Source of the DNA: Candidatus Poribacteria bacterium
GTDB lineage: Bacteria; Poribacteria; WGA-4E; WGA-3G
Assembly: GCA_028820635.1 (NCBI GenBank)
Contig: JAPPIG010000082.1
Location: forward strand, 104,645-168,644
DNA length: 64,000 nucleotides
Direction of reading: 5' to 3'
Shown: positions 1-64,000 of the stretch, one piece after another
Numbering within the stretch: position 1 is the first letter of the stretch
How the letters are laid out: every line of letters begins with the position of its first letter
Program-made: the position numbers and the translations under genes
Notes under the pieces: model-generated
What the model saw: the letters and a program-made list of their open reading frames with translations, nothing else
Database searches by the model: none
Told to the model about the DNA's origin: nothing

Positions 1-77
1 TTTTAAATATTTTATTTTTTTTTATTATAACGTTTGGTGGGTTAGACCTAAGCTAAACTCAAAAAAAGCGTAGAGTT

Positions 78-104
78 GTCGGGTGTCGTTTCGCTCTACC
101 CGAC
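78..104. repeat. short imperfect palindrome of the 'gtcgggt..acccgac' family
   Basis: The stretch reads gtcgggtgtcgtttcgctct followed by acccgac, with inverted ends GTCGGGT/ACCCGAC. A similar sequence (tgtcgttacgctctacccga) occurs at 6007-6030, so this is a dispersed intergenic repeat. The rest of 1-205 shows no gene. Confidence 0.5.
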
Positions 105-205
105 CTACAATGAAAACTTTCAATAATACTCATAAAATGAATTATTAAAACTAAATAACCTTAAGTCTTTCCTTCAGCTTTTGTATAAGATTGTGTATCA
201 AAACA

Positions 206-234
206 TTGATATATTTTAGATTATGGCGTATACT
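206..234 (+). promoter_or_regulatory. sigma70-type promoter of coaE
   Basis: TTGATA at 206-211, a 17-bp spacer and TATACT at 229-234. The coaE ATG at 243 lies only 8 bases past the -10 box, so the predicted transcript would start at or next to the start codon. Confidence 0.6.
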
Positions 235-242
235 CAATTAGT

Positions 243-896
243 ATGAAATCAGAAGCAAACCGAGAACGCGGCATTATCGTGGGAATAACAGGCGGCATCG
301 CGTGCGGAAAAACAACCGTCTCTGAACGACTCGCTGAAAAGGGAGCAATTCCTATAAACGCAGACGAAATTGGGCATCAATTGCTCAAAGCAGATAGCCC
401 TGTTATAGACGATCTCGTTAACGCATTTGGTCGGGAAATTCTTGAGGAATCGGGAGATGTCAGCAGAAAAAAACTGGGCGCAATTGTTTTTGAAGATAAA
501 TCTGCGCGTGAACGATTAAATGCTATTCTCCACCCGTTGATAATCCAACGTTCTCGTTCCCGTGCGCGTCAGCTTGTTTTGGAAGACCCTTCATGCGTTG
601 TGCTGCTTGACGCGCCGCTCCTCATTGAAGCGGGTGCTTACGATTCTGTTGATCTGATTGTTGTCGTGAGTGCATCGCCTGAAATACAATTGCAACGGAT
701 ATTAGAACGGAGCCATGCACAGAACCGCCCTCTCACCGAAAGCGAAGCACAAGCACGGATAGACTCCCAGATGCCCGTATCTGAAAAGGTTAAATATGCG
801 GATGTAGTCATAGAGAATAATGGCACACTTCAAGAACTCAATAAACAAGTTGACGAACTTTGGGATCAACTTATGAATCGTGCCACAGCAAATTGA
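243..896 (+). CDS. coaE: dephospho-CoA kinase
   Basis: Catalyses the last step of coenzyme A synthesis, ATP-dependent phosphorylation of the 3'-hydroxyl of dephospho-CoA, in the cytoplasm. The N-terminal P-loop GITGGIACGKTT covers residues 14-25. The DEIGHQLL segment around residue 41 and the LLDAPLLIE segment near residue 120 are family hallmarks. The 217-aa length is normal for the family. No Shine-Dalgarno sequence is visible, and a promoter -10 box ends 8 bases before the ATG, which suggests a leaderless mRNA. The 3' end overlaps the end of the convergent ABC ATPase gene by 26 bp. The call is secure. Confidence 0.95.
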   Translation: MKSEANRERGIIVGITGGIACGKTTVSERLAEKGAIPINADEIGHQLLKADSPVIDDLVNAFGREILEESGDVSRKKLGAIVFEDKSARERLNAILHPLIIQRSRSRARQLVLEDPSCVVLLDAPLLIEAGAYDSVDLIVVVSASPEIQLQRILERSHAQNRPLTESEAQARIDSQMPVSEKVKYADVVIENNGTLQELNKQVDELWDQLMNRATAN

Positions 897-1956
897 TAGC
901 GTTTGCCTTAATAACGCAGTAGACTTCCTTTCCCTTACTCAATTGGAGTTGTTCACGCGCTTCGTGTGTAATTTTCACCGAAAGATGATGCCCTTCGACG
1001 TGAATCGACAATAGTGTTTGGTCGTCAACCGCATCAATTGTTCCCTTTAGTATGTTCCGGGCACTAATTGGCAGATTGGGTTCAAGCGATATGATAATGT
1101 CTTCTGCCCGAATGGCGATTGGTATTTCTACTCCGATTTTTGTATCTACATAAGGAATAACAAGGCACTGGGACCCAATTTCTAATTCTGTTACGCCTCT
1201 GTGCTCATCTGAATTTGCTATGGGCAGTGACAAAATATTTTCTACACCTGTCAAATTTGCAATTGGCAGTGCAGAGGGAGCAGTTAGCAGTTGATAGGGT
1301 TCACCGCTTGCCGTAACCTTTCCATCAGAGAGCAGAAAAGCATCATCAGCGAGAGCCATCGCTTCTGATATGGCATGAGTCACATAAACAATAGGTATCT
1401 CATAAGTGTTCTTAATGTGATGAAGATATGGAATGATACGGTTTTTCAATCCACTGTCAAGTGAGGCAAGCGGCTCATCCATCAGCAGCAGACGGGGTTC
1501 CATTGCAAGCGCGCGTGCAATAGCAACACGTTGGCGTTGTCCACCAGAGAGTTGTTTTGGATAGCGTTGAAGTAACTCAGAGATTTCAAGGATTTCAAGT
1601 AGTTGGGAAATGCTGTCGGAGTTTTTACGCAAATTTCGTGGCTGTCCATAGCGGATGTTCTGTGCAACAGTAAGGTGTGGAAAGAGATATCCTTCTTGAA
1701 AGATATATCCGAAACGGCGTTTTTCGGGAGGCATATTAACCCTCGAATCAGAGGCGTAAAGTGTCTGATCTCCGATGACAATTTCACCTTTGTCTGGAGA
1801 AAGTATTCCGCTAATACAGTTGAGAAGCGTACTTTTCCCACTGCCAGACGCTCCCAAAAAGGCTGTAACCTTCTTTTGGAGTGTGCAATTGAGGTCTAAC
1901 GTAAAATTCCCAAGAGTTTTACGAAAGTCAAGTGTGATTTTGGTGTAATCTAACAT
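871..1956 (-). CDS. modC: ABC transporter ATP-binding protein, ModC-like (molybdate/sulfate type)
   Basis: Energises substrate import as the cytoplasmic ATPase of a molybdate-type ABC importer. From the chosen start, the Walker A motif GASGSGKST lies at about residues 35-43, the LSGGQRQR signature near 131-138, and the Walker B LLLMDEPLASLD just after. The C-terminal third (about residue 270 onward) looks like a TOBE/MOP ligand-binding domain, typical of ModC. The ORF can extend upstream to 1983, but the ATG at 1956 begins the normal MLDYTKI N-terminus and has GGAG upstream. No ModA or ModB gene lies beside it, so this is an orphan ATPase here and the substrate is inferred. The gene overlaps coaE convergently. 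Confidence 0.8.
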   Translation of the reverse strand: MLDYTKITLDFRKTLGNFTLDLNCTLQKKVTAFLGASGSGKSTLLNCISGILSPDKGEIVIGDQTLYASDSRVNMPPEKRRFGYIFQEGYLFPHLTVAQNIRYGQPRNLRKNSDSISQLLEILEISELLQRYPKQLSGGQRQRVAIARALAMEPRLLLMDEPLASLDSGLKNRIIPYLHHIKNTYEIPIVYVTHAISEAMALADDAFLLSDGKVTASGEPYQLLTAPSALPIANLTGVENILSLPIANSDEHRGVTELEIGSQCLVIPYVDTKIGVEIPIAIRAEDIIISLEPNLPISARNILKGTIDAVDDQTLLSIHVEGHHLSVKITHEAREQLQLSKGKEVYCVIKANAINLLWHDS

Positions 1957-2079
1957 GGTGTTTTTGAACACTCCATTTGCCATTCTACACTAACTAAACG
2001 CATACGACAACGGCGTAGATTGGGTAGGATAACGTGGAACCCCATAACTGTCAACTAAGAAAAATGCTATGTTTTCTCT

Positions 2080-2152
2080 TGTTGGAGGGCTTTGTAAGCC
2101 CGATACTGTGAGATTTAAGTAGTTAAATCGGGGTTGAAAACCCCTCCAACAA
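2080..2152. repeat. long inverted repeat (family B: gttggaggg...ccctccaac)
   Basis: The arms gttggagggctttgtaagcc / gggttgaaaacccctccaac flank a loop of about 25 nt, forming a large imperfect hairpin. A related copy is at 14481-14583. It lies in the 1984-2372 intergenic stretch, which holds no gene. Confidence 0.7.
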
Positions 2153-2259
2153 GAAGAAATATCCTTAAGTTGACACCTATGGGTTTCGCTTCGCTTTACC
2201 TATGCTCGAAATTTATAGGCTAATAGTCTGTCCATTCTAAATTGTAGGTATCAGCAATA

Positions 2260-2328
2260 GTCGGGAATCGGAGTTCCCTCCTACAAAGAGTAGACGGTAT
2301 AGGTAGGAGCGATCTCCGAATCGCGACC
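2260..2328. repeat. paired REP-like repeat (family A, head-to-head)
   Basis: gtcgggaatcggagttccct-cctac is followed after a spacer by gtaggagcgatctccgaatc-gcgacc. The two units are imperfect reverse complements, giving a BIME-like pair. The same pair recurs at 12152-12217, 19398-19458 and, in opposite order, 39371-39442. Confidence 0.8.
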
Positions 2329-2372
2329 TTTACCCGCAAAATTTCGGTAGACACTCCACTAAGGTGTAAATC

Positions 2373-3998
2373 TTAAGGATGCGGCTCACCTGCTTTCGGT
2401 TTCGCCTTAGGCGCATTCGAATCCTCACCAAAACGGATATGGAGTGCTGCACCAGGTGCATGTGGTTTTCCATAAAGCACATGCTTGATTCCCCAGAAAG
2501 CAAATGTTGTCACAATCATTATTACTATACCCCATACGGATACTTTCCACAACCAATCGGAAAACGTGAAAACACTTGCTGTTTGTTTTGGAACAATTTG
2601 CGCGCCGATAGCGACTAATATTGTGCAAATAATAGCATTGAGGGTAATCACACCCTCTGTAATTAACCGTCCCGGACTGAAGTTGACTAACGCTCGCTCA
2701 AAGTTGAAAATTACTATCCACCACAAGAAAACAAGATATAGAAGTTGTCCCTTCCCTAACCAACTTGTTGAAATTAAAGGAATTGGATCGCGGAGATTGA
2801 CTGCAAAAATAGCAACAAGCGCGATACTAAGTCCGATATAGAATAGTTCAAACCAGCCTATCCATCCTCTGGAATGACGGAACCAACCAACAATTGGTAA
2901 GCCGAACATTCGTTCCGGCAGCGAGTCAAGTATATCCACCCATGTTTGCGCCGCCTTCCGATAATTTAGATATGTCAAAGCGATTATGACGCAAAAAACA
3001 GTGAATACCTCTATCCACGGTGGGAAATTTGGATCGGTTTCTAATTGTGGCGTGCGATTGAGAATAAAACTAAACGTGACGGCGATACCAAGTCCAAAAA
3101 GCAGACCTTGTAATTGCTCCATTACACTGTGCCAGTTCGTTTGCAGTCCTGTTCTAATACAGAGCAGCTTCAACAATTGTCCGAATGAGAATGCAAAACC
3201 GCCTGCAAAACCTGTCATCAGTGTTGCGAAAGCTACACCACTCAATTTGTAATGCCAGCAATATCCCAATATACCAACGACCATCCCTACACATCCAGCC
3301 CAATTGTCACCACGTGGTGGAGTCATCCGAAGTTTAAAAACATTTACTAAAAGTAGGAACGCCACAAACCATCCGATGCCCATATAGAGGATAAGCGACG
3401 TGCCCATATCTATTCGTCCTCGGAATAGGATGATAATAAGTGCTGCAACAATTGCGACAAGTGCAGCTAACCAGTCAGAATCGTACCAATAGAGTGGATT
3501 TTCGTGTCGTTGCATGCGTTTGGTTGCGAAAATGCGATCCATCAAAACTGCTTGCAGCGACCATCCTACGAAAACAGCACAAATCGGCACAAAGAATACA
3601 GATAATAACGGAGTAGCTTCGTTTTGGTCGGAACCTATTAGAAACGCTGGCAATGCAGTTCCTGCTCCACCGAGTGCTGCCCACAAGAAACCGATTACAA
3701 ATAGGTTGGCGAACCCGTAAAGTACTGTCGGTGAATGAGATGAATGCGAGTATCCAACTACCATCATGTAGGACATACTTCCACCGAATGACCACCCAAT
3801 TGCCCCAAATAGAGCAAAATAGTGAATGTAACGCCACCAGTCTTCACGGCCGGAGAGCAACACAATTGCCATAGCCGCAAGCGCGCCCGCAAGCGCAGCC
3901 CCATATTCATGACCGAAATTGCCGCGTATTCCCCAACCAACACAGAGCGATAGCCCGCACAGTAGAATCATTTGCCAAGGGATTGTTGTCATATCCAT
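2373..3998 (-). CDS. multi-pass membrane protein of unknown function
   Basis: Not assigned to a named family. The protein of about 541 aa is almost wholly hydrophobic, with roughly 12-14 predicted membrane spans (for example IPWQMILLCGLSLCVGWGI at the N-terminus) and Gly-rich stretches such as GWSFGGSMSYMMVVGYSH. The C-terminus is a short polar tail rich in Lys and Pro. The ORF can be opened at 4046, but the ATG at 3998 has GGAG 9 bases upstream (4008-4011), so that start is preferred. It stands alone, with repeats on both sides. A transporter or membrane enzyme is possible. Nothing in the sequence decides which. Confidence 0.75.
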   Translation of the reverse strand: MDMTTIPWQMILLCGLSLCVGWGIRGNFGHEYGAALAGALAAMAIVLLSGREDWWRYIHYFALFGAIGWSFGGSMSYMMVVGYSHSSHSPTVLYGFANLFVIGFLWAALGGAGTALPAFLIGSDQNEATPLLSVFFVPICAVFVGWSLQAVLMDRIFATKRMQRHENPLYWYDSDWLAALVAIVAALIIILFRGRIDMGTSLILYMGIGWFVAFLLLVNVFKLRMTPPRGDNWAGCVGMVVGILGYCWHYKLSGVAFATLMTGFAGGFAFSFGQLLKLLCIRTGLQTNWHSVMEQLQGLLFGLGIAVTFSFILNRTPQLETDPNFPPWIEVFTVFCVIIALTYLNYRKAAQTWVDILDSLPERMFGLPIVGWFRHSRGWIGWFELFYIGLSIALVAIFAVNLRDPIPLISTSWLGKGQLLYLVFLWWIVIFNFERALVNFSPGRLITEGVITLNAIICTILVAIGAQIVPKQTASVFTFSDWLWKVSVWGIVIMIVTTFAFWGIKHVLYGKPHAPGAALHIRFGEDSNAPKAKPKAGEPHP

Positions 3999-4140
3999 TT
4001 TGATTAACTCCAATTGAATTGTAGATACGTAAAAAGTTGTTTTCAATTATGAAGTATTTTGGTATTGTTGTCAACCATCTAAAAGGACGTTACGGTGTTT
4101 AGCCTTCAGTTGGTGATGAATCTTTTGCTCAAGACTCTTC

Positions 4141-4168
4141 TTGTAGGAGCGATCTCCTGGTCGCGATT
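4141..4168. repeat. single family A repeat unit
   Basis: ttgtaggagcgatctcctgg tcgcgatt. This is half of the palindrome seen in full at 11022-11065. The surrounding 3999-4320 stretch otherwise holds only the promoter at 4189-4217. Confidence 0.6.
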
Positions 4169-4188
4169 TTGCGATACAGATAAAATAA

Positions 4189-4217
4189 TCGTCAACTCCT
4201 CACGAACGTGGTATAAT
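4189..4217 (+). promoter_or_regulatory. sigma70-type promoter of the beta-propeller gene
   Basis: TCGTCA, a 17-bp spacer and a consensus TATAAT at 4212-4217. Transcription would begin near 4224, which rules out translation from the upstream start at 4216 and supports the start at 4321. Confidence 0.5.
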
Positions 4218-4320
4218 GTTCAATAGCGAATTTCTTCTAATCGAAAGTCTGAGATTTTTTTGTTACATCAAAAGCTTTTTATTTGTCCTGCCTTGCCGAA
4301 TCAAACGAGTATTCCAAACT

Positions 4321-5691
4321 ATGAAAAATGCTACCCAAAACATAACGACTCGTCTATTCCAATTAACGTGTTTTCTATTTCTACTATGGTGTTTTCTGCT
4401 GCTTGTTCAAACTGATGTGCATTCAGCAGATTGGCCAAGTTTTCTCGGACCAGAGCAGAACGGCAAATCGCAAGAAAAGATTAAAATAACACCTTGGGGA
4501 AGGAATGGTCCAAATGTATTGTGGACTAAAGAGATTGGGACGAGTTACGGTGCACCTACTGTTGCCGATGGGCGAGTGTACATTTTTGCTCGATACGGTG
4601 ATATGGCACGGTTAAGCTGTTTAGAAAGCGAGACAGGTGAAGAAGTCTGGCAGTATGAATATCCAACTGATTATGAGGATATGTATGGCTATAACAATGG
4701 TCCGCGCTGCTGTCCAGTGGTAGATGGGGATCGCGTCTATATTTTGGGGGCAGAAGGAATGCTCCACTGCGTTAGCACACAAAACGGTAAACGTCTGTGG
4801 AAAGTAGATACTTTTGCGAAGTTTAATGTCGTTCAAAACTTCTTTGGCGTGGCTTCCGCTCCTGCAATTGAAGGTGAACTGCTAATTGTTCTTGTTGGTG
4901 GATCGCCTCCCGGAACGCCAAGGAATATTTGGGCTTCAAACGGCAAACCTAAACCGAACAGTAACGGTATCGTTGCCTTCAACAAACACACGGGTGAAGT
5001 CGTCTATCAAATTGCCGATGAACTTGCGAGTTATGCAAGTCCTATCTTTGCAACTATCAATGGAAGACGTTGGGGGTTTGCGTTCCTACGCGGTGGCCTC
5101 GTTGGGTTTGAACCTGCCACAGGCAAAATTGATTTCCACTATCCGTGGCGACACCCGAGAATTGAATCCGTCAACGCTTCATGTCCTGTTATCGCTGATG
5201 ATCTTGTTTTCATTAGCGAATCGTATGGGATTGGCAGCTCGGTCATTCAAGTGCGTCCGGGTGGATACAAAGTCGTATGGAAAGATCGGGCAAACACTCG
5301 GAACAAAGCGATGGAATTACACTGGAACACTGCTATCCATCATGAAGGTTACCTCTACGGCAGTAGCGGCAGGCATGCAGGTGGTGCCGATCTTCGATGC
5401 GTAGAATTCAAAACGGGTAAGGTGATGTGGCGGCAACGTGTTAACGAACGGGCATCGTTGTTATGGGTGAACGACTACTTTATCTATCTCGGTGAGTATG
5501 GACAGTTGATGTTGCTTAAATGCACGCCAGAAAAAACTGAACTTATTTCGCAAGCCGTACCGGTGGACAAAAACGGCAGGCAGTTGATTAATTATCCAGC
5601 GTGGGCAGCGCCTGTGTTAACAGATGGTCGTTTGTATATTCGCGGTAAAAATCGACTCATCTGTTTTGCATTAGATTCGGACAAATACTAA
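4321..5691 (+). CDS. secreted PQQ-binding-like beta-propeller repeat protein
   Basis: Probably an exported or outer-surface propeller protein of the PQQ-like family. The N-terminus from the ATG at 4321 is a signal peptide: a basic start, a hydrophobic run near residues 14-28, and a VHSA cleavage site before DWPSFLGPEQNG, the usual opening of this family in Planctomycetes-like bacteria. Repeated blades follow (TVADGRVYIFARYG, CCPVVDGDRVYILGAEG, PVLTDGRLYIRGKNRLICF), each with a G-x-V/L-Y-I core strand. Length is about 456 aa. The frame is open back to 4216, but a promoter lies in that region. No dehydrogenase active-site motif is evident, so a catalytic role is not implied. Confidence 0.8.
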   Translation: MKNATQNITTRLFQLTCFLFLLWCFLLLVQTDVHSADWPSFLGPEQNGKSQEKIKITPWGRNGPNVLWTKEIGTSYGAPTVADGRVYIFARYGDMARLSCLESETGEEVWQYEYPTDYEDMYGYNNGPRCCPVVDGDRVYILGAEGMLHCVSTQNGKRLWKVDTFAKFNVVQNFFGVASAPAIEGELLIVLVGGSPPGTPRNIWASNGKPKPNSNGIVAFNKHTGEVVYQIADELASYASPIFATINGRRWGFAFLRGGLVGFEPATGKIDFHYPWRHPRIESVNASCPVIADDLVFISESYGIGSSVIQVRPGGYKVVWKDRANTRNKAMELHWNTAIHHEGYLYGSSGRHAGGADLRCVEFKTGKVMWRQRVNERASLLWVNDYFIYLGEYGQLMLLKCTPEKTELISQAVPVDKNGRQLINYPAWAAPVLTDGRLYIRGKNRLICFALDSDKY

Positions 5692-5781
5692 TACCAAATT
5701 AACTTGGTTTGAATCTATTAATACGGTTAGGAAACCACACCATAGGCATCAATTTAGTGAATAATGTTTGTGGTATTTGAT

Positions 5782-5942
5782 ACACCTTTCGCCCCTCTGG
5801 GGCTTGCTATTAGCGGGATGAATGCTGACTATACACTTGTCGCCTCTCCGAGGCTAAGTCAATCATATATCAGCACCAGCGGTGCGAAAGGTGTATAGAA
5901 TGTATACCACAAGAAACCAAGCACCAGCGGTGCGAAAGGTGT
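5782..5942. repeat. cluster of four degenerate 23-27 nt repeats (family F)
   Basis: Two direct copies of agcaccagcggtgcgaaagg-tgt (5872-5894 and 5920-5942) face two inverted, diverged copies (acacctttcgcccctctggg at 5782 and acacttgtcgcctctccgag at 5833). They lie in the gene-free stretch 5692-6071. The spacing is irregular and no cas genes are present, so this is not a CRISPR array. Confidence 0.65.
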
Positions 5943-6071
5943 TGGTATAAAATCGGTTTTCAAAATCATCTAACAAGAAATCAGGCACTAAATTGATGAC
6001 TATGGTATGTCGTTACGCTCTACCCGACCTACGAACATAATGTATTTTTATCATATTAGGAATGGTATTAC

Positions 6072-7151
6072 TTACGGTTTCCACAACGTAGCCTCAATGA
6101 ATCGTTCGCCATCAGGCTCTTCATCAAAATAGTAGACTGTTACAATCGTGCCATCAGGACGTTGAACAGTACGAGGATACCCAATATCGTGATCGCCTCC
6201 ATTATCCCGTAAAACGATCTCGTCACCCCACGTATTGCCGTCATCACTGCTCAACTTTGCACAGATACGGTGCGGCGCATCCCGATAACCGTAAGTTAGA
6301 CACAATCTACCATCAAGCAGATGGGTTAAGGTTGGCGGGTTTCCACCGCGTCCTGTATCTTCTACAGGTCGATTCATATAACCCCAAGTTTGTCCGTTAT
6401 CATCTGACTCATATAGATCAATCCAATTTTGTAGGTCTTGCCAATCTTTCTTTCCTTGTCCACGGCATCGGACGGCAACTAAAATCTGAGATTCAGAGAG
6501 ACGCGCACTTGCAGGCATAATTGCGAAACCTTCTGGCTCAGGTCCAATTTGCGAGCGTAGCGAAAAAGTTTCACCTCCATCAGTGGTATGCGCACAGAAT
6601 ATCAACCCTTCTTCTCCGTTTGCTTTGGACGCTGTGAGAAATAGCAAACACTCATCAGAACAGGAAATAAGGTAATCTGTGCGTGCTGCAATTCCAGTAT
6701 AATTGAACATCGGTAGTTGAAACGGACCATCCCAACTATGACAACGATCAGTAGAAGTATAAAACCACGAATTTGCACCTGCTCTCAAGCCAGACCTACT
6801 ACACATCATCGCAAAATCGGGATGTGCAAAGTTGATATTTTGGGGTGTGCAAAACGCTGTATCGCCTTGTAATTTATGTTTACCCGCCACGTGTTCATCT
6901 GCAGATAAAGTGCCTGTACCGGGGAGGCGGCACGGTGTCTCTGAGACCTTCCATGTTTCACCACCATCTGTGCTTCGCGCTTGCATTGCTGTAAACGGTT
7001 TATCTCTGTCACGGCGATGAAACCCCGCATCTGATTTATGGTATCCAACGGTGAAACCGACAACAATTTCGTTGTCCCACGACCAGATACCGTAGTTCGC
7101 TGGCCAGCCCGCATAACGTCCTGCCTCACGATAAATTGTAACCTGCTGCAT
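6072..7151 (-). CDS. sialidase / BNR-repeat (Asp-box) exo-glycosidase-like protein
   Basis: A six-bladed sialidase-fold protein of about 359 aa. Five Asp-box motifs can be read: STDGGETWK, STDRCHSWDG, TTDGGETFS, ESDDNGQTWG and SSDDGNTWG. These fit the BNR/sialidase superfamily, whose members hydrolyse terminal sialic acids or related sugars. No signal peptide is visible, so it may act inside the cell. The start at 7151 is preferred over 7166 because GGAG sits 9 bases upstream. Its promoter (TTGATA-17-TATACT, minus strand) abuts the promoter of the divergent Ldh_2 gene, suggesting joint control. The exact sugar is not determined. Confidence 0.8.
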   Translation of the reverse strand: MQQVTIYREAGRYAGWPANYGIWSWDNEIVVGFTVGYHKSDAGFHRRDRDKPFTAMQARSTDGGETWKVSETPCRLPGTGTLSADEHVAGKHKLQGDTAFCTPQNINFAHPDFAMMCSRSGLRAGANSWFYTSTDRCHSWDGPFQLPMFNYTGIAARTDYLISCSDECLLFLTASKANGEEGLIFCAHTTDGGETFSLRSQIGPEPEGFAIMPASARLSESQILVAVRCRGQGKKDWQDLQNWIDLYESDDNGQTWGYMNRPVEDTGRGGNPPTLTHLLDGRLCLTYGYRDAPHRICAKLSSDDGNTWGDEIVLRDNGGDHDIGYPRTVQRPDGTIVTVYYFDEEPDGERFIEATLWKP

Positions 7152-7183
7152 ATTTTGATGCTCCAATAGTAGATTTTTCGGAT

Positions 7184-7212
7184 AGTATAGCAGTACTGTA
7201 TTGCGTTATCAA
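7184..7212 (-). promoter_or_regulatory. sigma70-type promoter of the sialidase gene
   Basis: On the minus strand TTGATA (7207-7212), 17 bp and TATACT (7184-7189). Its -35 box is only 14 bp from the -35 box of the divergent promoter at 7227-7255. Confidence 0.6.
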
Positions 7213-7226
7213 CCTTCATGTTTTCC

Positions 7227-7255
7227 TTGACAAAAGCAAGCGTGTCACATAAAAT
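7227..7255 (+). promoter_or_regulatory. sigma70-type promoter of the Ldh_2 gene
   Basis: Consensus TTGACA, 17 bp, TAAAAT at 7250-7255, about 60 bp before the start codon. Confidence 0.65.
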
Positions 7256-7315
7256 ATTGGGCAGATTTACGCAATTTTATCTTAGAACAGACATACTTTT
7301 TTAAAGGACAAATAT

Positions 7316-8386
7316 ATGGAAAAAACACACCTATTTCACGCGCCTTACCTTCATGCAATCGCCCGTACGATTTTTGTTGCTGCTGGCACTTCTCGCCACA
7401 TCGCTGACGATGTTGCCGAGATTCTTGTAAAAGCGCATTTAGCGGGTCATGATTCACACGGAGTGCTTCGAATTCCTGCATATATCAGAGGGATTGACTC
7501 TGGACACATCAAACCTTCTGCAGAACCTGAAATCGTTGCTGAAACTGACAATACCTTACGCGTTGATGGAAACGGGTCTTTTGGACACTATGTTTCACGC
7601 TGGTCAATCCGAAAGGCGATTGAGAAGGCAAAAACATCTGCGTCATGCTGTGTTAGCATTTTCAACACTGGACATATTGGGCGTTTGGGTGAGTATGCAG
7701 AAGCAGCAGCGGGAGCAGGTTGTATCGGGCTTATTTCTGTGGGAATGGGTGGCAAGGGCGCGGGGCCGACGGTGCCTTATGGCGGTTCACAAGGCACTTT
7801 CAGCACTAACCCTATTGCTATCGGAGTTCCGACAGGAGATGATACTCCGTTTATTGTGGACTATGCGACCAGTGTGATCGCTGAGGGTAAAATCCAGGTA
7901 GCGCGTAGCAAAGGCACTGAACTTCCCGAAGGATGCATTTTGGATAAAAACGGCGCACCAAGTGTAAAACCTGCTGATTTCTACGATGGTGGTGCGCTGC
8001 TTGCTTTTGGTAAACATAAGGGATACGCGCTCGCGATGTTTACATGTTTGCTCGGTGGTTTAGCTGGAACGTTTGATGCAGAGACCGGACGGATGGGTGG
8101 CATCTTCATGCAAACCATTGATGTCAACGCGTTTACACCGGTTGCGGATTATCAGAAAGGTGTGCGTGCGTTTTTAGATGTGATTAAGGCTACGCCGCCT
8201 GCAAGCGGATTTGATGAAGTTTTGGCCCCGGGGGATTTTGAATCCCGCTACCGTGCAGAACGCCTAAAGAACGGTATTGAGATACCAGATACGATCGACA
8301 ATCAACTTCAAGAATGTGCTGATAAATTCAATGTTTCAATCGGTGAAGAGATAATCGAAGCAGAAGATAAAGTGCGTTACCAATAA
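7316..8386 (+). CDS. malate/L-lactate/ureidoglycolate dehydrogenase family (Ldh_2) oxidoreductase
   Basis: NAD(P)-dependent dehydrogenase of the Ldh_2 family, which oxidises 2-hydroxy acids such as malate, L-lactate, 2,3-diketogulonate or ureidoglycolate. The family signature AGHDSHGVLRIPAYI lies near residues 44-58. NTGHIGRLGEYAEAAA and PYGGSQGTFSTNPIAIGVP are further conserved blocks. The 356-aa length is normal. AAGGAC precedes the ATG. It is transcribed divergently from a sialidase gene and close to sugar-acid genes, so a sugar-derived hydroxy acid is the likely substrate. The substrate is inferred, the family is secure. Confidence 0.88.
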   Translation: MEKTHLFHAPYLHAIARTIFVAAGTSRHIADDVAEILVKAHLAGHDSHGVLRIPAYIRGIDSGHIKPSAEPEIVAETDNTLRVDGNGSFGHYVSRWSIRKAIEKAKTSASCCVSIFNTGHIGRLGEYAEAAAGAGCIGLISVGMGGKGAGPTVPYGGSQGTFSTNPIAIGVPTGDDTPFIVDYATSVIAEGKIQVARSKGTELPEGCILDKNGAPSVKPADFYDGGALLAFGKHKGYALAMFTCLLGGLAGTFDAETGRMGGIFMQTIDVNAFTPVADYQKGVRAFLDVIKATPPASGFDEVLAPGDFESRYRAERLKNGIEIPDTIDNQLQECADKFNVSIGEEIIEAEDKVRYQ

Positions 8387-8503
8387 CAATAGGAAACCCT
8401 TTTTTCAATCGGTTTTCAACTCGGTGTTTGCTCATTGTTTTTAACAGGATACGACGAGACATAAAGACCTCGCCATACAAGAGATTGACAAGATATACTC
8501 TCA

Positions 8504-9562
8504 TTAATCCTCTATTTCCACAGCGGTTCCATTTTCAGCAGATGCGTAGATAGCATCCGTAATTTGCTGAACGACAAGTGCTTGCTCCAAGCCAGTTATT
8601 GGTTGGCGGTTTTCACGGATTGCTGCAGCAAAATCCGACAATGGGTTTCCGTGATGTGGGCCTTCAGTATCACCGGTATCCGCAAGCGCATCTGAACTCA
8701 CTCCATCTGCTGTCGTAGTTTGATTATGGATAATATTGGCAGGATCTCCATCTCCCAACTTAAGTTTTAGAGAACCTTCCGAACCTATTATCTCCCAATC
8801 GGAATGTGCATGCATTGTCATGAATTCACCGCGCTCAAGCGTAATCACGGTCCCATCTTCACACCGAACCAGAGCAGTATAATGCGTTTCAGCATCAGAA
8901 CCGGGTGCAATGTGTGATTCAAATACGGGTGGCACTGTCCACGTCTGTGCAAATACGGTTTTGGGTTTGAGTTCCCATCCTGTAATTCCAAGCAGGAAGT
9001 CAATATCGTAACATCCCCAGTTGACAAGGATACCTCCACCGTTAAGTGCTTTTGTCAGCCTCCAATCGGGACGTGGCGTATCAGGTTCTTTTCCGCATCC
9101 GCGAATGGCGCGGCAATGCACAGTCCGAAGTTCACCTAAACCACCCGTTGTGATCAGTTGTGTCGCAAGACGCGCGGCTTTATTGAAACGGTTGCGTGAT
9201 GAACAACAACCTGAAACTAACTCTCCGCGTGCGGAAATCAGTTGCTTAACTTCACCAACGTTCATCGCAATCGGTTTTTCAATCAGGACATGTTTGCCTC
9301 TTTCAAAGGCACGCAACGCTACTTCAGTACGATATTGCGTTGGAAAGGCAAGAACGACTGCCTCAACATCATCATTATCAAGAAGATCAATGTCATTCGA
9401 ATACATTTTCGGGGGATTAAAACGTTCGGTTGCTCGCTCCCTGTTCGCGTCAATTAGATCAGCCGCTGCGACCAACTCTATATTATCGGAATCCGATGCT
9501 ATACTAAGATGTCTACTTCCGATGACACCACATCCAATTACACCTAATTTTACTGGGTTCAT
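8504..9562 (-). CDS. Gfo/Idh/MocA family oxidoreductase
   Basis: NAD(P)-dependent sugar or inositol oxidoreductase. It has an N-terminal Rossmann motif GVIGCGVIGSRH at residues 7-18 and the conserved EKPIAMN motif (EKP lysine) near residue 96. The C-terminal alpha/beta domain carries the WGCYDIDFLLG segment, which matches the family's substrate site with the GG(G)...D pattern. GGAG lies 5 bases before the ATG. The 352-aa length is typical. It precedes the enolase-superfamily dehydratase on the same strand, in an upstream-to-downstream order consistent with sugar-acid catabolism. The substrate is unknown. Confidence 0.88.
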   Translation of the reverse strand: MNPVKLGVIGCGVIGSRHLSIASDSDNIELVAAADLIDANRERATERFNPPKMYSNDIDLLDNDDVEAVVLAFPTQYRTEVALRAFERGKHVLIEKPIAMNVGEVKQLISARGELVSGCCSSRNRFNKAARLATQLITTGGLGELRTVHCRAIRGCGKEPDTPRPDWRLTKALNGGGILVNWGCYDIDFLLGITGWELKPKTVFAQTWTVPPVFESHIAPGSDAETHYTALVRCEDGTVITLERGEFMTMHAHSDWEIIGSEGSLKLKLGDGDPANIIHNQTTTADGVSSDALADTGDTEGPHHGNPLSDFAAAIRENRQPITGLEQALVVQQITDAIYASAENGTAVEIED

Positions 9563-9627
9563 AAAGTCTCCATTTATGTTTTATTTTATTCAGACTAAGC
9601 CATAGTTGTATAGTTTTGTGATACGCC

Positions 9628-10770
9628 TTAAATATAACCCGTAGATCCATCAGGACGGATTGGACATGTTCGCTGCCAATGAACATACTCATTATCTGTC
9701 ACAGCATCTTCATTGATCTCTACACCCAACCCAGGACGATCTCTCAATTCCAGATACCCTTCTTTGGGCATATACGGTTCATCCACCCATGTGTTCCACG
9801 CGCTTTCAGTCGGCAGTAGATATTCAAGAATTTTGAAGTTCGGCGTTGCCGCTGCAAAGTGAACATTAACAGCAGTCGCTAATGGTCCCATCGGATTGTG
9901 GGGTGCAATGCTGACGTAGTGTGCCTCAGCGATCGCTGCGATTTTGCGCATCTCTAACAATCCTCCGCAAACACAGATATCTGGCTGAATTATGTCTGCT
10001 CCTTGTGCAGCGATAAGGTCAAGGAATTCAAATCGTGTATATAAGGACTCGCCTGTTGCAAGCGGTACCTTCATTTGAGCGCGTAGACGCGACCAAGCAG
10101 GTATGTGTTCAGGACGTAAAGGTTCTTCATAAAAATACGGGTCATACGGTGCAAGGGCGTTGGCAAGTTGGAGCGCACGAATCGGTTCAAAGATTTTCGC
10201 ATGCGGATCGAAAGCGAATTCCCAATCATCCGGTGTGTTGAGTCTCAATTGCTCAAAATAGGTAGCTGCTGCATCACAAACTTTGCCCCATCGGTCCGAA
10301 TCTGGATTAAGTTGGTAAGGACTTGTTTTGAAAGCGGTGAATCCCCATTCCTCGTTTAGTTTTCGTGCCTGATCGGCAGCTTCTATACCGTCTCTGCCGC
10401 CGATACCACGATAAATACGGATGCGGTCCCGGGCGTTCCCACCAAGGAGCATGTAAACAGGCAATCCCGCAGCTTTTCCACTAATGTCCCAGAGCGCATG
10501 GTCAACTGCTGAGATAACTGCCAGTCCCGCACCACCCGCAGGAAAACGAAATTGCTGGTGTAGTTTCAGCATAATATATTCTATCCGACGTGGGTCGTCC
10601 CCCTGAATCATCTGAAAAATATAATCGGCAATTGGTTCAACAGAGAGGTCTGGTCCCGTGGAATATGCTTCGCCCCATCCGTGGATGCCTTCGTCTGTCT
10701 CAACTTTGATAAGACCGCGTGGACGATTACCGAAATTTGCCATGAAAGTATGTATTGCAGTGATCTTCAT
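9628..10770 (-). CDS. mandelate racemase/muconate lactonizing enzyme family (galactonate-dehydratase-like)
   Basis: Enolase-superfamily enzyme, probably a sugar-acid dehydratase that yields a 2-keto-3-deoxy acid. Metal ligands can be placed at FDPHAK (Asp), FYEEPLRP (Glu) and ATGESLYTR (Glu), followed by the catalytic His of IAPHNPMGP. This arrangement is that of the galactonate/mannonate dehydratase group. The frame is open to 10947, but the family N-terminus MKITAIHTF begins at 10770, with GGAG 11 bases upstream and a promoter further up. Length is about 380 aa, as in DgoD. A KDG-kinase-like gene at 18303 could use the product. The exact sugar acid is inferred. Confidence 0.85.
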   Translation of the reverse strand: MKITAIHTFMANFGNRPRGLIKVETDEGIHGWGEAYSTGPDLSVEPIADYIFQMIQGDDPRRIEYIMLKLHQQFRFPAGGAGLAVISAVDHALWDISGKAAGLPVYMLLGGNARDRIRIYRGIGGRDGIEAADQARKLNEEWGFTAFKTSPYQLNPDSDRWGKVCDAAATYFEQLRLNTPDDWEFAFDPHAKIFEPIRALQLANALAPYDPYFYEEPLRPEHIPAWSRLRAQMKVPLATGESLYTRFEFLDLIAAQGADIIQPDICVCGGLLEMRKIAAIAEAHYVSIAPHNPMGPLATAVNVHFAAATPNFKILEYLLPTESAWNTWVDEPYMPKEGYLELRDRPGLGVEINEDAVTDNEYVHWQRTCPIRPDGSTGYI

Positions 10771-10825
10771 TGTTTGTAATGCTCCAGTGGTTTTCAAGAG
10801 GATTCTGTTACAGCAGATCTTTTGC

Positions 10826-10854
10826 ATTATTGCAGATGCTTTAGATAGTGTCAA
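10826..10854 (-). promoter_or_regulatory. sigma70-type promoter of the dehydratase gene
   Basis: On the minus strand TTGACA (10849-10854), 17 bp and AATAAT (10826-10831). It supports the downstream start at 10770 rather than the longer frame. Confidence 0.55.
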
Positions 10855-11021
10855 GAAATTTGTTAAAAAGAACAAGATTTCTATTGACCAGACTTGGTTT
10901 TTTTTGTAAAATATGGAGCAATTGGTAGGTAAAAATTTTACTCGCAATCAAGTAATACCATTTCTAAATAATGATATCACATTACTTCATAAATCGGTTG
11001 TCCGAATGCAACACTCTCTTC

Positions 11022-11065
11022 TGTAGGAGCGACCTCCTGGTCGCGACCAGGAGGTCGCTCCTACA
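11022..11065. repeat. perfect 44-nt palindrome (full family A unit)
   Basis: tgtaggagcgacctcctggt-cg is followed directly by its exact reverse complement, with no loop. It lies in the gene-free stretch 10855-11195 before the first LamG gene. It is the complete form of the half-units scattered through the window. Confidence 0.9.
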
Positions 11066-11195
11066 AAGAAACGCAAAAATCGGAATGATACTTTGTCAAT
11101 TAGAAATGGTTTTATTTTTCTATGCAGGCTATTACTGATCTGAATTCTTACACAGACCTTATACACTGGTTAATTGTAATATAGGAGGTTATATA

Positions 11196-11987
11196 ATGAA
11201 ATTAGGTTTTATCGTCTCAATTCTCGTTTGTCTAAGTTTTAGTTTTATGGTAATTCAAACCGAAGCAGCATTTGATCCAGAGACACTTACTGGTGCTTGG
11301 ATGTTTGACGAAGGTAAAGGGGACGTAGCAGGTGATGCCTCTGGTAATGGGTTAGATGGTGCCCTTAATGGCAAGGCAAAATGGGTTGATGGAAAATTTG
11401 GTAAAGCACTTGAATTTGATGGAAGTAGCGCGTTTGTTGAAGTGCCCGCTCACGAAAATCCGCGAGAACAGATTACAATTTCAGTTTGGGTCAAAAGCAA
11501 GACGGATGCTTGGAATCAGCACGGTTTTTTTGTAGAAAAACGGAATGCGTATGTTCTACATCCCAATGCAAATACGAAAGTAATGGCTTGGGCAATGTGT
11601 AACAATGGTTGTTGGAACAAACCCCATGCATGGCACACTAACGCTGTTGGACCCGATAAGATCACCGATTGGCACATGTACACTGTCACATATAACAGCA
11701 ATACAGGTAAATGGATTATCTATATTGATGCCAAAGAGGAAAGCACTTTGGATCTAAATAAGGATCCAATTGATGCGGATGCAGGACCTGTCTTTATAGG
11801 TAGGGATAGCTGCTGTGCTGGCAGGTTTGGGAATGCTATTATTGATGAGGTCGCAATCTTCAGTGTAGCCTTGGAACAAGACGACATTAAGGATCTTATG
11901 AATCAAGGTCTTGAACAAAGTGTTCTTGCGGTTGATGCAGCAGGAAAAATGGCAACAACATGGAGTAATGTAAAAACCCGCTATTAA
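11196..11987 (+). CDS. secreted LamG-domain (concanavalin-like lectin) protein, copy 1
   Basis: Exported protein with a single LamG/concanavalin-A-like jelly-roll domain, likely binding carbohydrate. Residues 1-24 form a signal peptide with an EA-A cleavage site. The domain runs from about residue 29 (LTGAWMFDEGKGD) to about 235 (IIDEVAIFSVALEQDDI), with the standard DGKFGKALEFDGSSAFVEVP and WIIYIDAKEE strands. Four Cys occur in CNNGC and DSCC. The protein ends in the tail KMATTWSNVKTRY, shared with the two neighbouring LamG proteins. A perfect AGGAGG lies 7 bases before the ATG and a strong terminator follows. Copy 2 at 12627 is a close paralogue. Confidence 0.88.
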   Translation: MKLGFIVSILVCLSFSFMVIQTEAAFDPETLTGAWMFDEGKGDVAGDASGNGLDGALNGKAKWVDGKFGKALEFDGSSAFVEVPAHENPREQITISVWVKSKTDAWNQHGFFVEKRNAYVLHPNANTKVMAWAMCNNGCWNKPHAWHTNAVGPDKITDWHMYTVTYNSNTGKWIIYIDAKEESTLDLNKDPIDADAGPVFIGRDSCCAGRFGNAIIDEVAIFSVALEQDDIKDLMNQGLEQSVLAVDAAGKMATTWSNVKTRY

Positions 11988-12028
11988 GGGAGTGTTAGCT
12001 GAATAACAACTATTTAGACTTTTTTAAT

Positions 12029-12076
12029 AAAAAGCACACATTCTAATTCTGCAATCCAGTAGAATGTGTGCTTTTT
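12029..12076 (+). terminator. hairpin terminator after LamG copy 1
   Basis: A 16-bp perfect stem (aaaaagcacacattct / agaatgtgtgcttttt) with a 16-nt loop. The arm ends in a T run, so it could act in both directions. Confidence 0.85.
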
Positions 12077-12151
12077 AGTTTTCAGATTTCTACCGTGTTG
12101 GTTTAATCTCTCCCATTATAGTAAATTATGTAAATAAGTTTACATATATTC

Positions 12152-12217
12152 CGTAGGAGCGAATCTCCGAATCGCGACTAAGCCATTGGTATTCGGGAAT
12201 CGGAGTTCCCTCCTACA
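12152..12217. repeat. paired REP-like repeat (family A)
   Basis: gtaggagcgaatctccgaat-cgcgac and, after a spacer, tcgggaatcggagttccctc-ctac. In this pair the two inverted units are in the order opposite to 2260-2328. The remaining part of the 11988-12626 gap (12218-12600) shows no gene. Confidence 0.8.
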
Positions 12218-12626
12218 GCTTAAAAGTGTTCAAGAAATTCTAAAATCTACTATAACTGTACAGGAAGAACCTCAAATATCATTATTTTAAGAAAGTCCAA
12301 AAACATTTGACTTAAATTTGTAATTTTTGTAGAATTTCCCTCAATTGGGTAGCATGTAAGCTGCTCAAGACCTTCTATTACTGGTTGAGATTTATACCTG
12401 CTTGAATTGCGTCATACGAAAGTTGAAAAGCAGATATTTCTACCATAATTGCAAGGAAAATTAATTGAGGGGAATTACCAAACGAAAACTATTGCAGTTG
12501 AACTTATACGGACAGGTTTTCTTATACTTAGATGTCAAGGAATTTCAACAAGAAAATGCTGTGTAAGTTCCTAATTTGTTACTAACTTTTTATTAAGCCT
12601 ATTGATTTATATAGGAGGTTTACATA

Positions 12627-13421
12627 ATGATGAAATTGTCTGTTTTAGCAACAATTCTTGTATGTCTAAGTTTTGGTTTTATGGCAGTTCAAACCGAAGC
12701 AGAAATTGATCCAGCGACAATTGCTGGTGCTTGGCTGTTTGACGAAGGTACAGGTAAAGTTGCCGAGGATCTCTCAGGTAATAAACTGGACGGCACTCTG
12801 CAAGGCGACCCAAAATGGGTTGATGGAAAATTTGGCAAAGCACTCGAATTGGATGGTAGTGGGGCGTATGTTGAAGTGCCAGGTCATGAAAACCCGCGAG
12901 AACAGATTACAATCTCAATTTGGGTTAAAAGCAAGACGGATGCTTGGAATCAGCACGGATTTTTTGTAGAAAAACGGAATGCGTATGTTCTACATCCCAA
13001 TGCAAATACGAAAGTGATGGCATGGGCAATGTGTAACAATGGCTGCTGGAACAAACCCCATGCATGGCACACTAACGCTGTTGGACCTGACGATATCACG
13101 GAATGGCACATGTACACTGTCACATACAACAGCGAAACCGGTAAATGGATTATCTATATTGATGCCAAAGCAGAAAGTACTTTGGATCTAAACAAGGATC
13201 CAATTGATGCGGATACAGGACCTGTCTTTATTGGTAGGGATAGCTGCTGTGCAGGTAGGTTTGGAAATGTTTTAATTGACGAAGTCGCAATCTTCAGTGT
13301 AGCCTTGGAACAAGACGATATTCAAACACTGATGGAAAAAGGTCTTGCTACGACGCTTACTGCTGTTGAAGCGGAAGACAAAATGGCAACTACGTGGGGT
13401 AATGTAAAAACCCGTTACTAA
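12627..13421 (+). CDS. secreted LamG-domain protein, copy 2
   Basis: A tandem paralogue of the preceding LamG protein (264 aa). It has the same layout: signal peptide to about residue 25, LamG domain, and the C-terminal tail KMATTWGNVKTRY. The middle of the protein (from NPREQITIS to about DSCCAGRFG) is almost identical to copy 1, including most third-codon positions. The N-terminal 60 residues and the last 40 differ more. AGGAGG precedes the ATG by 8 bases. An imperfect terminator with a similar stem follows. Each copy has its own ribosome site and terminator, so they are probably separate transcripts that arose by duplication. Ligand unknown. Confidence 0.88.
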   Translation: MMKLSVLATILVCLSFGFMAVQTEAEIDPATIAGAWLFDEGTGKVAEDLSGNKLDGTLQGDPKWVDGKFGKALELDGSGAYVEVPGHENPREQITISIWVKSKTDAWNQHGFFVEKRNAYVLHPNANTKVMAWAMCNNGCWNKPHAWHTNAVGPDDITEWHMYTVTYNSETGKWIIYIDAKAESTLDLNKDPIDADTGPVFIGRDSCCAGRFGNVLIDEVAIFSVALEQDDIQTLMEKGLATTLTAVEAEDKMATTWGNVKTRY

Positions 13422-13457
13422 TATTGTTTTATCTGATTAATGTTTTACAATTTCAAA

Positions 13458-13507
13458 TCAAAAGCACATCCTATCTGTATAATACAGTAGAATGTGCTTT
13501 CTTTGAT
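13458..13507 (+). terminator. hairpin terminator after LamG copy 2
   Basis: atcaaaagcacatcctatct...agaatgtgctttctttgat forms a long imperfect stem with a short loop. The stem core resembles the terminator at 12029-12076. Confidence 0.7.
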
Positions 13508-13528
13508 TTTACAGAAACATTTGAACTT

Positions 13529-14320
13529 CTACCGTGCTTTTTTAATTTGTCCCCAACGTGTAGCGAGTTTATCCTCAGGTTGAACTGGGAGACCTTCTGC
13601 TGCAAAGAGCTGCTTGACCTCATTTGCTGATAGTGCCCGATTATAGATTACAACTTCATCAATTAACCCAACAAAACCTCCATCACTTGCATTGCCAATT
13701 TCATGTTCGGTGCCTCCAGTCTGCATGGGTCCATTATAACCTTCTTCCTTAGCCATTTTGCCGTCAAGATACAGAAATTTTGTTTTACCATCAACGACTC
13801 CAACGAGGTGGTGCCACTTACCTTCTGGAACCATAGCAACACCAAATCCGCCATCACCTTGCCAGCCTGGCATAGTAATAAATTCCAATTCGGCTCCGGC
13901 ATTTCTGCCGTCAAATCTTAATGCCCAACCGTTTACATCACGCTGTGCTACTATGGTACCGCAACATCCAGCGACAACACCAACTACCGGACTGTCGCTG
14001 TCGGCATTTATCCATGCAGCAACAGTTATCGCCTCTGCCCCATTGAAGTCTAACGTCTTGGTGCCGGGAATATGGACGAAATTCTGACCATTGAATTCAA
14101 GTGCTTTATTTACTTTCCCGTTTACAGATTTGGGATTCCCGTCAAGTTCACCATCGTTATTACCTAACACATCTTGAACAGTGTTGCCATTAATTGTCCC
14201 ATCGTCAAATGACCAGTATCCCACGACACCATCTTCAGGAAATTGGGCATTTACCAAGGGGATAGCAAGAAAAAGCGCGCAAATTCCGAAAGTGAGAATT
14301 AATATAATTTTTTCAGACAT
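13529..14320 (-). CDS. secreted LamG-domain protein, copy 3 (diverged)
   Basis: Exported LamG/concanavalin-like protein (263 aa), convergent with copy 2 and clearly more distant from it. The signal peptide ends at LVNA-QF near residue 26. The domain opens with VVGYWSFDDGTINGN and closes with GLIDEVVIYNRALSANEV. A CC pair occurs at VVAGCCGTIV. The C-terminal tail KLATRWGQIKKAR matches the tails of copies 1 and 2 in spacing and residues (K-[ML]-AT-x-W-x-x-[IV]-K). The ATG at 14320 has AAGGAG 7 bases upstream. A TTG one codon earlier is less likely. Probable carbohydrate binding, inferred from the fold. Confidence 0.85.
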   Translation of the reverse strand: MSEKIILILTFGICALFLAIPLVNAQFPEDGVVGYWSFDDGTINGNTVQDVLGNNDGELDGNPKSVNGKVNKALEFNGQNFVHIPGTKTLDFNGAEAITVAAWINADSDSPVVGVVAGCCGTIVAQRDVNGWALRFDGRNAGAELEFITMPGWQGDGGFGVAMVPEGKWHHLVGVVDGKTKFLYLDGKMAKEEGYNGPMQTGGTEHEIGNASDGGFVGLIDEVVIYNRALSANEVKQLFAAEGLPVQPEDKLATRWGQIKKAR

Positions 14321-14480
14321 CAATTTTCTCCTTTTAAATAAAAGTTAGCCTAATATATTGTTTGTACGATGCATCTTGCAGATGAAGTTCTTATGCTATT
14401 TGATTATATCTTAGTACGATTTTAAAATCAATCATTTATCATGTATGCGTCAGAACGATGCAATTGTCACAAAACATCTT

Positions 14481-14583
14481 TGTTGAAGGGGTTTGTAACC
14501 CCGATTTTCACGCTGTGTATCTGATATCCAAATCAACGATGAATGCGCTTTTGGCATTCATCGGGGTTGGAAACCCCTCCAAC
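14481..14583. repeat. family B inverted repeat interrupted by a 35-nt hairpin unit
   Basis: The outer arms gttgaaggggtttgtaaccc and ggggttggaaacccctccaa-c match the hairpin at 2080-2152. Between them sits a caaatcaacg-plus-hairpin unit. The 14321-14634 gap contains no gene. Confidence 0.75.
14529..14563. repeat. 35-nt AATCAACG hairpin unit, copy 1
   Basis: caaatcaacg followed by stem cgatgaatgc / gcattcatcg (10 bp) with a 7-nt loop. The left boundary is ambiguous because the host repeat also carries aaatc. Confidence 0.65.
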
Positions 14584-14634
14584 AATAGCGAAACTCGACA
14601 ATTGAATGGTTCTGATGTATACATATTATATAAA

Positions 14635-14663
14635 TTGACAATTTTTGTCGGAAATAGTAAAAT
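14635..14663 (+). promoter_or_regulatory. sigma70-type promoter of the amidohydrolase gene
   Basis: Consensus TTGACA, 17 bp, TAAAAT at 14658-14663, 30 bp before the ATG at 14694. It excludes the upstream start at 14664. Confidence 0.65.
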
Positions 14664-14693
14664 ATGCCAATCCTTAGCAATTGGAGGGGAACA

Positions 14694-15548
14694 ATGGAAA
14701 AATTCCCGATTGTAGATACACATGTTCATCTATGGCACCCGAAGCAGCTAAGATACCCTTGGCTAAAGCAAGTTCCAACATTAAACAAACCGTATCTCTT
14801 AAATGATTATTCCGCTGCGCACGAGAATCTGGAAATAGAATCTATTGTTTTTGTCCAATGTGATACGCATCCAGATGATGGATTAAAAGAAACTGCTTGG
14901 GTTACTTCTCTTGCAGCTGTAGAACCACGTATTCAGGGTATTGTGGCATGGGCACCGCTTGAAGAAGGCAAACAGGTAGAGCCTTTCATTGAAAAATTGG
15001 CAGAGGATACACTGGTAAAAGGCATTCGTCGCCTTATTCAAGGGGAAAGTGTTGATTTCTGTATCCAATCCAACTTTGTGAATGGTGTAAAAACGCTTGC
15101 GCGCTACGGATTGAGTTTTGATCTCTGTATCTTCCATCCGCAACTCGCTCATGCTATTCGACTTGTAGAACAGTGTCCTAATGTCCAATTTATCTTGGAT
15201 CACATCGGTAAACCAGACATTAAAAACCAACTGTTTGAACCTTGGAAGCAGGAGATAAAAACACTATCAGAATTCCCGAACGTCTACTGTAAGATATCTG
15301 GGTTGGTAACTGAGGCAGACCAGGAGAACTGGACTGCATCTAATCTAAAACCTTATATTGAGCATGTTATTGAGTGTTTCGGATTCGACCGTGTTATTTA
15401 TGGTAGCGATTGGCCAGTTTCAACGTTAGCATCGGATTATCCACGTTGGGTACAAACTTTGCAGGACGCTGTATCAGGATGTACACCCGAAGAATTAAAA
15501 AAACTTTTTCACGACAACGCAATCAAATTTTACAAACTTCACTCGTGA
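14694..15548 (+). CDS. amidohydrolase family 2 metal-dependent hydrolase (fuconolactonase/PDC-hydrolase-like)
   Basis: TIM-barrel hydrolase of the COG3618 group, which opens lactones such as L-fuconolactone or hydrolyses 2-pyrone-4,6-dicarboxylate. Conserved blocks seen are IVDTHVHLWHP near residues 6-16, the DHIGKPDI metal or substrate site near residue 168, and YGSDWPVS near residue 236. The 284-aa length is typical. The ATG at 14694 follows GGAGGGG, and the promoter at 14635 makes the upstream start at 14664 unlikely. Lactone hydrolysis would fit with the sugar-acid dehydratase and dehydrogenases nearby. The substrate is inferred. Confidence 0.87.
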   Translation: MEKFPIVDTHVHLWHPKQLRYPWLKQVPTLNKPYLLNDYSAAHENLEIESIVFVQCDTHPDDGLKETAWVTSLAAVEPRIQGIVAWAPLEEGKQVEPFIEKLAEDTLVKGIRRLIQGESVDFCIQSNFVNGVKTLARYGLSFDLCIFHPQLAHAIRLVEQCPNVQFILDHIGKPDIKNQLFEPWKQEIKTLSEFPNVYCKISGLVTEADQENWTASNLKPYIEHVIECFGFDRVIYGSDWPVSTLASDYPRWVQTLQDAVSGCTPEELKKLFHDNAIKFYKLHS

Positions 15549-15583
15549 GATAGGAATGTCTCCTCATACCACTCTCTGGTATA

Positions 15584-17767
15584 TCAATCTCTTGCCTTAA
15601 CCTCGCGCCTGCGTGGATGAAGCACAAATTCTGTATATCCGTTCGGCAATTCACATCCCTTAAATACCAAATCTAAAGATGCTTGAAAAGCAATGCTCTG
15701 ATCGTAATTGGGTGACATATTCCGATAATTCGGGTCACCCGCGTTCTGTTCGTCAACTACCTTTGCCATCCGTTCAAACGTCTCCGTAACTTGTGCTTTG
15801 GTAACAATCCCATGATGCAACCAATTCGCAATATGTTGACTCGAAATACGTAGTGTTGCCCGATCTTCCATCAAACCGACGTTGTTAATATCTGGTATTT
15901 TGGAACAGCCGATCCCTTGGTCTACCCATCGCACGACATATCCGAGAATACCTTGTGCATTGTTGTCCATTTCACGCTGGATTTCATCTGAAGACAATTC
16001 ACGTTCTTTTAGCAAGGGCGGCGTTAATAGGTCTTTTAAACTTGCACGCTCACGCAAAGCCAACTCATTTAACCAATTGGAAACATTCACCTTATGATAG
16101 TGTATTGCGTGCAGAGTTGCAGCAGTGGGTGAGGGCACCCACGCGGTTGTTGCTCCTGCCATGGGGTGATTCACTTTTGTCTCAAGCATCTCAGCCATCT
16201 CATCAGGTTTTGTCCACATCCCTTTTCCAATTTGCGTAATCCCCGGCAAACCCGTCTCAATCCCAATATCAACGTTCCAATCCTCGTAGGCACGCATCCA
16301 CGGTTCCTTGCGGATATCCATCTTTGGAATCATAGCACCTGCTTCCATGCTGGTATGGATTTCATCACCTGTTCTGTCCAAGAATCCTGTGTTTATGAAC
16401 ACGAGACGTTGTGATGCTATTCGGAGCACCTCCTTGAGATTGACGGTGGTGCGGCGTTCTTCATCCATAATTCCTATTTTGATTGTATTCGCGGCGAGAC
16501 CAAGTGCATCTTCTATCTTTCCAAACAACCGAACGGTCATATCAACCTCTTCCGGTCCGTGGAATTTCGGTTTGACGATATAGACACCACCTGTTTTGCT
16601 ATTGGTAAATTTGCTGTTGCTCTGCAGGTCATGCATAGCAGCGAATGTCGTTATCATCGCATCAAGGAAACCTTCAGGTATTTCTTCTCCGTCTGCAGTA
16701 ATAACAGCATCTGTATACATGTGGAGTCCAACGTTCCGAATCAGGAGTAAACTTCTGCCCGACAATGTGAAGGTGTTCCCATCTGGTGCAGTGTGCGTTT
16801 TGTCTGGCGCTAATCTTCGGGTCATCATCTTGCCATTTTTCTCAAACGTTGTTTCTAACGTGCCTTTCATGATACCGTTCCAATTGCTGTAGACGCGCAC
16901 CTTATCCTCAGCATCAACCGCAGCGACCGAATCTTCGCAATCTTGAATAGTCGTTATTGCCGACTCAAGGATTACATCTGCAACATCGGCAGGATGTGCT
17001 TTGCCAACTGGGTTTTCTGGGTCAATCTGTATTTCTATGTGCAACCCGTGGTTTTGAAACAGTATAGAACTGAGGTCATCGCCAGCTTGTGTAAAACCGA
17101 CAAATTTACTTGGGTCTTCTAAACCAACTTCATTTCCACCACGAAGGATAGCACGCAGCTGCAACTTTCCATCAATAGTCTTAAGCAAAAATTGCGTAAC
17201 CTCTGAAAAACTTCCCGATTCAAGGCTTATGACTTCATCTAAAAACTGCTCGGTGTATGCAATAACTTTCGCACCACGAATTGGATTATAAGTATCACCA
17301 CGAGTAGCACCATCGGTTTCATCAATCACATCGGTACCGTAGAGAGCATCATACAGACTGCCCCATCGCGCATTTGTAGCGTTTAGAGCATAGCGCGCAT
17401 TATCCACTGGGACAACCAACTGCGGACCAGCAATTAGGGCAATCTCCAGATCAACGTCTTCCGTTGTAACGATAAAATCATCACCTTCAGACACCAGATA
17501 ACCGATGTCGGTAAGGAATGCAGTATACGCTTCATGGTCTATCGGTTCATTTTTGCGTTCAAGGTGCCACGCGTCAATCTGTTGCTGCAGCGTATCCCGT
17601 TTTTCCAAAAGCAACCGATTTTCTGGGGCGAATTCCTCAACAATTTTATCGAATGCATCCCAGAATGAGTCTGCATCTATCCCTGTGCCAGGCGCAATTT
17701 CATCTCTGACCAATACATATAAATTTTGATCTATTTTAAGATTGCCGATTCCAATCCGGTTTTCCAT
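15584..17767 (-). CDS. glcB: malate synthase G
   Basis: Condenses glyoxylate with acetyl-CoA to give malate. The 727-aa length matches isoform G. Recognisable blocks are [51 protein letters not shown] (metal-binding acidic residues), [18 protein letters not shown] and [18 protein letters not shown] (catalytic Asp region). GGAG lies 8 bases before the ATG. No isocitrate lyase is in the window, so the glyoxylate could come from glycolate or sugar-acid breakdown. It is divergent from the small Cys-rich membrane protein gene at 18037. The call is secure. Confidence 0.96.
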
Positions 17768-17968
17768 GTTGTTTTCTCCATCCCGGGACGTGGTTTCAGG
17801 TTACCTTTGCCGTATCGCATACGTTTAGCCGATGTATCGTTACATAAGTCCATAGTTTGTTTCAAGTCTCAATTATCTTACCAACAGTTTCTTCATGTGT
17901 CAAACATTTTCTGATTCTGAATTAAAATTTGAGCGTTCTTCACTAACACGCGTAATTGCCAAATTTCG

Positions 17969-17997
17969 TTGACATTATGACACTAATCGGCTATAGT
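17969..17997 (+). promoter_or_regulatory. sigma70-type promoter of the small protein/kdgK operon
   Basis: Consensus TTGACA, 17 bp, TATAGT at 17992-17997. It lies downstream of the alternative start at 17956, supporting translation from 18037. Confidence 0.65.
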
Positions 17998-18036
17998 AAC
18001 AAAAGCATTTGTTGCCATGTTGAAAAGGAAATTGCA

Positions 18037-18303
18037 ATGTTTTTCGTCTTTTGTATATTTATTTTACCGATTACAGTTTTACTAATTTTGCTCCTTTCTA
18101 CCCGGCAGAAAACAGACAGTGAATCACCATCAACAGCCCCCATGGAAGTTTGTGCACTCTGCCAAAAAGAATTTCCAATGAACCAATTGGTGGAAAAAGA
18201 GATAGGCACTTACGGTAGAGTTTACTGTTTCTGTGGGGAATGTATCGAAACACTATACAACGAATTTAAAGGTAAAACAGATATAAAACAGGAGAATAAA
18301 TAA
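18037..18303 (+). CDS. small single-span membrane protein with a CxxC pair
   Basis: An 88-aa protein not matched to a named family. Residues 1-22 are one hydrophobic span (MFFVFCIFILPITVLLILLL). The rest is cytoplasmic or exposed and holds VCALCQKEF and YCFCGECIE, together resembling a small zinc-ribbon. AAGGA lies 7 bases before the ATG at 18037. The frame is open from 17956, but the promoter lies within that stretch. The stop codon overlaps the start of the next gene by one base (TAATG), so the two are translationally coupled. A regulatory or metal-binding role linked to the sugar kinase is only a guess. Confidence 0.65.
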   Translation: MFFVFCIFILPITVLLILLLSTRQKTDSESPSTAPMEVCALCQKEFPMNQLVEKEIGTYGRVYCFCGECIETLYNEFKGKTDIKQENK

Positions 18304-19346
18304 TGTATGATTTAGTTACGTTTGGTGAAGCGATGATCCGTCTTACTGCACCAGAGTTTATGCGCTTAGAGCAGGTATCATCCTTGGCAATCACAGCAGG
18401 TGGCGCGGAGATGAACGTCGCTGTGAATGCTGCACAACTCGGCTTAAAAACAGCCTGGGTCTCACGCCTTGTGGATAATTGGTCAGGTCGCTATATCCGC
18501 AACAAAGGGCAGGAACTCGGTGTTGACATGTCCAATATTGTATGGGTGGAATTTGACGGTGTGGGCTTTGAACGGAACGGGTTTTATCATCTTGAAATGG
18601 GGGCAGGTCCCCGAGCGAGCAGTGTTACTTATGACCGTGGACATTCGGCTATCTCTAAGGTTCAAACCGGTGAAATTGATTGGGCATCCATTTTTAGTAA
18701 GGCGCGATGGTTTCATCTGAGCGGTATTACACCTGCTTTGTCGGAATCTGCAGCTGCTGTTTCTGCAGAAGCACTCAAAGCAGCGCGTGCAGCTGGTGTT
18801 ACAACAAGTTATGACCTTAACTTTCGTTCTAAATTGTGGAGTGCAGAGCAAGCGCAAGCGGTAAACCGACCGATGATGGAACATGTTTCTGTTCTTATCG
18901 GAAACGAAGAGGATTTTGAGAAATCCTTGGGGTTCGCTGCAGAAGGCACAACTGAATCGTATAGCAAACTTGAACCTGAGAGTTATAAAGAGGTCGCACA
19001 GCGCGTCAAAGAGGCTTTCCCAAACATTGAAATGATTGGCACAACGTTGCGTGACGCTAAAACCGGCTGGTTAAACGATTGGCGGACACTCCTGTTTGAT
19101 GGCGAAGAATTTTATCTGTCACGCATCTATGAAGATTTAGAATTGGTGGACCGAGTCGGTGGTGGTGATAGTTTCTCATCTGGATTAATCTTTAGTCTAT
19201 TGAATGGAAAATCATCTCAGGATGCAGTTGATTTTGCGGGTGGATATTCCGCCTTAGCACATACCTTCCCAGGCGACTTTAACTGGGCAACGGCAGCGGA
19301 AGCTGAAAAAGCGATGCAGGCGGGGGGCGTGCGTATCAGTCGTTAA
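18303..19346 (+). CDS. kdgK: PfkB-family sugar kinase, 2-dehydro-3-deoxygluconokinase-like
   Basis: Phosphorylates a sugar or sugar acid, most likely 2-keto-3-deoxygluconate, giving KDPG for aldol cleavage. The N-terminal ribokinase motif AGGAEMNVAVNAAQLG lies near residues 32-47. The C-terminal signature VDRVGGGDSFSSG with catalytic Asp lies near residues 282-294. The 347-aa length fits KdgK. AGGAG precedes the start, which overlaps the upstream stop codon. An enolase-type dehydratase at 9628 could supply the substrate, although it is about 8 kb away. The family is secure and the substrate probable. Confidence 0.87.
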   Translation: MYDLVTFGEAMIRLTAPEFMRLEQVSSLAITAGGAEMNVAVNAAQLGLKTAWVSRLVDNWSGRYIRNKGQELGVDMSNIVWVEFDGVGFERNGFYHLEMGAGPRASSVTYDRGHSAISKVQTGEIDWASIFSKARWFHLSGITPALSESAAAVSAEALKAARAAGVTTSYDLNFRSKLWSAEQAQAVNRPMMEHVSVLIGNEEDFEKSLGFAAEGTTESYSKLEPESYKEVAQRVKEAFPNIEMIGTTLRDAKTGWLNDWRTLLFDGEEFYLSRIYEDLELVDRVGGGDSFSSGLIFSLLNGKSSQDAVDFAGGYSALAHTFPGDFNWATAAEAEKAMQAGGVRISR

Positions 19347-19397
19347 GCAGATAAAACTATTGGATAGTCCATCCTAAACTTATATGTATCATCAATA

Positions 19398-19458
19398 GTC
19401 GGGAATCGGAGTTCCCTCCTACAATGTTCTCGGTAGGAGCGATCTCCGAATCGCGACC
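19398..19458. repeat. paired REP-like repeat (family A)
   Basis: gtcgggaatcggagttccct-cctac, a short spacer, then gtaggagcgatctccgaatc-gcgacc. It has the same arrangement and the same flanking 'caatagtcggg' as 2260-2328. Confidence 0.8.
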
Positions 19459-19484
19459 TATAATTTTAGAGTAGATAGACCACT

Positions 19485-20492
19485 ATGCAAAAAATTTTAC
19501 TCTCTCCCATTTTTGAAAATACTGAGTTTGATACCGCGGAACGCCGAGCGGCGTTAGCAGATTTGCAGCAACTGGGTGAGTTAAGCATTCATCCCCGAGA
19601 ACTGACTGCGGAATACGCTGATGGTGTTGTTGGCGTGATTGCAAGCGGAGTGCCCTTTCATGAAAATTTCTATCAAGCGGCGGAATCCCTCCGAATTATT
19701 GCGCGTTGGGGTGTCGGATTCGAAACCGTTAATGTAGACTTGGCGACCAAATACGGGGTCATTGTTACGATTGCTCCTGAACACATGGTGACCGTTGCCG
19801 AATATGCGATTGCACAGTGGTTCGCGACCATGAAGCGAGTCTATACGCTAAATAGAACCTCCCACAGCGGAGATTTTGGACTCATCAAAACCCATGAGGT
19901 GATGAGTTCCACGCTCGGTTTATACGGATTTGGTCGGATTGGGCAAGAAGTTGCACGGCGTGCGCGTCCACTTCTCGGTGAGCACGGACGACTCTTGGTT
20001 TACGATGTTCGTCCGGACATCGCTGAAGTCGCAGCACAATTCGGTGCGGAGGTTGTTGGCACACCGTTGGAACTCTTTGAAGAGAGTGATACTGTCTCGC
20101 TACACCTATCGGGAGCGGAGACCGTTGTAGGCTATGAGGAACTCTGCGCTATGAAACCGCATGCGTCTCTCATCAACCCATCGCGCGGAAACCTTGTTGA
20201 TGACGCTGCAGCCAATCGAGCAGTCAGTGAAAACCGCCTTTGGTATTATGTCGTAGATGATCCAGTGAACGGACCGCGGGCGATCCACAAAGACCACCCG
20301 CGCATCATCTGTACGAATCACAACGCCGGCATGACTGTTGAATCTGGTATTCGGTTGGATCTTCGGACGATTGAACAGGTTACAGACGCAATTCAAGGAC
20401 GTGCACCGGCTTATGTTCTGAATCCAGAAGTGCTGGAGCATCCCAGAGTTAAAGCATTTTGCAAGGATACTTCACAGCCACTTAAACTGTGA
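19485..20492 (+). CDS. D-isomer-specific 2-hydroxyacid dehydrogenase family protein
   Basis: NAD-dependent dehydrogenase of the phosphoglycerate dehydrogenase superfamily (335 aa). The Rossmann motif LGLYGFGRIGQEVARRA begins near residue 144 and ends with the NAD-selective Asp in LLVYDVRPD. The catalytic Arg is in INPSRGNLVDDAA and the catalytic His in TNHNAGMT. The usual Glu of the DVFxxEP block is replaced by Asp in YVVDDPVNGP, a conservative change that may alter activity. No strong Shine-Dalgarno is visible. It lies downstream of a REP pair and ends 1 base before the convergent methyltransferase. The substrate is unknown. Confidence 0.85.
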   Translation: MQKILLSPIFENTEFDTAERRAALADLQQLGELSIHPRELTAEYADGVVGVIASGVPFHENFYQAAESLRIIARWGVGFETVNVDLATKYGVIVTIAPEHMVTVAEYAIAQWFATMKRVYTLNRTSHSGDFGLIKTHEVMSSTLGLYGFGRIGQEVARRARPLLGEHGRLLVYDVRPDIAEVAAQFGAEVVGTPLELFEESDTVSLHLSGAETVVGYEELCAMKPHASLINPSRGNLVDDAAANRAVSENRLWYYVVDDPVNGPRAIHKDHPRIICTNHNAGMTVESGIRLDLRTIEQVTDAIQGRAPAYVLNPEVLEHPRVKAFCKDTSQPLKL

Positions 20493-20493
20493 C

Positions 20494-21615
20494 CTAATCT
20501 TTTTCAAGCAAGAAAAGGAATTCTCGATTCGGTTTTTCGGCAGCGTTCACCCATTCGTTTGTCCATTTCATACCTGCCATGACGTTCCGTTTGTAATTCA
20601 TTTCAACAACAGCGAGGAGTTTGCCGTTTTTTTCCATGACTTCGTTTAGTTCTTCGGCAGTAGCACGCCCACCAGAACTGTAGGACAAAATAATCCAACG
20701 CGCTTGTGTCCCACGAATCAGTTCTGCTATTGCTTCAACAGCAATAAAACGACCGTTTGTGTCACGTCGGAACTCCTCAAATACGGATGCAGAAAGTTGA
20801 TCGGAAGTGTCCTTCCGCCGTTTTGCCTTACCGAAAAGCGTCGGTTTGTCAAAGAGAATAACACTTTTCCAGAGATGGTAGTATGCTGCATATCTCACAC
20901 GAGATGGCGGCATTTTTTCATTGTTTGAACCATAGGGTGGATCGAAGTATGCAAGGTCTGCTGAGACGTTTGAGACAAGTTCAAAAATGTCGGTTTGGTA
21001 GACTTCGTGGTTTCCTGCTGATGTAAAGACTTTTGGCACTTCAAGCACGAGTTCTTTATAGGAGCGCGGTGACCAATCTTTGAGATAGGCGGAACAATGA
21101 CCTAAGGTACTATCAACCTTATCAAGAGCAAGAATTAAACTTGTTAAGGCTACCGCTTTATCAACAGTATCAAGGTTGAGATTTTCAATTTCCTGCCGAA
21201 TCGCATCTAATTTACGGGTATTATGTAACTGCCACGGTTTTTTGAGTCCATCTGTTTGGATTGCGCACCCGTCGTTGACATTTCCGCCATAATGTTCTGT
21301 GAACCATCCATCAATCGGTGGAACAGCGTTTAGGTGGTCAATAAGGGGTTGGTATTCAGCTTGCGGTTTTGTGTTGAGAAGGTAGCAAGTCCCAAAAACT
21401 TCTGACCACGGGGCAATATCGTTGCATATCACGGAGTAGCCGAGTTTGGCAAATGCTTGTGAGACGCGGGTTGTGCCTGCAAAACCGTCTAAGATTGTTT
21501 TGGCGTCAACTTTTTGGGTGAGTTGGAGTATTTGTGGGATGAGTTTTAGTTTGGAGCCAGCGTACTTTATGCCTTCTGTGGTGGGGAGATGAAAACCTGG
21601 AAGGTATTGTTGCAT
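20494..21615 (-). CDS. D12-class adenine-specific DNA methyltransferase
   Basis: Probable N6-adenine DNA methyltransferase. It has the N-terminal SAM-binding region KYAGSKLKLIPQIL with LDGFAGTTRVSQAFAKLGY, and the catalytic motif AYFDPPYGSNNE. About 373 aa from the chosen start. The frame is open to 21741, overlapping the upstream nuclease gene. The ATG at 21615 lies 4 bases after that gene's stop, while the ATG at 21663 is a possible overlapping start. Neither has a good Shine-Dalgarno. The adjacent upstream gene is a NucS/RecB-like nuclease on the same strand, which suggests a restriction-modification pair. The target site is unknown. Confidence 0.82.
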   Translation of the reverse strand: MQQYLPGFHLPTTEGIKYAGSKLKLIPQILQLTQKVDAKTILDGFAGTTRVSQAFAKLGYSVICNDIAPWSEVFGTCYLLNTKPQAEYQPLIDHLNAVPPIDGWFTEHYGGNVNDGCAIQTDGLKKPWQLHNTRKLDAIRQEIENLNLDTVDKAVALTSLILALDKVDSTLGHCSAYLKDWSPRSYKELVLEVPKVFTSAGNHEVYQTDIFELVSNVSADLAYFDPPYGSNNEKMPPSRVRYAAYYHLWKSVILFDKPTLFGKAKRRKDTSDQLSASVFEEFRRDTNGRFIAVEAIAELIRGTQARWIILSYSSGGRATAEELNEVMEKNGKLLAVVEMNYKRNVMAGMKWTNEWVNAAEKPNREFLFLLEKD

Positions 21616-21619
21616 GGAT

Positions 21620-22609
21620 TTATGTTGGGTTTTCTGCCACGGATTCTGCTTGGTTAACGTCATCGTTTTCTTTAATTTTATCCTTTTCTGGATCATATAG
21701 ACGATATTTTCCCCTTGATACCCACCAGTATCTATCTTCACCTATGGGATATTTTCGTCGTTTAGAAAAGTTAACACAAGAACCTCTTATCAGGCGTCTT
21801 ACTCTACTTAAAAGGAAATCAGGATGCTTATTCTCAACGGTTCGTTCAATGTCTATGGGAGAGAATGTGACATTCAGATCACCATCTGTAAATTCCTGAA
21901 CTGCTTTCCATACAATCTGTTCTACTGGTTCATCGCTCGGAGGTCGCGGAGAAGAGGAAGACTTTCTCCGGGATTTATTAGGTCCAGCAAACTGCTCATC
22001 TCCAACAATTGTTTCTGTACTAACGACAATTTCACCTAACTCTGTCTGGAATATGGAGACAACTATGCAGGTGACATCTATACCGTGTGAAGCTCGGAGG
22101 AAACGGCAGACACGTGTGACTCGCTCTGGTATCTCTTCTGCGACTATGAATAGACGCAATGTGCGATTGAGCGGAGGGAATTCGTCTGTCTCAGGCATAT
22201 CAAATACTGCCCTAAAGACTTCATCAAAAGTTTTGCCTTCAAACTCACCCCGAGTTCGAAAGTAATTTTCAGCTATCTCACGAATCTCTGATTCCGAAAG
22301 TTGCTCTGCCCACGCAGCATAGTCAAGCAGTTGTGCCACTACCTCACGTGGAGTCCGCCCTTTTTTTAGTTCAACGATGACGAGGTTCCCTTGAAAGTCA
22401 ACTCCAAGTAGGTCAGAATACATGGTGTTTTCTTCATCTGTAACACTCGTTTGCCGACCAATCCAAAGAAAATCCTCTTGAGCAAGAGTCTGTCGCGGAC
22501 TATTCTCAAGCCAATCTTCCAGATGGCTTTCAAGTTCCAAATTGGTTTCTTGTGCAATGACGAGTTCAGCGTTAGAGATATCGTCACCTTCTAATCTAAA
22601 AATAGGCAT
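21620..22609 (-). CDS. PD-(D/E)XK nuclease-like protein (NucS/DUF91 type)
   Basis: A 329-aa protein with a nuclease core resembling endonuclease NucS/DUF91. The motif DLLGVDFQGNLVIVELKKG (residues about 68-86) supplies the D...ExK catalytic set, followed by VVAQLLDYAAW with the usual Gln and Tyr. The C-terminal part (after about 220) is Ser- and charge-rich, then has a separate conserved-looking segment (ENKHPDFLLSRVRRLIRGSCVN) ending in RYWWVSRGKYRLYDP. The second half resembles a DNA-binding or sensor domain but is not recognised. It is directly upstream of a DNA methyltransferase. Either restriction or DNA repair is possible. Confidence 0.7.
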   Translation of the reverse strand: MPIFRLEGDDISNAELVIAQETNLELESHLEDWLENSPRQTLAQEDFLWIGRQTSVTDEENTMYSDLLGVDFQGNLVIVELKKGRTPREVVAQLLDYAAWAEQLSESEIREIAENYFRTRGEFEGKTFDEVFRAVFDMPETDEFPPLNRTLRLFIVAEEIPERVTRVCRFLRASHGIDVTCIVVSIFQTELGEIVVSTETIVGDEQFAGPNKSRRKSSSSPRPPSDEPVEQIVWKAVQEFTDGDLNVTFSPIDIERTVENKHPDFLLSRVRRLIRGSCVNFSKRRKYPIGEDRYWWVSRGKYRLYDPEKDKIKENDDVNQAESVAENPT

Positions 22610-22613
22610 TGTT

Positions 22614-22946
22614 TTACACTTGTACCTCCATTAGTTCTGGAACGTGTTCATCTTCATAATTCTCAATAAGGATACTAATGAAATCCATCACTGCAGCTAA
22701 CAAGTGGTTCTCATCTTCACCAACCACATCAATCAGGTCATCTAAGATTTTCACAAGTTCTTGGTAATCACCGTCTGTCAGTGAGGCAAAGAGATGAGTC
22801 TCACTTTCACCAACTGCTTCAATCAGATTTTTCACGGCAGTTATTATGGGTAGAGAGACAGACACAGTATTTGGAGTTGATGGTTCAAGTTTTTGTAGTA
22901 CCGATAGCCCGTTTGAACTCTCTTTAATCTGTTGCTCTTTTATCAT
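22614..22946 (-). CDS. putative antitoxin partner of HigB, lacking an HTH domain
   Basis: A 110-aa acidic protein that begins 3 bases after the HigB-like toxin stop codon, with AAGGAG 6 bases before its ATG, so the two are co-translated. The segment FISILIENYEDEHVPEL resembles the N-terminal half of COG5499-type HigA antitoxins (LATLIEDYEEKHYP). The usual C-terminal helix-turn-helix is missing. Residues about 40-58 (LIEAVGESETHLFASLTD) and 70-86 (LIDVVGEDENHLLAAVMD) are an internal duplication. The nuclease gene begins 4 bases downstream. The antitoxin role is inferred from position and the short match. Confidence 0.65.
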   Translation of the reverse strand: MIKEQQIKESSNGLSVLQKLEPSTPNTVSVSLPIITAVKNLIEAVGESETHLFASLTDGDYQELVKILDDLIDVVGEDENHLLAAVMDFISILIENYEDEHVPELMEVQV

Positions 22947-22949
22947 GGG

Positions 22950-23249
22950 TCACTCCTTCCATTTTCCTGCCTCATACTCGGCATGTGTTAGGACATTACG
23001 AATGTAGACTTTTTGTCTGTTATAGTGTATAGCAGTGATTAGGCGTGCCGCGGTTTTACCACCAATGTTAAAGACTGTAAACTTACCGACTTGATCCACT
23101 GCATGAGATGGAAACATCTGCAGTAGTTCATGAGGTGTACGAAACGTGTTTTGCTTCATTTTTCTGTACCAACGGTCAAGTGCTGGCTTAGCAGTCTTAT
23201 CTTTTAGTTCAACGAACTCGTTTAGTCGTTTTCGCGTAATAATATGCAT
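22950..23249 (-). CDS. higB: HigB-type toxin (mRNA interferase, RelE superfamily)
   Basis: A 99-aa protein that fits the HigB_toxin family. It has the conserved FNIGGKTAARLITAIHYNRQKVYIRNVLTHAEYEAGKW core (positions about 57-96), including the family's IxxVLTHAEYD/E-xGxW ending. HigB toxins bind the ribosome and cut mRNA. In this subgroup the toxin gene comes first and the antitoxin second, as here. The downstream partner is atypical. The upstream neighbour is a sugar isomerase gene, so the toxin pair begins a separate unit that continues into the nuclease and methyltransferase genes. Confidence 0.85.
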   Translation of the reverse strand: MHIITRKRLNEFVELKDKTAKPALDRWYRKMKQNTFRTPHELLQMFPSHAVDQVGKFTVFNIGGKTAARLITAIHYNRQKVYIRNVLTHAEYEAGKWKE

Positions 23250-23327
23250 CCTATATTTCTATTACCGTAAACGGGAAATCCGACGATAAATCTCTGCCAT
23301 CTCAGTCTTATTAAATTGCCTGCAGGT

Positions 23328-24191
23328 TCATCGTACAAAGCAAGAAAGGAATTCATGAGAACGGAGCAGTCCTTCGGATTCTGCTTCCCATGACTGCCAA
23401 TAACGGTAATCTTCCAACTCAACGCTAAAGATACCGTCAAACCCTTCGTCTTCAAGACGTTGCACGACTTTCAGCCAATCCACAACACCATCGCCGGGAA
23501 TCGTGTATCGCCACCAATCTTCACCGAACCCACGGGGACCTTGAAAACTCGGCCCCAAATTGCCGTGCAGGTACATCGCTTCCTCATCAAAAGCGGTATC
23601 TTTTCCGTGAACGTGTTTCACATAAGAAGCAAATTCATTAAGTGCGCGGATATGGTCAATACCAATTCTAACAAGGTGTGACGGGTCATAGTTGAGACCT
23701 AAACCAGAAGAAGGACACTCAGCAAACATCGCACGCCACATTTCAGGTGTACATCCGAGCGCTGGGTACGTAGGTGCGCCGCCGGGCCAGCCTTCAACAG
23801 CAATCGTTACACCTTTGGACTCAGCGAATTCTGCAATAGGTGGCACGGTATTTTTCCATATATCAAAGTTTTTTGCCCGTCCGAGGCTTGCGTCTTCAGG
23901 GACAAAGACACAAAACATAATGTGCACATCGTTGTCTGCGGCGGCTTGGATAGCTGATTTTGCTTTTTCTGCACCAGATTTCTGTGTAGACTTCTTTGCA
24001 CTGAGCAGCTCGCGAGTGCCAGGCAAATCTGCTGTCCCAATTTCTAATCCAGCATCCCGTGCAGTTTTTACAACTTCTGGGGTTGCTTCACCAATATCAA
24101 TTGCTTCAAATCCGTTATCGGCACACCATTTACAGAAATCCGCGAACGGCATTTGGCGGGCTGTGCCGGGAATACGTAGACCTATTTTCAT
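23328..24191 (-). CDS. sugar phosphate isomerase/epimerase (AP-endonuclease-2 TIM barrel)
   Basis: A xylose-isomerase-like TIM-barrel protein of 287 aa. Metal-ligand positions can be inferred from IAVEGWP (Glu), NYDPSHLVRIG (Asp/His), KHVHGKD (His) and FSVELEDY (Glu). These proteins usually isomerise or epimerise ketoses or inosose derivatives. AGGAA lies 6 bases before the ATG. It is a single gene on the minus strand, followed by the HigB locus and preceded by an interrupted REP repeat. It is unrelated in detail to the second such gene at 60158. The substrate is unknown. Confidence 0.83.
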   Translation of the reverse strand: MKIGLRIPGTARQMPFADFCKWCADNGFEAIDIGEATPEVVKTARDAGLEIGTADLPGTRELLSAKKSTQKSGAEKAKSAIQAAADNDVHIMFCVFVPEDASLGRAKNFDIWKNTVPPIAEFAESKGVTIAVEGWPGGAPTYPALGCTPEMWRAMFAECPSSGLGLNYDPSHLVRIGIDHIRALNEFASYVKHVHGKDTAFDEEAMYLHGNLGPSFQGPRGFGEDWWRYTIPGDGVVDWLKVVQRLEDEGFDGIFSVELEDYRYWQSWEAESEGLLRSHEFLSCFVR

Positions 24192-24244
24192 ATAAATTTC
24201 CTATTGTTTAATGTCTGAACAAGGTTATTTAGTTTTAACCAAAA

Positions 24245-24304
24245 GTCGCGACCAGCGAATCAACGCCAAATACGCGTGTGGTATTTGGCGGGTCGCTCCT
24301 ACAG
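24245..24304. repeat. family A palindrome interrupted by a 35-nt hairpin unit
   Basis: gtcgcgaccag ... ggtcgctcctac are the right-hand parts of the palindrome at 11022-11065, where they are separated only by 'ga'. Here a 35-nt unit sits between them. Confidence 0.8.
24256..24290. repeat. 35-nt AATCAACG hairpin unit, copy 2
   Basis: cgaatcaacg followed by stem cgccaaatac / gtatttggcg (10 bp) with a 7-nt loop. It has the same geometry as copy 1 although the stem sequence differs, i.e. compensatory change. Confidence 0.8.
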
Positions 24305-24328
24305 AAGAGGGATACAAGACAAATTAAC

Positions 24329-25549
24329 CTAAAATCCCATTAGTCCACAACAGCGGCGACATACTGGCATCGGTCCATCTGTGCTAATGGACTGACGGAA
24401 TTTTATTGCTTTCTGGTTATTCCACATATCAACAACCTTATCATCTTTGATGTTGCCGATGATGTAGTCATGGTAATCTCTGCAGAGACTAACGTCGCCA
24501 TTGCTATCAATTTCCAAAGTCATGAAGATACTAACACATTGGTTGTAACCAAAGGTTTGCTCATGGTCAGTATAATAGCGCTGAATTTCTCCTTTTGAAT
24601 TTAGACGTGGCATCATCACAGGTGGACATCGCTTCTGCTCTTCAGAGAGATTCTCCATCTCTTCAAACCGATCCAGAATTACACCGTGGTCAAAATCGTG
24701 CCATGTACCAATCCATCCATAATGCGTTTGTGGTTTGAAACCGAAACGTTTCTCAAAGTCCTCCGTGTGTTCCTGAGCAGATTCAGCATCTATCCACCAT
24801 GTCAAATAGAAGATTTGCGCGTCAGCATATTGGCTGGTGAACTTGTAGAGATCAACGACAACATCAATGTTATACATCGTGACACAGCTAAGCGGGATAA
24901 TATAAGGAAAATTTTGGTTTCTCCTTTCTTTCTCTGCACTGAGGGTTTCCAATGCTGCCTTAACATCCTTGAAGTTGTCATAGTTTTCAGTAACACCGGG
25001 GCGCTGTGTATTGTGGATTTCTTCATTTGGTCCATCAACGCTTAGGTAGATAATTTTGCATGTTTCCAAGATGTCATCCGCGCGTCTTGCGATGTTAGTC
25101 GCGTTGCTAACAAGAGAAATGGGCATCCCTTTTTCTTTGATGTAGTGCATTAATTCAATGATACCCGGATAAAGCATCGGTTCGCCACCCCAGATGTACC
25201 ATACAGGCGACCAACCCGCATCCACAACCTGGTCAACGAGGTTTTTATACACTTCTACAGGCACTTCACGTTGTTTTAATTCTTTGAGGGATTTGTCAAG
25301 TAGATATCCATTATCTCCCCACTGACCACAGGAATGACAACGCAGATTGCACATATCTGTAATGCGGAGACTAACTAACTGAACATCATCGCCTTTACCA
25401 TGCTTTGCACCAAATGGGTGACGCAAATTAAATGATTCCTTAGCAAACTGGTAGCGCATGAAATTGCGCGATGTGCGCCAGTCTTCTGATATAGCGGTTG
25501 CAAGTTGATTGACCAAGAACCGCGATGAAATTCGACTTCTTAATGCCAT
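24329..25549 (-). CDS. radical SAM protein with SPASM-like C-terminus
   Basis: Radical S-adenosylmethionine enzyme of about 406 aa. The 4Fe-4S motif CNLRCHSC (CxxxCxxC) lies near residue 72, in TDMCNLRCHSCGQWG. The SAM-binding GGEP box is in IWGGEPMLYPG. The C-terminal region has Cys residues (CPPVM, NQCVSIF, SLCRDYHDY, CRRCCGLMGF) that fit a SPASM domain binding extra iron-sulfur clusters. Such enzymes often modify peptides or proteins, or act in cofactor synthesis. AAGGAG precedes the ATG at 25549. The frame can be opened to 25576 but without a ribosome site. No peptide substrate gene is visible nearby. Confidence 0.87.
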   Translation of the reverse strand: MALRSRISSRFLVNQLATAISEDWRTSRNFMRYQFAKESFNLRHPFGAKHGKGDDVQLVSLRITDMCNLRCHSCGQWGDNGYLLDKSLKELKQREVPVEVYKNLVDQVVDAGWSPVWYIWGGEPMLYPGIIELMHYIKEKGMPISLVSNATNIARRADDILETCKIIYLSVDGPNEEIHNTQRPGVTENYDNFKDVKAALETLSAEKERRNQNFPYIIPLSCVTMYNIDVVVDLYKFTSQYADAQIFYLTWWIDAESAQEHTEDFEKRFGFKPQTHYGWIGTWHDFDHGVILDRFEEMENLSEEQKRCPPVMMPRLNSKGEIQRYYTDHEQTFGYNQCVSIFMTLEIDSNGDVSLCRDYHDYIIGNIKDDKVVDMWNNQKAIKFRQSISTDGPMPVCRRCCGLMGF

Positions 25550-25600
25550 TAATACTCCTTTCTGTATTATGTGCAAGATTTTAGAATTACCTGGATTTTC

Positions 25601-25672
25601 TGCACCAGCGAGGTTAGGAAGAAATCAACGGTATAAACGCCTGTAGGCGTTCCCCGCCTCGCCTACTGGGTG
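25601..25672. repeat. family E repeat interrupted by a 35-nt hairpin unit
   Basis: tgcaccagcgaggttaggaa and gcctcgcctactgggtg flank the unit and are partly inverted (cgagg / cctcg). Confidence 0.6.
25621..25655. repeat. 35-nt AATCAACG hairpin unit, copy 3
   Basis: gaaatcaacg + gtataaacgcc tgta ggcgttcccc. It is nearly identical to the inner unit of copy 4. Confidence 0.75.
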
Positions 25673-25704
25673 AATGTGTCTTTTTGATTTTTTATTTAGC
25701 ATAA

Positions 25705-26118
25705 TTAGGATTCGTCATCTGACTGGACAAGCGTAAGTGCTGCCGAATTGAGACAGTAACGTTTGCCTGTTGGTCTGGGCCCATCATTAAAGACGTGTCC
25801 CAAATGTGCGTCGCAACGGCTGCAAACGACTTCGGTCCGTGGCATGAAAAAGATGCTGAAATCCGATTTTGTCTCAACAGAATCAGAGGCAACAGGTTCC
25901 CAAAAACTGGGCCATCCTGTGCCAGAATCGTATTTAGTTTCAGAGGTAAAAAGTGGACTTCCACAGCAGATACAGTGATAAGTGCCTTGTTCTTTGCAAT
26001 CATGGTATTTGCCCGTAAAAGCGCGCTCAGTCCCTTTTTTTCGAGTTACTTTATATTCTTCAGGTGAAAGTTGTTCTTTCCACTCTTTATCTGATTTCGT
26101 TATTTTTTCTACACCCAT
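25705..26118 (-). CDS. msrB: peptide-methionine (R)-S-oxide reductase
   Basis: Reduces R-methionine sulfoxide in proteins back to methionine, an oxidative-damage repair enzyme. The zinc Cys pairs are in CICCGSP and CSRCDAHLG. The catalytic Cys is in [10 protein letters not shown]. The motif [13 protein letters not shown] is diagnostic. The length is 137 aa from the ATG at 26118, which has GAGGAG 6 bases upstream. The frame continues to 26175 without a ribosome site. It stands alone between two interrupted repeats. The call is secure. Confidence 0.95.
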
Positions 26119-26214
26119 TTTTCGCTCCTCAAATTTCTTGATGTATACTATCACATATTTTGGCAAAAAATGCAAGAATGTTTTATAGTTCTAAATTTAT
26201 AGGTATTAGCAATA

Positions 26215-26309
26215 GTCGGGAATCCAAATCAAGAAATCAACGGTATGAACGCCTGTAGGCGTTCCCCGGGTATGGATGCCTTTTGGCATTCCCCGGAGTT
26301 TCCTCCTAC
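26215..26309. repeat. family A repeat interrupted by two hairpin units (70 nt)
   Basis: gtcgggaatc and ggagtttcctcctac are the two parts of a family A unit that is continuous elsewhere (for example 2260-2284). The interruption is exactly 70 nt, two units of 35. Confidence 0.85.
26225..26294. repeat. AATCAACG hairpin units, copy 4 (nested or double)
   Basis: caaatcaa, then gaaatcaacggtatgaacgcc-tgta-ggcgttcccc (35 nt, 26233-26267), then gggtatggatgccttttggcattcccc. Removing the inner 35 nt leaves a second 35-nt unit, which suggests insertion of one unit into another. Confidence 0.75.
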
Positions 26310-26351
26310 AATGATGCTTTATAAGAATTAGATGGATAAAACCCCTGATAC

Positions 26352-27554
26352 CTAATTTTGATCCTTTACGCGTCCTAAAACTCTACATGTAGTGGCAGAG
26401 AGGATTTCATATCGGACACCACCCCAAACGATCTTTCGTTGAAATGCTGCGTACAAAGCGTTGATACCCGCAAGAAAAATGGAAAACGGTGCAGCGTATT
26501 TACTGATGCGGAGTGTGTCTTGGACTCTTGGCATATCGCGGAGCCACTGTGGAAGGTTTCGACAACAGAGCTGAAAACCGAGCACTTCCAAAAATGGTAT
26601 GAAGGCAAGAGGCAGCAGCGCCTGTCGTGAAAAGATAAAAGGGATCGCACCAAAAACCAGCACTGCTTTCGGTAAAAAGAGAATTAAACTGCCGAACCAC
26701 TGTGCCCATAAACCCATGTGTCGTGTCATAATCATCTGTCGATTTGTAAATTCGAAAATCTGTCCCCATGTGCGGTTTGAGGTGCGAGTAACCGCAACGC
26801 AATCCGGAACAAAATGAATTTTACGTTTAACGTCTCGTACCGCGCGAGTCGTGTTGAGGTCTTCAATTGTGGCTTGTTCCCAACGTTGTAGTATCTGTCC
26901 TTTTTCAAGGAATTCGCGTCGAAAAGCATTAGAACCACCCCATACCATTGTGAGCCAATGGTCACCTTGTAATGACATTTGAAAGTTGACCCATGTGGCT
27001 TCAACAAGCGATGGAAAGTTCCACGTTTGCGGAAAATAGAATCTACCGCCAACAGTCGCGCCGATTTTATTATCTTGAAGTGGTGTAACAAGTAGTCTGA
27101 GCCAATCCTTTTGAATTGCTACATCCGCGTCTACAAACGCAATAACCTCAACATCTTCAGGTAAGTTCTCTATCACAGTCATAAGGTTCTGCACTTTTTG
27201 TGAACGTGGTAGATTGTTATCAATGATGTTAGGTGCTAAAAGGACATCGGCATGCGGGATATTCTCTACAAGTTCTTGTAGATGTGGGTAAGAAACATCG
27301 TATCCTGAATCATCTATTTCGTGGGTTACGAAGTAGATTTGAAAGTCTCCTTCGTAATCCTGATCAAGTAGACTCTTTGCATGCTCCGCTGTTTCGTCAT
27401 CCCAACCGTAGTGAGGTGCGACTATAGCCACTTTTGGTGTATATGCGAGTCTCTCGGTCTTCCGTTCACGACGCGTATAGAAAAAGGATTGACCAATCAA
27501 TAACACCTCAAGAATGAAAAAAAAGTAGGTGGTTAGAATAATATATGTGTGCAT
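26352..27554 (-). CDS. membrane-anchored family 2 glycosyltransferase (ceramide-glucosyltransferase-like)
   Basis: A processive-type GT-A glycosyltransferase of about 400 aa. One N-terminal membrane span (residues about 2-22) precedes the catalytic domain with KVAIVAPHYGWDDE, the metal-binding AFVDADVAI (DxD-like), WGGSNAFRREFLEKG, TIEDLNTTRAV and a TNRQMIMTRHMGLW block like the QxxRW motif. The C-terminus has about two or three further spans (GSLILFLPKAVLVFGAIPFIF). This layout resembles HpnI/GT21 lipid glycosyltransferases. The frame extends to 27683 over the end of the DUF4340 gene, but the family-type start is near 27554. It is last in the cluster with the Gld-like genes. Confidence 0.83.
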   Translation of the reverse strand: MHTYIILTTYFFFILEVLLIGQSFFYTRRERKTERLAYTPKVAIVAPHYGWDDETAEHAKSLLDQDYEGDFQIYFVTHEIDDSGYDVSYPHLQELVENIPHADVLLAPNIIDNNLPRSQKVQNLMTVIENLPEDVEVIAFVDADVAIQKDWLRLLVTPLQDNKIGATVGGRFYFPQTWNFPSLVEATWVNFQMSLQGDHWLTMVWGGSNAFRREFLEKGQILQRWEQATIEDLNTTRAVRDVKRKIHFVPDCVAVTRTSNRTWGQIFEFTNRQMIMTRHMGLWAQWFGSLILFLPKAVLVFGAIPFIFSRQALLPLAFIPFLEVLGFQLCCRNLPQWLRDMPRVQDTLRISKYAAPFSIFLAGINALYAAFQRKIVWGGVRYEILSATTCRVLGRVKDQN

Positions 27555-27651
27555 AACCTTCAATGTAAAACCGAAAAACAAACTTGTAGATATTAGCAAA
27601 TACTTACAACCATAGGATTTTCGCCCTCCTATCAATTGCAATATATCGGGA

Positions 27652-29490
27652 TTACTCTTCTTCTGAAACACGGAGCCATTCAAGTTTCTTTTTAAGTTTA
27701 GGAATTACTTCTGCATTGAGGAGAAAAATTTGATTCGGTTTATTTTGAAGTCTTCCATAGTAACGTCCGGATGAATCTATCTTACCGATTTGCAATGTGA
27801 ATACTTTCTGTGTCCGCAATTCTAAAGTAATTTGTATTTGTGGCAAATTGAAACCAGTTGTAGCGATTGGTAATTGATTTTTTTCGCCGCCGAAAGGTTC
27901 ACCTACAAATTCTTCTGCCTTTAAATCAATCAGTCCATAAAGCAGTGTATTAACTTCAGCATTGTTTGCATTTTCTTGAATAGGTGAAGTCAACCGCCAA
28001 TTTGTCCCAAGACGTTGGCAGGTGAATTGAACACCATCATATTCCTTTGAACCGTCATTGTATTTTACAGTAACTCGAGTTGGATCATCAATACGAAATT
28101 TGAAGATTTTTTTATCTCGTAACCATGCTACACCTTTTGCAATTTTTTCAATCAAGTCACGCTTAACTCTGGTAATCTGATCCGAATTATTTGCTTTAAC
28201 ATATACGGTGTTTTCCTTGGTATAGTTGCCAATAAGTAGTACTGCCGGTTTTTCTTCACCTCGGATAGTGAATAAAACTTGCATTTTGGGATGGTCCAAA
28301 CCGTACAATGTAAGGTTCTTGGGAGAATCAGTAACAAACTCAACAGCCTCCAGTGAATCGACACCAAATAACAGGTCGCTAACCACTTGTGGGTCTGCCA
28401 ATGTTTTTTCAGCATTTTGTAGCTGCCATGTATCTTTATCCAACTTAATACCAACAATTTTCTGTGTGCCACGTTGGATTTCAAATTTCGTTGTATCTCC
28501 TCTCTGAAAATCAAGGACGCGTTTTTCACGCAAGTCAAACATAGATTTGTTGAAAAGTTGGATAATGTCATCGGTAACGGTGTATATTCCGTCTTGATGA
28601 ACAGATTTTACATATACATTTTGCTTATCCGTATTATTTTGATCAGCAGTGGAGGGCAATGTAGAGCCGATATCAAGTCCATAGATTTTATTTTTATCTT
28701 TGAGTGTAAATTGTATACGCGGTTTGTCTAATCCGTATTTTTGTAATAGCGGCGTAACGCTTTCGCCATCTGCTTCAAAGGTAGACACCTGTAAGGCATG
28801 CAATTCCGATAATATGTACTCAATTTCCTCCGTATCAGCATTCACAGATAACGGATGCGTCATTTTCCAGATGTTTTCTTCTTTCCGACATGAAAACGCC
28901 TCTGGTTTCTGAAACTGAATTTCCGTGATTGTATCAGGATTAAACCGAATGACCGATTTGTCTCGAATATCTGTTGGAGATTTTGACAAATCATCAAGCG
29001 CACTGGATTCAATCAAGAAAATATGCGCTTCCGATTGTTCTTTAGTATAAACAGCATAGTTTATCCCTTTTTTTCCTATGAGAAAGGTCTTTGGTGAATC
29101 TTCGGGGTCTTTCCATAGTTCAATTTTTATTGTGGGATTTTCTAACCCATACTGGTCATATTCTGATACTTCAAGGGTCTGTCTAATCCGTTTGTTAACA
29201 AAATCATCCAACATTTCGTTAAGTTTCGTGCTATCGGCATGTGCCTCAAGAGGTGTTGCTAACTGCCACATGCCATCAGTGTTTTTCACTACGGTTAATG
29301 TTTGATATGCTTCATCTGCATAAGAAAGTCTAACTTTCTGAATGTCTTCGCGTGGTAGGTCGTAAGTTTCAGAAATTCTGGGCTTGTCGTCCTTGGAAGT
29401 ATTCTCAGTGGGCTTATCAAAAAACACAAAATATGTTGCTGCAATTCCCCCCAATATAATTATTATGATGAAGGTTGTTCGGAAACTCAC
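27652..29490 (-). CDS. DUF4340 domain protein with four tandem repeats
   Basis: A 612-aa membrane-anchored protein. Residues 6-24 form a single N-terminal span. The rest is exported and contains four DUF4340-like units, each with a W-(Q/R/K)-(L/M) strand and a following NADxxEVxxLL helix (ATPLEAHADSTKLNEMLD, HPLSVNADTEEIEYIL, KTLADPQVVSDLLFG, SPIQENANNAEVNTLLYG). DUF4340 proteins are commonly encoded next to GldF/GldG ABC components, as here. The start overlaps the end of the GldG-like gene by 4 bases (ATGA). It probably forms the outer part of that membrane complex. The function is not known. Confidence 0.85.
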   Translation of the reverse strand: MSFRTTFIIIIILGGIAATYFVFFDKPTENTSKDDKPRISETYDLPREDIQKVRLSYADEAYQTLTVVKNTDGMWQLATPLEAHADSTKLNEMLDDFVNKRIRQTLEVSEYDQYGLENPTIKIELWKDPEDSPKTFLIGKKGINYAVYTKEQSEAHIFLIESSALDDLSKSPTDIRDKSVIRFNPDTITEIQFQKPEAFSCRKEENIWKMTHPLSVNADTEEIEYILSELHALQVSTFEADGESVTPLLQKYGLDKPRIQFTLKDKNKIYGLDIGSTLPSTADQNNTDKQNVYVKSVHQDGIYTVTDDIIQLFNKSMFDLREKRVLDFQRGDTTKFEIQRGTQKIVGIKLDKDTWQLQNAEKTLADPQVVSDLLFGVDSLEAVEFVTDSPKNLTLYGLDHPKMQVLFTIRGEEKPAVLLIGNYTKENTVYVKANNSDQITRVKRDLIEKIAKGVAWLRDKKIFKFRIDDPTRVTVKYNDGSKEYDGVQFTCQRLGTNWRLTSPIQENANNAEVNTLLYGLIDLKAEEFVGEPFGGEKNQLPIATTGFNLPQIQITLELRTQKVFTLQIGKIDSSGRYYGRLQNKPNQIFLLNAEVIPKLKKKLEWLRVSEEE

Positions 29491-31100
29491 GCGGTCCCTC
29501 CTTCACGACGACGCCACCACACAACCATCCCTGCAATAAATATAATTAGAGGGATGAGAAAAATGGATGTAATCTGGACAAGGCGTACTTGATGGGCATT
29601 CATTTCGCGTAAATTTTGCTCGCTGGGATCAGGTGGGGCGATAGCGATAAGGTCTTCATCTAAAGTAAGCCAATTGATAATGGAAGGAAAAAGGGGGGCA
29701 TACGCAGGTATATCAGGATTAACGGTTGCAAAATGGGTGTCTGTTGCAAAATCTGAATCTCCAAATACGACAATACGGGTTGATGCTGATGCTTCTTTTT
29801 TTTCTGTGTTCTCATCAATTTTCTGGTCAACTGCCACAGCTATAGAGACAGGTCCAGGAATATCTACTCCTGCAGTATAACCATTGCTACTAAATGTGCC
29901 GTCCGCCTCACGTTCTGTCTCTGCCCAACTGATTCCTTTAGGGCCTCTCGTTTTTGCTATCGGTTTAACGGTGAGATGGTTGGGTATATCATCCGAAGGT
30001 GTAACCGAACGACAAAAAATAAAGGGAATCTGTTCCTGAAAAAAATAACGGGTAATATCATGCGGTTCAAACTGCAAATGCAGCGCGTTATGACCACCTA
30101 ACAAAAGGTAAAAATTTACTCGGTCATATACTAAATCATTCCCTATTTTCACCCCCCATTTTTTCATAAGTTGAACAAGTCCATGATTAACATCTTCTGT
30201 AGAATTATGGGAAGGATCAAGCAGCAAAAGAAGTTTTCCGTTTTTTGCTAAGTATTTTTCAATTGTATCTATTCCTTTTGGTCCTATAGGTTTTGTTGGA
30301 CCAGCAACGACAAGAACGTCACAATCTTTTGGGATTTGCGATTCCTTTAATAGAGAATGCGAAAGCACTTCATAATTTTGCTTCTCCAATTCCGTTCTTA
30401 CCTGCCGATACCTATTATTCGTTGTGTCGCCAATCCCATGTTCGCCATGACCACTTAGGAAATAAACCTTTTTAGTTTTGTTTTGAATGATTTTGAGGAG
30501 TGCACTTGTAAATTTTTGTTCGTCAACAATCGTCACCTTTTCTACCCGATCCTTACTCTCAAAGACGATTGTTCCGTCAAATTTCAAATCATACTTTCGG
30601 GTAAGTGCTGTTTCAATGTTAGGATTTTTAAATGAAACGTTTATTAATTCAGATTCGTGTTGATACAATCCTAACCTATCCTTGGCGAGGGCTGCTAACT
30701 GTGGGATTTCATCGCTGAAAAACGCAATAATATCTACTTTTTTGTTAAGTGTTTTAAGAATTTGCTTCGTTTGTTCAGAAAGCGAATAGAGTCGTAATTC
30801 TGTTAAATCTACTCTTTTATCAAACCGCTGCGCTACAATAACGTTGACAAATACCGCTATACCAATAACACCAAGAATACTCAGCGCGACGTTTGTTCCA
30901 TAACGAAGCTGCCTACTAACAAAAAAATGCACAAATTCTTTAAAGTGCAAGCGAGCAAAAATTGCAAGTGATATTAGGCAGAGAATCAAAAAAATCGTAA
31001 AAGCCAACCACGCTTTTAGGAACAGACTTGCGATTGAGACAAAACAGAAAATTAAGGTAAGAAAACCGAACAGAGGTCCGACAACGTTTTTTCCTGCCAT
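29487..31100 (-). CDS. GldG-like ABC transport auxiliary protein
   Basis: A 537-aa protein of the family annotated as the gliding-motility auxiliary component. Two N-terminal membrane segments (about residues 8-48) and a third at 70-90 precede a large extracytoplasmic domain with LYSLSEQTKQILKTLNKKVDIIAFFSD, HGEHGIGD and LLLLDPSHN. A final span (ITSIFLIPLIIFIAGMVVWW) ends the protein. In Flavobacteria GldF and GldG act in gliding. In other phyla the pair has an unknown export role. It follows the permease gene after 3 bases and overlaps the DUF4340 gene by 4, so the module is an operon. Confidence 0.85.
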   Translation of the reverse strand: MAGKNVVGPLFGFLTLIFCFVSIASLFLKAWLAFTIFLILCLISLAIFARLHFKEFVHFFVSRQLRYGTNVALSILGVIGIAVFVNVIVAQRFDKRVDLTELRLYSLSEQTKQILKTLNKKVDIIAFFSDEIPQLAALAKDRLGLYQHESELINVSFKNPNIETALTRKYDLKFDGTIVFESKDRVEKVTIVDEQKFTSALLKIIQNKTKKVYFLSGHGEHGIGDTTNNRYRQVRTELEKQNYEVLSHSLLKESQIPKDCDVLVVAGPTKPIGPKGIDTIEKYLAKNGKLLLLLDPSHNSTEDVNHGLVQLMKKWGVKIGNDLVYDRVNFYLLLGGHNALHLQFEPHDITRYFFQEQIPFIFCRSVTPSDDIPNHLTVKPIAKTRGPKGISWAETEREADGTFSSNGYTAGVDIPGPVSIAVAVDQKIDENTEKKEASASTRIVVFGDSDFATDTHFATVNPDIPAYAPLFPSIINWLTLDEDLIAIAPPDPSEQNLREMNAHQVRLVQITSIFLIPLIIFIAGMVVWWRRREGGTA

Positions 31101-31103
31101 ATC

Positions 31104-31832
31104 TTATCTCCATTTTGATGATTCAATTGATTTGAACGTCGCGAAAAGACAAACACCTGTAAAACTCACGTAATAGACAATATTTTTTAACTGGATAATA
31201 CCATGTGAAAAATCGCTATAGTGCTCATTAAATGATAAGTAGCTTAGAAGTTCCCCAATCGTTCCTGCCCGTGAAGAGAGTGCCCCAATTAACCATAAAA
31301 TTAAAAAGAATGCAAAACTTGTAAGTGCAGCAACAATTTGATTCTTACTCATTGAGGACATCAGTAAACCAAATGCAAGAAAACATGAACTGAGCAGGAT
31401 AAGACCGAGGTAACCGCTCAGTATAACGCCGCTATCTAAGGGACCAAAACGCTGTGTCAAGAACGGAAAAAGCAGCGTCAATGCAAGCATAATGAGGAGT
31501 AATATCCAACTCGCAAAAAATTTACCTAAGACGACTTGTCCATCTGTAATCGATGAAGTAAGGAGAAGTTCAATTGTTCCAGACTTGCGTTCTTCAGCAA
31601 AGAGTTTCATCGTTAATACTGGGGTTAAAAAGAGGAGGATCGTAGCCATTTGCAGGAAGAGAGCCTGCATTGCATCAGCACCAGAACCGTTTCCGCTGCT
31701 GCTGGCTATAAGTAAATCAAGAAAAAAAAGAAACCCTGAAATTGCTGAAAATACAATACAGACAAAATAGGCGATCGGTGAAACGAAATAAGTATAAAGT
31801 TCTTTCGTGCAAACTGCAAGTATGTTTCTCAT
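31104..31832 (-). CDS. GldF-like ABC-2 type transporter permease
   Basis: A six-span ABC-2 permease (242 aa). Spans are visible from about residues 20-40, 62-80, 105-125, 135-160, 170-190 and 220-235. The segment LFAEERKSGTIELLLTSSITDGQVVLGKF after the second span is the conserved cytoplasmic coupling region of this family. It pairs with the GldG-like gene 3 bases downstream. The ATPase partner (GldA-like) is not encoded in this cluster, and the next gene upstream is a HemQ-family protein, so the ATPase must come from elsewhere. Confidence 0.87.
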   Translation of the reverse strand: MRNILAVCTKELYTYFVSPIAYFVCIVFSAISGFLFFLDLLIASSSGNGSGADAMQALFLQMATILLFLTPVLTMKLFAEERKSGTIELLLTSSITDGQVVLGKFFASWILLLIMLALTLLFPFLTQRFGPLDSGVILSGYLGLILLSSCFLAFGLLMSSMSKNQIVAALTSFAFFLILWLIGALSSRAGTIGELLSYLSFNEHYSDFSHGIIQLKNIVYYVSFTGVCLFATFKSIESSKWR

Positions 31833-31839
31833 TTTCAGT

Positions 31840-32622
31840 TTATGTTTCAGGTAAATGCTTATTAAACTGCTTCAGGACTTTTCCAACAAAGAAGGGACCA
31901 AGCGATTCTATATACTTCGTTGTCTGTTCTGTTTTGCGCATATCCTGTATCAGTCGTGACAACGGATATAATTCTTGCCCCACCAAACCGATAACAAACT
32001 CGTTGTCATTTGTATCTAATCCGAAACATGCCAAGCGGATATCACTTGCATAGCCTTCTGAGGCGTAACTTCTGCCGAGCATAGCGTGTTCCCCTAAAAT
32101 TCTGCCACGATCGCGTGGTTCAAGTTGATAAAATTCCGATTTTCTGCGAAGGGGATACCAAATTGCCCAAGGAAAGTCTGGATTGAGAACATTTTTCCGA
32201 GGCTTGTTGATAAGCCACTCTTCCAAATTAGGTTCTCTACCACTTGAATAGGTTCGTCCGATCATTGTTATTTCGGGACGATAAATTAGGTTCAATGTCT
32301 CTTGTACATTTTGTAATAAGGAACGCGTTTCTGTAATTAACGTCGCTGGATCTTCCGCCAGAAAAAGCACACCGATACCTGTGGGATGATTCAGATCGTC
32401 ATACAATACTGCATTTAGACTACCCTTTTCAAGCATTTCAACTATAGATGTTGGGTCGTGGCACTCTTCAAAGACATGGAGTTGCAAGAACAACCGACGT
32501 TCGCTATATTGGGGTTCTCCATCAATAGGAGTTCCCATCTCACGAATGTCCAACGGTTCTGGTCGTGCAGGTTTCTCTGTTCTACTTTGCATAATTTGCA
32601 TTATTCTACGGATTCCTTCCAT
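31840..32622 (-). CDS. chlorite dismutase/HemQ-family heme protein
   Basis: A 260-aa member of the chlorite-dismutase-like superfamily, which contains coproheme decarboxylases (HemQ). The C-terminal half has AIWYPLRRKSEFYQL, GEHAMLGRSYAS (axial His), CFGLDTNDNEFVIGL, SRLIQDMRKTE and KYIESLGPFFVGK, all matching the family. The Tyr of WYPL corresponds to the catalytic Tyr region in HemQ. The N-terminal half (residues 35-130) forms the second ferredoxin-like fold. The ATG abuts the stop of the upstream ClpX-like gene (TGA-ATG). An internal start at M8 or M11 is possible. No hem genes are adjacent. Confidence 0.82.
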   Translation of the reverse strand: MEGIRRIMQIMQSRTEKPARPEPLDIREMGTPIDGEPQYSERRLFLQLHVFEECHDPTSIVEMLEKGSLNAVLYDDLNHPTGIGVLFLAEDPATLITETRSLLQNVQETLNLIYRPEITMIGRTYSSGREPNLEEWLINKPRKNVLNPDFPWAIWYPLRRKSEFYQLEPRDRGRILGEHAMLGRSYASEGYASDIRLACFGLDTNDNEFVIGLVGQELYPLSRLIQDMRKTEQTTKYIESLGPFFVGKVLKQFNKHLPET

Positions 32623-34197
32623 TCAACGTTTCGTTGTGTATGACTCACGGATCCATTCTTCAAGCACTGGGTCAGGATTTTCCACAACCTCTTTTGGAAA
32701 GGTGAATGATGATTGTCCCGTATTCTGCTTAATTAGATTCAATCCGTGCTGATAACTTTTTAGAATATCATCACAAACCTGTGATATAGATTTTTCTTGT
32801 GCTGACGCGCGCTCACAAATAGCTTCTGTTGCTGCTGCGTCAAATGCAATCTTCAAATCATGGTCGGCATAGAACCGTGCTTCATATCTGCGAACCTGTT
32901 CGTGCATCACCGTGTTGCGGTTGTAATCAGTATATTCTGTAATCTTCTTTAGCTGGCTATCAGGATCATCAACAACCTCTGCGGTAACAACAAATTCCAC
33001 CACACCTGTAGAGGGAAGTTCAAACTTATAGTTGCGTAAAACCTTTTCACAGACAGTCATCAATGCACGCGCACCAGTTTTCTGTTCAATTGCTTTTTCA
33101 GCGATTCGGCGCAATCCACAGTCGGAAAACAGCACGGTAATACCGTAAGCACGGAAAGCATTTTCATATTGCCGAATGATAGAACCTTCTGAATGTTTCA
33201 AAATGTAAAAAAGGTCGTCAACTGCCAATTCACTGCAAACAACATGCACAGGCAACCTGCCGATGAACTCTGGTTCAAAACCGAAATCTATGAAGTCTTT
33301 TGGGGTAACATGCTCAAGATATTGGGCAGCATCATCTTTTTGGCTTGAAACTTCGGCGTTGAAACCGATTCGACTTTGATGCATGCGTTTTTTGATAATC
33401 TTCTCCATACCAGTGAACGCACCACTGATAATAAACAAGATATGGCGGGTATTAATCACCTCTTTTTCTACCTTGCCACTTTTCTGGAATTCCATTGCCG
33501 CACGCATTTGAGAGGCGACATCGTTGCCGCCTCTGAGGTCAACTTCGGTTTCTTCCATCAATTTGAGAAGCCCGATTTGCACACCGCGTCCACTGACATC
33601 ACGCCCAATAATATTCGGTGGTGTGGAAATTTTATCCGCTTCATCAAGATAGATAATCCCATATTGCGCCAATTCAAGGTTATCGTCCGCTTGCGCGACA
33701 AGTTCACGAATTAGGTCATCTACATTTGCACCGACATAACCGGTTTCACTAAATCGTGTGGCATCTGCTTTGACAAACGGTACACCGATTAACTTTGCGA
33801 TATGTCTGATGAGATATGTCTTGCCAACACCGGTCGGACCAAGCATGACAATGTTTTGCTTAGAATAGTCGGCATCCGCAGCATCTGGATTTTCATGGCA
33901 TTCTCGCACATGGTTATAGTGGTCACAGACAGCAATGGCGAGTGCCTTCTTAGCATCATCCTGCTTGATGACATATCTATCCAAATACTTTTTTATGTCT
34001 TTTGGCTTGAGGTCAAACTTTAAATCAAAAGTTTTCTGTGGTTCAGGTGGTTCCTCTTCTGGTTGATCCGGTGAGACATGGGGTCCAGCCACACGACCTA
34101 AGCTGACACTTACACCGTCGCCGTACTTTTTTCTAAAAAATTCTTGAAAATCTTTTTCTATTTCTTCTTGAGTTGGTATTTTTTTATTTCTTATCAT
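32623..34197 (-). CDS. ClpX-like AAA+ ATPase without the zinc-binding domain
   Basis: An unfoldase-like AAA+ protein of about 524 aa. It retains Walker A (LGPTGVGKTYL), Walker B (IIYLDEADKI), the pore loop (TGYVGANVDDL), the IGF loop that docks ClpP (SRIGFNAEV) and the sensor-2 region (QKTGARALMTV). The N-terminal C4 zinc domain of ClpX is absent; instead there is a charged, Pro-rich stretch of about 50 residues. A C-terminal extension of about 100 residues follows the small domain. The start may be the ATG at 34197 or the TTG at 34206; neither has a clear Shine-Dalgarno. It heads the cluster together with a 61-aa protein. Confidence 0.85.
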   Translation of the reverse strand: MIRNKKIPTQEEIEKDFQEFFRKKYGDGVSVSLGRVAGPHVSPDQPEEEPPEPQKTFDLKFDLKPKDIKKYLDRYVIKQDDAKKALAIAVCDHYNHVRECHENPDAADADYSKQNIVMLGPTGVGKTYLIRHIAKLIGVPFVKADATRFSETGYVGANVDDLIRELVAQADDNLELAQYGIIYLDEADKISTPPNIIGRDVSGRGVQIGLLKLMEETEVDLRGGNDVASQMRAAMEFQKSGKVEKEVINTRHILFIISGAFTGMEKIIKKRMHQSRIGFNAEVSSQKDDAAQYLEHVTPKDFIDFGFEPEFIGRLPVHVVCSELAVDDLFYILKHSEGSIIRQYENAFRAYGITVLFSDCGLRRIAEKAIEQKTGARALMTVCEKVLRNYKFELPSTGVVEFVVTAEVVDDPDSQLKKITEYTDYNRNTVMHEQVRRYEARFYADHDLKIAFDAAATEAICERASAQEKSISQVCDDILKSYQHGLNLIKQNTGQSSFTFPKEVVENPDPVLEEWIRESYTTKR

Positions 34198-34220
34198 AAC
34201 ATTCAATTAGCAATTGACTT

Positions 34221-34406
34221 TCAACTGTTGGTGTTCGGTTGTTGGTATTGAGGTTTTGACAGGGTTGACTGTACTTCTCGTTTTTCGCGCCGAACTGACT
34301 CGCTTTGCAAATAAGCAATATAACGACCAATATCATGGTTAAATTTTGCGGATATTTGACGGCGAACCCGTCGGGTATCTTCAACAATAGGGGAGTTTTT
34401 AATCAT
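34221..34406 (-). CDS. small conserved-looking protein, possibly antitoxin-like
   Basis: A 61-aa basic protein. It begins MIKNSPIVEDTRRVRRQISA and continues with KFNHDIGRYIAYLQ, then a polar tail. The first 45 residues resemble small proteins with an IVE-(E/D)-(V/T)-R pattern that are common beside toxin genes in cyanobacteria and related bacteria; this resemblance is from memory and unconfirmed. AGAGGA lies 4 bases before the ATG, so it is a real gene rather than a shadow. It ends 23 bases before the ClpX-like gene. No toxin is next to it. Confidence 0.6.
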   Translation of the reverse strand: MIKNSPIVEDTRRVRRQISAKFNHDIGRYIAYLQSESVRREKREVQSTLSKPQYQQPNTNS

Positions 34407-34465
34407 TTGGTCCTCTTATCAGCGGTTTGGGTAGTAATAATAATATGTATCTGACTGATATGAAA

Positions 34466-36016
34466 TTAATCACCTATATTTGCATAAAAGAACGGTGGCA
34501 TCGTCAAGGCAACCACATCATCTTCACCAGAAATTCCACGTGCCATTGCGAGTGCATCGTCTAAGTTCTTTGCCCACTCAACACCTAACCGCTGAGCAAT
34601 CCGCGGCTCTTTTGGTCCGACCAAAATCACCTTTGATAGATATTTCAACGGATAAGTTGCCCAATACCACACAGTAAACGGATGAAAACCGTGATGTGCA
34701 AATTTGTTCCGATAGCACTCAATTAAATACTCGTCCTTTGCATATTTTTCTTGATACTTCTGTTGCATCTCAAAAGGTTCAGTTGTATCCGCAAGCACCT
34801 CATCATAAAACATCTTATAGGCAACGTGATATTCCTCATGGAATATCTCATAAGTCGGATTCATGATGATGACAACCCCATTTTCTTTGATAATCGGTTT
34901 GTTATAGAACCAGTTAAATACATATCCCAAGATGTCACTTACGACCAAAACAGGATTGATTCGCGCATCAACAGCATAAGGACTCATATCGGGCAAACCA
35001 AACACTAAGGTGCTGTACTGACGAGGAATGTCTATTGCCAATTGATCTTTCATCAATGCCAACGTTTTTGCATGCACAGCATCAATATCACCTGCGTTTA
35101 CTGCCATCGGTTCGTAATCTGTTCGGACGCTTTTGAGTATATTATATCTGACAGATTCGGGTAAAAGTGATAAAGTTGCGGGTGTAAACGTCTTGATAAT
35201 CTTCTCAGCAAAGTTGCAGTCTCGGTTAGGTTTTCCAACATAACGGAGATGGAAGGGATATATCGCGCCATTCATCGCCGCTTCCAGTACTAAAATCGGT
35301 GTCTCTTTTTGAATGAGACGACTCATCCGTTCAATACAAGCATGCATGTGTGAACCTTCGGGTTGCATCACATGGGGACTCTCCGATGTCATGTGCGGCG
35401 AGTGGTGTGGTGCAATTGAGTTGTACGTTCCGAGACCCACTGCAACAGATTTGTGTCCTCCGTTAAGCGGAATCTGAATCATATCAACGTAAATGATTAG
35501 ATCAGCATCAAGGGCAGCTTTATCCGTCTCAACGATTTCATCATGCTCCGTTTTCCCTACTTCAACAATCTGTTCGCTATCCTCAGCGTCAAAATTTCGG
35601 AGTTGGTGTGGATAGAACTCGTCCATAATGTCTTTACCTAACATATAGGCGAGTTCATGTTCTTTCATCTTGCGATGGAGAGCGACTGCACAGATGAGCT
35701 GGATATTCTTTTTTTTTACCCCATACTCGTCCAGCATCTTCAGAAGCGTTTCGATCATAATCTGCCGCATATCCGGCTTTTTGGTTAGCGGAAAAGGTTG
35801 GCAGTTATCATCAAATAGGATAAGCACCTTTGAATTGCCGTTCACGAGTTCGCGTAGCGGTGGCATCTCAAGCGGGTTCTCAAAGGCGCGCTGCGTATGT
35901 TCACTAAGCACATCCCGTTTTATGCCCGGAAGCGGTGGTTTGGCGTAGAATACCTCTGAATTGTCAGGTATTTTCGCATTTACGAGGTGATTTCCGAAGT
36001 AGGTAAAGTATTTCAT
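34466..36016 (-). CDS. LarA-family (nickel-pincer racemase superfamily) protein, divergent
   Basis: A 516-aa protein of the DUF2088/LarA superfamily, which includes nickel-pincer lactate racemase and other hydroxy-acid racemases. Family blocks are present but changed: LILFDDNCQPFPLTK in place of the DDxTRP motif, CAVALHRKMKEHEL (the GLHR-like His), and GGHKSVAVGLGTYNSIAPHHSP in place of GGxKxxxPGxxx...H. The protein is about 90 residues longer than LarA, with the excess in the C-terminal half. Racemisation or epimerisation of a hydroxy acid is possible. Its promoter shares a -35 and spacer with the one at 60999. It is monocistronic on the minus strand. Confidence 0.8.
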   Translation of the reverse strand: MKYFTYFGNHLVNAKIPDNSEVFYAKPPLPGIKRDVLSEHTQRAFENPLEMPPLRELVNGNSKVLILFDDNCQPFPLTKKPDMRQIMIETLLKMLDEYGVKKKNIQLICAVALHRKMKEHELAYMLGKDIMDEFYPHQLRNFDAEDSEQIVEVGKTEHDEIVETDKAALDADLIIYVDMIQIPLNGGHKSVAVGLGTYNSIAPHHSPHMTSESPHVMQPEGSHMHACIERMSRLIQKETPILVLEAAMNGAIYPFHLRYVGKPNRDCNFAEKIIKTFTPATLSLLPESVRYNILKSVRTDYEPMAVNAGDIDAVHAKTLALMKDQLAIDIPRQYSTLVFGLPDMSPYAVDARINPVLVVSDILGYVFNWFYNKPIIKENGVVIIMNPTYEIFHEEYHVAYKMFYDEVLADTTEPFEMQQKYQEKYAKDEYLIECYRNKFAHHGFHPFTVWYWATYPLKYLSKVILVGPKEPRIAQRLGVEWAKNLDDALAMARGISGEDDVVALTMPPFFYANIGD

Positions 36017-36070
36017 TATAGAAAAAACCTATATTTCAATATGTCTTGTTATTGTTTAGATTCCTCACTT

Positions 36071-36099
36071 ATTTTAGCATAGTTGGAGTGAGATTGCAA
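36071..36099 (-). promoter_or_regulatory. sigma70-type promoter of the LarA-like gene
   Basis: On the minus strand TTGCAA (36094-36099), 17 bp and TAAAAT (36071-36076). The -35 and spacer start ttgcaatctcactc match those at 61022-61027 onward. Confidence 0.6.
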
Positions 36100-36177
36100 G
36101 TTTTTTGTTAGATTCCTAATAGAAGCACAAGTAATGAAAATACTGAAACGAAATAGTCAAGTTTCTCGAAAAATAAG

Positions 36178-36206
36178 GTGACATTCGACTATTTCTATGA
36201 TATACT
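36178..36206 (+). promoter_or_regulatory. sigma70-type promoter of hicAB
   Basis: GTGACA, 17 bp, TATACT at 36201-36206. The 36207-36325 leader has no other gene. Confidence 0.55.
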
Positions 36207-36325
36207 TTTAAAGACTAAAAGTTCAAGAAATCATTGCTGGCAAACGAAATTAATTGATATGTTTCGGTATCCTTCAATCCAATTTACTTATTAGAGGTAA
36301 AGTTTCGAGTCGTTCGGTTATTTGT

Positions 36326-36523
36326 ATGCCCAGAAAAATACGACAACTTGTTACTGATTTGGAGAAAGCAGGTTTCATCAACAAAGGCGGGAAAGGTAGC
36401 CATAGGAACTATAAACACCCAAAAGGCATGAGAGTTACTATTTCTGGAAAATTAGGGGATGACGCCAAACCTTACCAAGAAAAGGAAGTGAAGATAAAAA
36501 TTGAGGAGTCTCGAGATGAGTGA
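36326..36523 (+). CDS. hicA: HicA-family type II toxin (mRNA interferase)
   Basis: A 65-aa toxin of the HicA family with a double-stranded RNA-binding fold. Visible are the N-terminal MPRKIRQLVTDLEKAGFINKGG segment and the catalytic His motif GKGSHRNYKHPKG. HicA cuts mRNA and tmRNA when unopposed by HicB. The frame opens further upstream at 36254 but the family N-terminus starts at 36326. A strong ribosome site is not visible. The end overlaps hicB by 8 bp. Confident by sequence and context. Confidence 0.88.
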   Translation: MPRKIRQLVTDLEKAGFINKGGKGSHRNYKHPKGMRVTISGKLGDDAKPYQEKEVKIKIEESRDE

Positions 36524-36758
36524 ACGTGTGCAGTATATTAAAATTGTAAAATGGTCAGACGAGGACCAATGTTATATCGGATATTGTCCGGGAGTTATCG
36601 GACCTTGTTGTCATGGTGATGATGAAGTCGAAGTTTATCGTGAGTTATGCGAGATTGTTGATGAGTGGATAGAGATCGCGCGTCAAGAGAATGAAGTGCT
36701 TCCATCTCCTATTATTGGATTGGAAATAGAAGAGTTGTTAAGGTCTGCTTTGCCCTGA
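36516..36758 (+). CDS. hicB: HicB-family antitoxin
   Basis: An 80-aa antitoxin of the HicB partial RNase-H-fold family (WSDEDQCYIGYCPGVIGPCCHGDD near residues 12-35, then an EVYRELCEIVDEWIEIA helix). It binds and blocks HicA. The ATG at 36516 follows GAGGAG by 7 bases and lies inside the end of hicA, so translation is coupled. A C-terminal DNA-binding domain is not seen in this short form; autoregulation would then need another factor. The remaining tail ends with EIEELLRSALP. Confidence 0.8.
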   Translation: MSERVQYIKIVKWSDEDQCYIGYCPGVIGPCCHGDDEVEVYRELCEIVDEWIEIARQENEVLPSPIIGLEIEELLRSALP

Positions 36759-36777
36759 AATGACCCTTCACTATTCT

Positions 36778-38013
36778 CTATTCTGTCCGCAAATCAAAAA
36801 CGGTTTTAACTGTGGAAGTTTTTCCTGTATTGAGAGCAGTTTGAATCGCCCGTTTATAGTCTCGTATAGAAAATGGCGTACCGACCAATGGCAGCAATTG
36901 CTCTCCATGCTTCTGCAACAGGCGCAACCCGAGTTGAAATGTGTGAATCTGTTCTCCGTTGTGCGTTTCAACTCCATAAGTATATGCACCCTTTACGCGT
37001 AACTGCTTATACCAAATAGATGTCCAGTCAATATTTTTCGGAATTCCGGGCATACCGAGTAAGATGACTTCGCCCCCTGCCCGCGTGAAACGGAGCGCGT
37101 CGTCTATTGTAACGCTGGAACCGATACAGTCGAAGGTTAAATCGACTCCACCCAGCAAAACTTGTTGCCCAAGTTCAGGTTGATACGACTCAGCATCAGT
37201 CAATTCAGAGAAAACAGCATAACGGCCATTATTTACAGGTATCACAGCATTTGCACCGAGATCGCGTGCCAATTCCCGTTGGTGAGGGTGCTTAGCAAAG
37301 ATGAGGATTCGGTTTTGATATCCGAGCATTCGCAGTGCTGCAACGGTGAGCAACCCGATGGTGCCGCCACCAATAATACAAATATCCTCTTTGTCATGGA
37401 ATTCAGCCTGCAATACACCGTGTATCGCACAAGCAAACGGTTCAAGTAAGACCGCTAATTCGTCCGACATATTATCCGGGACGAGATGAAGTTGTGAATG
37501 ATGGGCAAGGACATACTGACTCCACCCACCACCTGTATCCCGACAATAGCCTGTTTGAATGCCAGCGGAGATGCTCCCCCTTGTGATATTTTCACAGTTA
37601 GCGAAACGGAGATTTTGGCATTGATGACATGGTGGATCAATCTCTCGGACTGGACACGAAAGCGCGGGTTCAACCACGACTCTCTCACCGATAGACCACC
37701 CTTCAACTGCATCGCCTATCTCTACAATTTCTCCAACGATCTCATGCCCAAGAACAAACGGTGTTGATGTGAAGGGAGAAAAATATGGACTTCCCTTTGC
37801 AGTAATCGTTGCCAAGTCGGAGCCGCAAACGCCGCTGAGTCGGGTTTTGATTTTGACCCATTGCGGGGTCGGCAATTCTGGTTCCGGTATATCAACGAGG
37901 TAGATACAAGAAATAGGGGACGTATAGAGACTGCGCCACCTTTTTCCGAGGTAGCGCATTGCAAGATAACGGGGAATGCTTTTGGTGTATTGGATGGCTT
38001 GCACGGTGGTCAA
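36778..38013 (-). CDS. zinc-dependent alcohol dehydrogenase (sorbitol/threonine-dehydrogenase type)
   Basis: Medium-chain dehydrogenase of about 411 aa. Catalytic zinc ligands lie in SGVCGSDLATI (Cys) and LGHEIVGEIVEIGD (His-Glu). The structural-zinc region (residues about 130-160, with PALSCPVREIDPPCHQCQNLRFANC) has four Cys. The NAD site is IIGGGTIGLLTVAALRMLG. The probable start is TTG at 38013, directly abutting the sat stop codon, with no strong ribosome site. It follows sat on the same strand, so the two may be co-transcribed, although the functional link is unclear. The substrate is unknown. Confidence 0.83.
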   Translation of the reverse strand: MTTVQAIQYTKSIPRYLAMRYLGKRWRSLYTSPISCIYLVDIPEPELPTPQWVKIKTRLSGVCGSDLATITAKGSPYFSPFTSTPFVLGHEIVGEIVEIGDAVEGWSIGERVVVEPALSCPVREIDPPCHQCQNLRFANCENITRGSISAGIQTGYCRDTGGGWSQYVLAHHSQLHLVPDNMSDELAVLLEPFACAIHGVLQAEFHDKEDICIIGGGTIGLLTVAALRMLGYQNRILIFAKHPHQRELARDLGANAVIPVNNGRYAVFSELTDAESYQPELGQQVLLGGVDLTFDCIGSSVTIDDALRFTRAGGEVILLGMPGIPKNIDWTSIWYKQLRVKGAYTYGVETHNGEQIHTFQLGLRLLQKHGEQLLPLVGTPFSIRDYKRAIQTALNTGKTSTVKTVFDLRTE

Positions 38014-39207
38014 CTAATTTACTTCGCTTTGATAATACTCCATCAAAATCTCAGCAACTTCGGGGCGTGCGATTTCTGGTGGGGGTGGTTCGCCAGCGGC
38101 GAGCATCTCACGCAATTTTGTCCCAGAGATGCTGAAGTAGTCGTCTGCATCGTGCGGGGAGTCGCTCATCATGACGATTTCATTGCGCTTTTTGCTCCAT
38201 ACGGTGAAATTACCACGGAAGATACCGATTTCGAGTGCATCTTCAGGTATTGTATCAAAAATCTTTTGTGCATCAAACGGCCCATAGAAATCCCCTGCAC
38301 CAGCATGGTCGCGTCCGACGATGAAGTGCGATGCACCGCAATTCTGACGGAAAACAGCGTGGAGGAGTGCCTCCCGCGGTCCGGCGTAGAGCATATCGAA
38401 CCCATAACCGGTGATAGAGACGGTATTTTCGGGGAAATAGTGTTCTACCATCGTACGGATGCAAGCATCACGAACAGCAGCGGGAATGTCCCCGGGCTTT
38501 AGCTTACCGAGAAGCATATGAATTAGAATACCATCAGCATTGACTGCCTCTTGTGCGATTTTGCAGAGTCCTTCGTGGGCACGGTGCATAGGGTTACGCG
38601 TCTGAAAAGCGACAACTGTTTCCCATCCACGTGCAGCAATGTCATCACGAATTTCAACGGCTGTGCGGAATGTGTCAGGGAAATCTTCGGGGAAATAGGA
38701 GTAGTTTAGCACTTCAATAGAACCAGAGATTACATTATCTCCAACATCGGCAAAAGCAGGTACGCCAGGGTGTTCGGGGTCGGTTGTGCCAAAGGTCTTT
38801 TCAATGATGAGATTTTTCTGTTCAGGAGTGAGACTCTCAATAGCTGAAACCTTCATAATAGCTAACGGAGGGTTACCATTAACATTCGGATCGCGTAAGG
38901 CAATTCGGTCAGCATTTTTCACCGCATCTGTGATTTGATCATCAGGAACGATGTTCATGATAGGAACGGGCCAAAAGAGTCCGTTCGGCAGTTTCATATC
39001 AGATGCAACGCTTGTTGCCTCAGCGATATTCATGTATCCCGTTAGTGGTGTGAAGTATCCTGATGCAAGCATAACGGCTGATGCAGCTGCCCCCGAAGAG
39101 AGCATGACAGACGGAAGTTGTTCTGCTTCCTTCGTGAGTTCGGCGCGTTGTGCATCATCCGATACGTAAAGCGGTGTTAAGGTTTCAGCTCCATGTGGTT
39201 TAATCAT
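38014..39207 (-). CDS. sat: sulfate adenylyltransferase (ATP sulfurylase)
   Basis: Converts sulfate and ATP to adenosine 5'-phosphosulfate, the entry to sulfate assimilation. Active-site blocks seen are VAFQTRNPMHRAHEGL (QTRNPxHxxH), HFIVGRDHAGAGDFYGPFDAQ and SISGTKLREML. The 397-aa length fits the single-domain form. AAGGAG lies 6 bases before the ATG. No APS kinase or APS reductase is adjacent. The downstream zinc dehydrogenase starts at once after its stop. A cysteine synthase at 58551 would act later in the same pathway. Secure. Confidence 0.95.
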   Translation of the reverse strand: MIKPHGAETLTPLYVSDDAQRAELTKEAEQLPSVMLSSGAAASAVMLASGYFTPLTGYMNIAEATSVASDMKLPNGLFWPVPIMNIVPDDQITDAVKNADRIALRDPNVNGNPPLAIMKVSAIESLTPEQKNLIIEKTFGTTDPEHPGVPAFADVGDNVISGSIEVLNYSYFPEDFPDTFRTAVEIRDDIAARGWETVVAFQTRNPMHRAHEGLCKIAQEAVNADGILIHMLLGKLKPGDIPAAVRDACIRTMVEHYFPENTVSITGYGFDMLYAGPREALLHAVFRQNCGASHFIVGRDHAGAGDFYGPFDAQKIFDTIPEDALEIGIFRGNFTVWSKKRNEIVMMSDSPHDADDYFSISGTKLREMLAAGEPPPPEIARPEVAEILMEYYQSEVN

Positions 39208-39370
39208 TCAATTCTCCTTACGACGTTTAATTCTGAAATTATAGGTAATACATTAGTTAGTGTGAATCAGTAATTAAAAATTCAATAAAATCTATAACAA
39301 TCTACTGCTTTGTCAACATATTATACCATTTCTAATTGAAAAGGCATCATATCGGATTTCTATGTATTTT

Positions 39371-39442
39371 TGTAGGTCGTGATTCGGAGATCGCTCCTAC
39401 TCACAGGTGTCTTCTTGTAGGAGGGAACTCCGATTCCCGACT
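39371..39442. repeat. paired REP-like repeat (family A, reversed order)
   Basis: gtaggtcgtgattcggagat-cgctcctac followed by gtaggagggaactccgattc-ccgactac. The units are in the order opposite to 2260-2328. The 39208-39503 gap otherwise holds no gene. Confidence 0.75.
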
Positions 39443-39503
39443 ACATTCAAGAACTATCAATTAACACTTGACTAAGCACTACAATGAAATATTAAAAACA
39501 AGG

Positions 39504-41621
39504 TTATTCTTCCTCAGCTGCGATCTGTTCAACGACACATCCGTTCCATATCCAATGGTTATGTTTCTTATCAGTTGGTATCCGTTCTTTGGGTGTATAA
39601 ATTACAAGAACAAGAGACCCTTTTTCTACCTCAACCGTAGCAACCTTTTCAACTTTTTCGTTGTGAGGTGGCACTATGAGTTTTTTTATAATTGGTTTAC
39701 CGTTTGCCAACATATTGACTTCATGTGTTGCTTCTTCCGCTGATTGAAAAGTGTTGGTCACACGATATGTGCCATCTGGTAGGTCAAGTCGGAAGGCAGC
39801 ATCTTCTTTACCAAAAACAGCATCCCTTGTAAGTGGCGTGGAACCCTCTGGCGGTCCGAGATATGCTGCACGAGGTGAAATTCTCCAGTTTGTGGTATTC
39901 GTCTGCTCTCTGGGATTCCACTCCGTATCCCAGCCATATTTTCCACTCACATACATTGTTTTTGGACCGACGATATAGTAGTTTTCTTCTACTTCAGCAT
40001 TGTCTGCCTGCATATCAAAACGGATAATCAGGTTATTCTCCTCTGTCCTATCCCAGAGTTCAAGCATCGGTTCTTGTGTTTTTCTTTTAAATAGTTTAAG
40101 GTGCTTCGTTTCATGGATAATATCATAATTAGGTTTAAGATCTGCAAACGGTTCGGTTTCTGGATAGTACCAAGCGACAACATAGTCAGCGGGAATATAA
40201 CCTATTACTACGCTATCCTTATTATTCCGATTTACCGGAAAATAGTAATAGTTAGCCTCATAGTTTGCCATGTGGACAACATCATCCGCATATACACCAT
40301 AGAAGGCTTGCGTATGTATAAAGGGAGCAACAGGGTCAACCCGCCCGAGTGCCTCAGATTTGTGCCCATCTGCGGTACGAATGGAAAATGTTGAATGCGG
40401 TTCTATCAACTTTGCCCCAGATGCAAGTTCAGCCATCTCTGGTGAGATAGATCCGTGTTCGTAGGCAGTCCTACCAAAATGGATCAAGGCGAAAATGATT
40501 AGGCACGTCGTAATACCGTATCGAACGAATTTGTGCATATCTATGATTAACCAGGGTGCTAACATCAGCAAGATGTAAATGTAAATTCTATCGTTAATCC
40601 ACCCGCCAGGTCCGTAACTCCAAGGTGCCTTGATGAACATATAAGTAAACATGATTGCAATCAGCAAAAACACATCCGTCTGTTTTACCCACTCTTTACG
40701 GTAGATTCGGTAACCTAACGAAACAAGTATAGCAATTCCCAGAACAATGAGCAAAAAAGAATTAGCCGAGGCATGCCAAAAGGTGAAATAAACAAGACAT
40801 CCGATATCAAAGAAATAGTTCCAAATATATTCCATACCTCTGTGGTTGCCGGTAGGATGCAGTTTGAGACTTTTTAGATAGTAATCCATCAATACAAAAT
40901 AGATCGGCACCATGTAGAGAAGGAAACGGAAAAAAGGCATTAGACTAATAACGAATCGTTTGAGCATCTCACCCATATTTCCCCTTCGCGCTTGCCAAGC
41001 TTCTGCTAATGCCTGACATCCCCAAATACATCCGGCTGCCACAGAAATACCTAATACGACGAGTCCATAAGAGGCAATATGGGATAAAAAGGTGAGCAGT
41101 AACAGCACATACAACACACAGATATGCTTAACCTGCATGTTGTCCTTGTGCTTCCACCAGTAACCGAAACTGAAGAAGAAAAAAGAGATACTGAGTGTGA
41201 AGTTGTAGAATCCCATGTAGAGAAGGTAATTATAGGCAAACGGAAAACCGAGCCAAGCGAACATAAACCTCTCTTTTTTGTCTTTGTGGACAGCATCAAT
41301 GAAATAGAAAAACGCAATCGGAATCATACCAATTGCGAACGTAAGAAAGACTTTCTCTGACATCACAGGTGGAAAAATATAAAGAAGTGCAGCGAGAAAA
41401 ATGTGTGATAGCCAGTTTGGAAAGATGGTGATATTGAGTTGCCATGCATCTCGTATCTTATAATTTTCGTGCTTGGAATATTCTTTCAGTACCAATGCGT
41501 TGTAAACATGGCTTGGACCATCTTGAGAAGGAAAATAAGCAAAAATCCAGAGCGGCAGGATATATAATATCAACAACACTACAAACAAGTGTTTCCATGT
41601 CCAATTTCTCCAATTAAACAT
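39504..41621 (-). CDS. GT-C-like multi-pass membrane protein with C-terminal beta-sandwich domain
   Basis: A 705-aa protein with about 11 membrane spans in the first 420 residues (for example HLFVVLLILYILPLWIFAYF, ICVLYVLLLLTFLSHIASYGL). The N-terminal loop after the first span has SQDGPSHVYNAL, a position where GT-C glycosyltransferases keep an acidic motif. The last 250 residues are outside the membrane and contain DLPDGTYRVTNTF, a feature of carbohydrate-binding or malectin-like domains. The ATG at 41621 has GGAG 7 bases upstream. A lipid-linked sugar transferase acting outside the membrane fits, but this is inferred from topology. Confidence 0.7.
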   Translation of the reverse strand: MFNWRNWTWKHLFVVLLILYILPLWIFAYFPSQDGPSHVYNALVLKEYSKHENYKIRDAWQLNITIFPNWLSHIFLAALLYIFPPVMSEKVFLTFAIGMIPIAFFYFIDAVHKDKKERFMFAWLGFPFAYNYLLYMGFYNFTLSISFFFFSFGYWWKHKDNMQVKHICVLYVLLLLTFLSHIASYGLVVLGISVAAGCIWGCQALAEAWQARRGNMGEMLKRFVISLMPFFRFLLYMVPIYFVLMDYYLKSLKLHPTGNHRGMEYIWNYFFDIGCLVYFTFWHASANSFLLIVLGIAILVSLGYRIYRKEWVKQTDVFLLIAIMFTYMFIKAPWSYGPGGWINDRIYIYILLMLAPWLIIDMHKFVRYGITTCLIIFALIHFGRTAYEHGSISPEMAELASGAKLIEPHSTFSIRTADGHKSEALGRVDPVAPFIHTQAFYGVYADDVVHMANYEANYYYFPVNRNNKDSVVIGYIPADYVVAWYYPETEPFADLKPNYDIIHETKHLKLFKRKTQEPMLELWDRTEENNLIIRFDMQADNAEVEENYYIVGPKTMYVSGKYGWDTEWNPREQTNTTNWRISPRAAYLGPPEGSTPLTRDAVFGKEDAAFRLDLPDGTYRVTNTFQSAEEATHEVNMLANGKPIIKKLIVPPHNEKVEKVATVEVEKGSLVLVIYTPKERIPTDKKHNHWIWNGCVVEQIAAEEE

Positions 41622-41649
41622 CTCTTGTCTCCGATAATATAAGCGCAAT

Positions 41650-42375
41650 CTAAACTTGTAAATTCTCTTTATAGTAAAGACAGTACTGCGTCAAAGGGCA
41701 CTGTTCGCACAACGGTTTTCGAGCGTTACATATTTGTCTACCGAAATAGATCAGGTTCATGTGAAACGGATAAGATTTTCCTTCCGGGATAATCAATGGT
41801 AACTCGTAATGTGCCTTCTCCGCGCTGCAATTCGGTTGAACCAATCCGAGACGTTTAGATATTCGGATAATATGTGTATCAACGGGAAAAACCTCTCTGC
41901 CGCAGGCGAAAGAGAGCGTAACAGAGGCAGTTTTGATACCGATACCTTTATGTTGAATGAGGAAGTCTAACGCATCTTCCGTTTTCATATCACGAATAAA
42001 CTCTAAGGATAATTCACCATATTCCTTTTTTAGCCAAGAGAGAAAGTTTTTGATAGTCTCAGCTTTCTGTTTACCTAATCCAACAATCTTTATTGCAGTC
42101 TCAACAGCGTCAGCATCTGCTTGTAGAACATCTTCCCAAGTCGGAAATTTTTCTCTCAGTTGGGCATACCCTTTGTCTCTACTGACATCAGTGGTATTTT
42201 GGGACAGAATCGTTAAAATAAGACATTCCAAGACATCTTCCGTGCCATCCCAATTTGGAACACCAAACAAATTCTCAAGTGCCTCTGATATGATTTCTGC
42301 TTTCTGATGTAATTTCAATTTTCTGTTTCCGTGTGGTAGTGAATCATCGGTTTTGAGGAAATAGAAATAAACCAC
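41650..42375 (-). CDS. nth: endonuclease III (DNA glycosylase/AP lyase)
   Basis: Removes oxidised pyrimidines and cleaves abasic sites. The helix-hairpin-helix and catalytic residues are visible: SQNTTDVSRDKGY near residue 52, GLGKQKAETIKNFL, GIGIKTASVTLSF (catalytic Lys in GIGIKTA), and VFPVDTHIIRISKRLGL (catalytic Asp). The 4Fe-4S cluster Cys are CNARKPLCEQCPLTQYC (C-x6-C-x2-C-x5-C). The start is a GTG at 42375 with GGAG 5 bases upstream, 13 bases after the WD40 stop. The same frame is open through the WD40 gene to 42966, but that is a shadow. Secure. Confidence 0.93.
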   Translation of the reverse strand: MVYFYFLKTDDSLPHGNRKLKLHQKAEIISEALENLFGVPNWDGTEDVLECLILTILSQNTTDVSRDKGYAQLREKFPTWEDVLQADADAVETAIKIVGLGKQKAETIKNFLSWLKKEYGELSLEFIRDMKTEDALDFLIQHKGIGIKTASVTLSFACGREVFPVDTHIIRISKRLGLVQPNCSAEKAHYELPLIIPEGKSYPFHMNLIYFGRQICNARKPLCEQCPLTQYCLYYKENLQV

Positions 42376-42388
42376 ACTTGCTCCAGAT

Positions 42389-44314
42389 TCACTCCACGTT
42401 TTCGGTCCGTGTCTTGGTGGTCGCGTTAGATGTAATATCCCACAAAAGTACTGTCCCGTCCCTACTCCCACTTGCGATAGTGTTTCCATCCGGACTGAAT
42501 GAGACGCTATTGACCCAATCCGCATGCCCTGTAAGGATGCGGAGCGTTTTGCCAGTCGCAATATCCCATAGACGCACGGTGCTGTCCCCCCACCCAGTTG
42601 CGATAGTGTTTCCATCTGGACTGAACGATACGCTATTGACCCAAGACCAATGCACATAGGTGCGGAAAATCTTGCCAGTCGCAATATCCCATAGACGCAC
42701 TGTACAGCTGGATTCTTCCTCCGCACCATCATAACTCCCGATTGCGATAGTGTTTCCATCTGGACTGAACGATACGCTATTGACCCTAACCGAATCCGCA
42801 TGTTTAAGGCTCTGGAGAGGACTGCCCGTCGCGACATCCCACAGAAGAATGGGACCATCAGAACTTCCACTTGCGATAGTGCTTCCATCTGGACTGAACG
42901 ATAGACTACCGACCAATATTGAACCAGTTTGCTCAAGGGTGCGGAGAGTATTTCCAGATGATACATCCCAAAGATTCACAGTGGCACGACTTCTACTTGC
43001 GATAGTGTTACCGTCCGGACTGAACGATACGCCATTGACTAAACCCGCATGCTTAAGGGTGTGAAGAGTTTCACCAGTCGCAATATCCCACAGATACACC
43101 TTATCATCTTCGCTTCGGCTTGCAAGAATATTGCCATCCGATCTAATTGATACCGAACCGATATTCCCTGTGAGTGTGTGAAGCGTTTTGCCTGTCAAGA
43201 CTTCCCAAAGATGTACGGTACTATAACTCCTGCTTACGAGGGTTTTGCCATTTGAACTAAACGATACGCTATTGATCCAAAACGCATGCCCGGCAAGAAT
43301 GCGGAGCGTTTTACCAGTCACTATTTCCCACAGGCGAATAGTGCCATCCTCACTTCCGCTTGCGAGAGTGTTACCGTCCGGACTAAACGATACGTTATTG
43401 ACTGAACCCTTATGCTCAAGAGTGCGGAGCGTTTTACCAGTCGCTATTTCCCACAAACGCACGGTGCCATCATAACTTCCACTTGCGATGGTTTTGCCAG
43501 CCGGACTGAACGACACGCTATTTACTATTCCCGTATGCCCTGTGAGGGTACGGAGTGTTTTGCCAGTCGCTACTTCCCATAAACGGATAATGCGATCATA
43601 ACCGCCACTAACGAGAATGAGGCCATCTGGACTAAATGATACGTTTTCAAGGTCAACTGAATACTTACTTCTTTTGATGGTGCGGAGCGTTTTACCAACC
43701 ATTATATCCCACAGATGCACGGTCTCCCCACTCGCGCTTGCGAGGATGTTGCCATTGGGGTTGAATGACACGCTATTGACTGAATAGCTATGCCCTGCCA
43801 GCGTGTGAAGGGGACGGCCCGTTGCTACATCCCACAGACGCACTTTGTCGGGTGCCAATCCTTCCAGTCCTGACATACTACCAGTTGCAAGGGTGTTACC
43901 GTCTGGACTGAAAGAGACACACAAGACCTCCTCCGTATGACCTGTCAACGTTCGGACGGTTCTGCCTGTCGCGATATCCCATAAACGCACGGTGCGGTCA
44001 GAACTTGCACTTGCAAAAGTATCACCATCCGGGCTGAACGAGACGCTATTGACTACCCCAGTATGTCCAATGAGTAGGTTAAGTTCTTGTCCACTGTTTG
44101 CATCATAGAGCCAAATACCAATACCACCCGCCACCGCCAGACGCTTGCCGTCCGGAGAATACTTTATGTCATGTATTGTTCCTTTACCAAGACGTGCTTT
44201 CGCACCTTCGGGTAAATTTAACTGTGTGAAGTCATTGGCGAAGGCCGAAGGCACACAGAGTGTGAAAACGAGGATGAACGTGAGAAAAAACGAAAATAGA
44301 GTTTCTTTCATCAT
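42389..44314 (-). CDS. secreted WD40-repeat protein with fourteen blades
   Basis: An exported beta-propeller protein of about 641 aa. The signal peptide covers residues 1-26 (AFA-ND cleavage). Fourteen WD40-like units can be counted, each with (V/I)NSVSFSPDG-(N/K)-T(I/L)ASGS near its start and (R/L)LW-(D/E)-IATG-K-T-L-R-T-L at its end. Two seven-bladed rings are the likely structure. Repeat 3 has an insertion of about 9 residues (SGLEGLAPD) and repeat 12 one of about 8 (GAEEESSC). AGAGAA lies before the ATG at 44314. The role is unknown; a binding scaffold is likely. Confidence 0.88.
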   Translation of the reverse strand: MMKETLFSFFLTFILVFTLCVPSAFANDFTQLNLPEGAKARLGKGTIHDIKYSPDGKRLAVAGGIGIWLYDANSGQELNLLIGHTGVVNSVSFSPDGDTFASASSDRTVRLWDIATGRTVRTLTGHTEEVLCVSFSPDGNTLATGSMSGLEGLAPDKVRLWDVATGRPLHTLAGHSYSVNSVSFNPNGNILASASGETVHLWDIMVGKTLRTIKRSKYSVDLENVSFSPDGLILVSGGYDRIIRLWEVATGKTLRTLTGHTGIVNSVSFSPAGKTIASGSYDGTVRLWEIATGKTLRTLEHKGSVNNVSFSPDGNTLASGSEDGTIRLWEIVTGKTLRILAGHAFWINSVSFSSNGKTLVSRSYSTVHLWEVLTGKTLHTLTGNIGSVSIRSDGNILASRSEDDKVYLWDIATGETLHTLKHAGLVNGVSFSPDGNTIASRSRATVNLWDVSSGNTLRTLEQTGSILVGSLSFSPDGSTIASGSSDGPILLWDVATGSPLQSLKHADSVRVNSVSFSPDGNTIAIGSYDGAEEESSCTVRLWDIATGKIFRTYVHWSWVNSVSFSPDGNTIATGWGDSTVRLWDIATGKTLRILTGHADWVNSVSFSPDGNTIASGSRDGTVLLWDITSNATTKTRTENVE

Positions 44315-44473
44315 GAAATTCTCTTTTTTTAGCAATAGGTTCTGAATACTCACATGCAGTGTTGACAATGATAACATATATTGAGAAAAAAATCCATGAA
44401 AATGAACTGATTCCTCCTACAAATACAGACTGATTCTACTATAAACAAGATTGCATTGCTTTTTATGAACAAA

Positions 44474-46399
44474 CTAAAACAGGAAGCGGTACATTGGTTG
44501 ATCAAGTGCTACTGCCAATAAACTCCAAAATGCACCGATAACGAATTCACCCAACACAATTCCGAGGAAAAACGGTATCGCTTTTCGATGTAGACGAATA
44601 CCACCGTATTTTAATACAAGCCATTTGAGAAACCATCCGACAAAGATGGATCCTATCATCGGGTTAATTGCCCAACTGCCTGAAATAGCATATCCTACTG
44701 GATGTAAATTCCACCAGATAAACCGCATCCGCATTGCGGCAAGTAGTAGTGTTACGACGAAGCCAAAAGTTGCAAAGCTGATAGCAGGGACATCAGGAGG
44801 GGCAGCATAAGTTAACCATGACTCCAGTCGTCCAAATGATTCCCTACCAAAACCCGGACCGCCACCTTCAGCATAATACATTGAAAGAAATGCCCAGAAT
44901 GAACCGAGCGCACCTAAAACAGATGCTAACATCATGAGCATGGCGAACCGTCGTATCGGAATGTTCGCACCTTCCGCAAGTTTGAATCCCTCAAGTTGAT
45001 GTGGCATTGCGTGCGAACGGTGTGCTCTGTTGAGAAAATAGAGATAAGCAAAACCAGTTAAATTGACTGCACCAAGTCTGCGGATACCGACTAATCTTGG
45101 TAACATCTCATCAGGTCCGATAAAGTGCAAATCATGCACAGGCGATCCGAGTTCCGCGCGCAGCCTTGTGATTGCTATAGCAATTGCAAACCAGATTGCA
45201 AAATAGACTACGATTATCAAAAGACTCATCCCCATCTTGAGACAAAATCCTATAATAAAGATCGAACCAGCAATCAGGGCGAAAAAAATTAGTCGATAGG
45301 ATATAGGTTCATCACGACTCTGTGAGGCGCGATCACGGCGTTTATAATTCCGTGTGAAAACACTTTCCAAAATTTGTTTCAAATACCGCCGACTCATCCA
45401 AATAGCAAGAACACATAGCCCAAGATATGCACCATGAGATTGTTCCGCTTCATAAGGAAAGCGCGGTAGACCTCGCCAACCTGCAATAGTCCCTATTAAT
45501 CGTTCTGCGCGCCAAATTAGCCAAAATGCCCAACACGAGAAAGATAGATCAAGCGGTATGAAAAACGATAACCCTACTCCGAACGGAAAAACACCTATAG
45601 GACTCCATCCAATCCCGTTCCATGGGCGTTCAGTGAAGATTCTGCGTAGATCAAATAGTTTGCCACCGAGGCTGGGCACAGCAGGAAACAGATAGTTTAA
45701 TCCGTTAATAATATCAATTGACACACCAATTGCCAGACCCATCCACATCCATGGAGATTTGAAAAATCTACCTTTTGATGCTGTCATTTCATACGGCAGC
45801 TGGATAATGGGATAGCTGAGTCGTTCGGCTTCAACCCACTGCTTCCGAAATATCAAGCTCAAACATAGCATGACAAGATGGACAGCAACAATAAACAGCG
45901 TCCACCAGAAAATTTTGGGTACCCAAGCAATCAGATTCTGTGATTCATAGATACTGGAAAACCCGTAATAGTAGCCTTCAAGGGCGCGTTTATTGCTGAC
46001 TACTAACCATTCTGGGATATGCAGATGGAATAGGTTTATCCAATCATTTTCTGGTGTGGCAAACCAGTGTGCATGCCCAATGAGCGGCATCAACACGAGA
46101 AATCTATCAACGCCAGCAAGTCCAGCGCCGATAGAGATGCATGTGTAAATTACGAGCAACTCACCGCGATTTAGTGCAAGGATACGATTCAACCGACGTA
46201 AAAGGAGTCCAATCCCAAATAGAATTAAGATGGTTATAACAGCATTGTAAAAGAGGGAAACTTGTGTTGGACTACCGCCGCCACGCAGAATAGAAGCAGA
46301 AACCCACCAACAATTCAGCGGTACCAATACACAGATTAGGAGGATAGAAAATGGACGGATTTTGAGAGTATTTGTTGGAATTTGTTCGCCTTGTTTCAT
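44474..46399 (-). CDS. multi-pass membrane protein of the DUF6785 type
   Basis: A large membrane protein of about 641 aa with roughly 13-14 spans. Features seen are SILRGGGSPTQVSLFYNAV near the first loop, EAERLSYPIIQLPYEMTA after the fifth or so span (typical of this family), and a C-terminal GGIRLHRKAIPFFLGIVLGEFVIGAFW. Such proteins are frequent in Planctomycetes-like and poribacterial genomes and lack a known function; the family name is from memory. The start is placed at the ATG at 46399; TTG at 46441 is a weak alternative. It is divergent from the DUF3352-like gene. The substrate, if a transporter, is unknown. Confidence 0.75.
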   Translation of the reverse strand: MKQGEQIPTNTLKIRPFSILLICVLVPLNCWWVSASILRGGGSPTQVSLFYNAVITILILFGIGLLLRRLNRILALNRGELLVIYTCISIGAGLAGVDRFLVLMPLIGHAHWFATPENDWINLFHLHIPEWLVVSNKRALEGYYYGFSSIYESQNLIAWVPKIFWWTLFIVAVHLVMLCLSLIFRKQWVEAERLSYPIIQLPYEMTASKGRFFKSPWMWMGLAIGVSIDIINGLNYLFPAVPSLGGKLFDLRRIFTERPWNGIGWSPIGVFPFGVGLSFFIPLDLSFSCWAFWLIWRAERLIGTIAGWRGLPRFPYEAEQSHGAYLGLCVLAIWMSRRYLKQILESVFTRNYKRRDRASQSRDEPISYRLIFFALIAGSIFIIGFCLKMGMSLLIIVVYFAIWFAIAIAITRLRAELGSPVHDLHFIGPDEMLPRLVGIRRLGAVNLTGFAYLYFLNRAHRSHAMPHQLEGFKLAEGANIPIRRFAMLMMLASVLGALGSFWAFLSMYYAEGGGPGFGRESFGRLESWLTYAAPPDVPAISFATFGFVVTLLLAAMRMRFIWWNLHPVGYAISGSWAINPMIGSIFVGWFLKWLVLKYGGIRLHRKAIPFFLGIVLGEFVIGAFWSLLAVALDQPMYRFLF

Positions 46400-46452
46400 G
46401 ATTACGGTCTTAATTTTATAACAGTTTTCACAATTAGGCAAACTATTTTGAA

Positions 46453-46482
46453 TTGTCTACTGCACAGGAGATGTGCTATAAT
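46453..46482 (+). promoter_or_regulatory. sigma70-type promoter
   Basis: TTGTCT, 18 bp, consensus TATAAT at 46477-46482. Transcription would start near 46489, so the downstream start at 46524 is favoured. Confidence 0.55.
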
Positions 46483-46523
46483 CAATGATAATAAACTTGA
46501 AGTATGAGCGGGTTTTGAACCTT

Positions 46524-48170
46524 ATGAGAATTTTCAGAAAAAAACTCATCTTCATAATTCTGATTGTCCTGATAGGTATAATTGTTTTGTCCACCGTTAT
46601 ATACCAGCAAACTGCACTTTGGAAACCTGAACAGAGTCTTATCACGCTACTCCCTGAATCCCCAATTTGTTATTTGACACTCAAGGAATTAGAAGGACTT
46701 GTTAATGCGTTTAAACGAAGTGAATTGGGAAAACAAGCGGCACAAATGCCGATCCTCAATCATATCAAAAGGCAAATGTGGTGGAGACAACTCGTATATC
46801 AGAAGTTAGTGTGGGAATACGAAATGGGTGGCAAACTTGATATGCGGGCAGTCAAGGGACATTTCGGCACAGAAGCCATTCTTGCGGTTTACCAACGTGA
46901 AGGTGAACTTTCGTTCTTACTTATCACAGAAGTGGGTGGACCAGAAAAACTTGCTATTGAAGCTCTCACTGCTACGGATGCAATTAACCCTAATTACAAA
47001 AGAATCCAGACTGAATACAATGGACTAACTATCAACACCATTATTGGATATCCGCTTGATTTTAGTTATACTTTCATCGGTAAGATAGGCGTTTTAAGTT
47101 TGAATCCGTTGCTTTTGGCAGAAGTTATTGACATTTATGCTGAAAAAAATGAAGGCTTCCTTGCCCGACACCCCATAAAAGGGAATATACAAAAGAGTTA
47201 CAATAACGATGCAAATACGGGATACTTAGACATTTCCCATCTGTCTGCTGTGTTGAAAAGTCTTGGGGACAATTTCGGTTCACTTGCTGAACAGATTTCT
47301 ACGTTGTTTGGCAAAGGTGAATTCTGGACATTTGGCAATCGGTATGAAGACGGTGTAATTATTTCCAAATATCGTTTTGGAAACTCTGAAAAACCCGTCC
47401 CATCTCAATTAGCAACACAACGCAAACCGTCATTTCTTCCTGAACAAACAGCATTAGTTACATTTAATCCACATCACAATTGGGATAAAACGTGGAAAAT
47501 GTTAAAAGATAACTTGGCGATTCAAGTTGACTCAGATACACACGGTTTTTCTCAACATTTGGACCCAGAAATTACAGTAGCAATGGTCACGCACAGCGAA
47601 GGAGAAGTATCTAAATTTCCTTCGTTAGTCCTGCGCGCGCCAATTCAAAACAAGGTCGTATTTACTGAAGATATTGAAAATTTAAAAAACATGAAAATTA
47701 CCATTGCAGGAACACCGCTTGAATTCCTTGAAACACAAGAATATAAAGGCATCACGGTGCAACCCGTCCAACTACGCCTCAATTTTCTATTGGCCTTTAT
47801 AGGTGGATACGCCATTGTTGATAACCATTTTTTCTTTAGCACAACGCTTCCAGGATTAAAATCTGTGCTTGATACGAATTCAGGGGACGCGCCAAAATTA
47901 AGTGATGTAACATTTTCTGACAACGGTACACAGACGTACATTCAGCCAAATCTGTTGGTGCCAGAAATAAGACGTTTCATCCCGATTGCGACACTACTTG
48001 CTTCTCTTTCGGGACAAAAATTGGATGCCGTTTTAATGCAGCATATCAAGAACAATCTGTTTCCGTTGGAGTCTCTCGGTCCGATTACTGCTAATGTCAA
48101 CTTCGGTGAGGGTGGAGTGGATGCAGAAGTGCAGATTGTTTTAGAAAAGAATGCTTTACATGAAAAATAA
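46524..48170 (+). CDS. membrane-anchored DUF3352-like protein
   Basis: A 548-aa protein with one N-terminal membrane span (residues about 7-29, KLIFIILIVLIGIIVLSTVIY) and a large exported domain. The domain contains EQSLITLLPESPICYLTLKEL and a following AFKRSELGKQ segment, a pattern seen in DUF3352-like proteins of uncertain role. The remainder shows alternating helices and strands without a known catalytic motif. The start at 46524 follows the promoter; the earlier ATG at 46485 lies upstream of the likely transcription start. It is followed after 11 bases by two small coiled-coil genes and a PIN toxin, probably in one transcript. Confidence 0.7.
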   Translation: MRIFRKKLIFIILIVLIGIIVLSTVIYQQTALWKPEQSLITLLPESPICYLTLKELEGLVNAFKRSELGKQAAQMPILNHIKRQMWWRQLVYQKLVWEYEMGGKLDMRAVKGHFGTEAILAVYQREGELSFLLITEVGGPEKLAIEALTATDAINPNYKRIQTEYNGLTINTIIGYPLDFSYTFIGKIGVLSLNPLLLAEVIDIYAEKNEGFLARHPIKGNIQKSYNNDANTGYLDISHLSAVLKSLGDNFGSLAEQISTLFGKGEFWTFGNRYEDGVIISKYRFGNSEKPVPSQLATQRKPSFLPEQTALVTFNPHHNWDKTWKMLKDNLAIQVDSDTHGFSQHLDPEITVAMVTHSEGEVSKFPSLVLRAPIQNKVVFTEDIENLKNMKITIAGTPLEFLETQEYKGITVQPVQLRLNFLLAFIGGYAIVDNHFFFSTTLPGLKSVLDTNSGDAPKLSDVTFSDNGTQTYIQPNLLVPEIRRFIPIATLLASLSGQKLDAVLMQHIKNNLFPLESLGPITANVNFGEGGVDAEVQIVLEKNALHEK

Positions 48171-48181
48171 GGGAGGATTTT

Positions 48182-48559
48182 ATGATGGAAAATGTTACGC
48201 TTGAAAGTGTTGTTGAACGCTTAGATAGATTAGAAAAAATAATTGTGGAGTTAAATCTGCAGCTTTCTTTATTGGTCAAGGAATTAATGTCACACCCCGC
48301 TGAGAATTCCAAAGCCAATGCGGAAGAGGTAAAGAGCAACATTTACAGTGACAAACGTGACGCTCACATTGCCAAGAAAATTTTTGCTGAAATATACGAA
48401 AAAATGGGTATTTCACCAGATTTTGAACTTAGACCGCTTGAAGAACTCCGTGAAAGCATGCGACAACATGGCATTCGTGCTGAGGATAACGAATTTAGCC
48501 GCGCTATTATTGAAGAACGGGAAAATAAAGGGATTTACGATGAAAAAAGAAACACGTAG
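48182..48559 (+). CDS. small coiled-coil protein, antitoxin-like paralogue A
   Basis: A 125-aa charged protein. Residues 8-40 (VVERLDRLEKIIVELNLQLSLL) form a coiled coil. The C-terminus has GIRAEDNEFSRAIIEERENKG. Both segments recur in the next gene, so the two are tandem paralogues. GGGAGG lies 5 bases before the ATG. The end overlaps the start of paralogue B by 20 bp. A PIN-domain toxin gene follows paralogue B. An antitoxin role is inferred from position and size. No DNA-binding motif is recognised. Confidence 0.7.
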   Translation: MMENVTLESVVERLDRLEKIIVELNLQLSLLVKELMSHPAENSKANAEEVKSNIYSDKRDAHIAKKIFAEIYEKMGISPDFELRPLEELRESMRQHGIRAEDNEFSRAIIEERENKGIYDEKRNT

Positions 48560-48866
48560 TCAAGTCGTAGAACGCTTAGATCGACTTGAAAAGAGAATCG
48601 CTGAGTTGAATCAACAACTTTCTTTGCTCGTAGATGCTGTAGTAACGAGCAAGCAGAAAAACTTTAAAACAGGGGAAGAGGTGATGGCGTTTTATGGACG
48701 TGACAAAAAACAAAATGCTGATATTGTCCAAGAAATGTTTAAAAAAATAGGTATTTCCGGCAAACCAATTCCAGCCGAAGAGCTGCAAGCACGCATGGCA
48801 AAAAGCGGTATTCGTGCCGAAGATAATGAGTTTAGTCGCGCTATTATTGAGGAACGCGAGAAATAA
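48540..48866 (+). CDS. small coiled-coil protein, antitoxin-like paralogue B
   Basis: A 108-aa paralogue of the preceding protein. It shares VVERLDRLEKRIAELNQQLSLL near the N-terminus and GIRAEDNEFSRAIIEEREK at the C-terminus; the middle (residues 35-75) differs. The start codon is placed by AAGGGA 6 bases upstream. It ends 2 bases before the PIN-domain gene, the usual arrangement of antitoxin and toxin. Having two adjacent antitoxin-like copies for one toxin is unusual. Confidence 0.72.
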   Translation: MKKETRSQVVERLDRLEKRIAELNQQLSLLVDAVVTSKQKNFKTGEEVMAFYGRDKKQNADIVQEMFKKIGISGKPIPAEELQARMAKSGIRAEDNEFSRAIIEEREK

Positions 48867-48868
48867 GT

Positions 48869-49372
48869 ATGTACTACTTCTATTTTGATGCTAGCGCATT
48901 GGTCAAACGGTATACCGATGAAGTTGGAAGTGATGAAATTGATTTCATTTTTGCCAACGTTCCATTAGTGCACATGCAGTGCTTAATACTCGGAGCTGTG
49001 GAAGTTCTTTGGATATGTGTACGTAAAAGAAATGATGGTCGCATCACACAGAATCACTTTACTCAGGCAACTCGCTACTTAGAGCAGGAAGTAATGGATA
49101 CCAATTCAGACTTTAAGACTATTTCCATTCCAGATACGCTTGTTTTGAACTCAATGTCTATAATTGAAACCCACTCGCTCAATTCAGTTGATGCAATTGT
49201 CTTGCGCTCTGCGTTGGACATCGCAACAGAGCTTCGCAATACGGGCAATACGTTAATACTGGTTGCATCTGATCAACGTCTGCTCAGAGCGGCACAGGAG
49301 GAAGGATTGGTTGTTTTTAATCCAGAAGTTGATCCACAACAGACTCTTACAGATTGGATAATGCATATATGA
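48869..49372 (+). CDS. PIN-domain protein, probable VapC-like toxin
   Basis: A 167-aa PIN-domain ribonuclease-like protein. The four acidic positions can be placed: FDASALVKRY (Asp), GAVEVLW (Glu), SVDAIVLRSA (Asp) and VASDQRLLRAA (Asp), so the active site looks complete. It follows two antitoxin-like genes with a 2-base gap, and its stop overlaps the start of the next oxidoreductase gene (ATGA). VapC-type toxins cut tRNA or rRNA; the target here is unknown. It is longer than most VapC (about 130-140 aa) by a helical insert in the middle. Confidence 0.85.
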   Translation: MYYFYFDASALVKRYTDEVGSDEIDFIFANVPLVHMQCLILGAVEVLWICVRKRNDGRITQNHFTQATRYLEQEVMDTNSDFKTISIPDTLVLNSMSIIETHSLNSVDAIVLRSALDIATELRNTGNTLILVASDQRLLRAAQEEGLVVFNPEVDPQQTLTDWIMHI

Positions 49373-50421
49373 ATACAAAGATTGGTATCGGTATAATAAG
49401 TTTCGCACATGGACACGCGAACGCATACTGCAACAAGATGCAGACGTTTGATGATGTCAAACTCGTCGCGTGTTGGGACGATAACGTTGAACGCGGTGAA
49501 AACGCCGCAACACAATACGGGATGACCTTTTCACCGCACCTTGAAGATGTGGTGAATCATCCTGAAATTGATGCTGTGATTGTAACGTGTGAAACAAATC
49601 GGCACGCGGAGATGGTGGTGGCTGCGGCATCAGAAGGCAAACACATCCTTTGTCAAAAACCGATGGCGCTCACCTTAGCAGATTGTGATAAAATTGCCGA
49701 TGCAGTACAAAAATCGGGCGTTAAGTTTATGATGGCACACCAGATGCGGCGTGATCCTGCTAATATCGCGATGAAAGAACTCATTGAGAGTGGAGTTTTG
49801 GGTAAGATAGGGTTGCTGCGACGGCGGCACTGCATCAACGTTCTCTTTAATGAGGCGTTTGTAACAGGACCAAGTCGTTGGCACATTGATCCGGTGAAGA
49901 ATATGGGTATGTTTATGGACGATGCATCTCATGCGACTGATTTTATCTATTGGATGCTCGGTAAACCAACAAGTGTCATTGCCGAAATAGACAATGTCTT
50001 GACGGATGTCGCGCCTGATGACACAGGGGTTGCAGTCTATCGATTTTCGGATGGCGCTATGGCTATTCTTATTAACACTTCTGTAACACTCGCTGGTGAA
50101 AATACGACTGAAATTTATGGTCATGAAGGGGTTGTCATTCAGAACTATGGTGATGGACCTTCGTGTAACATGCCTCGCCCTGAAGATGCAATAGCACTAA
50201 AACTATATACACGAGAAGAACCGTCGTGGAAAGACCTTGGTATCGCAATTCCCAACAGCCATGGAGAACGGATTGCAGGCGTCCCCCGTCCGTTTATTGA
50301 TTGTTTGAAGAGTGATTCTGAACCGGATGTGTCTGTTGAAGCAGGAAGGGTTTCTGTGGAGATGGTTTTGGGTGCATATCGTTCAGCACAAGACGGAAGA
50401 CGAGTTAAGTTTCCATTATAA
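49369..50421 (+). CDS. Gfo/Idh/MocA family oxidoreductase
   Basis: A 350-aa NAD(P)-dependent oxidoreductase of the Gfo/Idh/MocA family. The Rossmann start is IGIGIISFAHGHANAYC, with a less typical Gly pattern. The usual EKP motif appears as CQKPMAL, with Gln for Glu. MFMDDASHATDFIYWMLG is the family substrate block with D...H. The start at 49369 overlaps the PIN toxin stop by 4 bases (ATGA), an odd pairing of a metabolic gene with a toxin gene. An ATG at 49354 is less likely. The substrate is unknown. Confidence 0.86.
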   Translation: MNTKIGIGIISFAHGHANAYCNKMQTFDDVKLVACWDDNVERGENAATQYGMTFSPHLEDVVNHPEIDAVIVTCETNRHAEMVVAAASEGKHILCQKPMALTLADCDKIADAVQKSGVKFMMAHQMRRDPANIAMKELIESGVLGKIGLLRRRHCINVLFNEAFVTGPSRWHIDPVKNMGMFMDDASHATDFIYWMLGKPTSVIAEIDNVLTDVAPDDTGVAVYRFSDGAMAILINTSVTLAGENTTEIYGHEGVVIQNYGDGPSCNMPRPEDAIALKLYTREEPSWKDLGIAIPNSHGERIAGVPRPFIDCLKSDSEPDVSVEAGRVSVEMVLGAYRSAQDGRRVKFPL

Positions 50422-50462
50422 AGGAAAGCGTCATTATCTAATATCACTTACAAAACACGGGT

Positions 50463-51197
50463 TCACGGACTATTTCTTCGCATAATACTCAATATCTGTC
50501 CTGTCATACCGCTGTCAGTGGGTTGCGTTGCAAGGAAAAGCGCGGATGGAACAACCTGCTCTGGCTCCTTCCATGGATCACTCTGTCCTCTAAACGTATC
50601 AGTACTCTCCCAAGCAGGTTTTGAAAGTTGTGTTTTTACCGGACCGGGTATCAAGACATTGGCAATAATTCCATCTTGCCATACCTCTTCCGCAATTGCT
50701 TGTGTTAACCCATGCAAAGCTGCTTTAGATGCACTATAAATGCTAAGGTTCGCGTGACCAACCATGCCTAACCCTGAGCCAATGTTGACGATATTTCCGC
50801 TTTTCTGCTGCTGCATAATAGGTAATACTGCACGGCAACAGTGGACAACGCCCAGGACGTTGATCTTCCATACCTCATCCCACTCTTCATCGGTTGTGTC
50901 TAAAAACAAACCTCTTGGATTGATACCAGCGTTATTGACAAGGATGTCTATTCTTTCGTACTGATCCATCGTCTTTTCAACAAGATTTTCCACATCAGGA
51001 CGGTCCCGTAAATCAGTTGGCACTGCAAGAACATTTCCACCACTTGCTGAAATCACATCTGCTACCTCATTCAGTTGGTCCTCGCTTCGTGCTGCAATCA
51101 CAACGGATGCCCCTTCAGCAGCGTAAGCAATGGCAATTGCTCTACCGATTCCCCGTCCAGCACCAGTGACAATAGCGACTTTGTTAGTGAGTTGCAT
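50463..51197 (-). CDS. short-chain dehydrogenase/reductase (SDR)
   Basis: A classical SDR of 244 aa. TGAGRGIGRAIA (cofactor site) lies at residues 11-22, NNAG at about 89, and the active-site Ser/Tyr/Lys are in NIGSGLGMV and IYSASKAAL. It probably reduces a ketone or oxidises an alcohol of a sugar or acyl substrate. AAGGAA lies 6 bases before the ATG. It is convergent with the preceding Gfo/Idh gene. Nothing in the sequence fixes the substrate. Confidence 0.88.
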   Translation of the reverse strand: MQLTNKVAIVTGAGRGIGRAIAIAYAAEGASVVIAARSEDQLNEVADVISASGGNVLAVPTDLRDRPDVENLVEKTMDQYERIDILVNNAGINPRGLFLDTTDEEWDEVWKINVLGVVHCCRAVLPIMQQQKSGNIVNIGSGLGMVGHANLSIYSASKAALHGLTQAIAEEVWQDGIIANVLIPGPVKTQLSKPAWESTDTFRGQSDPWKEPEQVVPSALFLATQPTDSGMTGQILSIMRRNSP

Positions 51198-51253
51198 GGA
51201 TGATTCCTTCCCAATTTACGTAAAATCAATTATTTGATTGGTTTATGAAATAG

Positions 51254-52078
51254 TTAAGTGTTTTTTGAACGACTCCACATATTAATCAGACGCGTCAGTT
51301 GTGAGCGACTTGACTGAACTTTACGTTTCAAATCACCTGCAAGAGTCGTTAGTAGGTCTTGGCCATTTTTCTCGGCAGTTTCTACTTGTTCTTTCAAACG
51401 ATAGGTGCGTCCTGCTTTAACCCGATTTATCTCTGACCGCAATTCTGCTGTTGCGCGGTTAAGGCTTCGTAATTCTGACTGCAACTTTTCCCTTTTCACT
51501 ACTGTCGTATCTTCAGAATCAAGTGAAAAGTCTGTTTCTCCTATACTTAGCCGTTCTAAAATTTGAATATCTTGCTCATTATATGCTCGGTTGATGAGCG
51601 GCATTAACTCTTCCCGTCTGTTCCGCTCTTCAGACTCTTCTGATTTATCTGGATGAAACCGCTTGGCAAGTTTACGGTAGAGATTTTGTAGGTACTTCGC
51701 CTCCTTGTCTGGAAGTTCATTTTTGGGTGATTTTTGCTCATCCTCTTTCTGCGTTTCAGAAGCATCAATTCGCGCACGGTTTTCCCTAAAACAGGATTCA
51801 ACCCGTGCTTCAATTTCTTCTTCACTTATATCTTCTCGGCGTAGTTGCAAGCGAAGACGATACTCCTTTGTTTCAAGTTCAACCTTATCAAGTTCAAGAT
51901 AAACATGCCCAACATGAGCATTATACCTATGCTGAAACAAGTCAACCTCAGCTTTCAGGTGTTCCTTTGCCACAGTGAGTTCTTCAACTTGTTCCCGTTT
52001 TTCATCAATAGCCTGAAGCAGTCGATTAATCTCCCTCTGTTCATTGTTATTGATATGGACTAAAGTTGTCGGTTTCAT
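51254..52078 (-). CDS. J-domain protein with flanking coiled coils
   Basis: A 274-aa highly charged protein. Residues about 10-55 and 200-255 are predicted coiled coils. Residues about 128-172 form a J domain with the HPD motif ([34 protein letters not shown]). J domains stimulate Hsp70 ATPase. Its ATG overlaps the IF-1 stop codon by 4 bases (ATGA), so it is co-translated with IF-1. A link between chaperone recruitment and translation is a plausible inference. Not a canonical DnaJ: no Gly/Phe or zinc domain is seen. Confidence 0.78.
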
Positions 52079-52440
52079 GGCTTACGATATGTGATACGAC
52101 CTCGTGTCAAATCATAAGGTGAGAGCTCAACAGTTACCTTATCCCCAGGTAATATTTTGATAAAGTATTTTCTCATTCTGCCAGAAATATGTGCAAGAAT
52201 CTCATGTTTGTTATCTAATTCCACACGAAACATTGCATTTGGTAAAGGTTCAACAACGACACCTTCTACTTCGATTTTATCTTTTTGAGAAGGTTTGCGT
52301 TCAGTAACGTCATTATCTAAATCGACATCTACAGCTGAATCATCTTGTTGTTTTTTCGGTTGTTGTTTCCGCTTTGAACCTCTTTGTTTTGCAGATCGCC
52401 CCTGCGGCCTCTTCCTATTTCCTGATCGTTTTCGATTCAA
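52075..52440 (-). CDS. infA: translation initiation factor IF-1 with N-terminal basic extension
   Basis: The last 70 residues are a full IF-1 S1-like domain ([54 protein letters not shown]). IF-1 binds the A site of the 30S subunit during initiation. An extra N-terminal segment of about 50 residues is rich in Lys, Arg and Gln ([20 protein letters not shown]), then acidic. The start is a TTG at 52440 with AGGAG 9 bases upstream; no ATG, GTG or TTG occurs in frame between the extension and the domain, so the extension is likely real. It is coupled to the J-domain gene. No ribosomal protein genes are adjacent. Confidence 0.88.
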
Positions 52441-52515
52441 AATATAGTACTCCTTTCTGTTTAAAATAATAGAATTTATAAATCAATTTGTAGGAAATAA
52501 TTATGTTCCTACACA

Positions 52516-53310
52516 TTAAGATTGATCTTCATAACTGAAAGTTTTTCCTGCTTCAAGAACAAGTTCTTGAAAAAAATCTATTGCGAGTTGGAGCTGACTT
52601 TCAGACTCCTCTTTATCGCTACTTGTTGAAACAAAATCTACAGGCATCATATTGCCGCCAACGTCACGTAGTGCAACATAAGCCTTTAGATAAACTTCTG
52701 GGTGGCGTTCCATCACCTTTTGCATCAGTGGTGAAACTTCCGCCTCAAACATACTTACAAAAACCCGTGCAGTGCTAATCTCGGCACGGTACCGTTCAAC
52801 GATAAGTGGCTGGATATGTGTCTCAAAAACCGCCTTCATCTCGCGCGGTGGACCGGGCATCATCATGAGAGTGGATTCCTTGTGAGAAACACTGATACAC
52901 GGTGCCCATCCCGCTGGATTCTGAAGCACTTCCGCTGTTTCTGGCACAGTCGCCATTTTGGTTAGTGCCTCACTCAGCGGATCGTTTTCTGACATCTCGC
53001 GGCGCTTGCGGTATTCTGCGATGGTATCTTCGCTCACAACAGGTTTTGTGCCAATCAGCGATGCTACAACAGCCACCGTCATATCGTCCGGTGTCGGACC
53101 GAGTCCGCCTGTCATTAGGATCAGTGCTGTTTCACGTTCAATTGCAGCACCCAACGCTTCAGTCATCTCATCAAAATCATCGCGGAGCATAGTAACCCTG
53201 CGTAACTCCCCACCGAGTTGGAGTATCTGTTGTGCAATCCAGTGGGCATTCGTATCCTGAATTTGCCCAAGGACTAACTCGGTTCCGATTGAAAACAGTT
53301 CTATCGCCAC
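52516..53310 (-). CDS. CinA-type molybdopterin-binding domain protein (COG1058)
   Basis: A 264-aa protein with the MoaB/MogA-like fold of CinA N-terminal domains. FSIGTELVLGQIQDTNAHWIAQ lies near residues 6-27, and the nucleotide-site motif TGGLGPTPDDMT near residues 67-78. MMMPGPPREMKAVF is a further conserved block. The C-terminal NMN-deamidase domain of full CinA is missing; such short forms act as ADP-ribose or NAD-related pyrophosphatases. AGGAG lies before the ATG. It stands between IF-1 and an interrupted repeat. Function inferred from family. Confidence 0.85.
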   Translation of the reverse strand: MAIELFSIGTELVLGQIQDTNAHWIAQQILQLGGELRRVTMLRDDFDEMTEALGAAIERETALILMTGGLGPTPDDMTVAVVASLIGTKPVVSEDTIAEYRKRREMSENDPLSEALTKMATVPETAEVLQNPAGWAPCISVSHKESTLMMMPGPPREMKAVFETHIQPLIVERYRAEISTARVFVSMFEAEVSPLMQKVMERHPEVYLKAYVALRDVGGNMMPVDFVSTSSDKEESESQLQLAIDFFQELVLEAGKTFSYEDQS

Positions 53311-53386
53311 CTAATTCTCCTAACTATAACGACTTGTGCCAGTTAACAATATGTTTTGTTGGTTTTCACATATATTTGCCTTAGTG

Positions 53387-53455
53387 CTATAAACATATCG
53401 TCCCTACCAAATCAACGCTATGAATACCTTTATGGCATTCAGCGGGACTAAAAAG
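53387..53455. repeat. family D repeat interrupted by a 35-nt hairpin unit
   Basis: ctataaacatatcgtcccta-c and cgggactaaaa flank the insertion. The uninterrupted copy ctataaacatatcgtcccta-cgggactgaa lies at 53472-53502. In it, gtccc-ta-cgggac is a short palindrome, and the unit is inserted next to its centre. Confidence 0.85.
53408..53442. repeat. 35-nt AATCAACG hairpin unit, copy 5
   Basis: caaatcaacg + ctatgaatacc tttat ggcattcag. The stem is imperfect. Confidence 0.8.
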
Positions 53456-53471
53456 TGCTCGTCCGACCTTT

Positions 53472-53502
53472 TCTATAAACATATCGTCCCTACGGGACTG
53501 AA
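53472..53502. repeat. intact family D repeat
   Basis: ctataaacatatcgtcccta-cgggactgaa, the undisturbed counterpart of 53387-53455. The 53311-53589 gap has no gene. Confidence 0.75.
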
Positions 53503-53589
53503 GACTATATAAATATATGATAATGACTTTCAAAACACCTTCTTTTGTGAAATAGGGTTCTACATATAGTTATTTAGCACAACTCGTTA

Positions 53590-54630
53590 TTATAAAACCT
53601 CTTTGAGAAATTCAAATGCACCGACACCGTAAAAACTATGTCCCGCTTCAAATACCTCAAAACCCAATTTATCTTCAGCATGGAAGTGTTTGTAGATTTC
53701 TTTAGCACGTTCTACAGATGCACGTGTAGCCTCAATTGGAAAAATTGTGTCTTCTGTACCAGACTCTACAAACATTGCACGCGGTGCTATTAATCCGGCA
53801 ATATCGTACATCTCCGCATATTGTAGCACATTTGGTATATAATTGTCTACACAATGGCTAATGCTTAAAATACTATCCTTAAATGTATTGAAATATCCGC
53901 TTACAACTGCAGCCTTCACACGTTGGTCAATTGCCGCAGTGAAAAATGAGGTTGTTCCACCTCCAGATATGCCCATTATACCGAGTCGATTGATATCCAC
54001 CTCAGAACGCGTAGCTAAATAATCATACGCACGCATGGCATCGTAAACTCGCCATCCGACCATCGTTTGTCCAAGGAGCAGCGCAGCACCTGCACTCGGT
54101 TGACACGAAGAACTACCGCCGCCTCTTTCACGTGCAACCGCATCTCTCCTATGACCAAAACCAAACTGTTCAATGGCAAGCACAGTATAACCGTATGCTA
54201 AACATTGGAGCGCAAAATCGTTCTGATACCCACCAAATTCCTCACGCATGCTGCCATCTTCTTCAATGCCAACAATGTCGTCTACGCCGCGCCCATGTCC
54301 AGCTAAACAAAGTATTGTCGCGTTTGGTGTAGGAATATCCACGTGTGTTGGTGTGAGGAAATATCCGTAGGTCGTCATATTCGGACGACTCTGAAACAGC
54401 ACTGTTTGACGGATATAGCCTTCGAATTCGTGTATCTCCAAGGTCTCCGGTTGTAGGTCGCACTTTGTTGATGGAAAACCGCCAATTAATTCAATCAGTT
54501 TTTCGCGCAGAACTTGCTGCCATGCTTCCGCTTCAGTGATAGTTGTTGCCCGAAATTCCAATTCGCGTGGTATCTCATCGTATAGCTGATGCGAAAAAGT
54601 TAAGGTGTCTAAGTACTGTTCGTTGTGCAT
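53590..54630 (-). CDS. alpha/beta hydrolase (acetyl-xylan-esterase-like)
   Basis: A 346-aa alpha/beta-hydrolase of the large intracellular esterase type. The nucleophile elbow GISGGGTTSFF, the acid residue in ESGTEDTIFP and the His in EAGHSFYGVG form a complete catalytic triad. The N-terminal 80 residues form a helical cap-like region. The ATG at 54630 is preferred over a GTG at 54639; the ribosome site AAGAAGTG is weak. Sugar ester hydrolysis would suit the glycan-degrading neighbours but is not shown. Family secure, substrate unknown. Confidence 0.83.
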   Translation of the reverse strand: MHNEQYLDTLTFSHQLYDEIPRELEFRATTITEAEAWQQVLREKLIELIGGFPSTKCDLQPETLEIHEFEGYIRQTVLFQSRPNMTTYGYFLTPTHVDIPTPNATILCLAGHGRGVDDIVGIEEDGSMREEFGGYQNDFALQCLAYGYTVLAIEQFGFGHRRDAVARERGGGSSSCQPSAGAALLLGQTMVGWRVYDAMRAYDYLATRSEVDINRLGIMGISGGGTTSFFTAAIDQRVKAAVVSGYFNTFKDSILSISHCVDNYIPNVLQYAEMYDIAGLIAPRAMFVESGTEDTIFPIEATRASVERAKEIYKHFHAEDKLGFEVFEAGHSFYGVGAFEFLKEVL

Positions 54631-54732
54631 CTTTATCACTTCTTTCTAACGGTAAAATCGGGTTTATTGAGCTCTGCTGTCGCTGCCTGCGCGTTTTGGA
54701 ATACCTTTGATAAATTCAACTTGATTGGATTC

Positions 54733-54828
54733 TTATATATCAGATGGAGAAACTGCACCGAGCAAATTGTGGTTTTCCATCAGTTCTACTAAAGGTTGAC
54801 GATAATATTCTTTAGCATTTGGCGACAT
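54733..54828 (-). pseudogene. possible 31-codon remnant downstream of the DUF2806 gene
   Basis: An open stretch in the same frame as the DUF2806 gene begins after its stop codon and can be read through LKILIKWVVMSPNAKEYYRQ to a second stop at 54733. The composition looks protein-like. It may be the tail of an older longer gene or of a lost neighbour. There is no ribosome site and no other support. The rest of 54640-54876 shows nothing. Confidence 0.25.
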
Positions 54829-54876
54829 TACAACCCATTTGATTAATATTTTTAAGTTGGTTGGGACTGAGATTCC

Positions 54877-55722
54877 TTAATAGATTAATTTCATTCTAGG
54901 GAAATCTATGAAATGTTTCCATTTTTCTATTAGAAATTCCATAAATTCTTCAATAGGTAAATTATTGTTTCTTATACTTAAAGATAATTCAGCTCCTATT
55001 TTAGTATATTCTATAAAACCTAACCATATAGTTTGATTTTCAGTCAGTTTTTTCATTGCGATATGCGTATTAAAATATGAAACGTCTTTAATTCCACTAT
55101 TACGTATTCCTCCTGCAACTTTGTTGGTTTTAATTAATTCTATTTCCTCTAAATATTTTAATTTATGTCTATCTATGCCATGTTGAATATAAATATCAGG
55201 TATATTCTGATCAAACGGTATACCTAACGCATCAGGAGTATTTTCTATACAAACATTATCTTCATCATAATAATCTTCTAAAATCATAGGTTGATATAAA
55301 CTATCAGCTATTTGTACTTCAAATTGGCATAATTTACCAAACACTTTTAATTCTGATTTTTCTACTTTTGATAGAAAATCTAATGTTCTTTTACTAATAC
55401 TTCCTTGAGAATCTACTTCACTATTTAGAATTTTTGCCCATATTTGCTGTGTTTGTTCATCAGATATGAGTTTTGATTTTTCATGCCAATATACAAACCA
55501 ATCATCATCTATTTTCTCTTCGATTTTATTATAGCCAGATTGTTGTTTTTGTCTTTGGTCTGCATAATGCTTTATAATTTTGACAGTGTTGTTAATTTGC
55601 CTTCTATTAGTATTTCCTTCTAAACAAGATATGAGTTTACTGTATAAGTCGTTTCCTATATGTTTTATAAAATCATATCCTATATTACTTAGGGTTGACA
55701 TTAATATTTCTTCAGGGGTCAT
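54877..55722 (-). CDS. DUF2806 family protein
   Basis: A 281-aa soluble protein resembling DUF2806. It has an N-terminal helical segment (residues 5-55) and a central DDWFVYWHEKSKLISDEQTQQIWAKILNSE block that is characteristic: W-x-x-x-W...A+IL. This is followed by KRTLDFLSKVEKSELKVFGKLCQFE. The gene is noticeably AT-rich compared with its neighbours, suggesting transfer. AGAGGTG lies 6 bases before the ATG. It lies downstream of a DNA methyltransferase-HNH fusion on the same strand, about 160 bases away. A defence role is possible but unproven. Confidence 0.75.
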   Translation of the reverse strand: MTPEEILMSTLSNIGYDFIKHIGNDLYSKLISCLEGNTNRRQINNTVKIIKHYADQRQKQQSGYNKIEEKIDDDWFVYWHEKSKLISDEQTQQIWAKILNSEVDSQGSISKRTLDFLSKVEKSELKVFGKLCQFEVQIADSLYQPMILEDYYDEDNVCIENTPDALGIPFDQNIPDIYIQHGIDRHKLKYLEEIELIKTNKVAGGIRNSGIKDVSYFNTHIAMKKLTENQTIWLGFIEYTKIGAELSLSIRNNNLPIEEFMEFLIEKWKHFIDFPRMKLIY

Positions 55723-55880
55723 ATATTATACACCTCTTTTTTAGATTTCTTCACAGTATCAATTATGGGTTTAGAAGTAATCTTACTAATTTGCAAATTT
55801 CTGAATCCCAAACTACGAATTGCATTTAGATTGGTAATTTATATTTGCAATAAGTAGTTTCGGTCTTGCAAGAAGTTGAT

Positions 55881-57239
55881 TTATCGTTCTGCCAGCTTTG
55901 CGATCAAATATTCTTGTCCGCGGTTTCCTTTGATTCGGTTGCAATTGCCACAAAGCAATTGAAGGTTGCCAATGTGGTCTGTGCCGCCAACTGACTTTGC
56001 GATGATATGGTCTATTTCCAGATGTTGAGTTTCAAAATGGGTGTTACATCCGTTGCAGTTACCGCTTTGCTCGCCATATAAGGTTGTTTTGTTAGCAGGT
56101 GTGTTGTAAAGTGGTATATTTCCTAAATCCGTACGTTTTGGTATATCAGTGCGATGAATAATGTTCTGAAATAGTCCTTGAGCCTCTTTGATACGATCAA
56201 CAACTAATTCTACTGCTTTTGGTGATATATCAATACCAATCCAATTACGCTGTAATTTATCTGCTGCGACACACGTTGTTGCACATCCACAAAACGGATC
56301 AAAGACAATACTATCTTTGTCACTGGACGCTTTAATGATGCGTTCAAGCAATTTTAAAGGCTTTTGTGTAGGATAACCTGTGCGTTCTTTACCAAGTGCA
56401 GGTGGCACATCTAACCACAAATTGTCAGCTCTTTTACCACCCTTTAACCGTTTCTTACGGTAAACTTTTCCATTTACAAATTCAAGATCGCCTTTTGCAT
56501 CCATCTTTTCTAAAGTAGGACGAGTAACATTCCATCCGCTTGGATGTGGTGGAAAAAAGCCTTTATATTCATAACATTGATTTGGTCTTGCGCCTTGCCC
56601 AGGACTATTGAAAGGTGAACGTCGTGCATACATTCCTTTCTCGTCACGATGTTTAAATGACTTTAAATAATCTTCACTATATGGCACTAAATCACTATCA
56701 ATATCAAATTTACTGTTTGGATATGAATAAAATAGAATATGATCTGTTGTGGGACCGTAACTAATCGGTTTGTGTTGTGTTGTTTTTCCACCCCCATGGA
56801 GTCTTTGCCACACAATTTCATTTCTAAAGTTTTTCTTTCCAAATATTGCGTCCATGAGCAGTTTTAGATAGTGTGACATTGTTGAATCACAATGTAGATA
56901 TATACTCCCATCAGATTTCAGGATACGATGCATTTCAAGCAAACGAGTTGCCATGTAAATTAAGTAAGATTTATCGGAGTCTGTCATTGCTGCTTGAATT
57001 ACGCGATTAACTGTAGGGTATTTTGTCTCAATTAAAACAAGCCATGCAACATCTAAATCACTAAGTGACCATGTATCTTTAAATTCCGCACCTGCTGCTT
57101 GCGATCCGATAGGCGCAGCATAGTTCGCATTGCTATTAAAAGGCGGGTCAAGATATATCAAGTCAATGCATTCAGAATTGATCCCGCGCAGAATGGGCAG
57201 ATTGTCACCCGTAAATATCGTTTTATTCGCTATATTCAT
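55881..57239 (-). CDS. DNA methyltransferase fused to an HNH nuclease
   Basis: A two-domain protein of 452 aa. The methyltransferase part (about residues 1-350) has the catalytic DLIYLDPPFNSNANY near residues 27-41 and the SAM-binding FDPFCGCATTCVAADKLQRNWIGIDIS near residue 313, as in beta-class N4/N6 enzymes. The final 70 residues are an HNH domain with CNGCN, EIDHIIAKSVGGTDHIGNLQLLC and GNCNRIKGNRG. The two activities together could form a one-protein restriction-modification enzyme. The ATG overlaps the DUF1015 stop by 4 bases, and GAGG lies 7 bases upstream. The recognition sequence is unknown. Confidence 0.85.
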   Translation of the reverse strand: MNIANKTIFTGDNLPILRGINSECIDLIYLDPPFNSNANYAAPIGSQAAGAEFKDTWSLSDLDVAWLVLIETKYPTVNRVIQAAMTDSDKSYLIYMATRLLEMHRILKSDGSIYLHCDSTMSHYLKLLMDAIFGKKNFRNEIVWQRLHGGGKTTQHKPISYGPTTDHILFYSYPNSKFDIDSDLVPYSEDYLKSFKHRDEKGMYARRSPFNSPGQGARPNQCYEYKGFFPPHPSGWNVTRPTLEKMDAKGDLEFVNGKVYRKKRLKGGKRADNLWLDVPPALGKERTGYPTQKPLKLLERIIKASSDKDSIVFDPFCGCATTCVAADKLQRNWIGIDISPKAVELVVDRIKEAQGLFQNIIHRTDIPKRTDLGNIPLYNTPANKTTLYGEQSGNCNGCNTHFETQHLEIDHIIAKSVGGTDHIGNLQLLCGNCNRIKGNRGQEYLIAKLAER

Positions 57240-58504
57240 AAAAAAGACCTCAACAAGTTCAAAACAAACCCTGTCGCCATTTTCGGATAGAAATAAGTCG
57301 ATTTCTGCGGCATCACCGATCCTGCCATTGCCACATCCAAAACCTGCTCAACAGGTGTTGGGTTCATCAATAGTGCTACGCGGTCAGAACCCTCTTTCAC
57401 ATGTGCAACAGCATCATCAGCGTAAGCAGTATAACTGATATGGTCTGCTAATGTCTCAACCTTAAACAACTTGCTAATGATGGTATCTTGAACAAGCGTA
57501 ACATCTAATTGTTCTGCAGGCGATGAATGCGGAATTAACATACGATATTTTTTATCAGGCGTATGCATCCCAACAGCAGAAGATTTTCCTTTAAACGTAT
57601 CCAATTTTGCCATCAGGTTTGCGAGGGAATCAATTTCGTGTACCGCAAACACCTCTGGCAATCCAGCAATAGCATGGTTTATCTGTTCAGTCGTGAGATC
57701 GCTAAGCAAGCGGTGAATTGCTAAAACCGCTAATCCGTGTGATTCCATACAGACAAGGTTTACCATCATATAACCGTATCCGAGTGATGTTTCACTTTCA
57801 CCATTCAGCGCCATCTCATCTTTAAATGCCAGAGCGGTCTCATATCTGTGATGTCCATCCGCAATCAGAAGTGGTTTTGATGAGAATAGTTTTTGTATTT
57901 CACGATTGGATTCAGCATTATCTAAACACCACAATTGATGCGTGCTCCCAAAAATTTCAGGGCAATCTATCTGAGGCGCGTTTTCATCTGTGAAACCCTG
58001 CATGACTTGTTCAATCTCACCGTTTGGGTCTTGATAGAGAAGGAATATCGGACTGAGGTTGGCATGACATGTCCGCATAAGATTGAGTCGGTCAATCTTC
58101 GGTCCTGCATGTGTTTTTTCGTGGGGTAGAATAACCTTGTTTTCAAAGGGTTCAAGTTTGACGAGGGCAATTAAAGCGCGGCGTGTATAGTGCTTTCCAT
58201 CGGGCGCATGAAACGACTGATCGTAAATATAATAGTGGGGCGTGGTATCTCGGACGAAGGTATTATCGGAAATCCATCGGTTCATTAAAGTGGCTGCGCG
58301 GGTGTATTGATTATCGTTTTCAGTGTCATCGTCTCGCGGTTGGCTCAATATTAAATGAATGATATTGGCGGCGTGCCGTTTTTCCAAATCAACCCGTTCT
58401 TCAGGTTTTATCACATCATAAGGCGGCGCAATCACATCCACGATTTCTCCCACCTTACCCAGATTGTAGCGTAAACCACGAAACGGAATAACTGTTGTTT
58501 CCAT
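57236..58504 (-). CDS. DUF1015 family protein
   Basis: A 422-aa cytoplasmic protein of the DUF1015 family. The N-terminal PFRGLRYNLGKVGEIVDVIAPPYDVI block (residues about 7-32), LIADGHHRYETALAFKDE (near 213) and a TADHISYTAYADDAV segment near residue 355 are typical. Family members are widespread and often described as HTH-like or serine-kinase-related; this is not settled. AGGAG lies 4 bases before the ATG. The downstream methyltransferase-HNH gene starts inside its stop codon. This is the only obvious reason for the pairing. Confidence 0.88.
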   Translation of the reverse strand: METTVIPFRGLRYNLGKVGEIVDVIAPPYDVIKPEERVDLEKRHAANIIHLILSQPRDDDTENDNQYTRAATLMNRWISDNTFVRDTTPHYYIYDQSFHAPDGKHYTRRALIALVKLEPFENKVILPHEKTHAGPKIDRLNLMRTCHANLSPIFLLYQDPNGEIEQVMQGFTDENAPQIDCPEIFGSTHQLWCLDNAESNREIQKLFSSKPLLIADGHHRYETALAFKDEMALNGESETSLGYGYMMVNLVCMESHGLAVLAIHRLLSDLTTEQINHAIAGLPEVFAVHEIDSLANLMAKLDTFKGKSSAVGMHTPDKKYRMLIPHSSPAEQLDVTLVQDTIISKLFKVETLADHISYTAYADDAVAHVKEGSDRVALLMNPTPVEQVLDVAMAGSVMPQKSTYFYPKMATGFVLNLLRSFL

Positions 58505-58550
58505 AGAACTCCTATCTTTTATGTCGTTTGGAATCTTTGTAAAGGATGCG

Positions 58551-59480
58551 TTAATCCCACAACCTTACGCTAAAATACCTTTCACCAAGGTCATTAAACA
58601 CTGTAACGATAACACCTTCCTGTATCTGTTGTGCGAGTTTGTATGCACCGTAAAGATACCCGCCAGATGATTGTCCAACAAACCAACCTTGCTGGGCAAG
58701 ACGAGTACACATTTCATGCGCGTTCTCTATTGAAGCAGGAATTCGGACATCAATTACGGTCTCATCAAGAATTTCTGGCACAATGTCATCAGGGTCTCCA
58801 AGGGGTTTTAACCCTTCAATTCCAGGGAACACCTCCGGTGCTATAGAACATACCTGTATATCGGGATTGTATTCTTTTAGCCGTCTTCCTACGCCTGTAA
58901 TAGTGCCGCCTGTGCCAACGCCCGCGACAAAATGCGTCAGTTTACCATCTGTCTGCTCCAAGATTTCTACACCTGTTGTATCGTAATGGGCACGCCAGTT
59001 ATTTTCGTTTTCGTATTGGGATTTGAAAAAATACTTATCTGATTGTGCTTCATACCTTCGATCTACTTCTCGTAACGCTTCATCATAGCCAAGGATCGCA
59101 TCGGTATAGATAATCTGAGCACCGTGTGAACTAATACGTTTTATGCGTTCTTCACTGGCGTTGTCTGGAATCACGAGTTCAACTTTATATCCGAGTGCTG
59201 CACCAATCATTGCATAAGCGATCCCCGCATTACCCGATGTAGAATCCAATATAACTTTTTCACGTGTGAGTTCGCCTGAAGCAATCGCCTCAGTTAACAT
59301 CCGTAAAACTGGTCGGTCTTTGATAGAACCACCAGGGTTGTACGTTTCCACTTTCGCGTAGATTTGGACATTCGGGAATTCATTAGCAAAAATATCAATT
59401 TTAGCAAGGGGGGTTTGTCCAATCAGTTGAAGTAGTGGATAGTCTGATAAATTCACTGTTGAACCAGTTTGGGAACTCAT
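58551..59480 (-). CDS. cysM: cysteine synthase family protein (PLP-dependent beta-replacement)
   Basis: A 309-aa fold-type II PLP enzyme that probably forms cysteine from O-acetylserine or O-phosphoserine. The PLP Lys is in NPGGSIKDRPVL near residue 54. The substrate loop is STSGNAGIAYA near 80 and the phosphate cup GVGTGGTITGVG near 183. The NPxGSIKDRP form is closer to CysM than to CysK. The C-terminus is VFNDLGERYFSVRLWD. It lies next to DUF1015 on the same strand with a 46-bp gap. ATP sulfurylase is elsewhere in the window. The exact donor is inferred. Confidence 0.87.
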   Translation of the reverse strand: MSSQTGSTVNLSDYPLLQLIGQTPLAKIDIFANEFPNVQIYAKVETYNPGGSIKDRPVLRMLTEAIASGELTREKVILDSTSGNAGIAYAMIGAALGYKVELVIPDNASEERIKRISSHGAQIIYTDAILGYDEALREVDRRYEAQSDKYFFKSQYENENNWRAHYDTTGVEILEQTDGKLTHFVAGVGTGGTITGVGRRLKEYNPDIQVCSIAPEVFPGIEGLKPLGDPDDIVPEILDETVIDVRIPASIENAHEMCTRLAQQGWFVGQSSGGYLYGAYKLAQQIQEGVIVTVFNDLGERYFSVRLWD

Positions 59481-59524
59481 GTAGCGTTATGTACCCTACC
59501 TTTTTCTTTTATTCCAACTCGCTA

Positions 59525-60136
59525 TCAGGAAGTTGCGAGTCGTTCACATATTAACCGTTTTATGCAAGATTTCGCGGCATCTCCAGTTAATTCTTCATCA
59601 AGGATAGGTTTGACCTCAAATTCTGCGAGTCTCACTGTCGGATTAAGTCCGTGTCGTGGTGGCAACCAATCCCGGAACGTATCAAAAAATGCGCGTTGTG
59701 CTGCACGACCGTTTACGTAAGGAAAATCTGCGGTAACGCGACGAAATCTATCAGGTCCCTTTGCAAGTGCTTCAGTGTGATATTGCTGACAAAACTTTAA
59801 GTATTTTTCTGGTGCATAAGCCAGCGGTATATTCTCTGGATAAAACCTAAATGTCTGTTCTCGGTACCGGGTGAAGTGCTGCAGCTCATCAAACTCAAAG
59901 ATAAAGTTGTAGGGTTCTGGAAAATAGGCATCCGGTGTTAGAAATCCGTCTGCTTTCGTTGATGTGCCCTCCCAGTCTCCCCCAAATTCATTGTAAAGTT
60001 CCATTAGCATATCGTAATAATCGCCAAAATGCTCACGACTCGGTTTGTTACGAAGCCAATCAAACTGCGCGCGTCTTTCTGCTGTTGTCCCTAAAGCCTC
60101 TTCCACAAGTGCGATGATACCGACTTCTAACCGCAT
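59525..60136 (-). CDS. hypothetical protein with an E-x-D-E-x-QH motif
   Basis: A 203-aa protein that I do not assign to a named family. It starts with MRLEVGIIALVEEAL. The central FIFEFDELQHFTRYRE (residues about 77-92) resembles the D/ExDxxQH core of some restriction-fold nucleases such as DUF559, preceded by a possible Asp in LTPDAYFPEP. The rest is charged, with no membrane spans. It lies between a cysteine synthase and a TIM-barrel isomerase gene on the same strand with gaps of 44 and 21 bases, so it is likely part of one transcript. Nuclease activity is a speculation. Confidence 0.65.
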   Translation of the reverse strand: MRLEVGIIALVEEALGTTAERRAQFDWLRNKPSREHFGDYYDMLMELYNEFGGDWEGTSTKADGFLTPDAYFPEPYNFIFEFDELQHFTRYREQTFRFYPENIPLAYAPEKYLKFCQQYHTEALAKGPDRFRRVTADFPYVNGRAAQRAFFDTFRDWLPPRHGLNPTVRLAEFEVKPILDEELTGDAAKSCIKRLICERLATS

Positions 60137-60157
60137 AAACGGAAAAACCGACTCTGT

Positions 60158-60964
60158 CTAAACAGATTCGGTTTCTAAATCTTTTAAGGAACGTTCAGCT
60201 AAAGGTGCTGTTAAGCTTGCAAGGTAGTCTCTGTCACGTTGTAAAGCCTCTAATTTGTTATCACCGTGCACAAATTCTACCTGAATGTAACCATCATAAC
60301 CAGCACCGCTGAGAGTCTCAACGACCTTACTATAGTCAACAACACCCTCCGCGATTGCACATGCTTTTCCATTTTCATCAAAGTTTTGCGCATGCACGTT
60401 CACAACATGAGGCGCGAGACGTTGTGCAGCCGTATGGGGTTCATCTGCGTCATATCGAGCAAGCGGCTGGTAGTAAGTTTTCAGAGAGGGTTGATTCGTA
60501 GTCTCAATTATCTCCAATATACTATCTACTGTGTCTGTCAGATGGTTATTGTGCATCTCCATGCCCAATTTGATGCTTCGGAAATTCGCCCACTGTGCTA
60601 AAGTGACCAACCGAAAAAAGATAAGTCGTTTATCAGCGGGAGCAATGGATTTTGAAGGACCGCCACCTGACCAGATTCTAATCAGATCAGTGCCGAGTTG
60701 GTGTGCAATTTTAAATGCTTCCTCTAAATGCTTTTGGTGGAAAGTCATCAAAGGATCAACGTAGGACCCAAAAGCAGAAATTTCTAATCTTTTTTGTTGT
60801 GCTAAATCGCGGATTTTTTCAATATACGCTTTATCGTATTCCGCTGGCATGTGCGGGGGTTTGCCCCAAACTTCTACGCCATCAAACCCGTTATCTGCCG
60901 CGATATCAATAACCTCTTCCAATGGTTTATCTTGAAAAGCGATGGAGCATAAACCTAATTTCAT
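60158..60964 (-). CDS. sugar phosphate isomerase/epimerase (TIM barrel)
   Basis: A 268-aa xylose-isomerase-like TIM-barrel protein. The start MKLGLCSIAF and FDGVEVWGKPPHMPAEYD are typical of the group. The metal-binding positions are suggested by GMEMHNNHLTDT (Glu/His), NVHAQNF (His) and IQVEFVHGDN (Glu). GGGG lies before the ATG, and the promoter at 60999 is exact. It faces an IS4-type transposase remnant. The hypothetical gene at 59525 follows on the same strand. Distinct in detail from the protein at 23328. The substrate is unknown. Confidence 0.85.
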   Translation of the reverse strand: MKLGLCSIAFQDKPLEEVIDIAADNGFDGVEVWGKPPHMPAEYDKAYIEKIRDLAQQKRLEISAFGSYVDPLMTFHQKHLEEAFKIAHQLGTDLIRIWSGGGPSKSIAPADKRLIFFRLVTLAQWANFRSIKLGMEMHNNHLTDTVDSILEIIETTNQPSLKTYYQPLARYDADEPHTAAQRLAPHVVNVHAQNFDENGKACAIAEGVVDYSKVVETLSGAGYDGYIQVEFVHGDNKLEALQRDRDYLASLTAPLAERSLKDLETESV

Positions 60965-60998
60965 TGTTTTATCCCCATTTGTGTATTTTTATATAGAT

Positions 60999-61027
60999 AG
61001 GATACCATGATTAGAGTGAGATTGCAA
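60999..61027 (-). promoter_or_regulatory. sigma70-type promoter of the isomerase gene
   Basis: On the minus strand TTGCAA (61022-61027), 17 bp and TATCCT (60999-61004). The -35 box and following tctcactc are shared with the LarA-like promoter at 36071. Confidence 0.6.
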
Positions 61028-61039
61028 GCAAAGTTTGTT

Positions 61040-61897
61040 TCTGATTTACCCCCAGTTTTTCAGAACCCACATTTGTATGTCTTATATCATAATAGTTTTG
61101 CCAAAGTGTTTTTTCTGATAAACTGTTTTCCAATCTTATTTTATAGAATCTATTTTAGGGTATTCCACTGAAACACATTGCATTTGAAACTGCCTTACCG
61201 AATGTCAAAAGACCGGTCTTAGTGTTTGATAGATACTTTGCGCGCGCAAAGTATCTTATGAAACCTCTAATGGAAAATGGTATTGAGTTTGTCATACGCG
61301 TCTGTAAAAATGCTTGCTTTTATCACAAAGGACAACGCATCAAACTACAGACACTGAAAAATACAGAAACTTATCCCAACATATCTTATCACAGCACAGA
61401 GAAACTCAGACTGAACCTTTATGTTTTTAGAGACGCAAACCATCAAGAACCGCTTTATCTCGTATCAAATAGTTTACGAAATACGCAACTCTATCTTACC
61501 TATAAACATCGGATGCAGATAGAAGAATGTTTTCGGGATATAAAGACACTTTTCGGATTTCGGTATTTACGATTGAAACGACAAGAACTGCTACGGATCG
61601 CATTGCTATGGTTTATCGTCTGTGTAAGTTATGGTATCTGTTTCCTCCATTTTGAAAAATCTGGAGAGCGGTGGGTAAAAACCTATAATACTTATCATAC
61701 AAAAACATATTCGCTCATTTTTGTCATAAAAAGGATACTGGAGATAACTTGGAAACCTGACATTTTCCTTGACCCATATTTTAATCTAAACGATTGTGAG
61801 GGATAAAGTTCGTGCCAGTTCAGCATTGACTTCCTCACACAAAGCATCTAAAAAACCTTATGTACATTTGTCTCTACAAAAACTGGGGTAAATCAGA
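61040..61897 (+). mobile_element. IS4-type insertion sequence remnant with terminal inverted repeats
   Basis: The ends carry tctgatttacccccagtttt-t (61040-61060) and aaaaactggggtaaatcaga (61878-61897), inverted with one extra C in the left arm. Between them is a partial transposase. The 858-bp span is short for a full IS4 element of about 1.2-1.6 kb, so an internal deletion of the 5' part of the gene is likely. No target duplication is evident. The rest of 60965-61160 holds no other gene. Confidence 0.6.
61167..61806 (+). pseudogene. truncated IS4-family transposase
   Basis: The C-terminal part of a DDE transposase. Reading begins after a stop codon with PLKHIAFETALPNVKRPVLV and FDRYFARAKYLMKPLMENGI (the second catalytic Asp region), and continues to YKHRMQIEECFRDIKTLFGF, which fits the Y-R-E-K signature of IS4. 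The final part is GICFLHFEKSGERW and beyond. The N-terminal domain with the first catalytic Asp is missing. The first ATG in frame is at 61222. It is flanked by inverted repeats at 61040 and 61878. It cannot encode an active enzyme. Confidence 0.8.
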
Positions 61898-61929
61898 TAA
61901 TGGGAAGAGGAAAACTAACCAAAAACTGC

Positions 61930-61958
61930 TTGCAATATATCCATTGAAATTGTAAAAT
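61930..61958 (+). promoter_or_regulatory. sigma70-type promoter of the Gfo/Idh-PhyH operon
   Basis: TTGCAA, 17 bp, TAAAAT at 61953-61958, about 38 bp before the ATG at 61996. Confidence 0.6.
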
Positions 61959-61995
61959 ACGCACAAGTTTTACTAAATTTAGGAGAACCTCCCAA

Positions 61996-62946
61996 ATGCT
62001 TAAAGCAGGATTTATCGGAGCTGGTGGACGTAGTCAAGGCGCGCATTATCCAAGTGTCAATCGCCTTGAAGACGATGTTGAAATGTCCGCTGCATGTGAA
62101 CTTGACGAGGGTAAGCTCAATCAGGTCGCGCAAAAATATGAATTTCCACATACGTTCACAGACCACCGTAAGATGTTGGATACAATGGATTTAGACGTTG
62201 TTTACTGCGTGATGAATGAAAAATGGATTTTGCAACCAGCATTGGACTGTCTCAATGCGGGAAAGCATCTGTTTATAGAAAAACCGCCCGGTGCAACGAG
62301 TGATGAGACACAACAATTATTGGAAGCAGCAGTTGCAAATGATGTCTATTGTATGGTCGGTTTTCAACGGAGATTTGCCGCTGTCACACGCGAAGCGATG
62401 CGGCGAGTTGCTGAAAAAGGCCCTGTTTCGTTGGCAGTCACAACATTTAACAAGCAGATGATCGGTGGTAATAGAGAATTTACGACAACCCTTTGGAATG
62501 ATGTCTGTCACGTTGTTGATTTGCTCCGTTATATGGCAGGTGGTGAGCCGGTTGAAGTCACAGCACATCGCGATACTTTCGGCGCTGAACAACGCAACTT
62601 CTATACCGCTTATGTCCGTTTTGATAACAATGTGACAGGCGTTGTGTTTGGTAATCGGGCATCGGGTGGACGCGTACTACGGTCTGAATTACACGGTGTT
62701 GGTATTGGATGTTACATGAAAATCCCAGAGGAAATCGAAATTCATGAAAATAACCAAATGAATGTAATGGGAGGTTGGGAAGTAGACGGTGTTGACCAAC
62801 GTGATGGTCCGAGTTACGAAGGTGTGCTTACAATGCATCAACACTTCGTCGACTGTGTGCGAAATAAAAAAGTGCCGCTTACTGACTTACGCGATGTCAT
62901 ACATTCTATCCGTCTTGTTGACCAAATAGAAGGTCCCTTACCTTAG
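61996..62946 (+). CDS. Gfo/Idh/MocA family oxidoreductase
   Basis: A 316-aa oxidoreductase. The Rossmann start is AGFIGAGGRSQGAHYP (residues 4-19). The EKP motif is in FIEKPPGATSD near residue 98. The substrate block is WNDVCHVVDLLRYMAGGEP, with the D...H pattern. AGGAG lies 10 bases before the ATG. It is followed after 23 bases by the phytanoyl-CoA dioxygenase gene with its own AGGAGG, so the two form an operon. A joint role in breaking down a small sugar- or acid-like compound is inferred. Confidence 0.88.
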   Translation: MLKAGFIGAGGRSQGAHYPSVNRLEDDVEMSAACELDEGKLNQVAQKYEFPHTFTDHRKMLDTMDLDVVYCVMNEKWILQPALDCLNAGKHLFIEKPPGATSDETQQLLEAAVANDVYCMVGFQRRFAAVTREAMRRVAEKGPVSLAVTTFNKQMIGGNREFTTTLWNDVCHVVDLLRYMAGGEPVEVTAHRDTFGAEQRNFYTAYVRFDNNVTGVVFGNRASGGRVLRSELHGVGIGCYMKIPEEIEIHENNQMNVMGGWEVDGVDQRDGPSYEGVLTMHQHFVDCVRNKKVPLTDLRDVIHSIRLVDQIEGPLP

Positions 62947-62969
62947 CGATTAATTAGGAGGCTAAATAG

Positions 62970-63833
62970 ATGCTTGATGAACGCCATCTGCAGCATCAAA
63001 TTACGGATGAACAGCTTTGCGCGTTAAATGCAGATGGATATTTCACCGTTGAAGACGCGTTACCTTTGGAACTTGTTGTCCAATTAGAACAACGCGTTGA
63101 TGCTATTTACAAAACACATTTAGATGCTGAATATGACCCATACACCAAAAAACGGATGACTTCACACGACAATTTTTTCTATCCGAATTTTCTTGGCAAA
63201 GACCAAATCTTTATCAACGTTTTGGATTGGTATAAAACTTTTCCAAAGGTGTGGGGCATTTTGGGATGGAATATCTACTCTTACCATAGTCATTTTATTA
63301 TCACGCCACCGCGCCCTGAATCTTCACGTGGTAATGGGTCGCCACTCGGTTGGCATCAAGATAGCGGTCGTGTCAACATTGAGATTGAGAGTTCTCCTCG
63401 TCCCCGTCTATCAATCAAAGTTGTCTACTGGTTGTCAGACTGCTCAGAGGCAGGACGTGGAAATTTCTATGTTATTCCTGGAAGTCATTTGTGGGACACA
63501 TTTGAGCGACCAAAAGACAGTTCGCTACCTGAAGGTGCGACAGCAGTCTGTTGTAAACCCGGAGATGCTGTCTTTTTTGATCGACGTATATGGCATGCAC
63601 GGAGTGAAAACGCCTCCGACATCACGCGGAAAGGACTTTTTTACGGATACGGTTACAGGTGGCTGCGCAGTAAAGACGACATGACAATTCCTTCTGAGAT
63701 ATTTGAACAGAACGATCCAATTCGGCAACAACTTCTTGGCGGCGGCACGAATGCAAATGGTCATTTCTCTCCAAAGGATGCAGATGTTCCTTTGAAAGTC
63801 TGGCTTGAGGAGAAAGACGTTATTTCAACATAA
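62970..63833 (+). CDS. phytanoyl-CoA dioxygenase family (PhyH) Fe(II)/2-oxoglutarate oxygenase
   Basis: A 287-aa non-heme iron oxygenase. The Fe ligands are the HxD of GWHQDSGRVN (near residue 129) and the distal His in FDRRIWHARSEN (near residue 211). The 2-oxoglutarate-binding Arg is in the following RKGLFYGYGYRWL region. AGGAGG precedes the ATG by 8 bases. Such proteins are greatly expanded in Poribacteria and hydroxylate varied substrates. It follows a Gfo/Idh gene in one operon. The substrate is unknown. The stretch 63834-64000 shows no gene. Confidence 0.9.
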   Translation: MLDERHLQHQITDEQLCALNADGYFTVEDALPLELVVQLEQRVDAIYKTHLDAEYDPYTKKRMTSHDNFFYPNFLGKDQIFINVLDWYKTFPKVWGILGWNIYSYHSHFIITPPRPESSRGNGSPLGWHQDSGRVNIEIESSPRPRLSIKVVYWLSDCSEAGRGNFYVIPGSHLWDTFERPKDSSLPEGATAVCCKPGDAVFFDRRIWHARSENASDITRKGLFYGYGYRWLRSKDDMTIPSEIFEQNDPIRQQLLGGGTNANGHFSPKDADVPLKVWLEEKDVIST

Positions 63834-64000
63834 GAACTTGACATTACATCAAGTCTGTGGTATGCTTTAATCGTGGCTGGGGGTGGAAAATCTCCCTGCC
63901 TACGATGTTTTGCACTTCTTGTGGGATTCAATGTGGTTGAAAATTGCACCTACCGAGTGTTCCAATATTTGATTTACGATAACTAATTTCAGAGGAAATA

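Follow-up and report, generated by a model that had tools for sequence, protein, structure and literature searches.

We asked whether a hairpin of about 35 nt that recurs in 64,000 nt of a Candidatus Poribacteria genome (this whole stretch of analysed DNA is called the window) is a mobile element in its own right. A sequence-only reading had described it at five loci, each within a different palindromic repeat. All five loci show the motif at the positions claimed, and AATCAACG occurs in the window five times on the plus strand and never on the minus strand. The length of 35 nt given in that reading holds for units 3 and 5 below, while units 1 and 2 measure 34 nt and unit 6 measures 36 nt. At 26225..26294, one of the five loci, one unit is split by a second. 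The features are as follows (no strand is assigned to the hosts, and ^ marks the junction):

14480..14585, host of unit 1: TTGTTGAAGGGGTTTGTAACCCC ... GGGGTTGGAAACCCCTCCAACAA palindromic repeat (family B of the sequence-only reading)
14529..14562, plus strand, unit 1: 34 nt, with G 14563 closing the hairpin
24245..24302, host of unit 2: GTAG-type REP, GTCGCGACCAG ... GGTCGCTCCTAC, host bases GA replaced
24256..24289, plus strand, unit 2: 34 nt, with G 24290 closing the hairpin
25608..25663, host of unit 3: GCGAGGTTAGGAA ... CCTCGCC, empty form GCGAGGTTAGGAAACCTCGCC, one A replaced
25621..25655, plus strand, unit 3: 35 nt, with G 25656 closing the hairpin
26215..26309, host of unit 4: GTCGGGAATC^GGAGTTTCCTCCTAC REP
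26225..26294, plus strand, unit 4: split by unit 5 into a left part (26225..26232) and a right part (26268..26294)
26233..26267, plus strand, unit 5: 35 nt, nested within unit 4
53400..53448, host of unit 6: GTCCCTAC^GGGAC palindrome
53408..53443, plus strand, unit 6: 36 nt
53486..53498, plus strand: uninterrupted copy of the host of unit 6

An empty form of the host was found for each of the five loci in 1.2 Mb of the same genome (at most 2 mismatches per 12-nt flank). For unit 1, one empty form, TATCTGATATC^GGGGTTGG, was present elsewhere in the DNA examined, and the host of unit 2 occurred there 32 times in an empty form with GAGG (at most 1 mismatch per 10-nt flank). GGGAATCGGAGTT, the kind of host in which the split unit lies, has four uninterrupted copies in the window; related uninterrupted copies lie at 2263, 12195 and 19401 (plus strand) and at 39426 (minus strand). 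The host of unit 5 is itself a unit. Its junction is altered (a host C is missing and one G is extra), and the uninterrupted sequence, CAAATCAACGGTATGAATGCC, is found elsewhere in the genome. Filled and empty copies support the earlier proposal of insertion into repeats already in place, and show that the unit has entered copies of itself as well. The composite around unit 4 recurs at six other places in the genome (94–98% identity, 96–102 nt), indicating that a unit, once in place, is copied together with its host.

The unit begins with the conserved head NNAATCAAC, after which comes a hairpin of ∼10 bp with a variable stem. As judged from the empty sites, the G that closes the hairpin sits just outside the unit, and with this G excluded 56 of the 67 canonical units measure 33–36 nt. 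The two stem arms covary: in 54 distinct units, selected by the left arm only, we counted 56 cells in which both sides had changed, compared to 18.2 after shuffling and 5–20 after sliding. This result bears out the description of a discrete miniature element whose stem varies yet stays paired. In the inner eight stem pairs, G.T and A.C mismatches were equally frequent (21 versus 24, p = 0.77), and thus there was no sign of one strand folding as RNA. Genome-wide, the motif was counted 373 times versus 33 times for the reversed control pattern; this control and those for stem covariation rule out a chance origin of the unit. The GTAG or CGTC tag at the hairpin foot is absent from the unit; the family that we searched for is defined by the head, and the bases preceding it vary. 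Sixty of the 67 canonical units lie outside ORFs of at least 100 aa, and hybrid units made of several hairpins are common.

How does the unit join its hosts? Among 83 units, 28 had clean junctions, 25 had altered ones and 30 had no empty copy in the DNA of this genome that was examined. The base on the left was C at 23 of the 28 clean junctions. The CA-prefixed form stood in 26 distinct contexts, 24 with C and 2 with T on the left; for TG the left base was G in all 9 contexts and for TA it was A in 7 of 8; as many contexts with the same prefix look alike, independent events are fewer than copies. Filled and empty copies together show that the unit has been inserted as a discrete block with a target duplication of at most one base, 5' of a G and mostly at C^G, often C^GGG; our definition of the unit in itself requires the first G on the right. 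On two contigs, an empty host was identified for 21 of 28 canonical units, compared to 32 of 300 random intergenic positions, with some weak matches in units and controls alike. Intergenic DNA is repeat-rich in general, as either flank was repeated at 246 of the 300 control positions. The quoted fractions come from the whole of contig C34 and from 464 of the 535 kb of C118, the contig of the window; five stretches of C34 had first been chosen by motif hits and the rest was added later, so that neither contig was chosen wholly blind. The analysis covered 1.2 Mb of the 5.97 Mb of the genome, and 18 other stretches, with 39 of the 67 canonical units, were chosen by motif density or Y1 genes. Counts exclude sites close to stretch ends. 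The unit therefore does not lie mostly outside other repeats. The stronger wording, that it is found only inside repeats, is right for the five loci, whereas genome-wide there is just an enrichment and a unit in a relative sits in a coding gene. Among the hosts are the unit itself and GTAG-tagged REPs similar to those found next to RAYT genes in this genome; GTAG-type REP palindromes are the chief targets, along with other repeats and the unit, and nested and tandem arrays result.

Hairpin tips had also been put forward as the target. When hosts were folded as DNA, only 8 of 37 distinct junctions fell in apical loops and 20 in stems, whereas sliding the junction along the folded hosts gave expectations of 15.5 and 11.9, respectively. 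In 11 of 79 cases, flank complementarity was as high as the 95% level of random positions. On both results we reject hairpin tips as the usual point of insertion.

We then turned to related genomes. A structure model of the unit matched in all 18 genomes of the genus, in 29 of 38 of a sister genus and in 0 of 28 others (matches per genome are lower bounds, with 81 candidates scored in each). The bare motif exceeded its reversed control even in model-negative genomes (for example 190 versus 32 in G036, with 0 model matches); being unspecific, its counts per genome were not used for the distribution. The host REP pattern GTAGGAGCGAYCTC was present in 144, 329 and 42 copies in G026, G023 and G025, respectively, which belong to other families and gave no unit match. 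G006 contained 437 copies of one host pattern and at least 11 unit matches, meaning that unit numbers do not track host numbers. Nested units were present in G002 (94% complete). Among 94 colinear spacers, 25 carried the motif, and one of these provided a clear orthologous pair of filled and empty sites: the locus at 24256 is filled in the genome of the window, empty in G004 and occupied by another unit in G006. As G006 is filled as well, the difference at this locus may reflect either a gain or a loss. The possibility raised earlier that composites are ancestral is not borne out at the family level, where the host REP is abundant without the unit. In G004, a 34-nt unit splits a transposase gene; the flanking pieces match PF13612 separately, among the matches listed, and the frame is open across the junction.

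We consider a non-coding mobile mini-element of mostly 33–36 nt, made of the head and a ∼10 bp hairpin and inserted as a block, to be the best explanation, with a probability of roughly 60%. The reverse history, with an old composite from which precise hairpin deletion yielded the empty form, is very improbable. Replication slippage can delete hairpins, and G004 at 24256 could represent such a loss, but the GGGAATC^GGAG host was seen 31–39 times empty and 4 times filled in the DNA examined, and three genomes of families that gave no unit match are rich in a host REP. It is unlikely, albeit less so, that the unit has no mobility of its own and that replication produced the composites, through template switching or gene conversion between folded repeats, with the host REPs spreading them afterwards. 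The altered junctions (25 of 83), the paired stem variation without strand asymmetry, the frequent hybrids of several hairpins and the amplified composite would all agree with such an origin. One conserved head across many hosts, the 28 clean junctions and the clean insertion within a coding gene argue against it. Movement via an RNA intermediate, which was reportedly proposed for the small dispersed repeats (SDRs) of cyanobacteria, would suit a small, structured and polar unit that has a conserved head and makes no target duplication; we regard it as improbable, as G.T does not exceed A.C in the stem and the window has no Rfam match at gathering scores.

We regard a hairpin-processing DNA enzyme as likelier than movement through RNA. 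The unit itself would move as folded DNA, served by an enzyme acting in trans and encoded outside it, and its stems may be kept paired by selection for DNA folding or by arm-to-arm copying. The leading named candidate, although a doubtful one, is the RAYT/Y1 group: a RAYT or other Y1 (HUH) transposase would transfer the unit as a single-stranded hairpin onto hairpin tips. A RAYT gene had been suggested as something to look for, and two genes of this genome match NF047646 (REP_Tyr_transpos). Many hosts are GTAG REPs like those arrayed around RAYT genes (23 Y1 places, about three only partly covered), and units or near-units lie within ∼500 nt of four RAYT/Y1 genes (L071, L072, L158 and L159). 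The head-plus-hairpin anatomy and the absent target duplication also fit, and HUH classes with atypical REP tags are on record (PMC6006769). On the other hand, tips are not preferred, and in place of the fixed left target of 4–5 nt of the IS200/IS605 kind just one left base is nearly fixed. At the loci examined, units were not found as the regular flank of a cognate RAYT gene. At 20 Y1 loci (L034–L053), matches to AATCAAC gave no evident sign of the unit hairpin, which may still occur at the element ends. G002 and G010 (73% complete) had 0 Y1_Tnp and 0 RAYT matches and at least 38 and at least 8 unit matches, respectively, whereas G023, G025 and G026 had RAYT matches and no unit match. In the single contig of G009, 19 of 34 units (those with E up to 0.001 among the 54 matches listed) were on the plus strand, indicating no orientation bias (permutation p = 0.90), with a GC skew (sampled over 0–3.8 Mb) too weak to place replichores. 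Thus RAYT genes are present, and their role as mover is doubtful. A search of viral contigs with one pattern gave no lead.

More tentatively, and with less than even odds, the ∼35-nt head-plus-hairpin may be the complete substrate of a candidate integration enzyme that acts on C^GG(G) without target duplication. It would then be the smallest precisely inserting mobile DNA element, parasitic on RAYT-dependent REPs. In any case, a mobile unit of this size would rank among the smallest DNA pieces that behave like a mobile element, and would add another tier of mobile DNA that lives on the REPs, in a phylum distant from the cyanobacteria. Bacterial repeats of <100 nt are common and their movement is rarely visible; here empty and filled hosts coexist in one genome, the nesting order is readable and species differ at a shared locus, which makes 35-nt movement directly testable.

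The sequence-only reading knew of no described element like this, which is too strong, as the SDRs and palindrome-inserted REPs are precedents that the unit resembles. The SDRs, which Elhai and colleagues are said to have reported in 2008, are reportedly tiny (21–27 nt) and dispersed, are paired through compensating changes and lie inside other repeats and their own copies. The unit shares the compensated stem and the nesting in repeats and in itself with the SDRs, and differs in its length (mostly 33–36 nt), phylum, sequence and hosts, many of which are RAYT-type REPs, and in its junction, mostly C^G. In the open-licence literature we found no description of such a unit in Poribacteria and none on the smallest mobile repeats. 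GTAG- and CGTC-tagged REPs are hairpins of 20–40 bp with an unpaired tag, and three of them (A. variabilis GTAG-15, T. roseum GTAG-23 and H. neapolitanus CGTC-1) are inserted in palindromes, REP-free target palindromes being given for T. roseum only in the available part of that study (Di Nocera et al. 2013, PMC3733652). Like these REPs (20–40 nt hairpins there), the unit is a mostly intergenic hairpin in high copy number; unlike them, as far as that part describes them, it lacks both tags, nests in itself, has no regular RAYT flanking and commonly has empty hosts. The atypical REPs of TnpA-REP classes 2.6 and 3 are likewise multi-copy hairpins without a GTAG tag, but they flank their Y1 gene (Quentin et al. 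2018, PMC6006769), which was not seen for the unit at the loci examined. Finally, REPs are insertion hot spots for IS elements, which share these sites with the unit but bring their own transposase (Tobes and Pareja 2006, PMC1525189).

The motif positions of the five loci named by the sequence-only reading were exact on re-checking in the window, and the genome-wide search that it had suggested found [CG][AG]AATCAACG 373 times in the source assembly (5.97 Mb, 136 contigs), compared to 33 times for a reversed control pattern. A search of the named genome collection for an exact 33-nt unit gave 11 stretches, every one from Candidatus Poribacteria. Anatomy was studied in 1.2 Mb of the genome, window included, with the unit defined as AATCAACG leading into a hairpin (-6 kcal/mol or lower) in which the C of AAC pairs with a downstream G. 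Such a hairpin followed 83 of 212 AATCAACG sites (sites near stretch ends left out). In a canonical set ([CG][AG] prefix, hairpin limit -5; n = 67), 56 units measured 33-36 nt without the closing G and the others 32, 37, 39 or 41 nt. Among 54 distinct units chosen by the left arm alone, 74.4% of cells were paired (65.6% when shuffled) and both sides had changed in 56 cells; shuffling gave 18.2 such cells and sliding the structure gave 5-20. In the inner eight stem pairs of 91 distinct units (at least 7/10 Watson-Crick pairs), G.T (21) and A.C (24) mismatches were equally common, indicating no visible tuning of pairing to one-strand RNA. The stem pairing would be compatible with selection for folding as DNA as well as with copying from one arm to the other.

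Within the 1.2 Mb, 53 of the 83 units have a host of which an uninterrupted copy also exists; the junction was clean in 28 and host bases differed or were replaced in 25, while no empty host copy was found there for the other 30. Clean junctions (^) include:

GTAGGTC^GGGTAGA, five filled
GGGAATC^GGAGTTC, four filled, 31 to 39 empty copies
TTGC^GCCTCT, three filled
CTAC^GGGACT
GAAC^GCCTGT, in the loop of the unit itself

At the 28 clean junctions the left base was mostly C (23), otherwise G (4) or T (1). Of 26 distinct contexts of the CA-prefixed form, 24 had C and 2 had T on the left, and 15 had GGG on the right, its first G being imposed by the unit definition. The 34-nt units at about 1250-1390 (minus strand) of stretch L020 stand in tandem, with CAAATCAACGCCACACGCCTTTTTGGCATCTGTC recurring along the array; entry of each new unit at the C^GGG end of a previous one would produce such an arrangement.

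By a looser test on contigs C34 and C118, an empty host existed for 21 of 28 canonical units, compared to 32 of 300 intergenic positions drawn at random. The two flanks were both repeated for 20/28 and 122/300, respectively, the latter indicating that intergenic DNA is itself rich in repeats. The earlier claim that units lie only inside repeats therefore holds as an enrichment but not as an absolute rule: in the relative G004, a 34-nt unit (L249, G004:C28, 461-494, minus strand) splits a DDE_Tnp_1_3 transposase gene, whose pieces separately match PF13612 and whose frame is open over the junction. The proposed targeting of hairpin tips was not borne out. When 37 distinct host junctions were folded as DNA, with expectations obtained by sliding, 8 lay in apical loops (15.5 expected), 20 in stems (11.9), 6 outside (5.3) and 3 elsewhere (4.3). 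For 11 of 79 units, the flanks were at least as complementary as the 95% level of random positions. Tip use does occur, e.g. AATGCGC^TTTTGGCA, but tips were not preferred.

The motif was present in 25 of 94 colinear spacers examined in relatives; a clear filled/empty alignment came from one, at 24256, which is filled in the window and empty in G004 (GACC-TGGA-GGTC). The comparison of orthologous loci thus yielded a single clear pair, and as G006 is filled there with a different unit (right flank shared), the difference may reflect either a gain or a loss. At 25621 the composite of G003 and G004 is oppositely oriented and has other loops. Among the remaining spacer comparisons displayed, most have neither host nor unit in the second species. 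Within one genus, spacers between conserved genes differ in length among species, the shortest being about 20 nt and the longest more than 300 nt, and the same spacer often holds unrelated palindromes in different species (near 14.4, 24.2, 25.6, 26.2 and 53.4 kb of the window); intergenic repeats turn over fast.

A covariance model of the unit (R1, E up to 0.001) matched 47 of 84 Poribacteria-phylum genomes: 18/18 of the own genus (5-85 matches each, lower bounds), 29/38 of the sister genus (1-33, lower bounds), 0/2 of a third genus in the family and 0/26 in other families. Three genomes that lack any R1 match have many copies of the host pattern GTAGGAGCGAYCTC (G026, 144; G023, 329; G025, 42). 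Thus a host exists without the unit, which probably came later. Across genomes, the number of units is not tied to that of hosts: G006 has 437 copies of GTAGGAGCGAYCTC, yet 11 unit matches (a lower bound).

That the unit is a real, mostly discrete, nested mini-insert is well supported. We consider it best explained as a whole (probability about 0.6) as a mobile mini-element that inserts as a discrete block, moves as folded DNA and is acted on in trans. The nested composite of 26225 recurs at six further genome sites (94-98% identity over 96-102 nt), indicating that filled hosts still multiply. Could a REP-associated tyrosine transposase (RAYT, Y1 group) move the unit? The RAYT-like gene that the sequence-only reading had proposed to look for is present: NF047646 is matched by two genes of this genome. 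Around both, and around several RAYT-like genes of relatives, stand arrays of GTAG-type palindromes that include host types of the unit, units or near-units lie up to about 500 nt from four of these genes, and Y1_Tnp (PF01797) occurs in 34 of 39 genomes searched. A regular unit flank was not seen at the own-genome and relatives' RAYT loci examined. Moreover, G002 (94% complete) has at least 38 R1 matches, with units nested in units within REPs, but no Y1_Tnp and no match to either RAYT, which counts against a simple RAYT model; the gene may have been lost lately there or lie in the part of the genome that the assembly lacks. Overall, we rate the RAYT model as unlikely. Unit orientation along G009 showed no bias (34 matches), but the GC skew of that genome is too weak to define replichores.

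Elhai and colleagues reportedly described tiny nested SDRs in cyanobacteria in 2008; going by the traits reported for them, the unit is alike in behaviour but different in length. According to Di Nocera et al. 2013 (PMC3733652), three species have REPs that are inserted within palindromes. The unit resembles these GTAG / CGTC REPs in being inserted within palindromes but differs in having no GTAG or CGTC tag.

At the Y1 loci of relatives (L148-L167), several RAYT-like genes lie amid palindrome arrays, each with its own stem (e.g. GTAGGTGCGGTT, GGGGATCGGAATCCCC), which makes these loci a rich set for RAYT-REP specificity. In each of six tandem repeats of G007 (L151, 9508-9813, minus strand; 61-nt spacing), a GGCGGTTACAAACCGCC palindrome comes directly after AATCAACRCC, which may represent a head that has fused with a REP. 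A sister palindrome family (CAAATCATGCAGAATGCGC...GGCATTCTGCATGATTTG), which may be a relative or ancestor of the unit, has an inner hairpin in common with it and also hosts it:

L011, about 5641
L020, about 592
L014, about 11785, beside a unit
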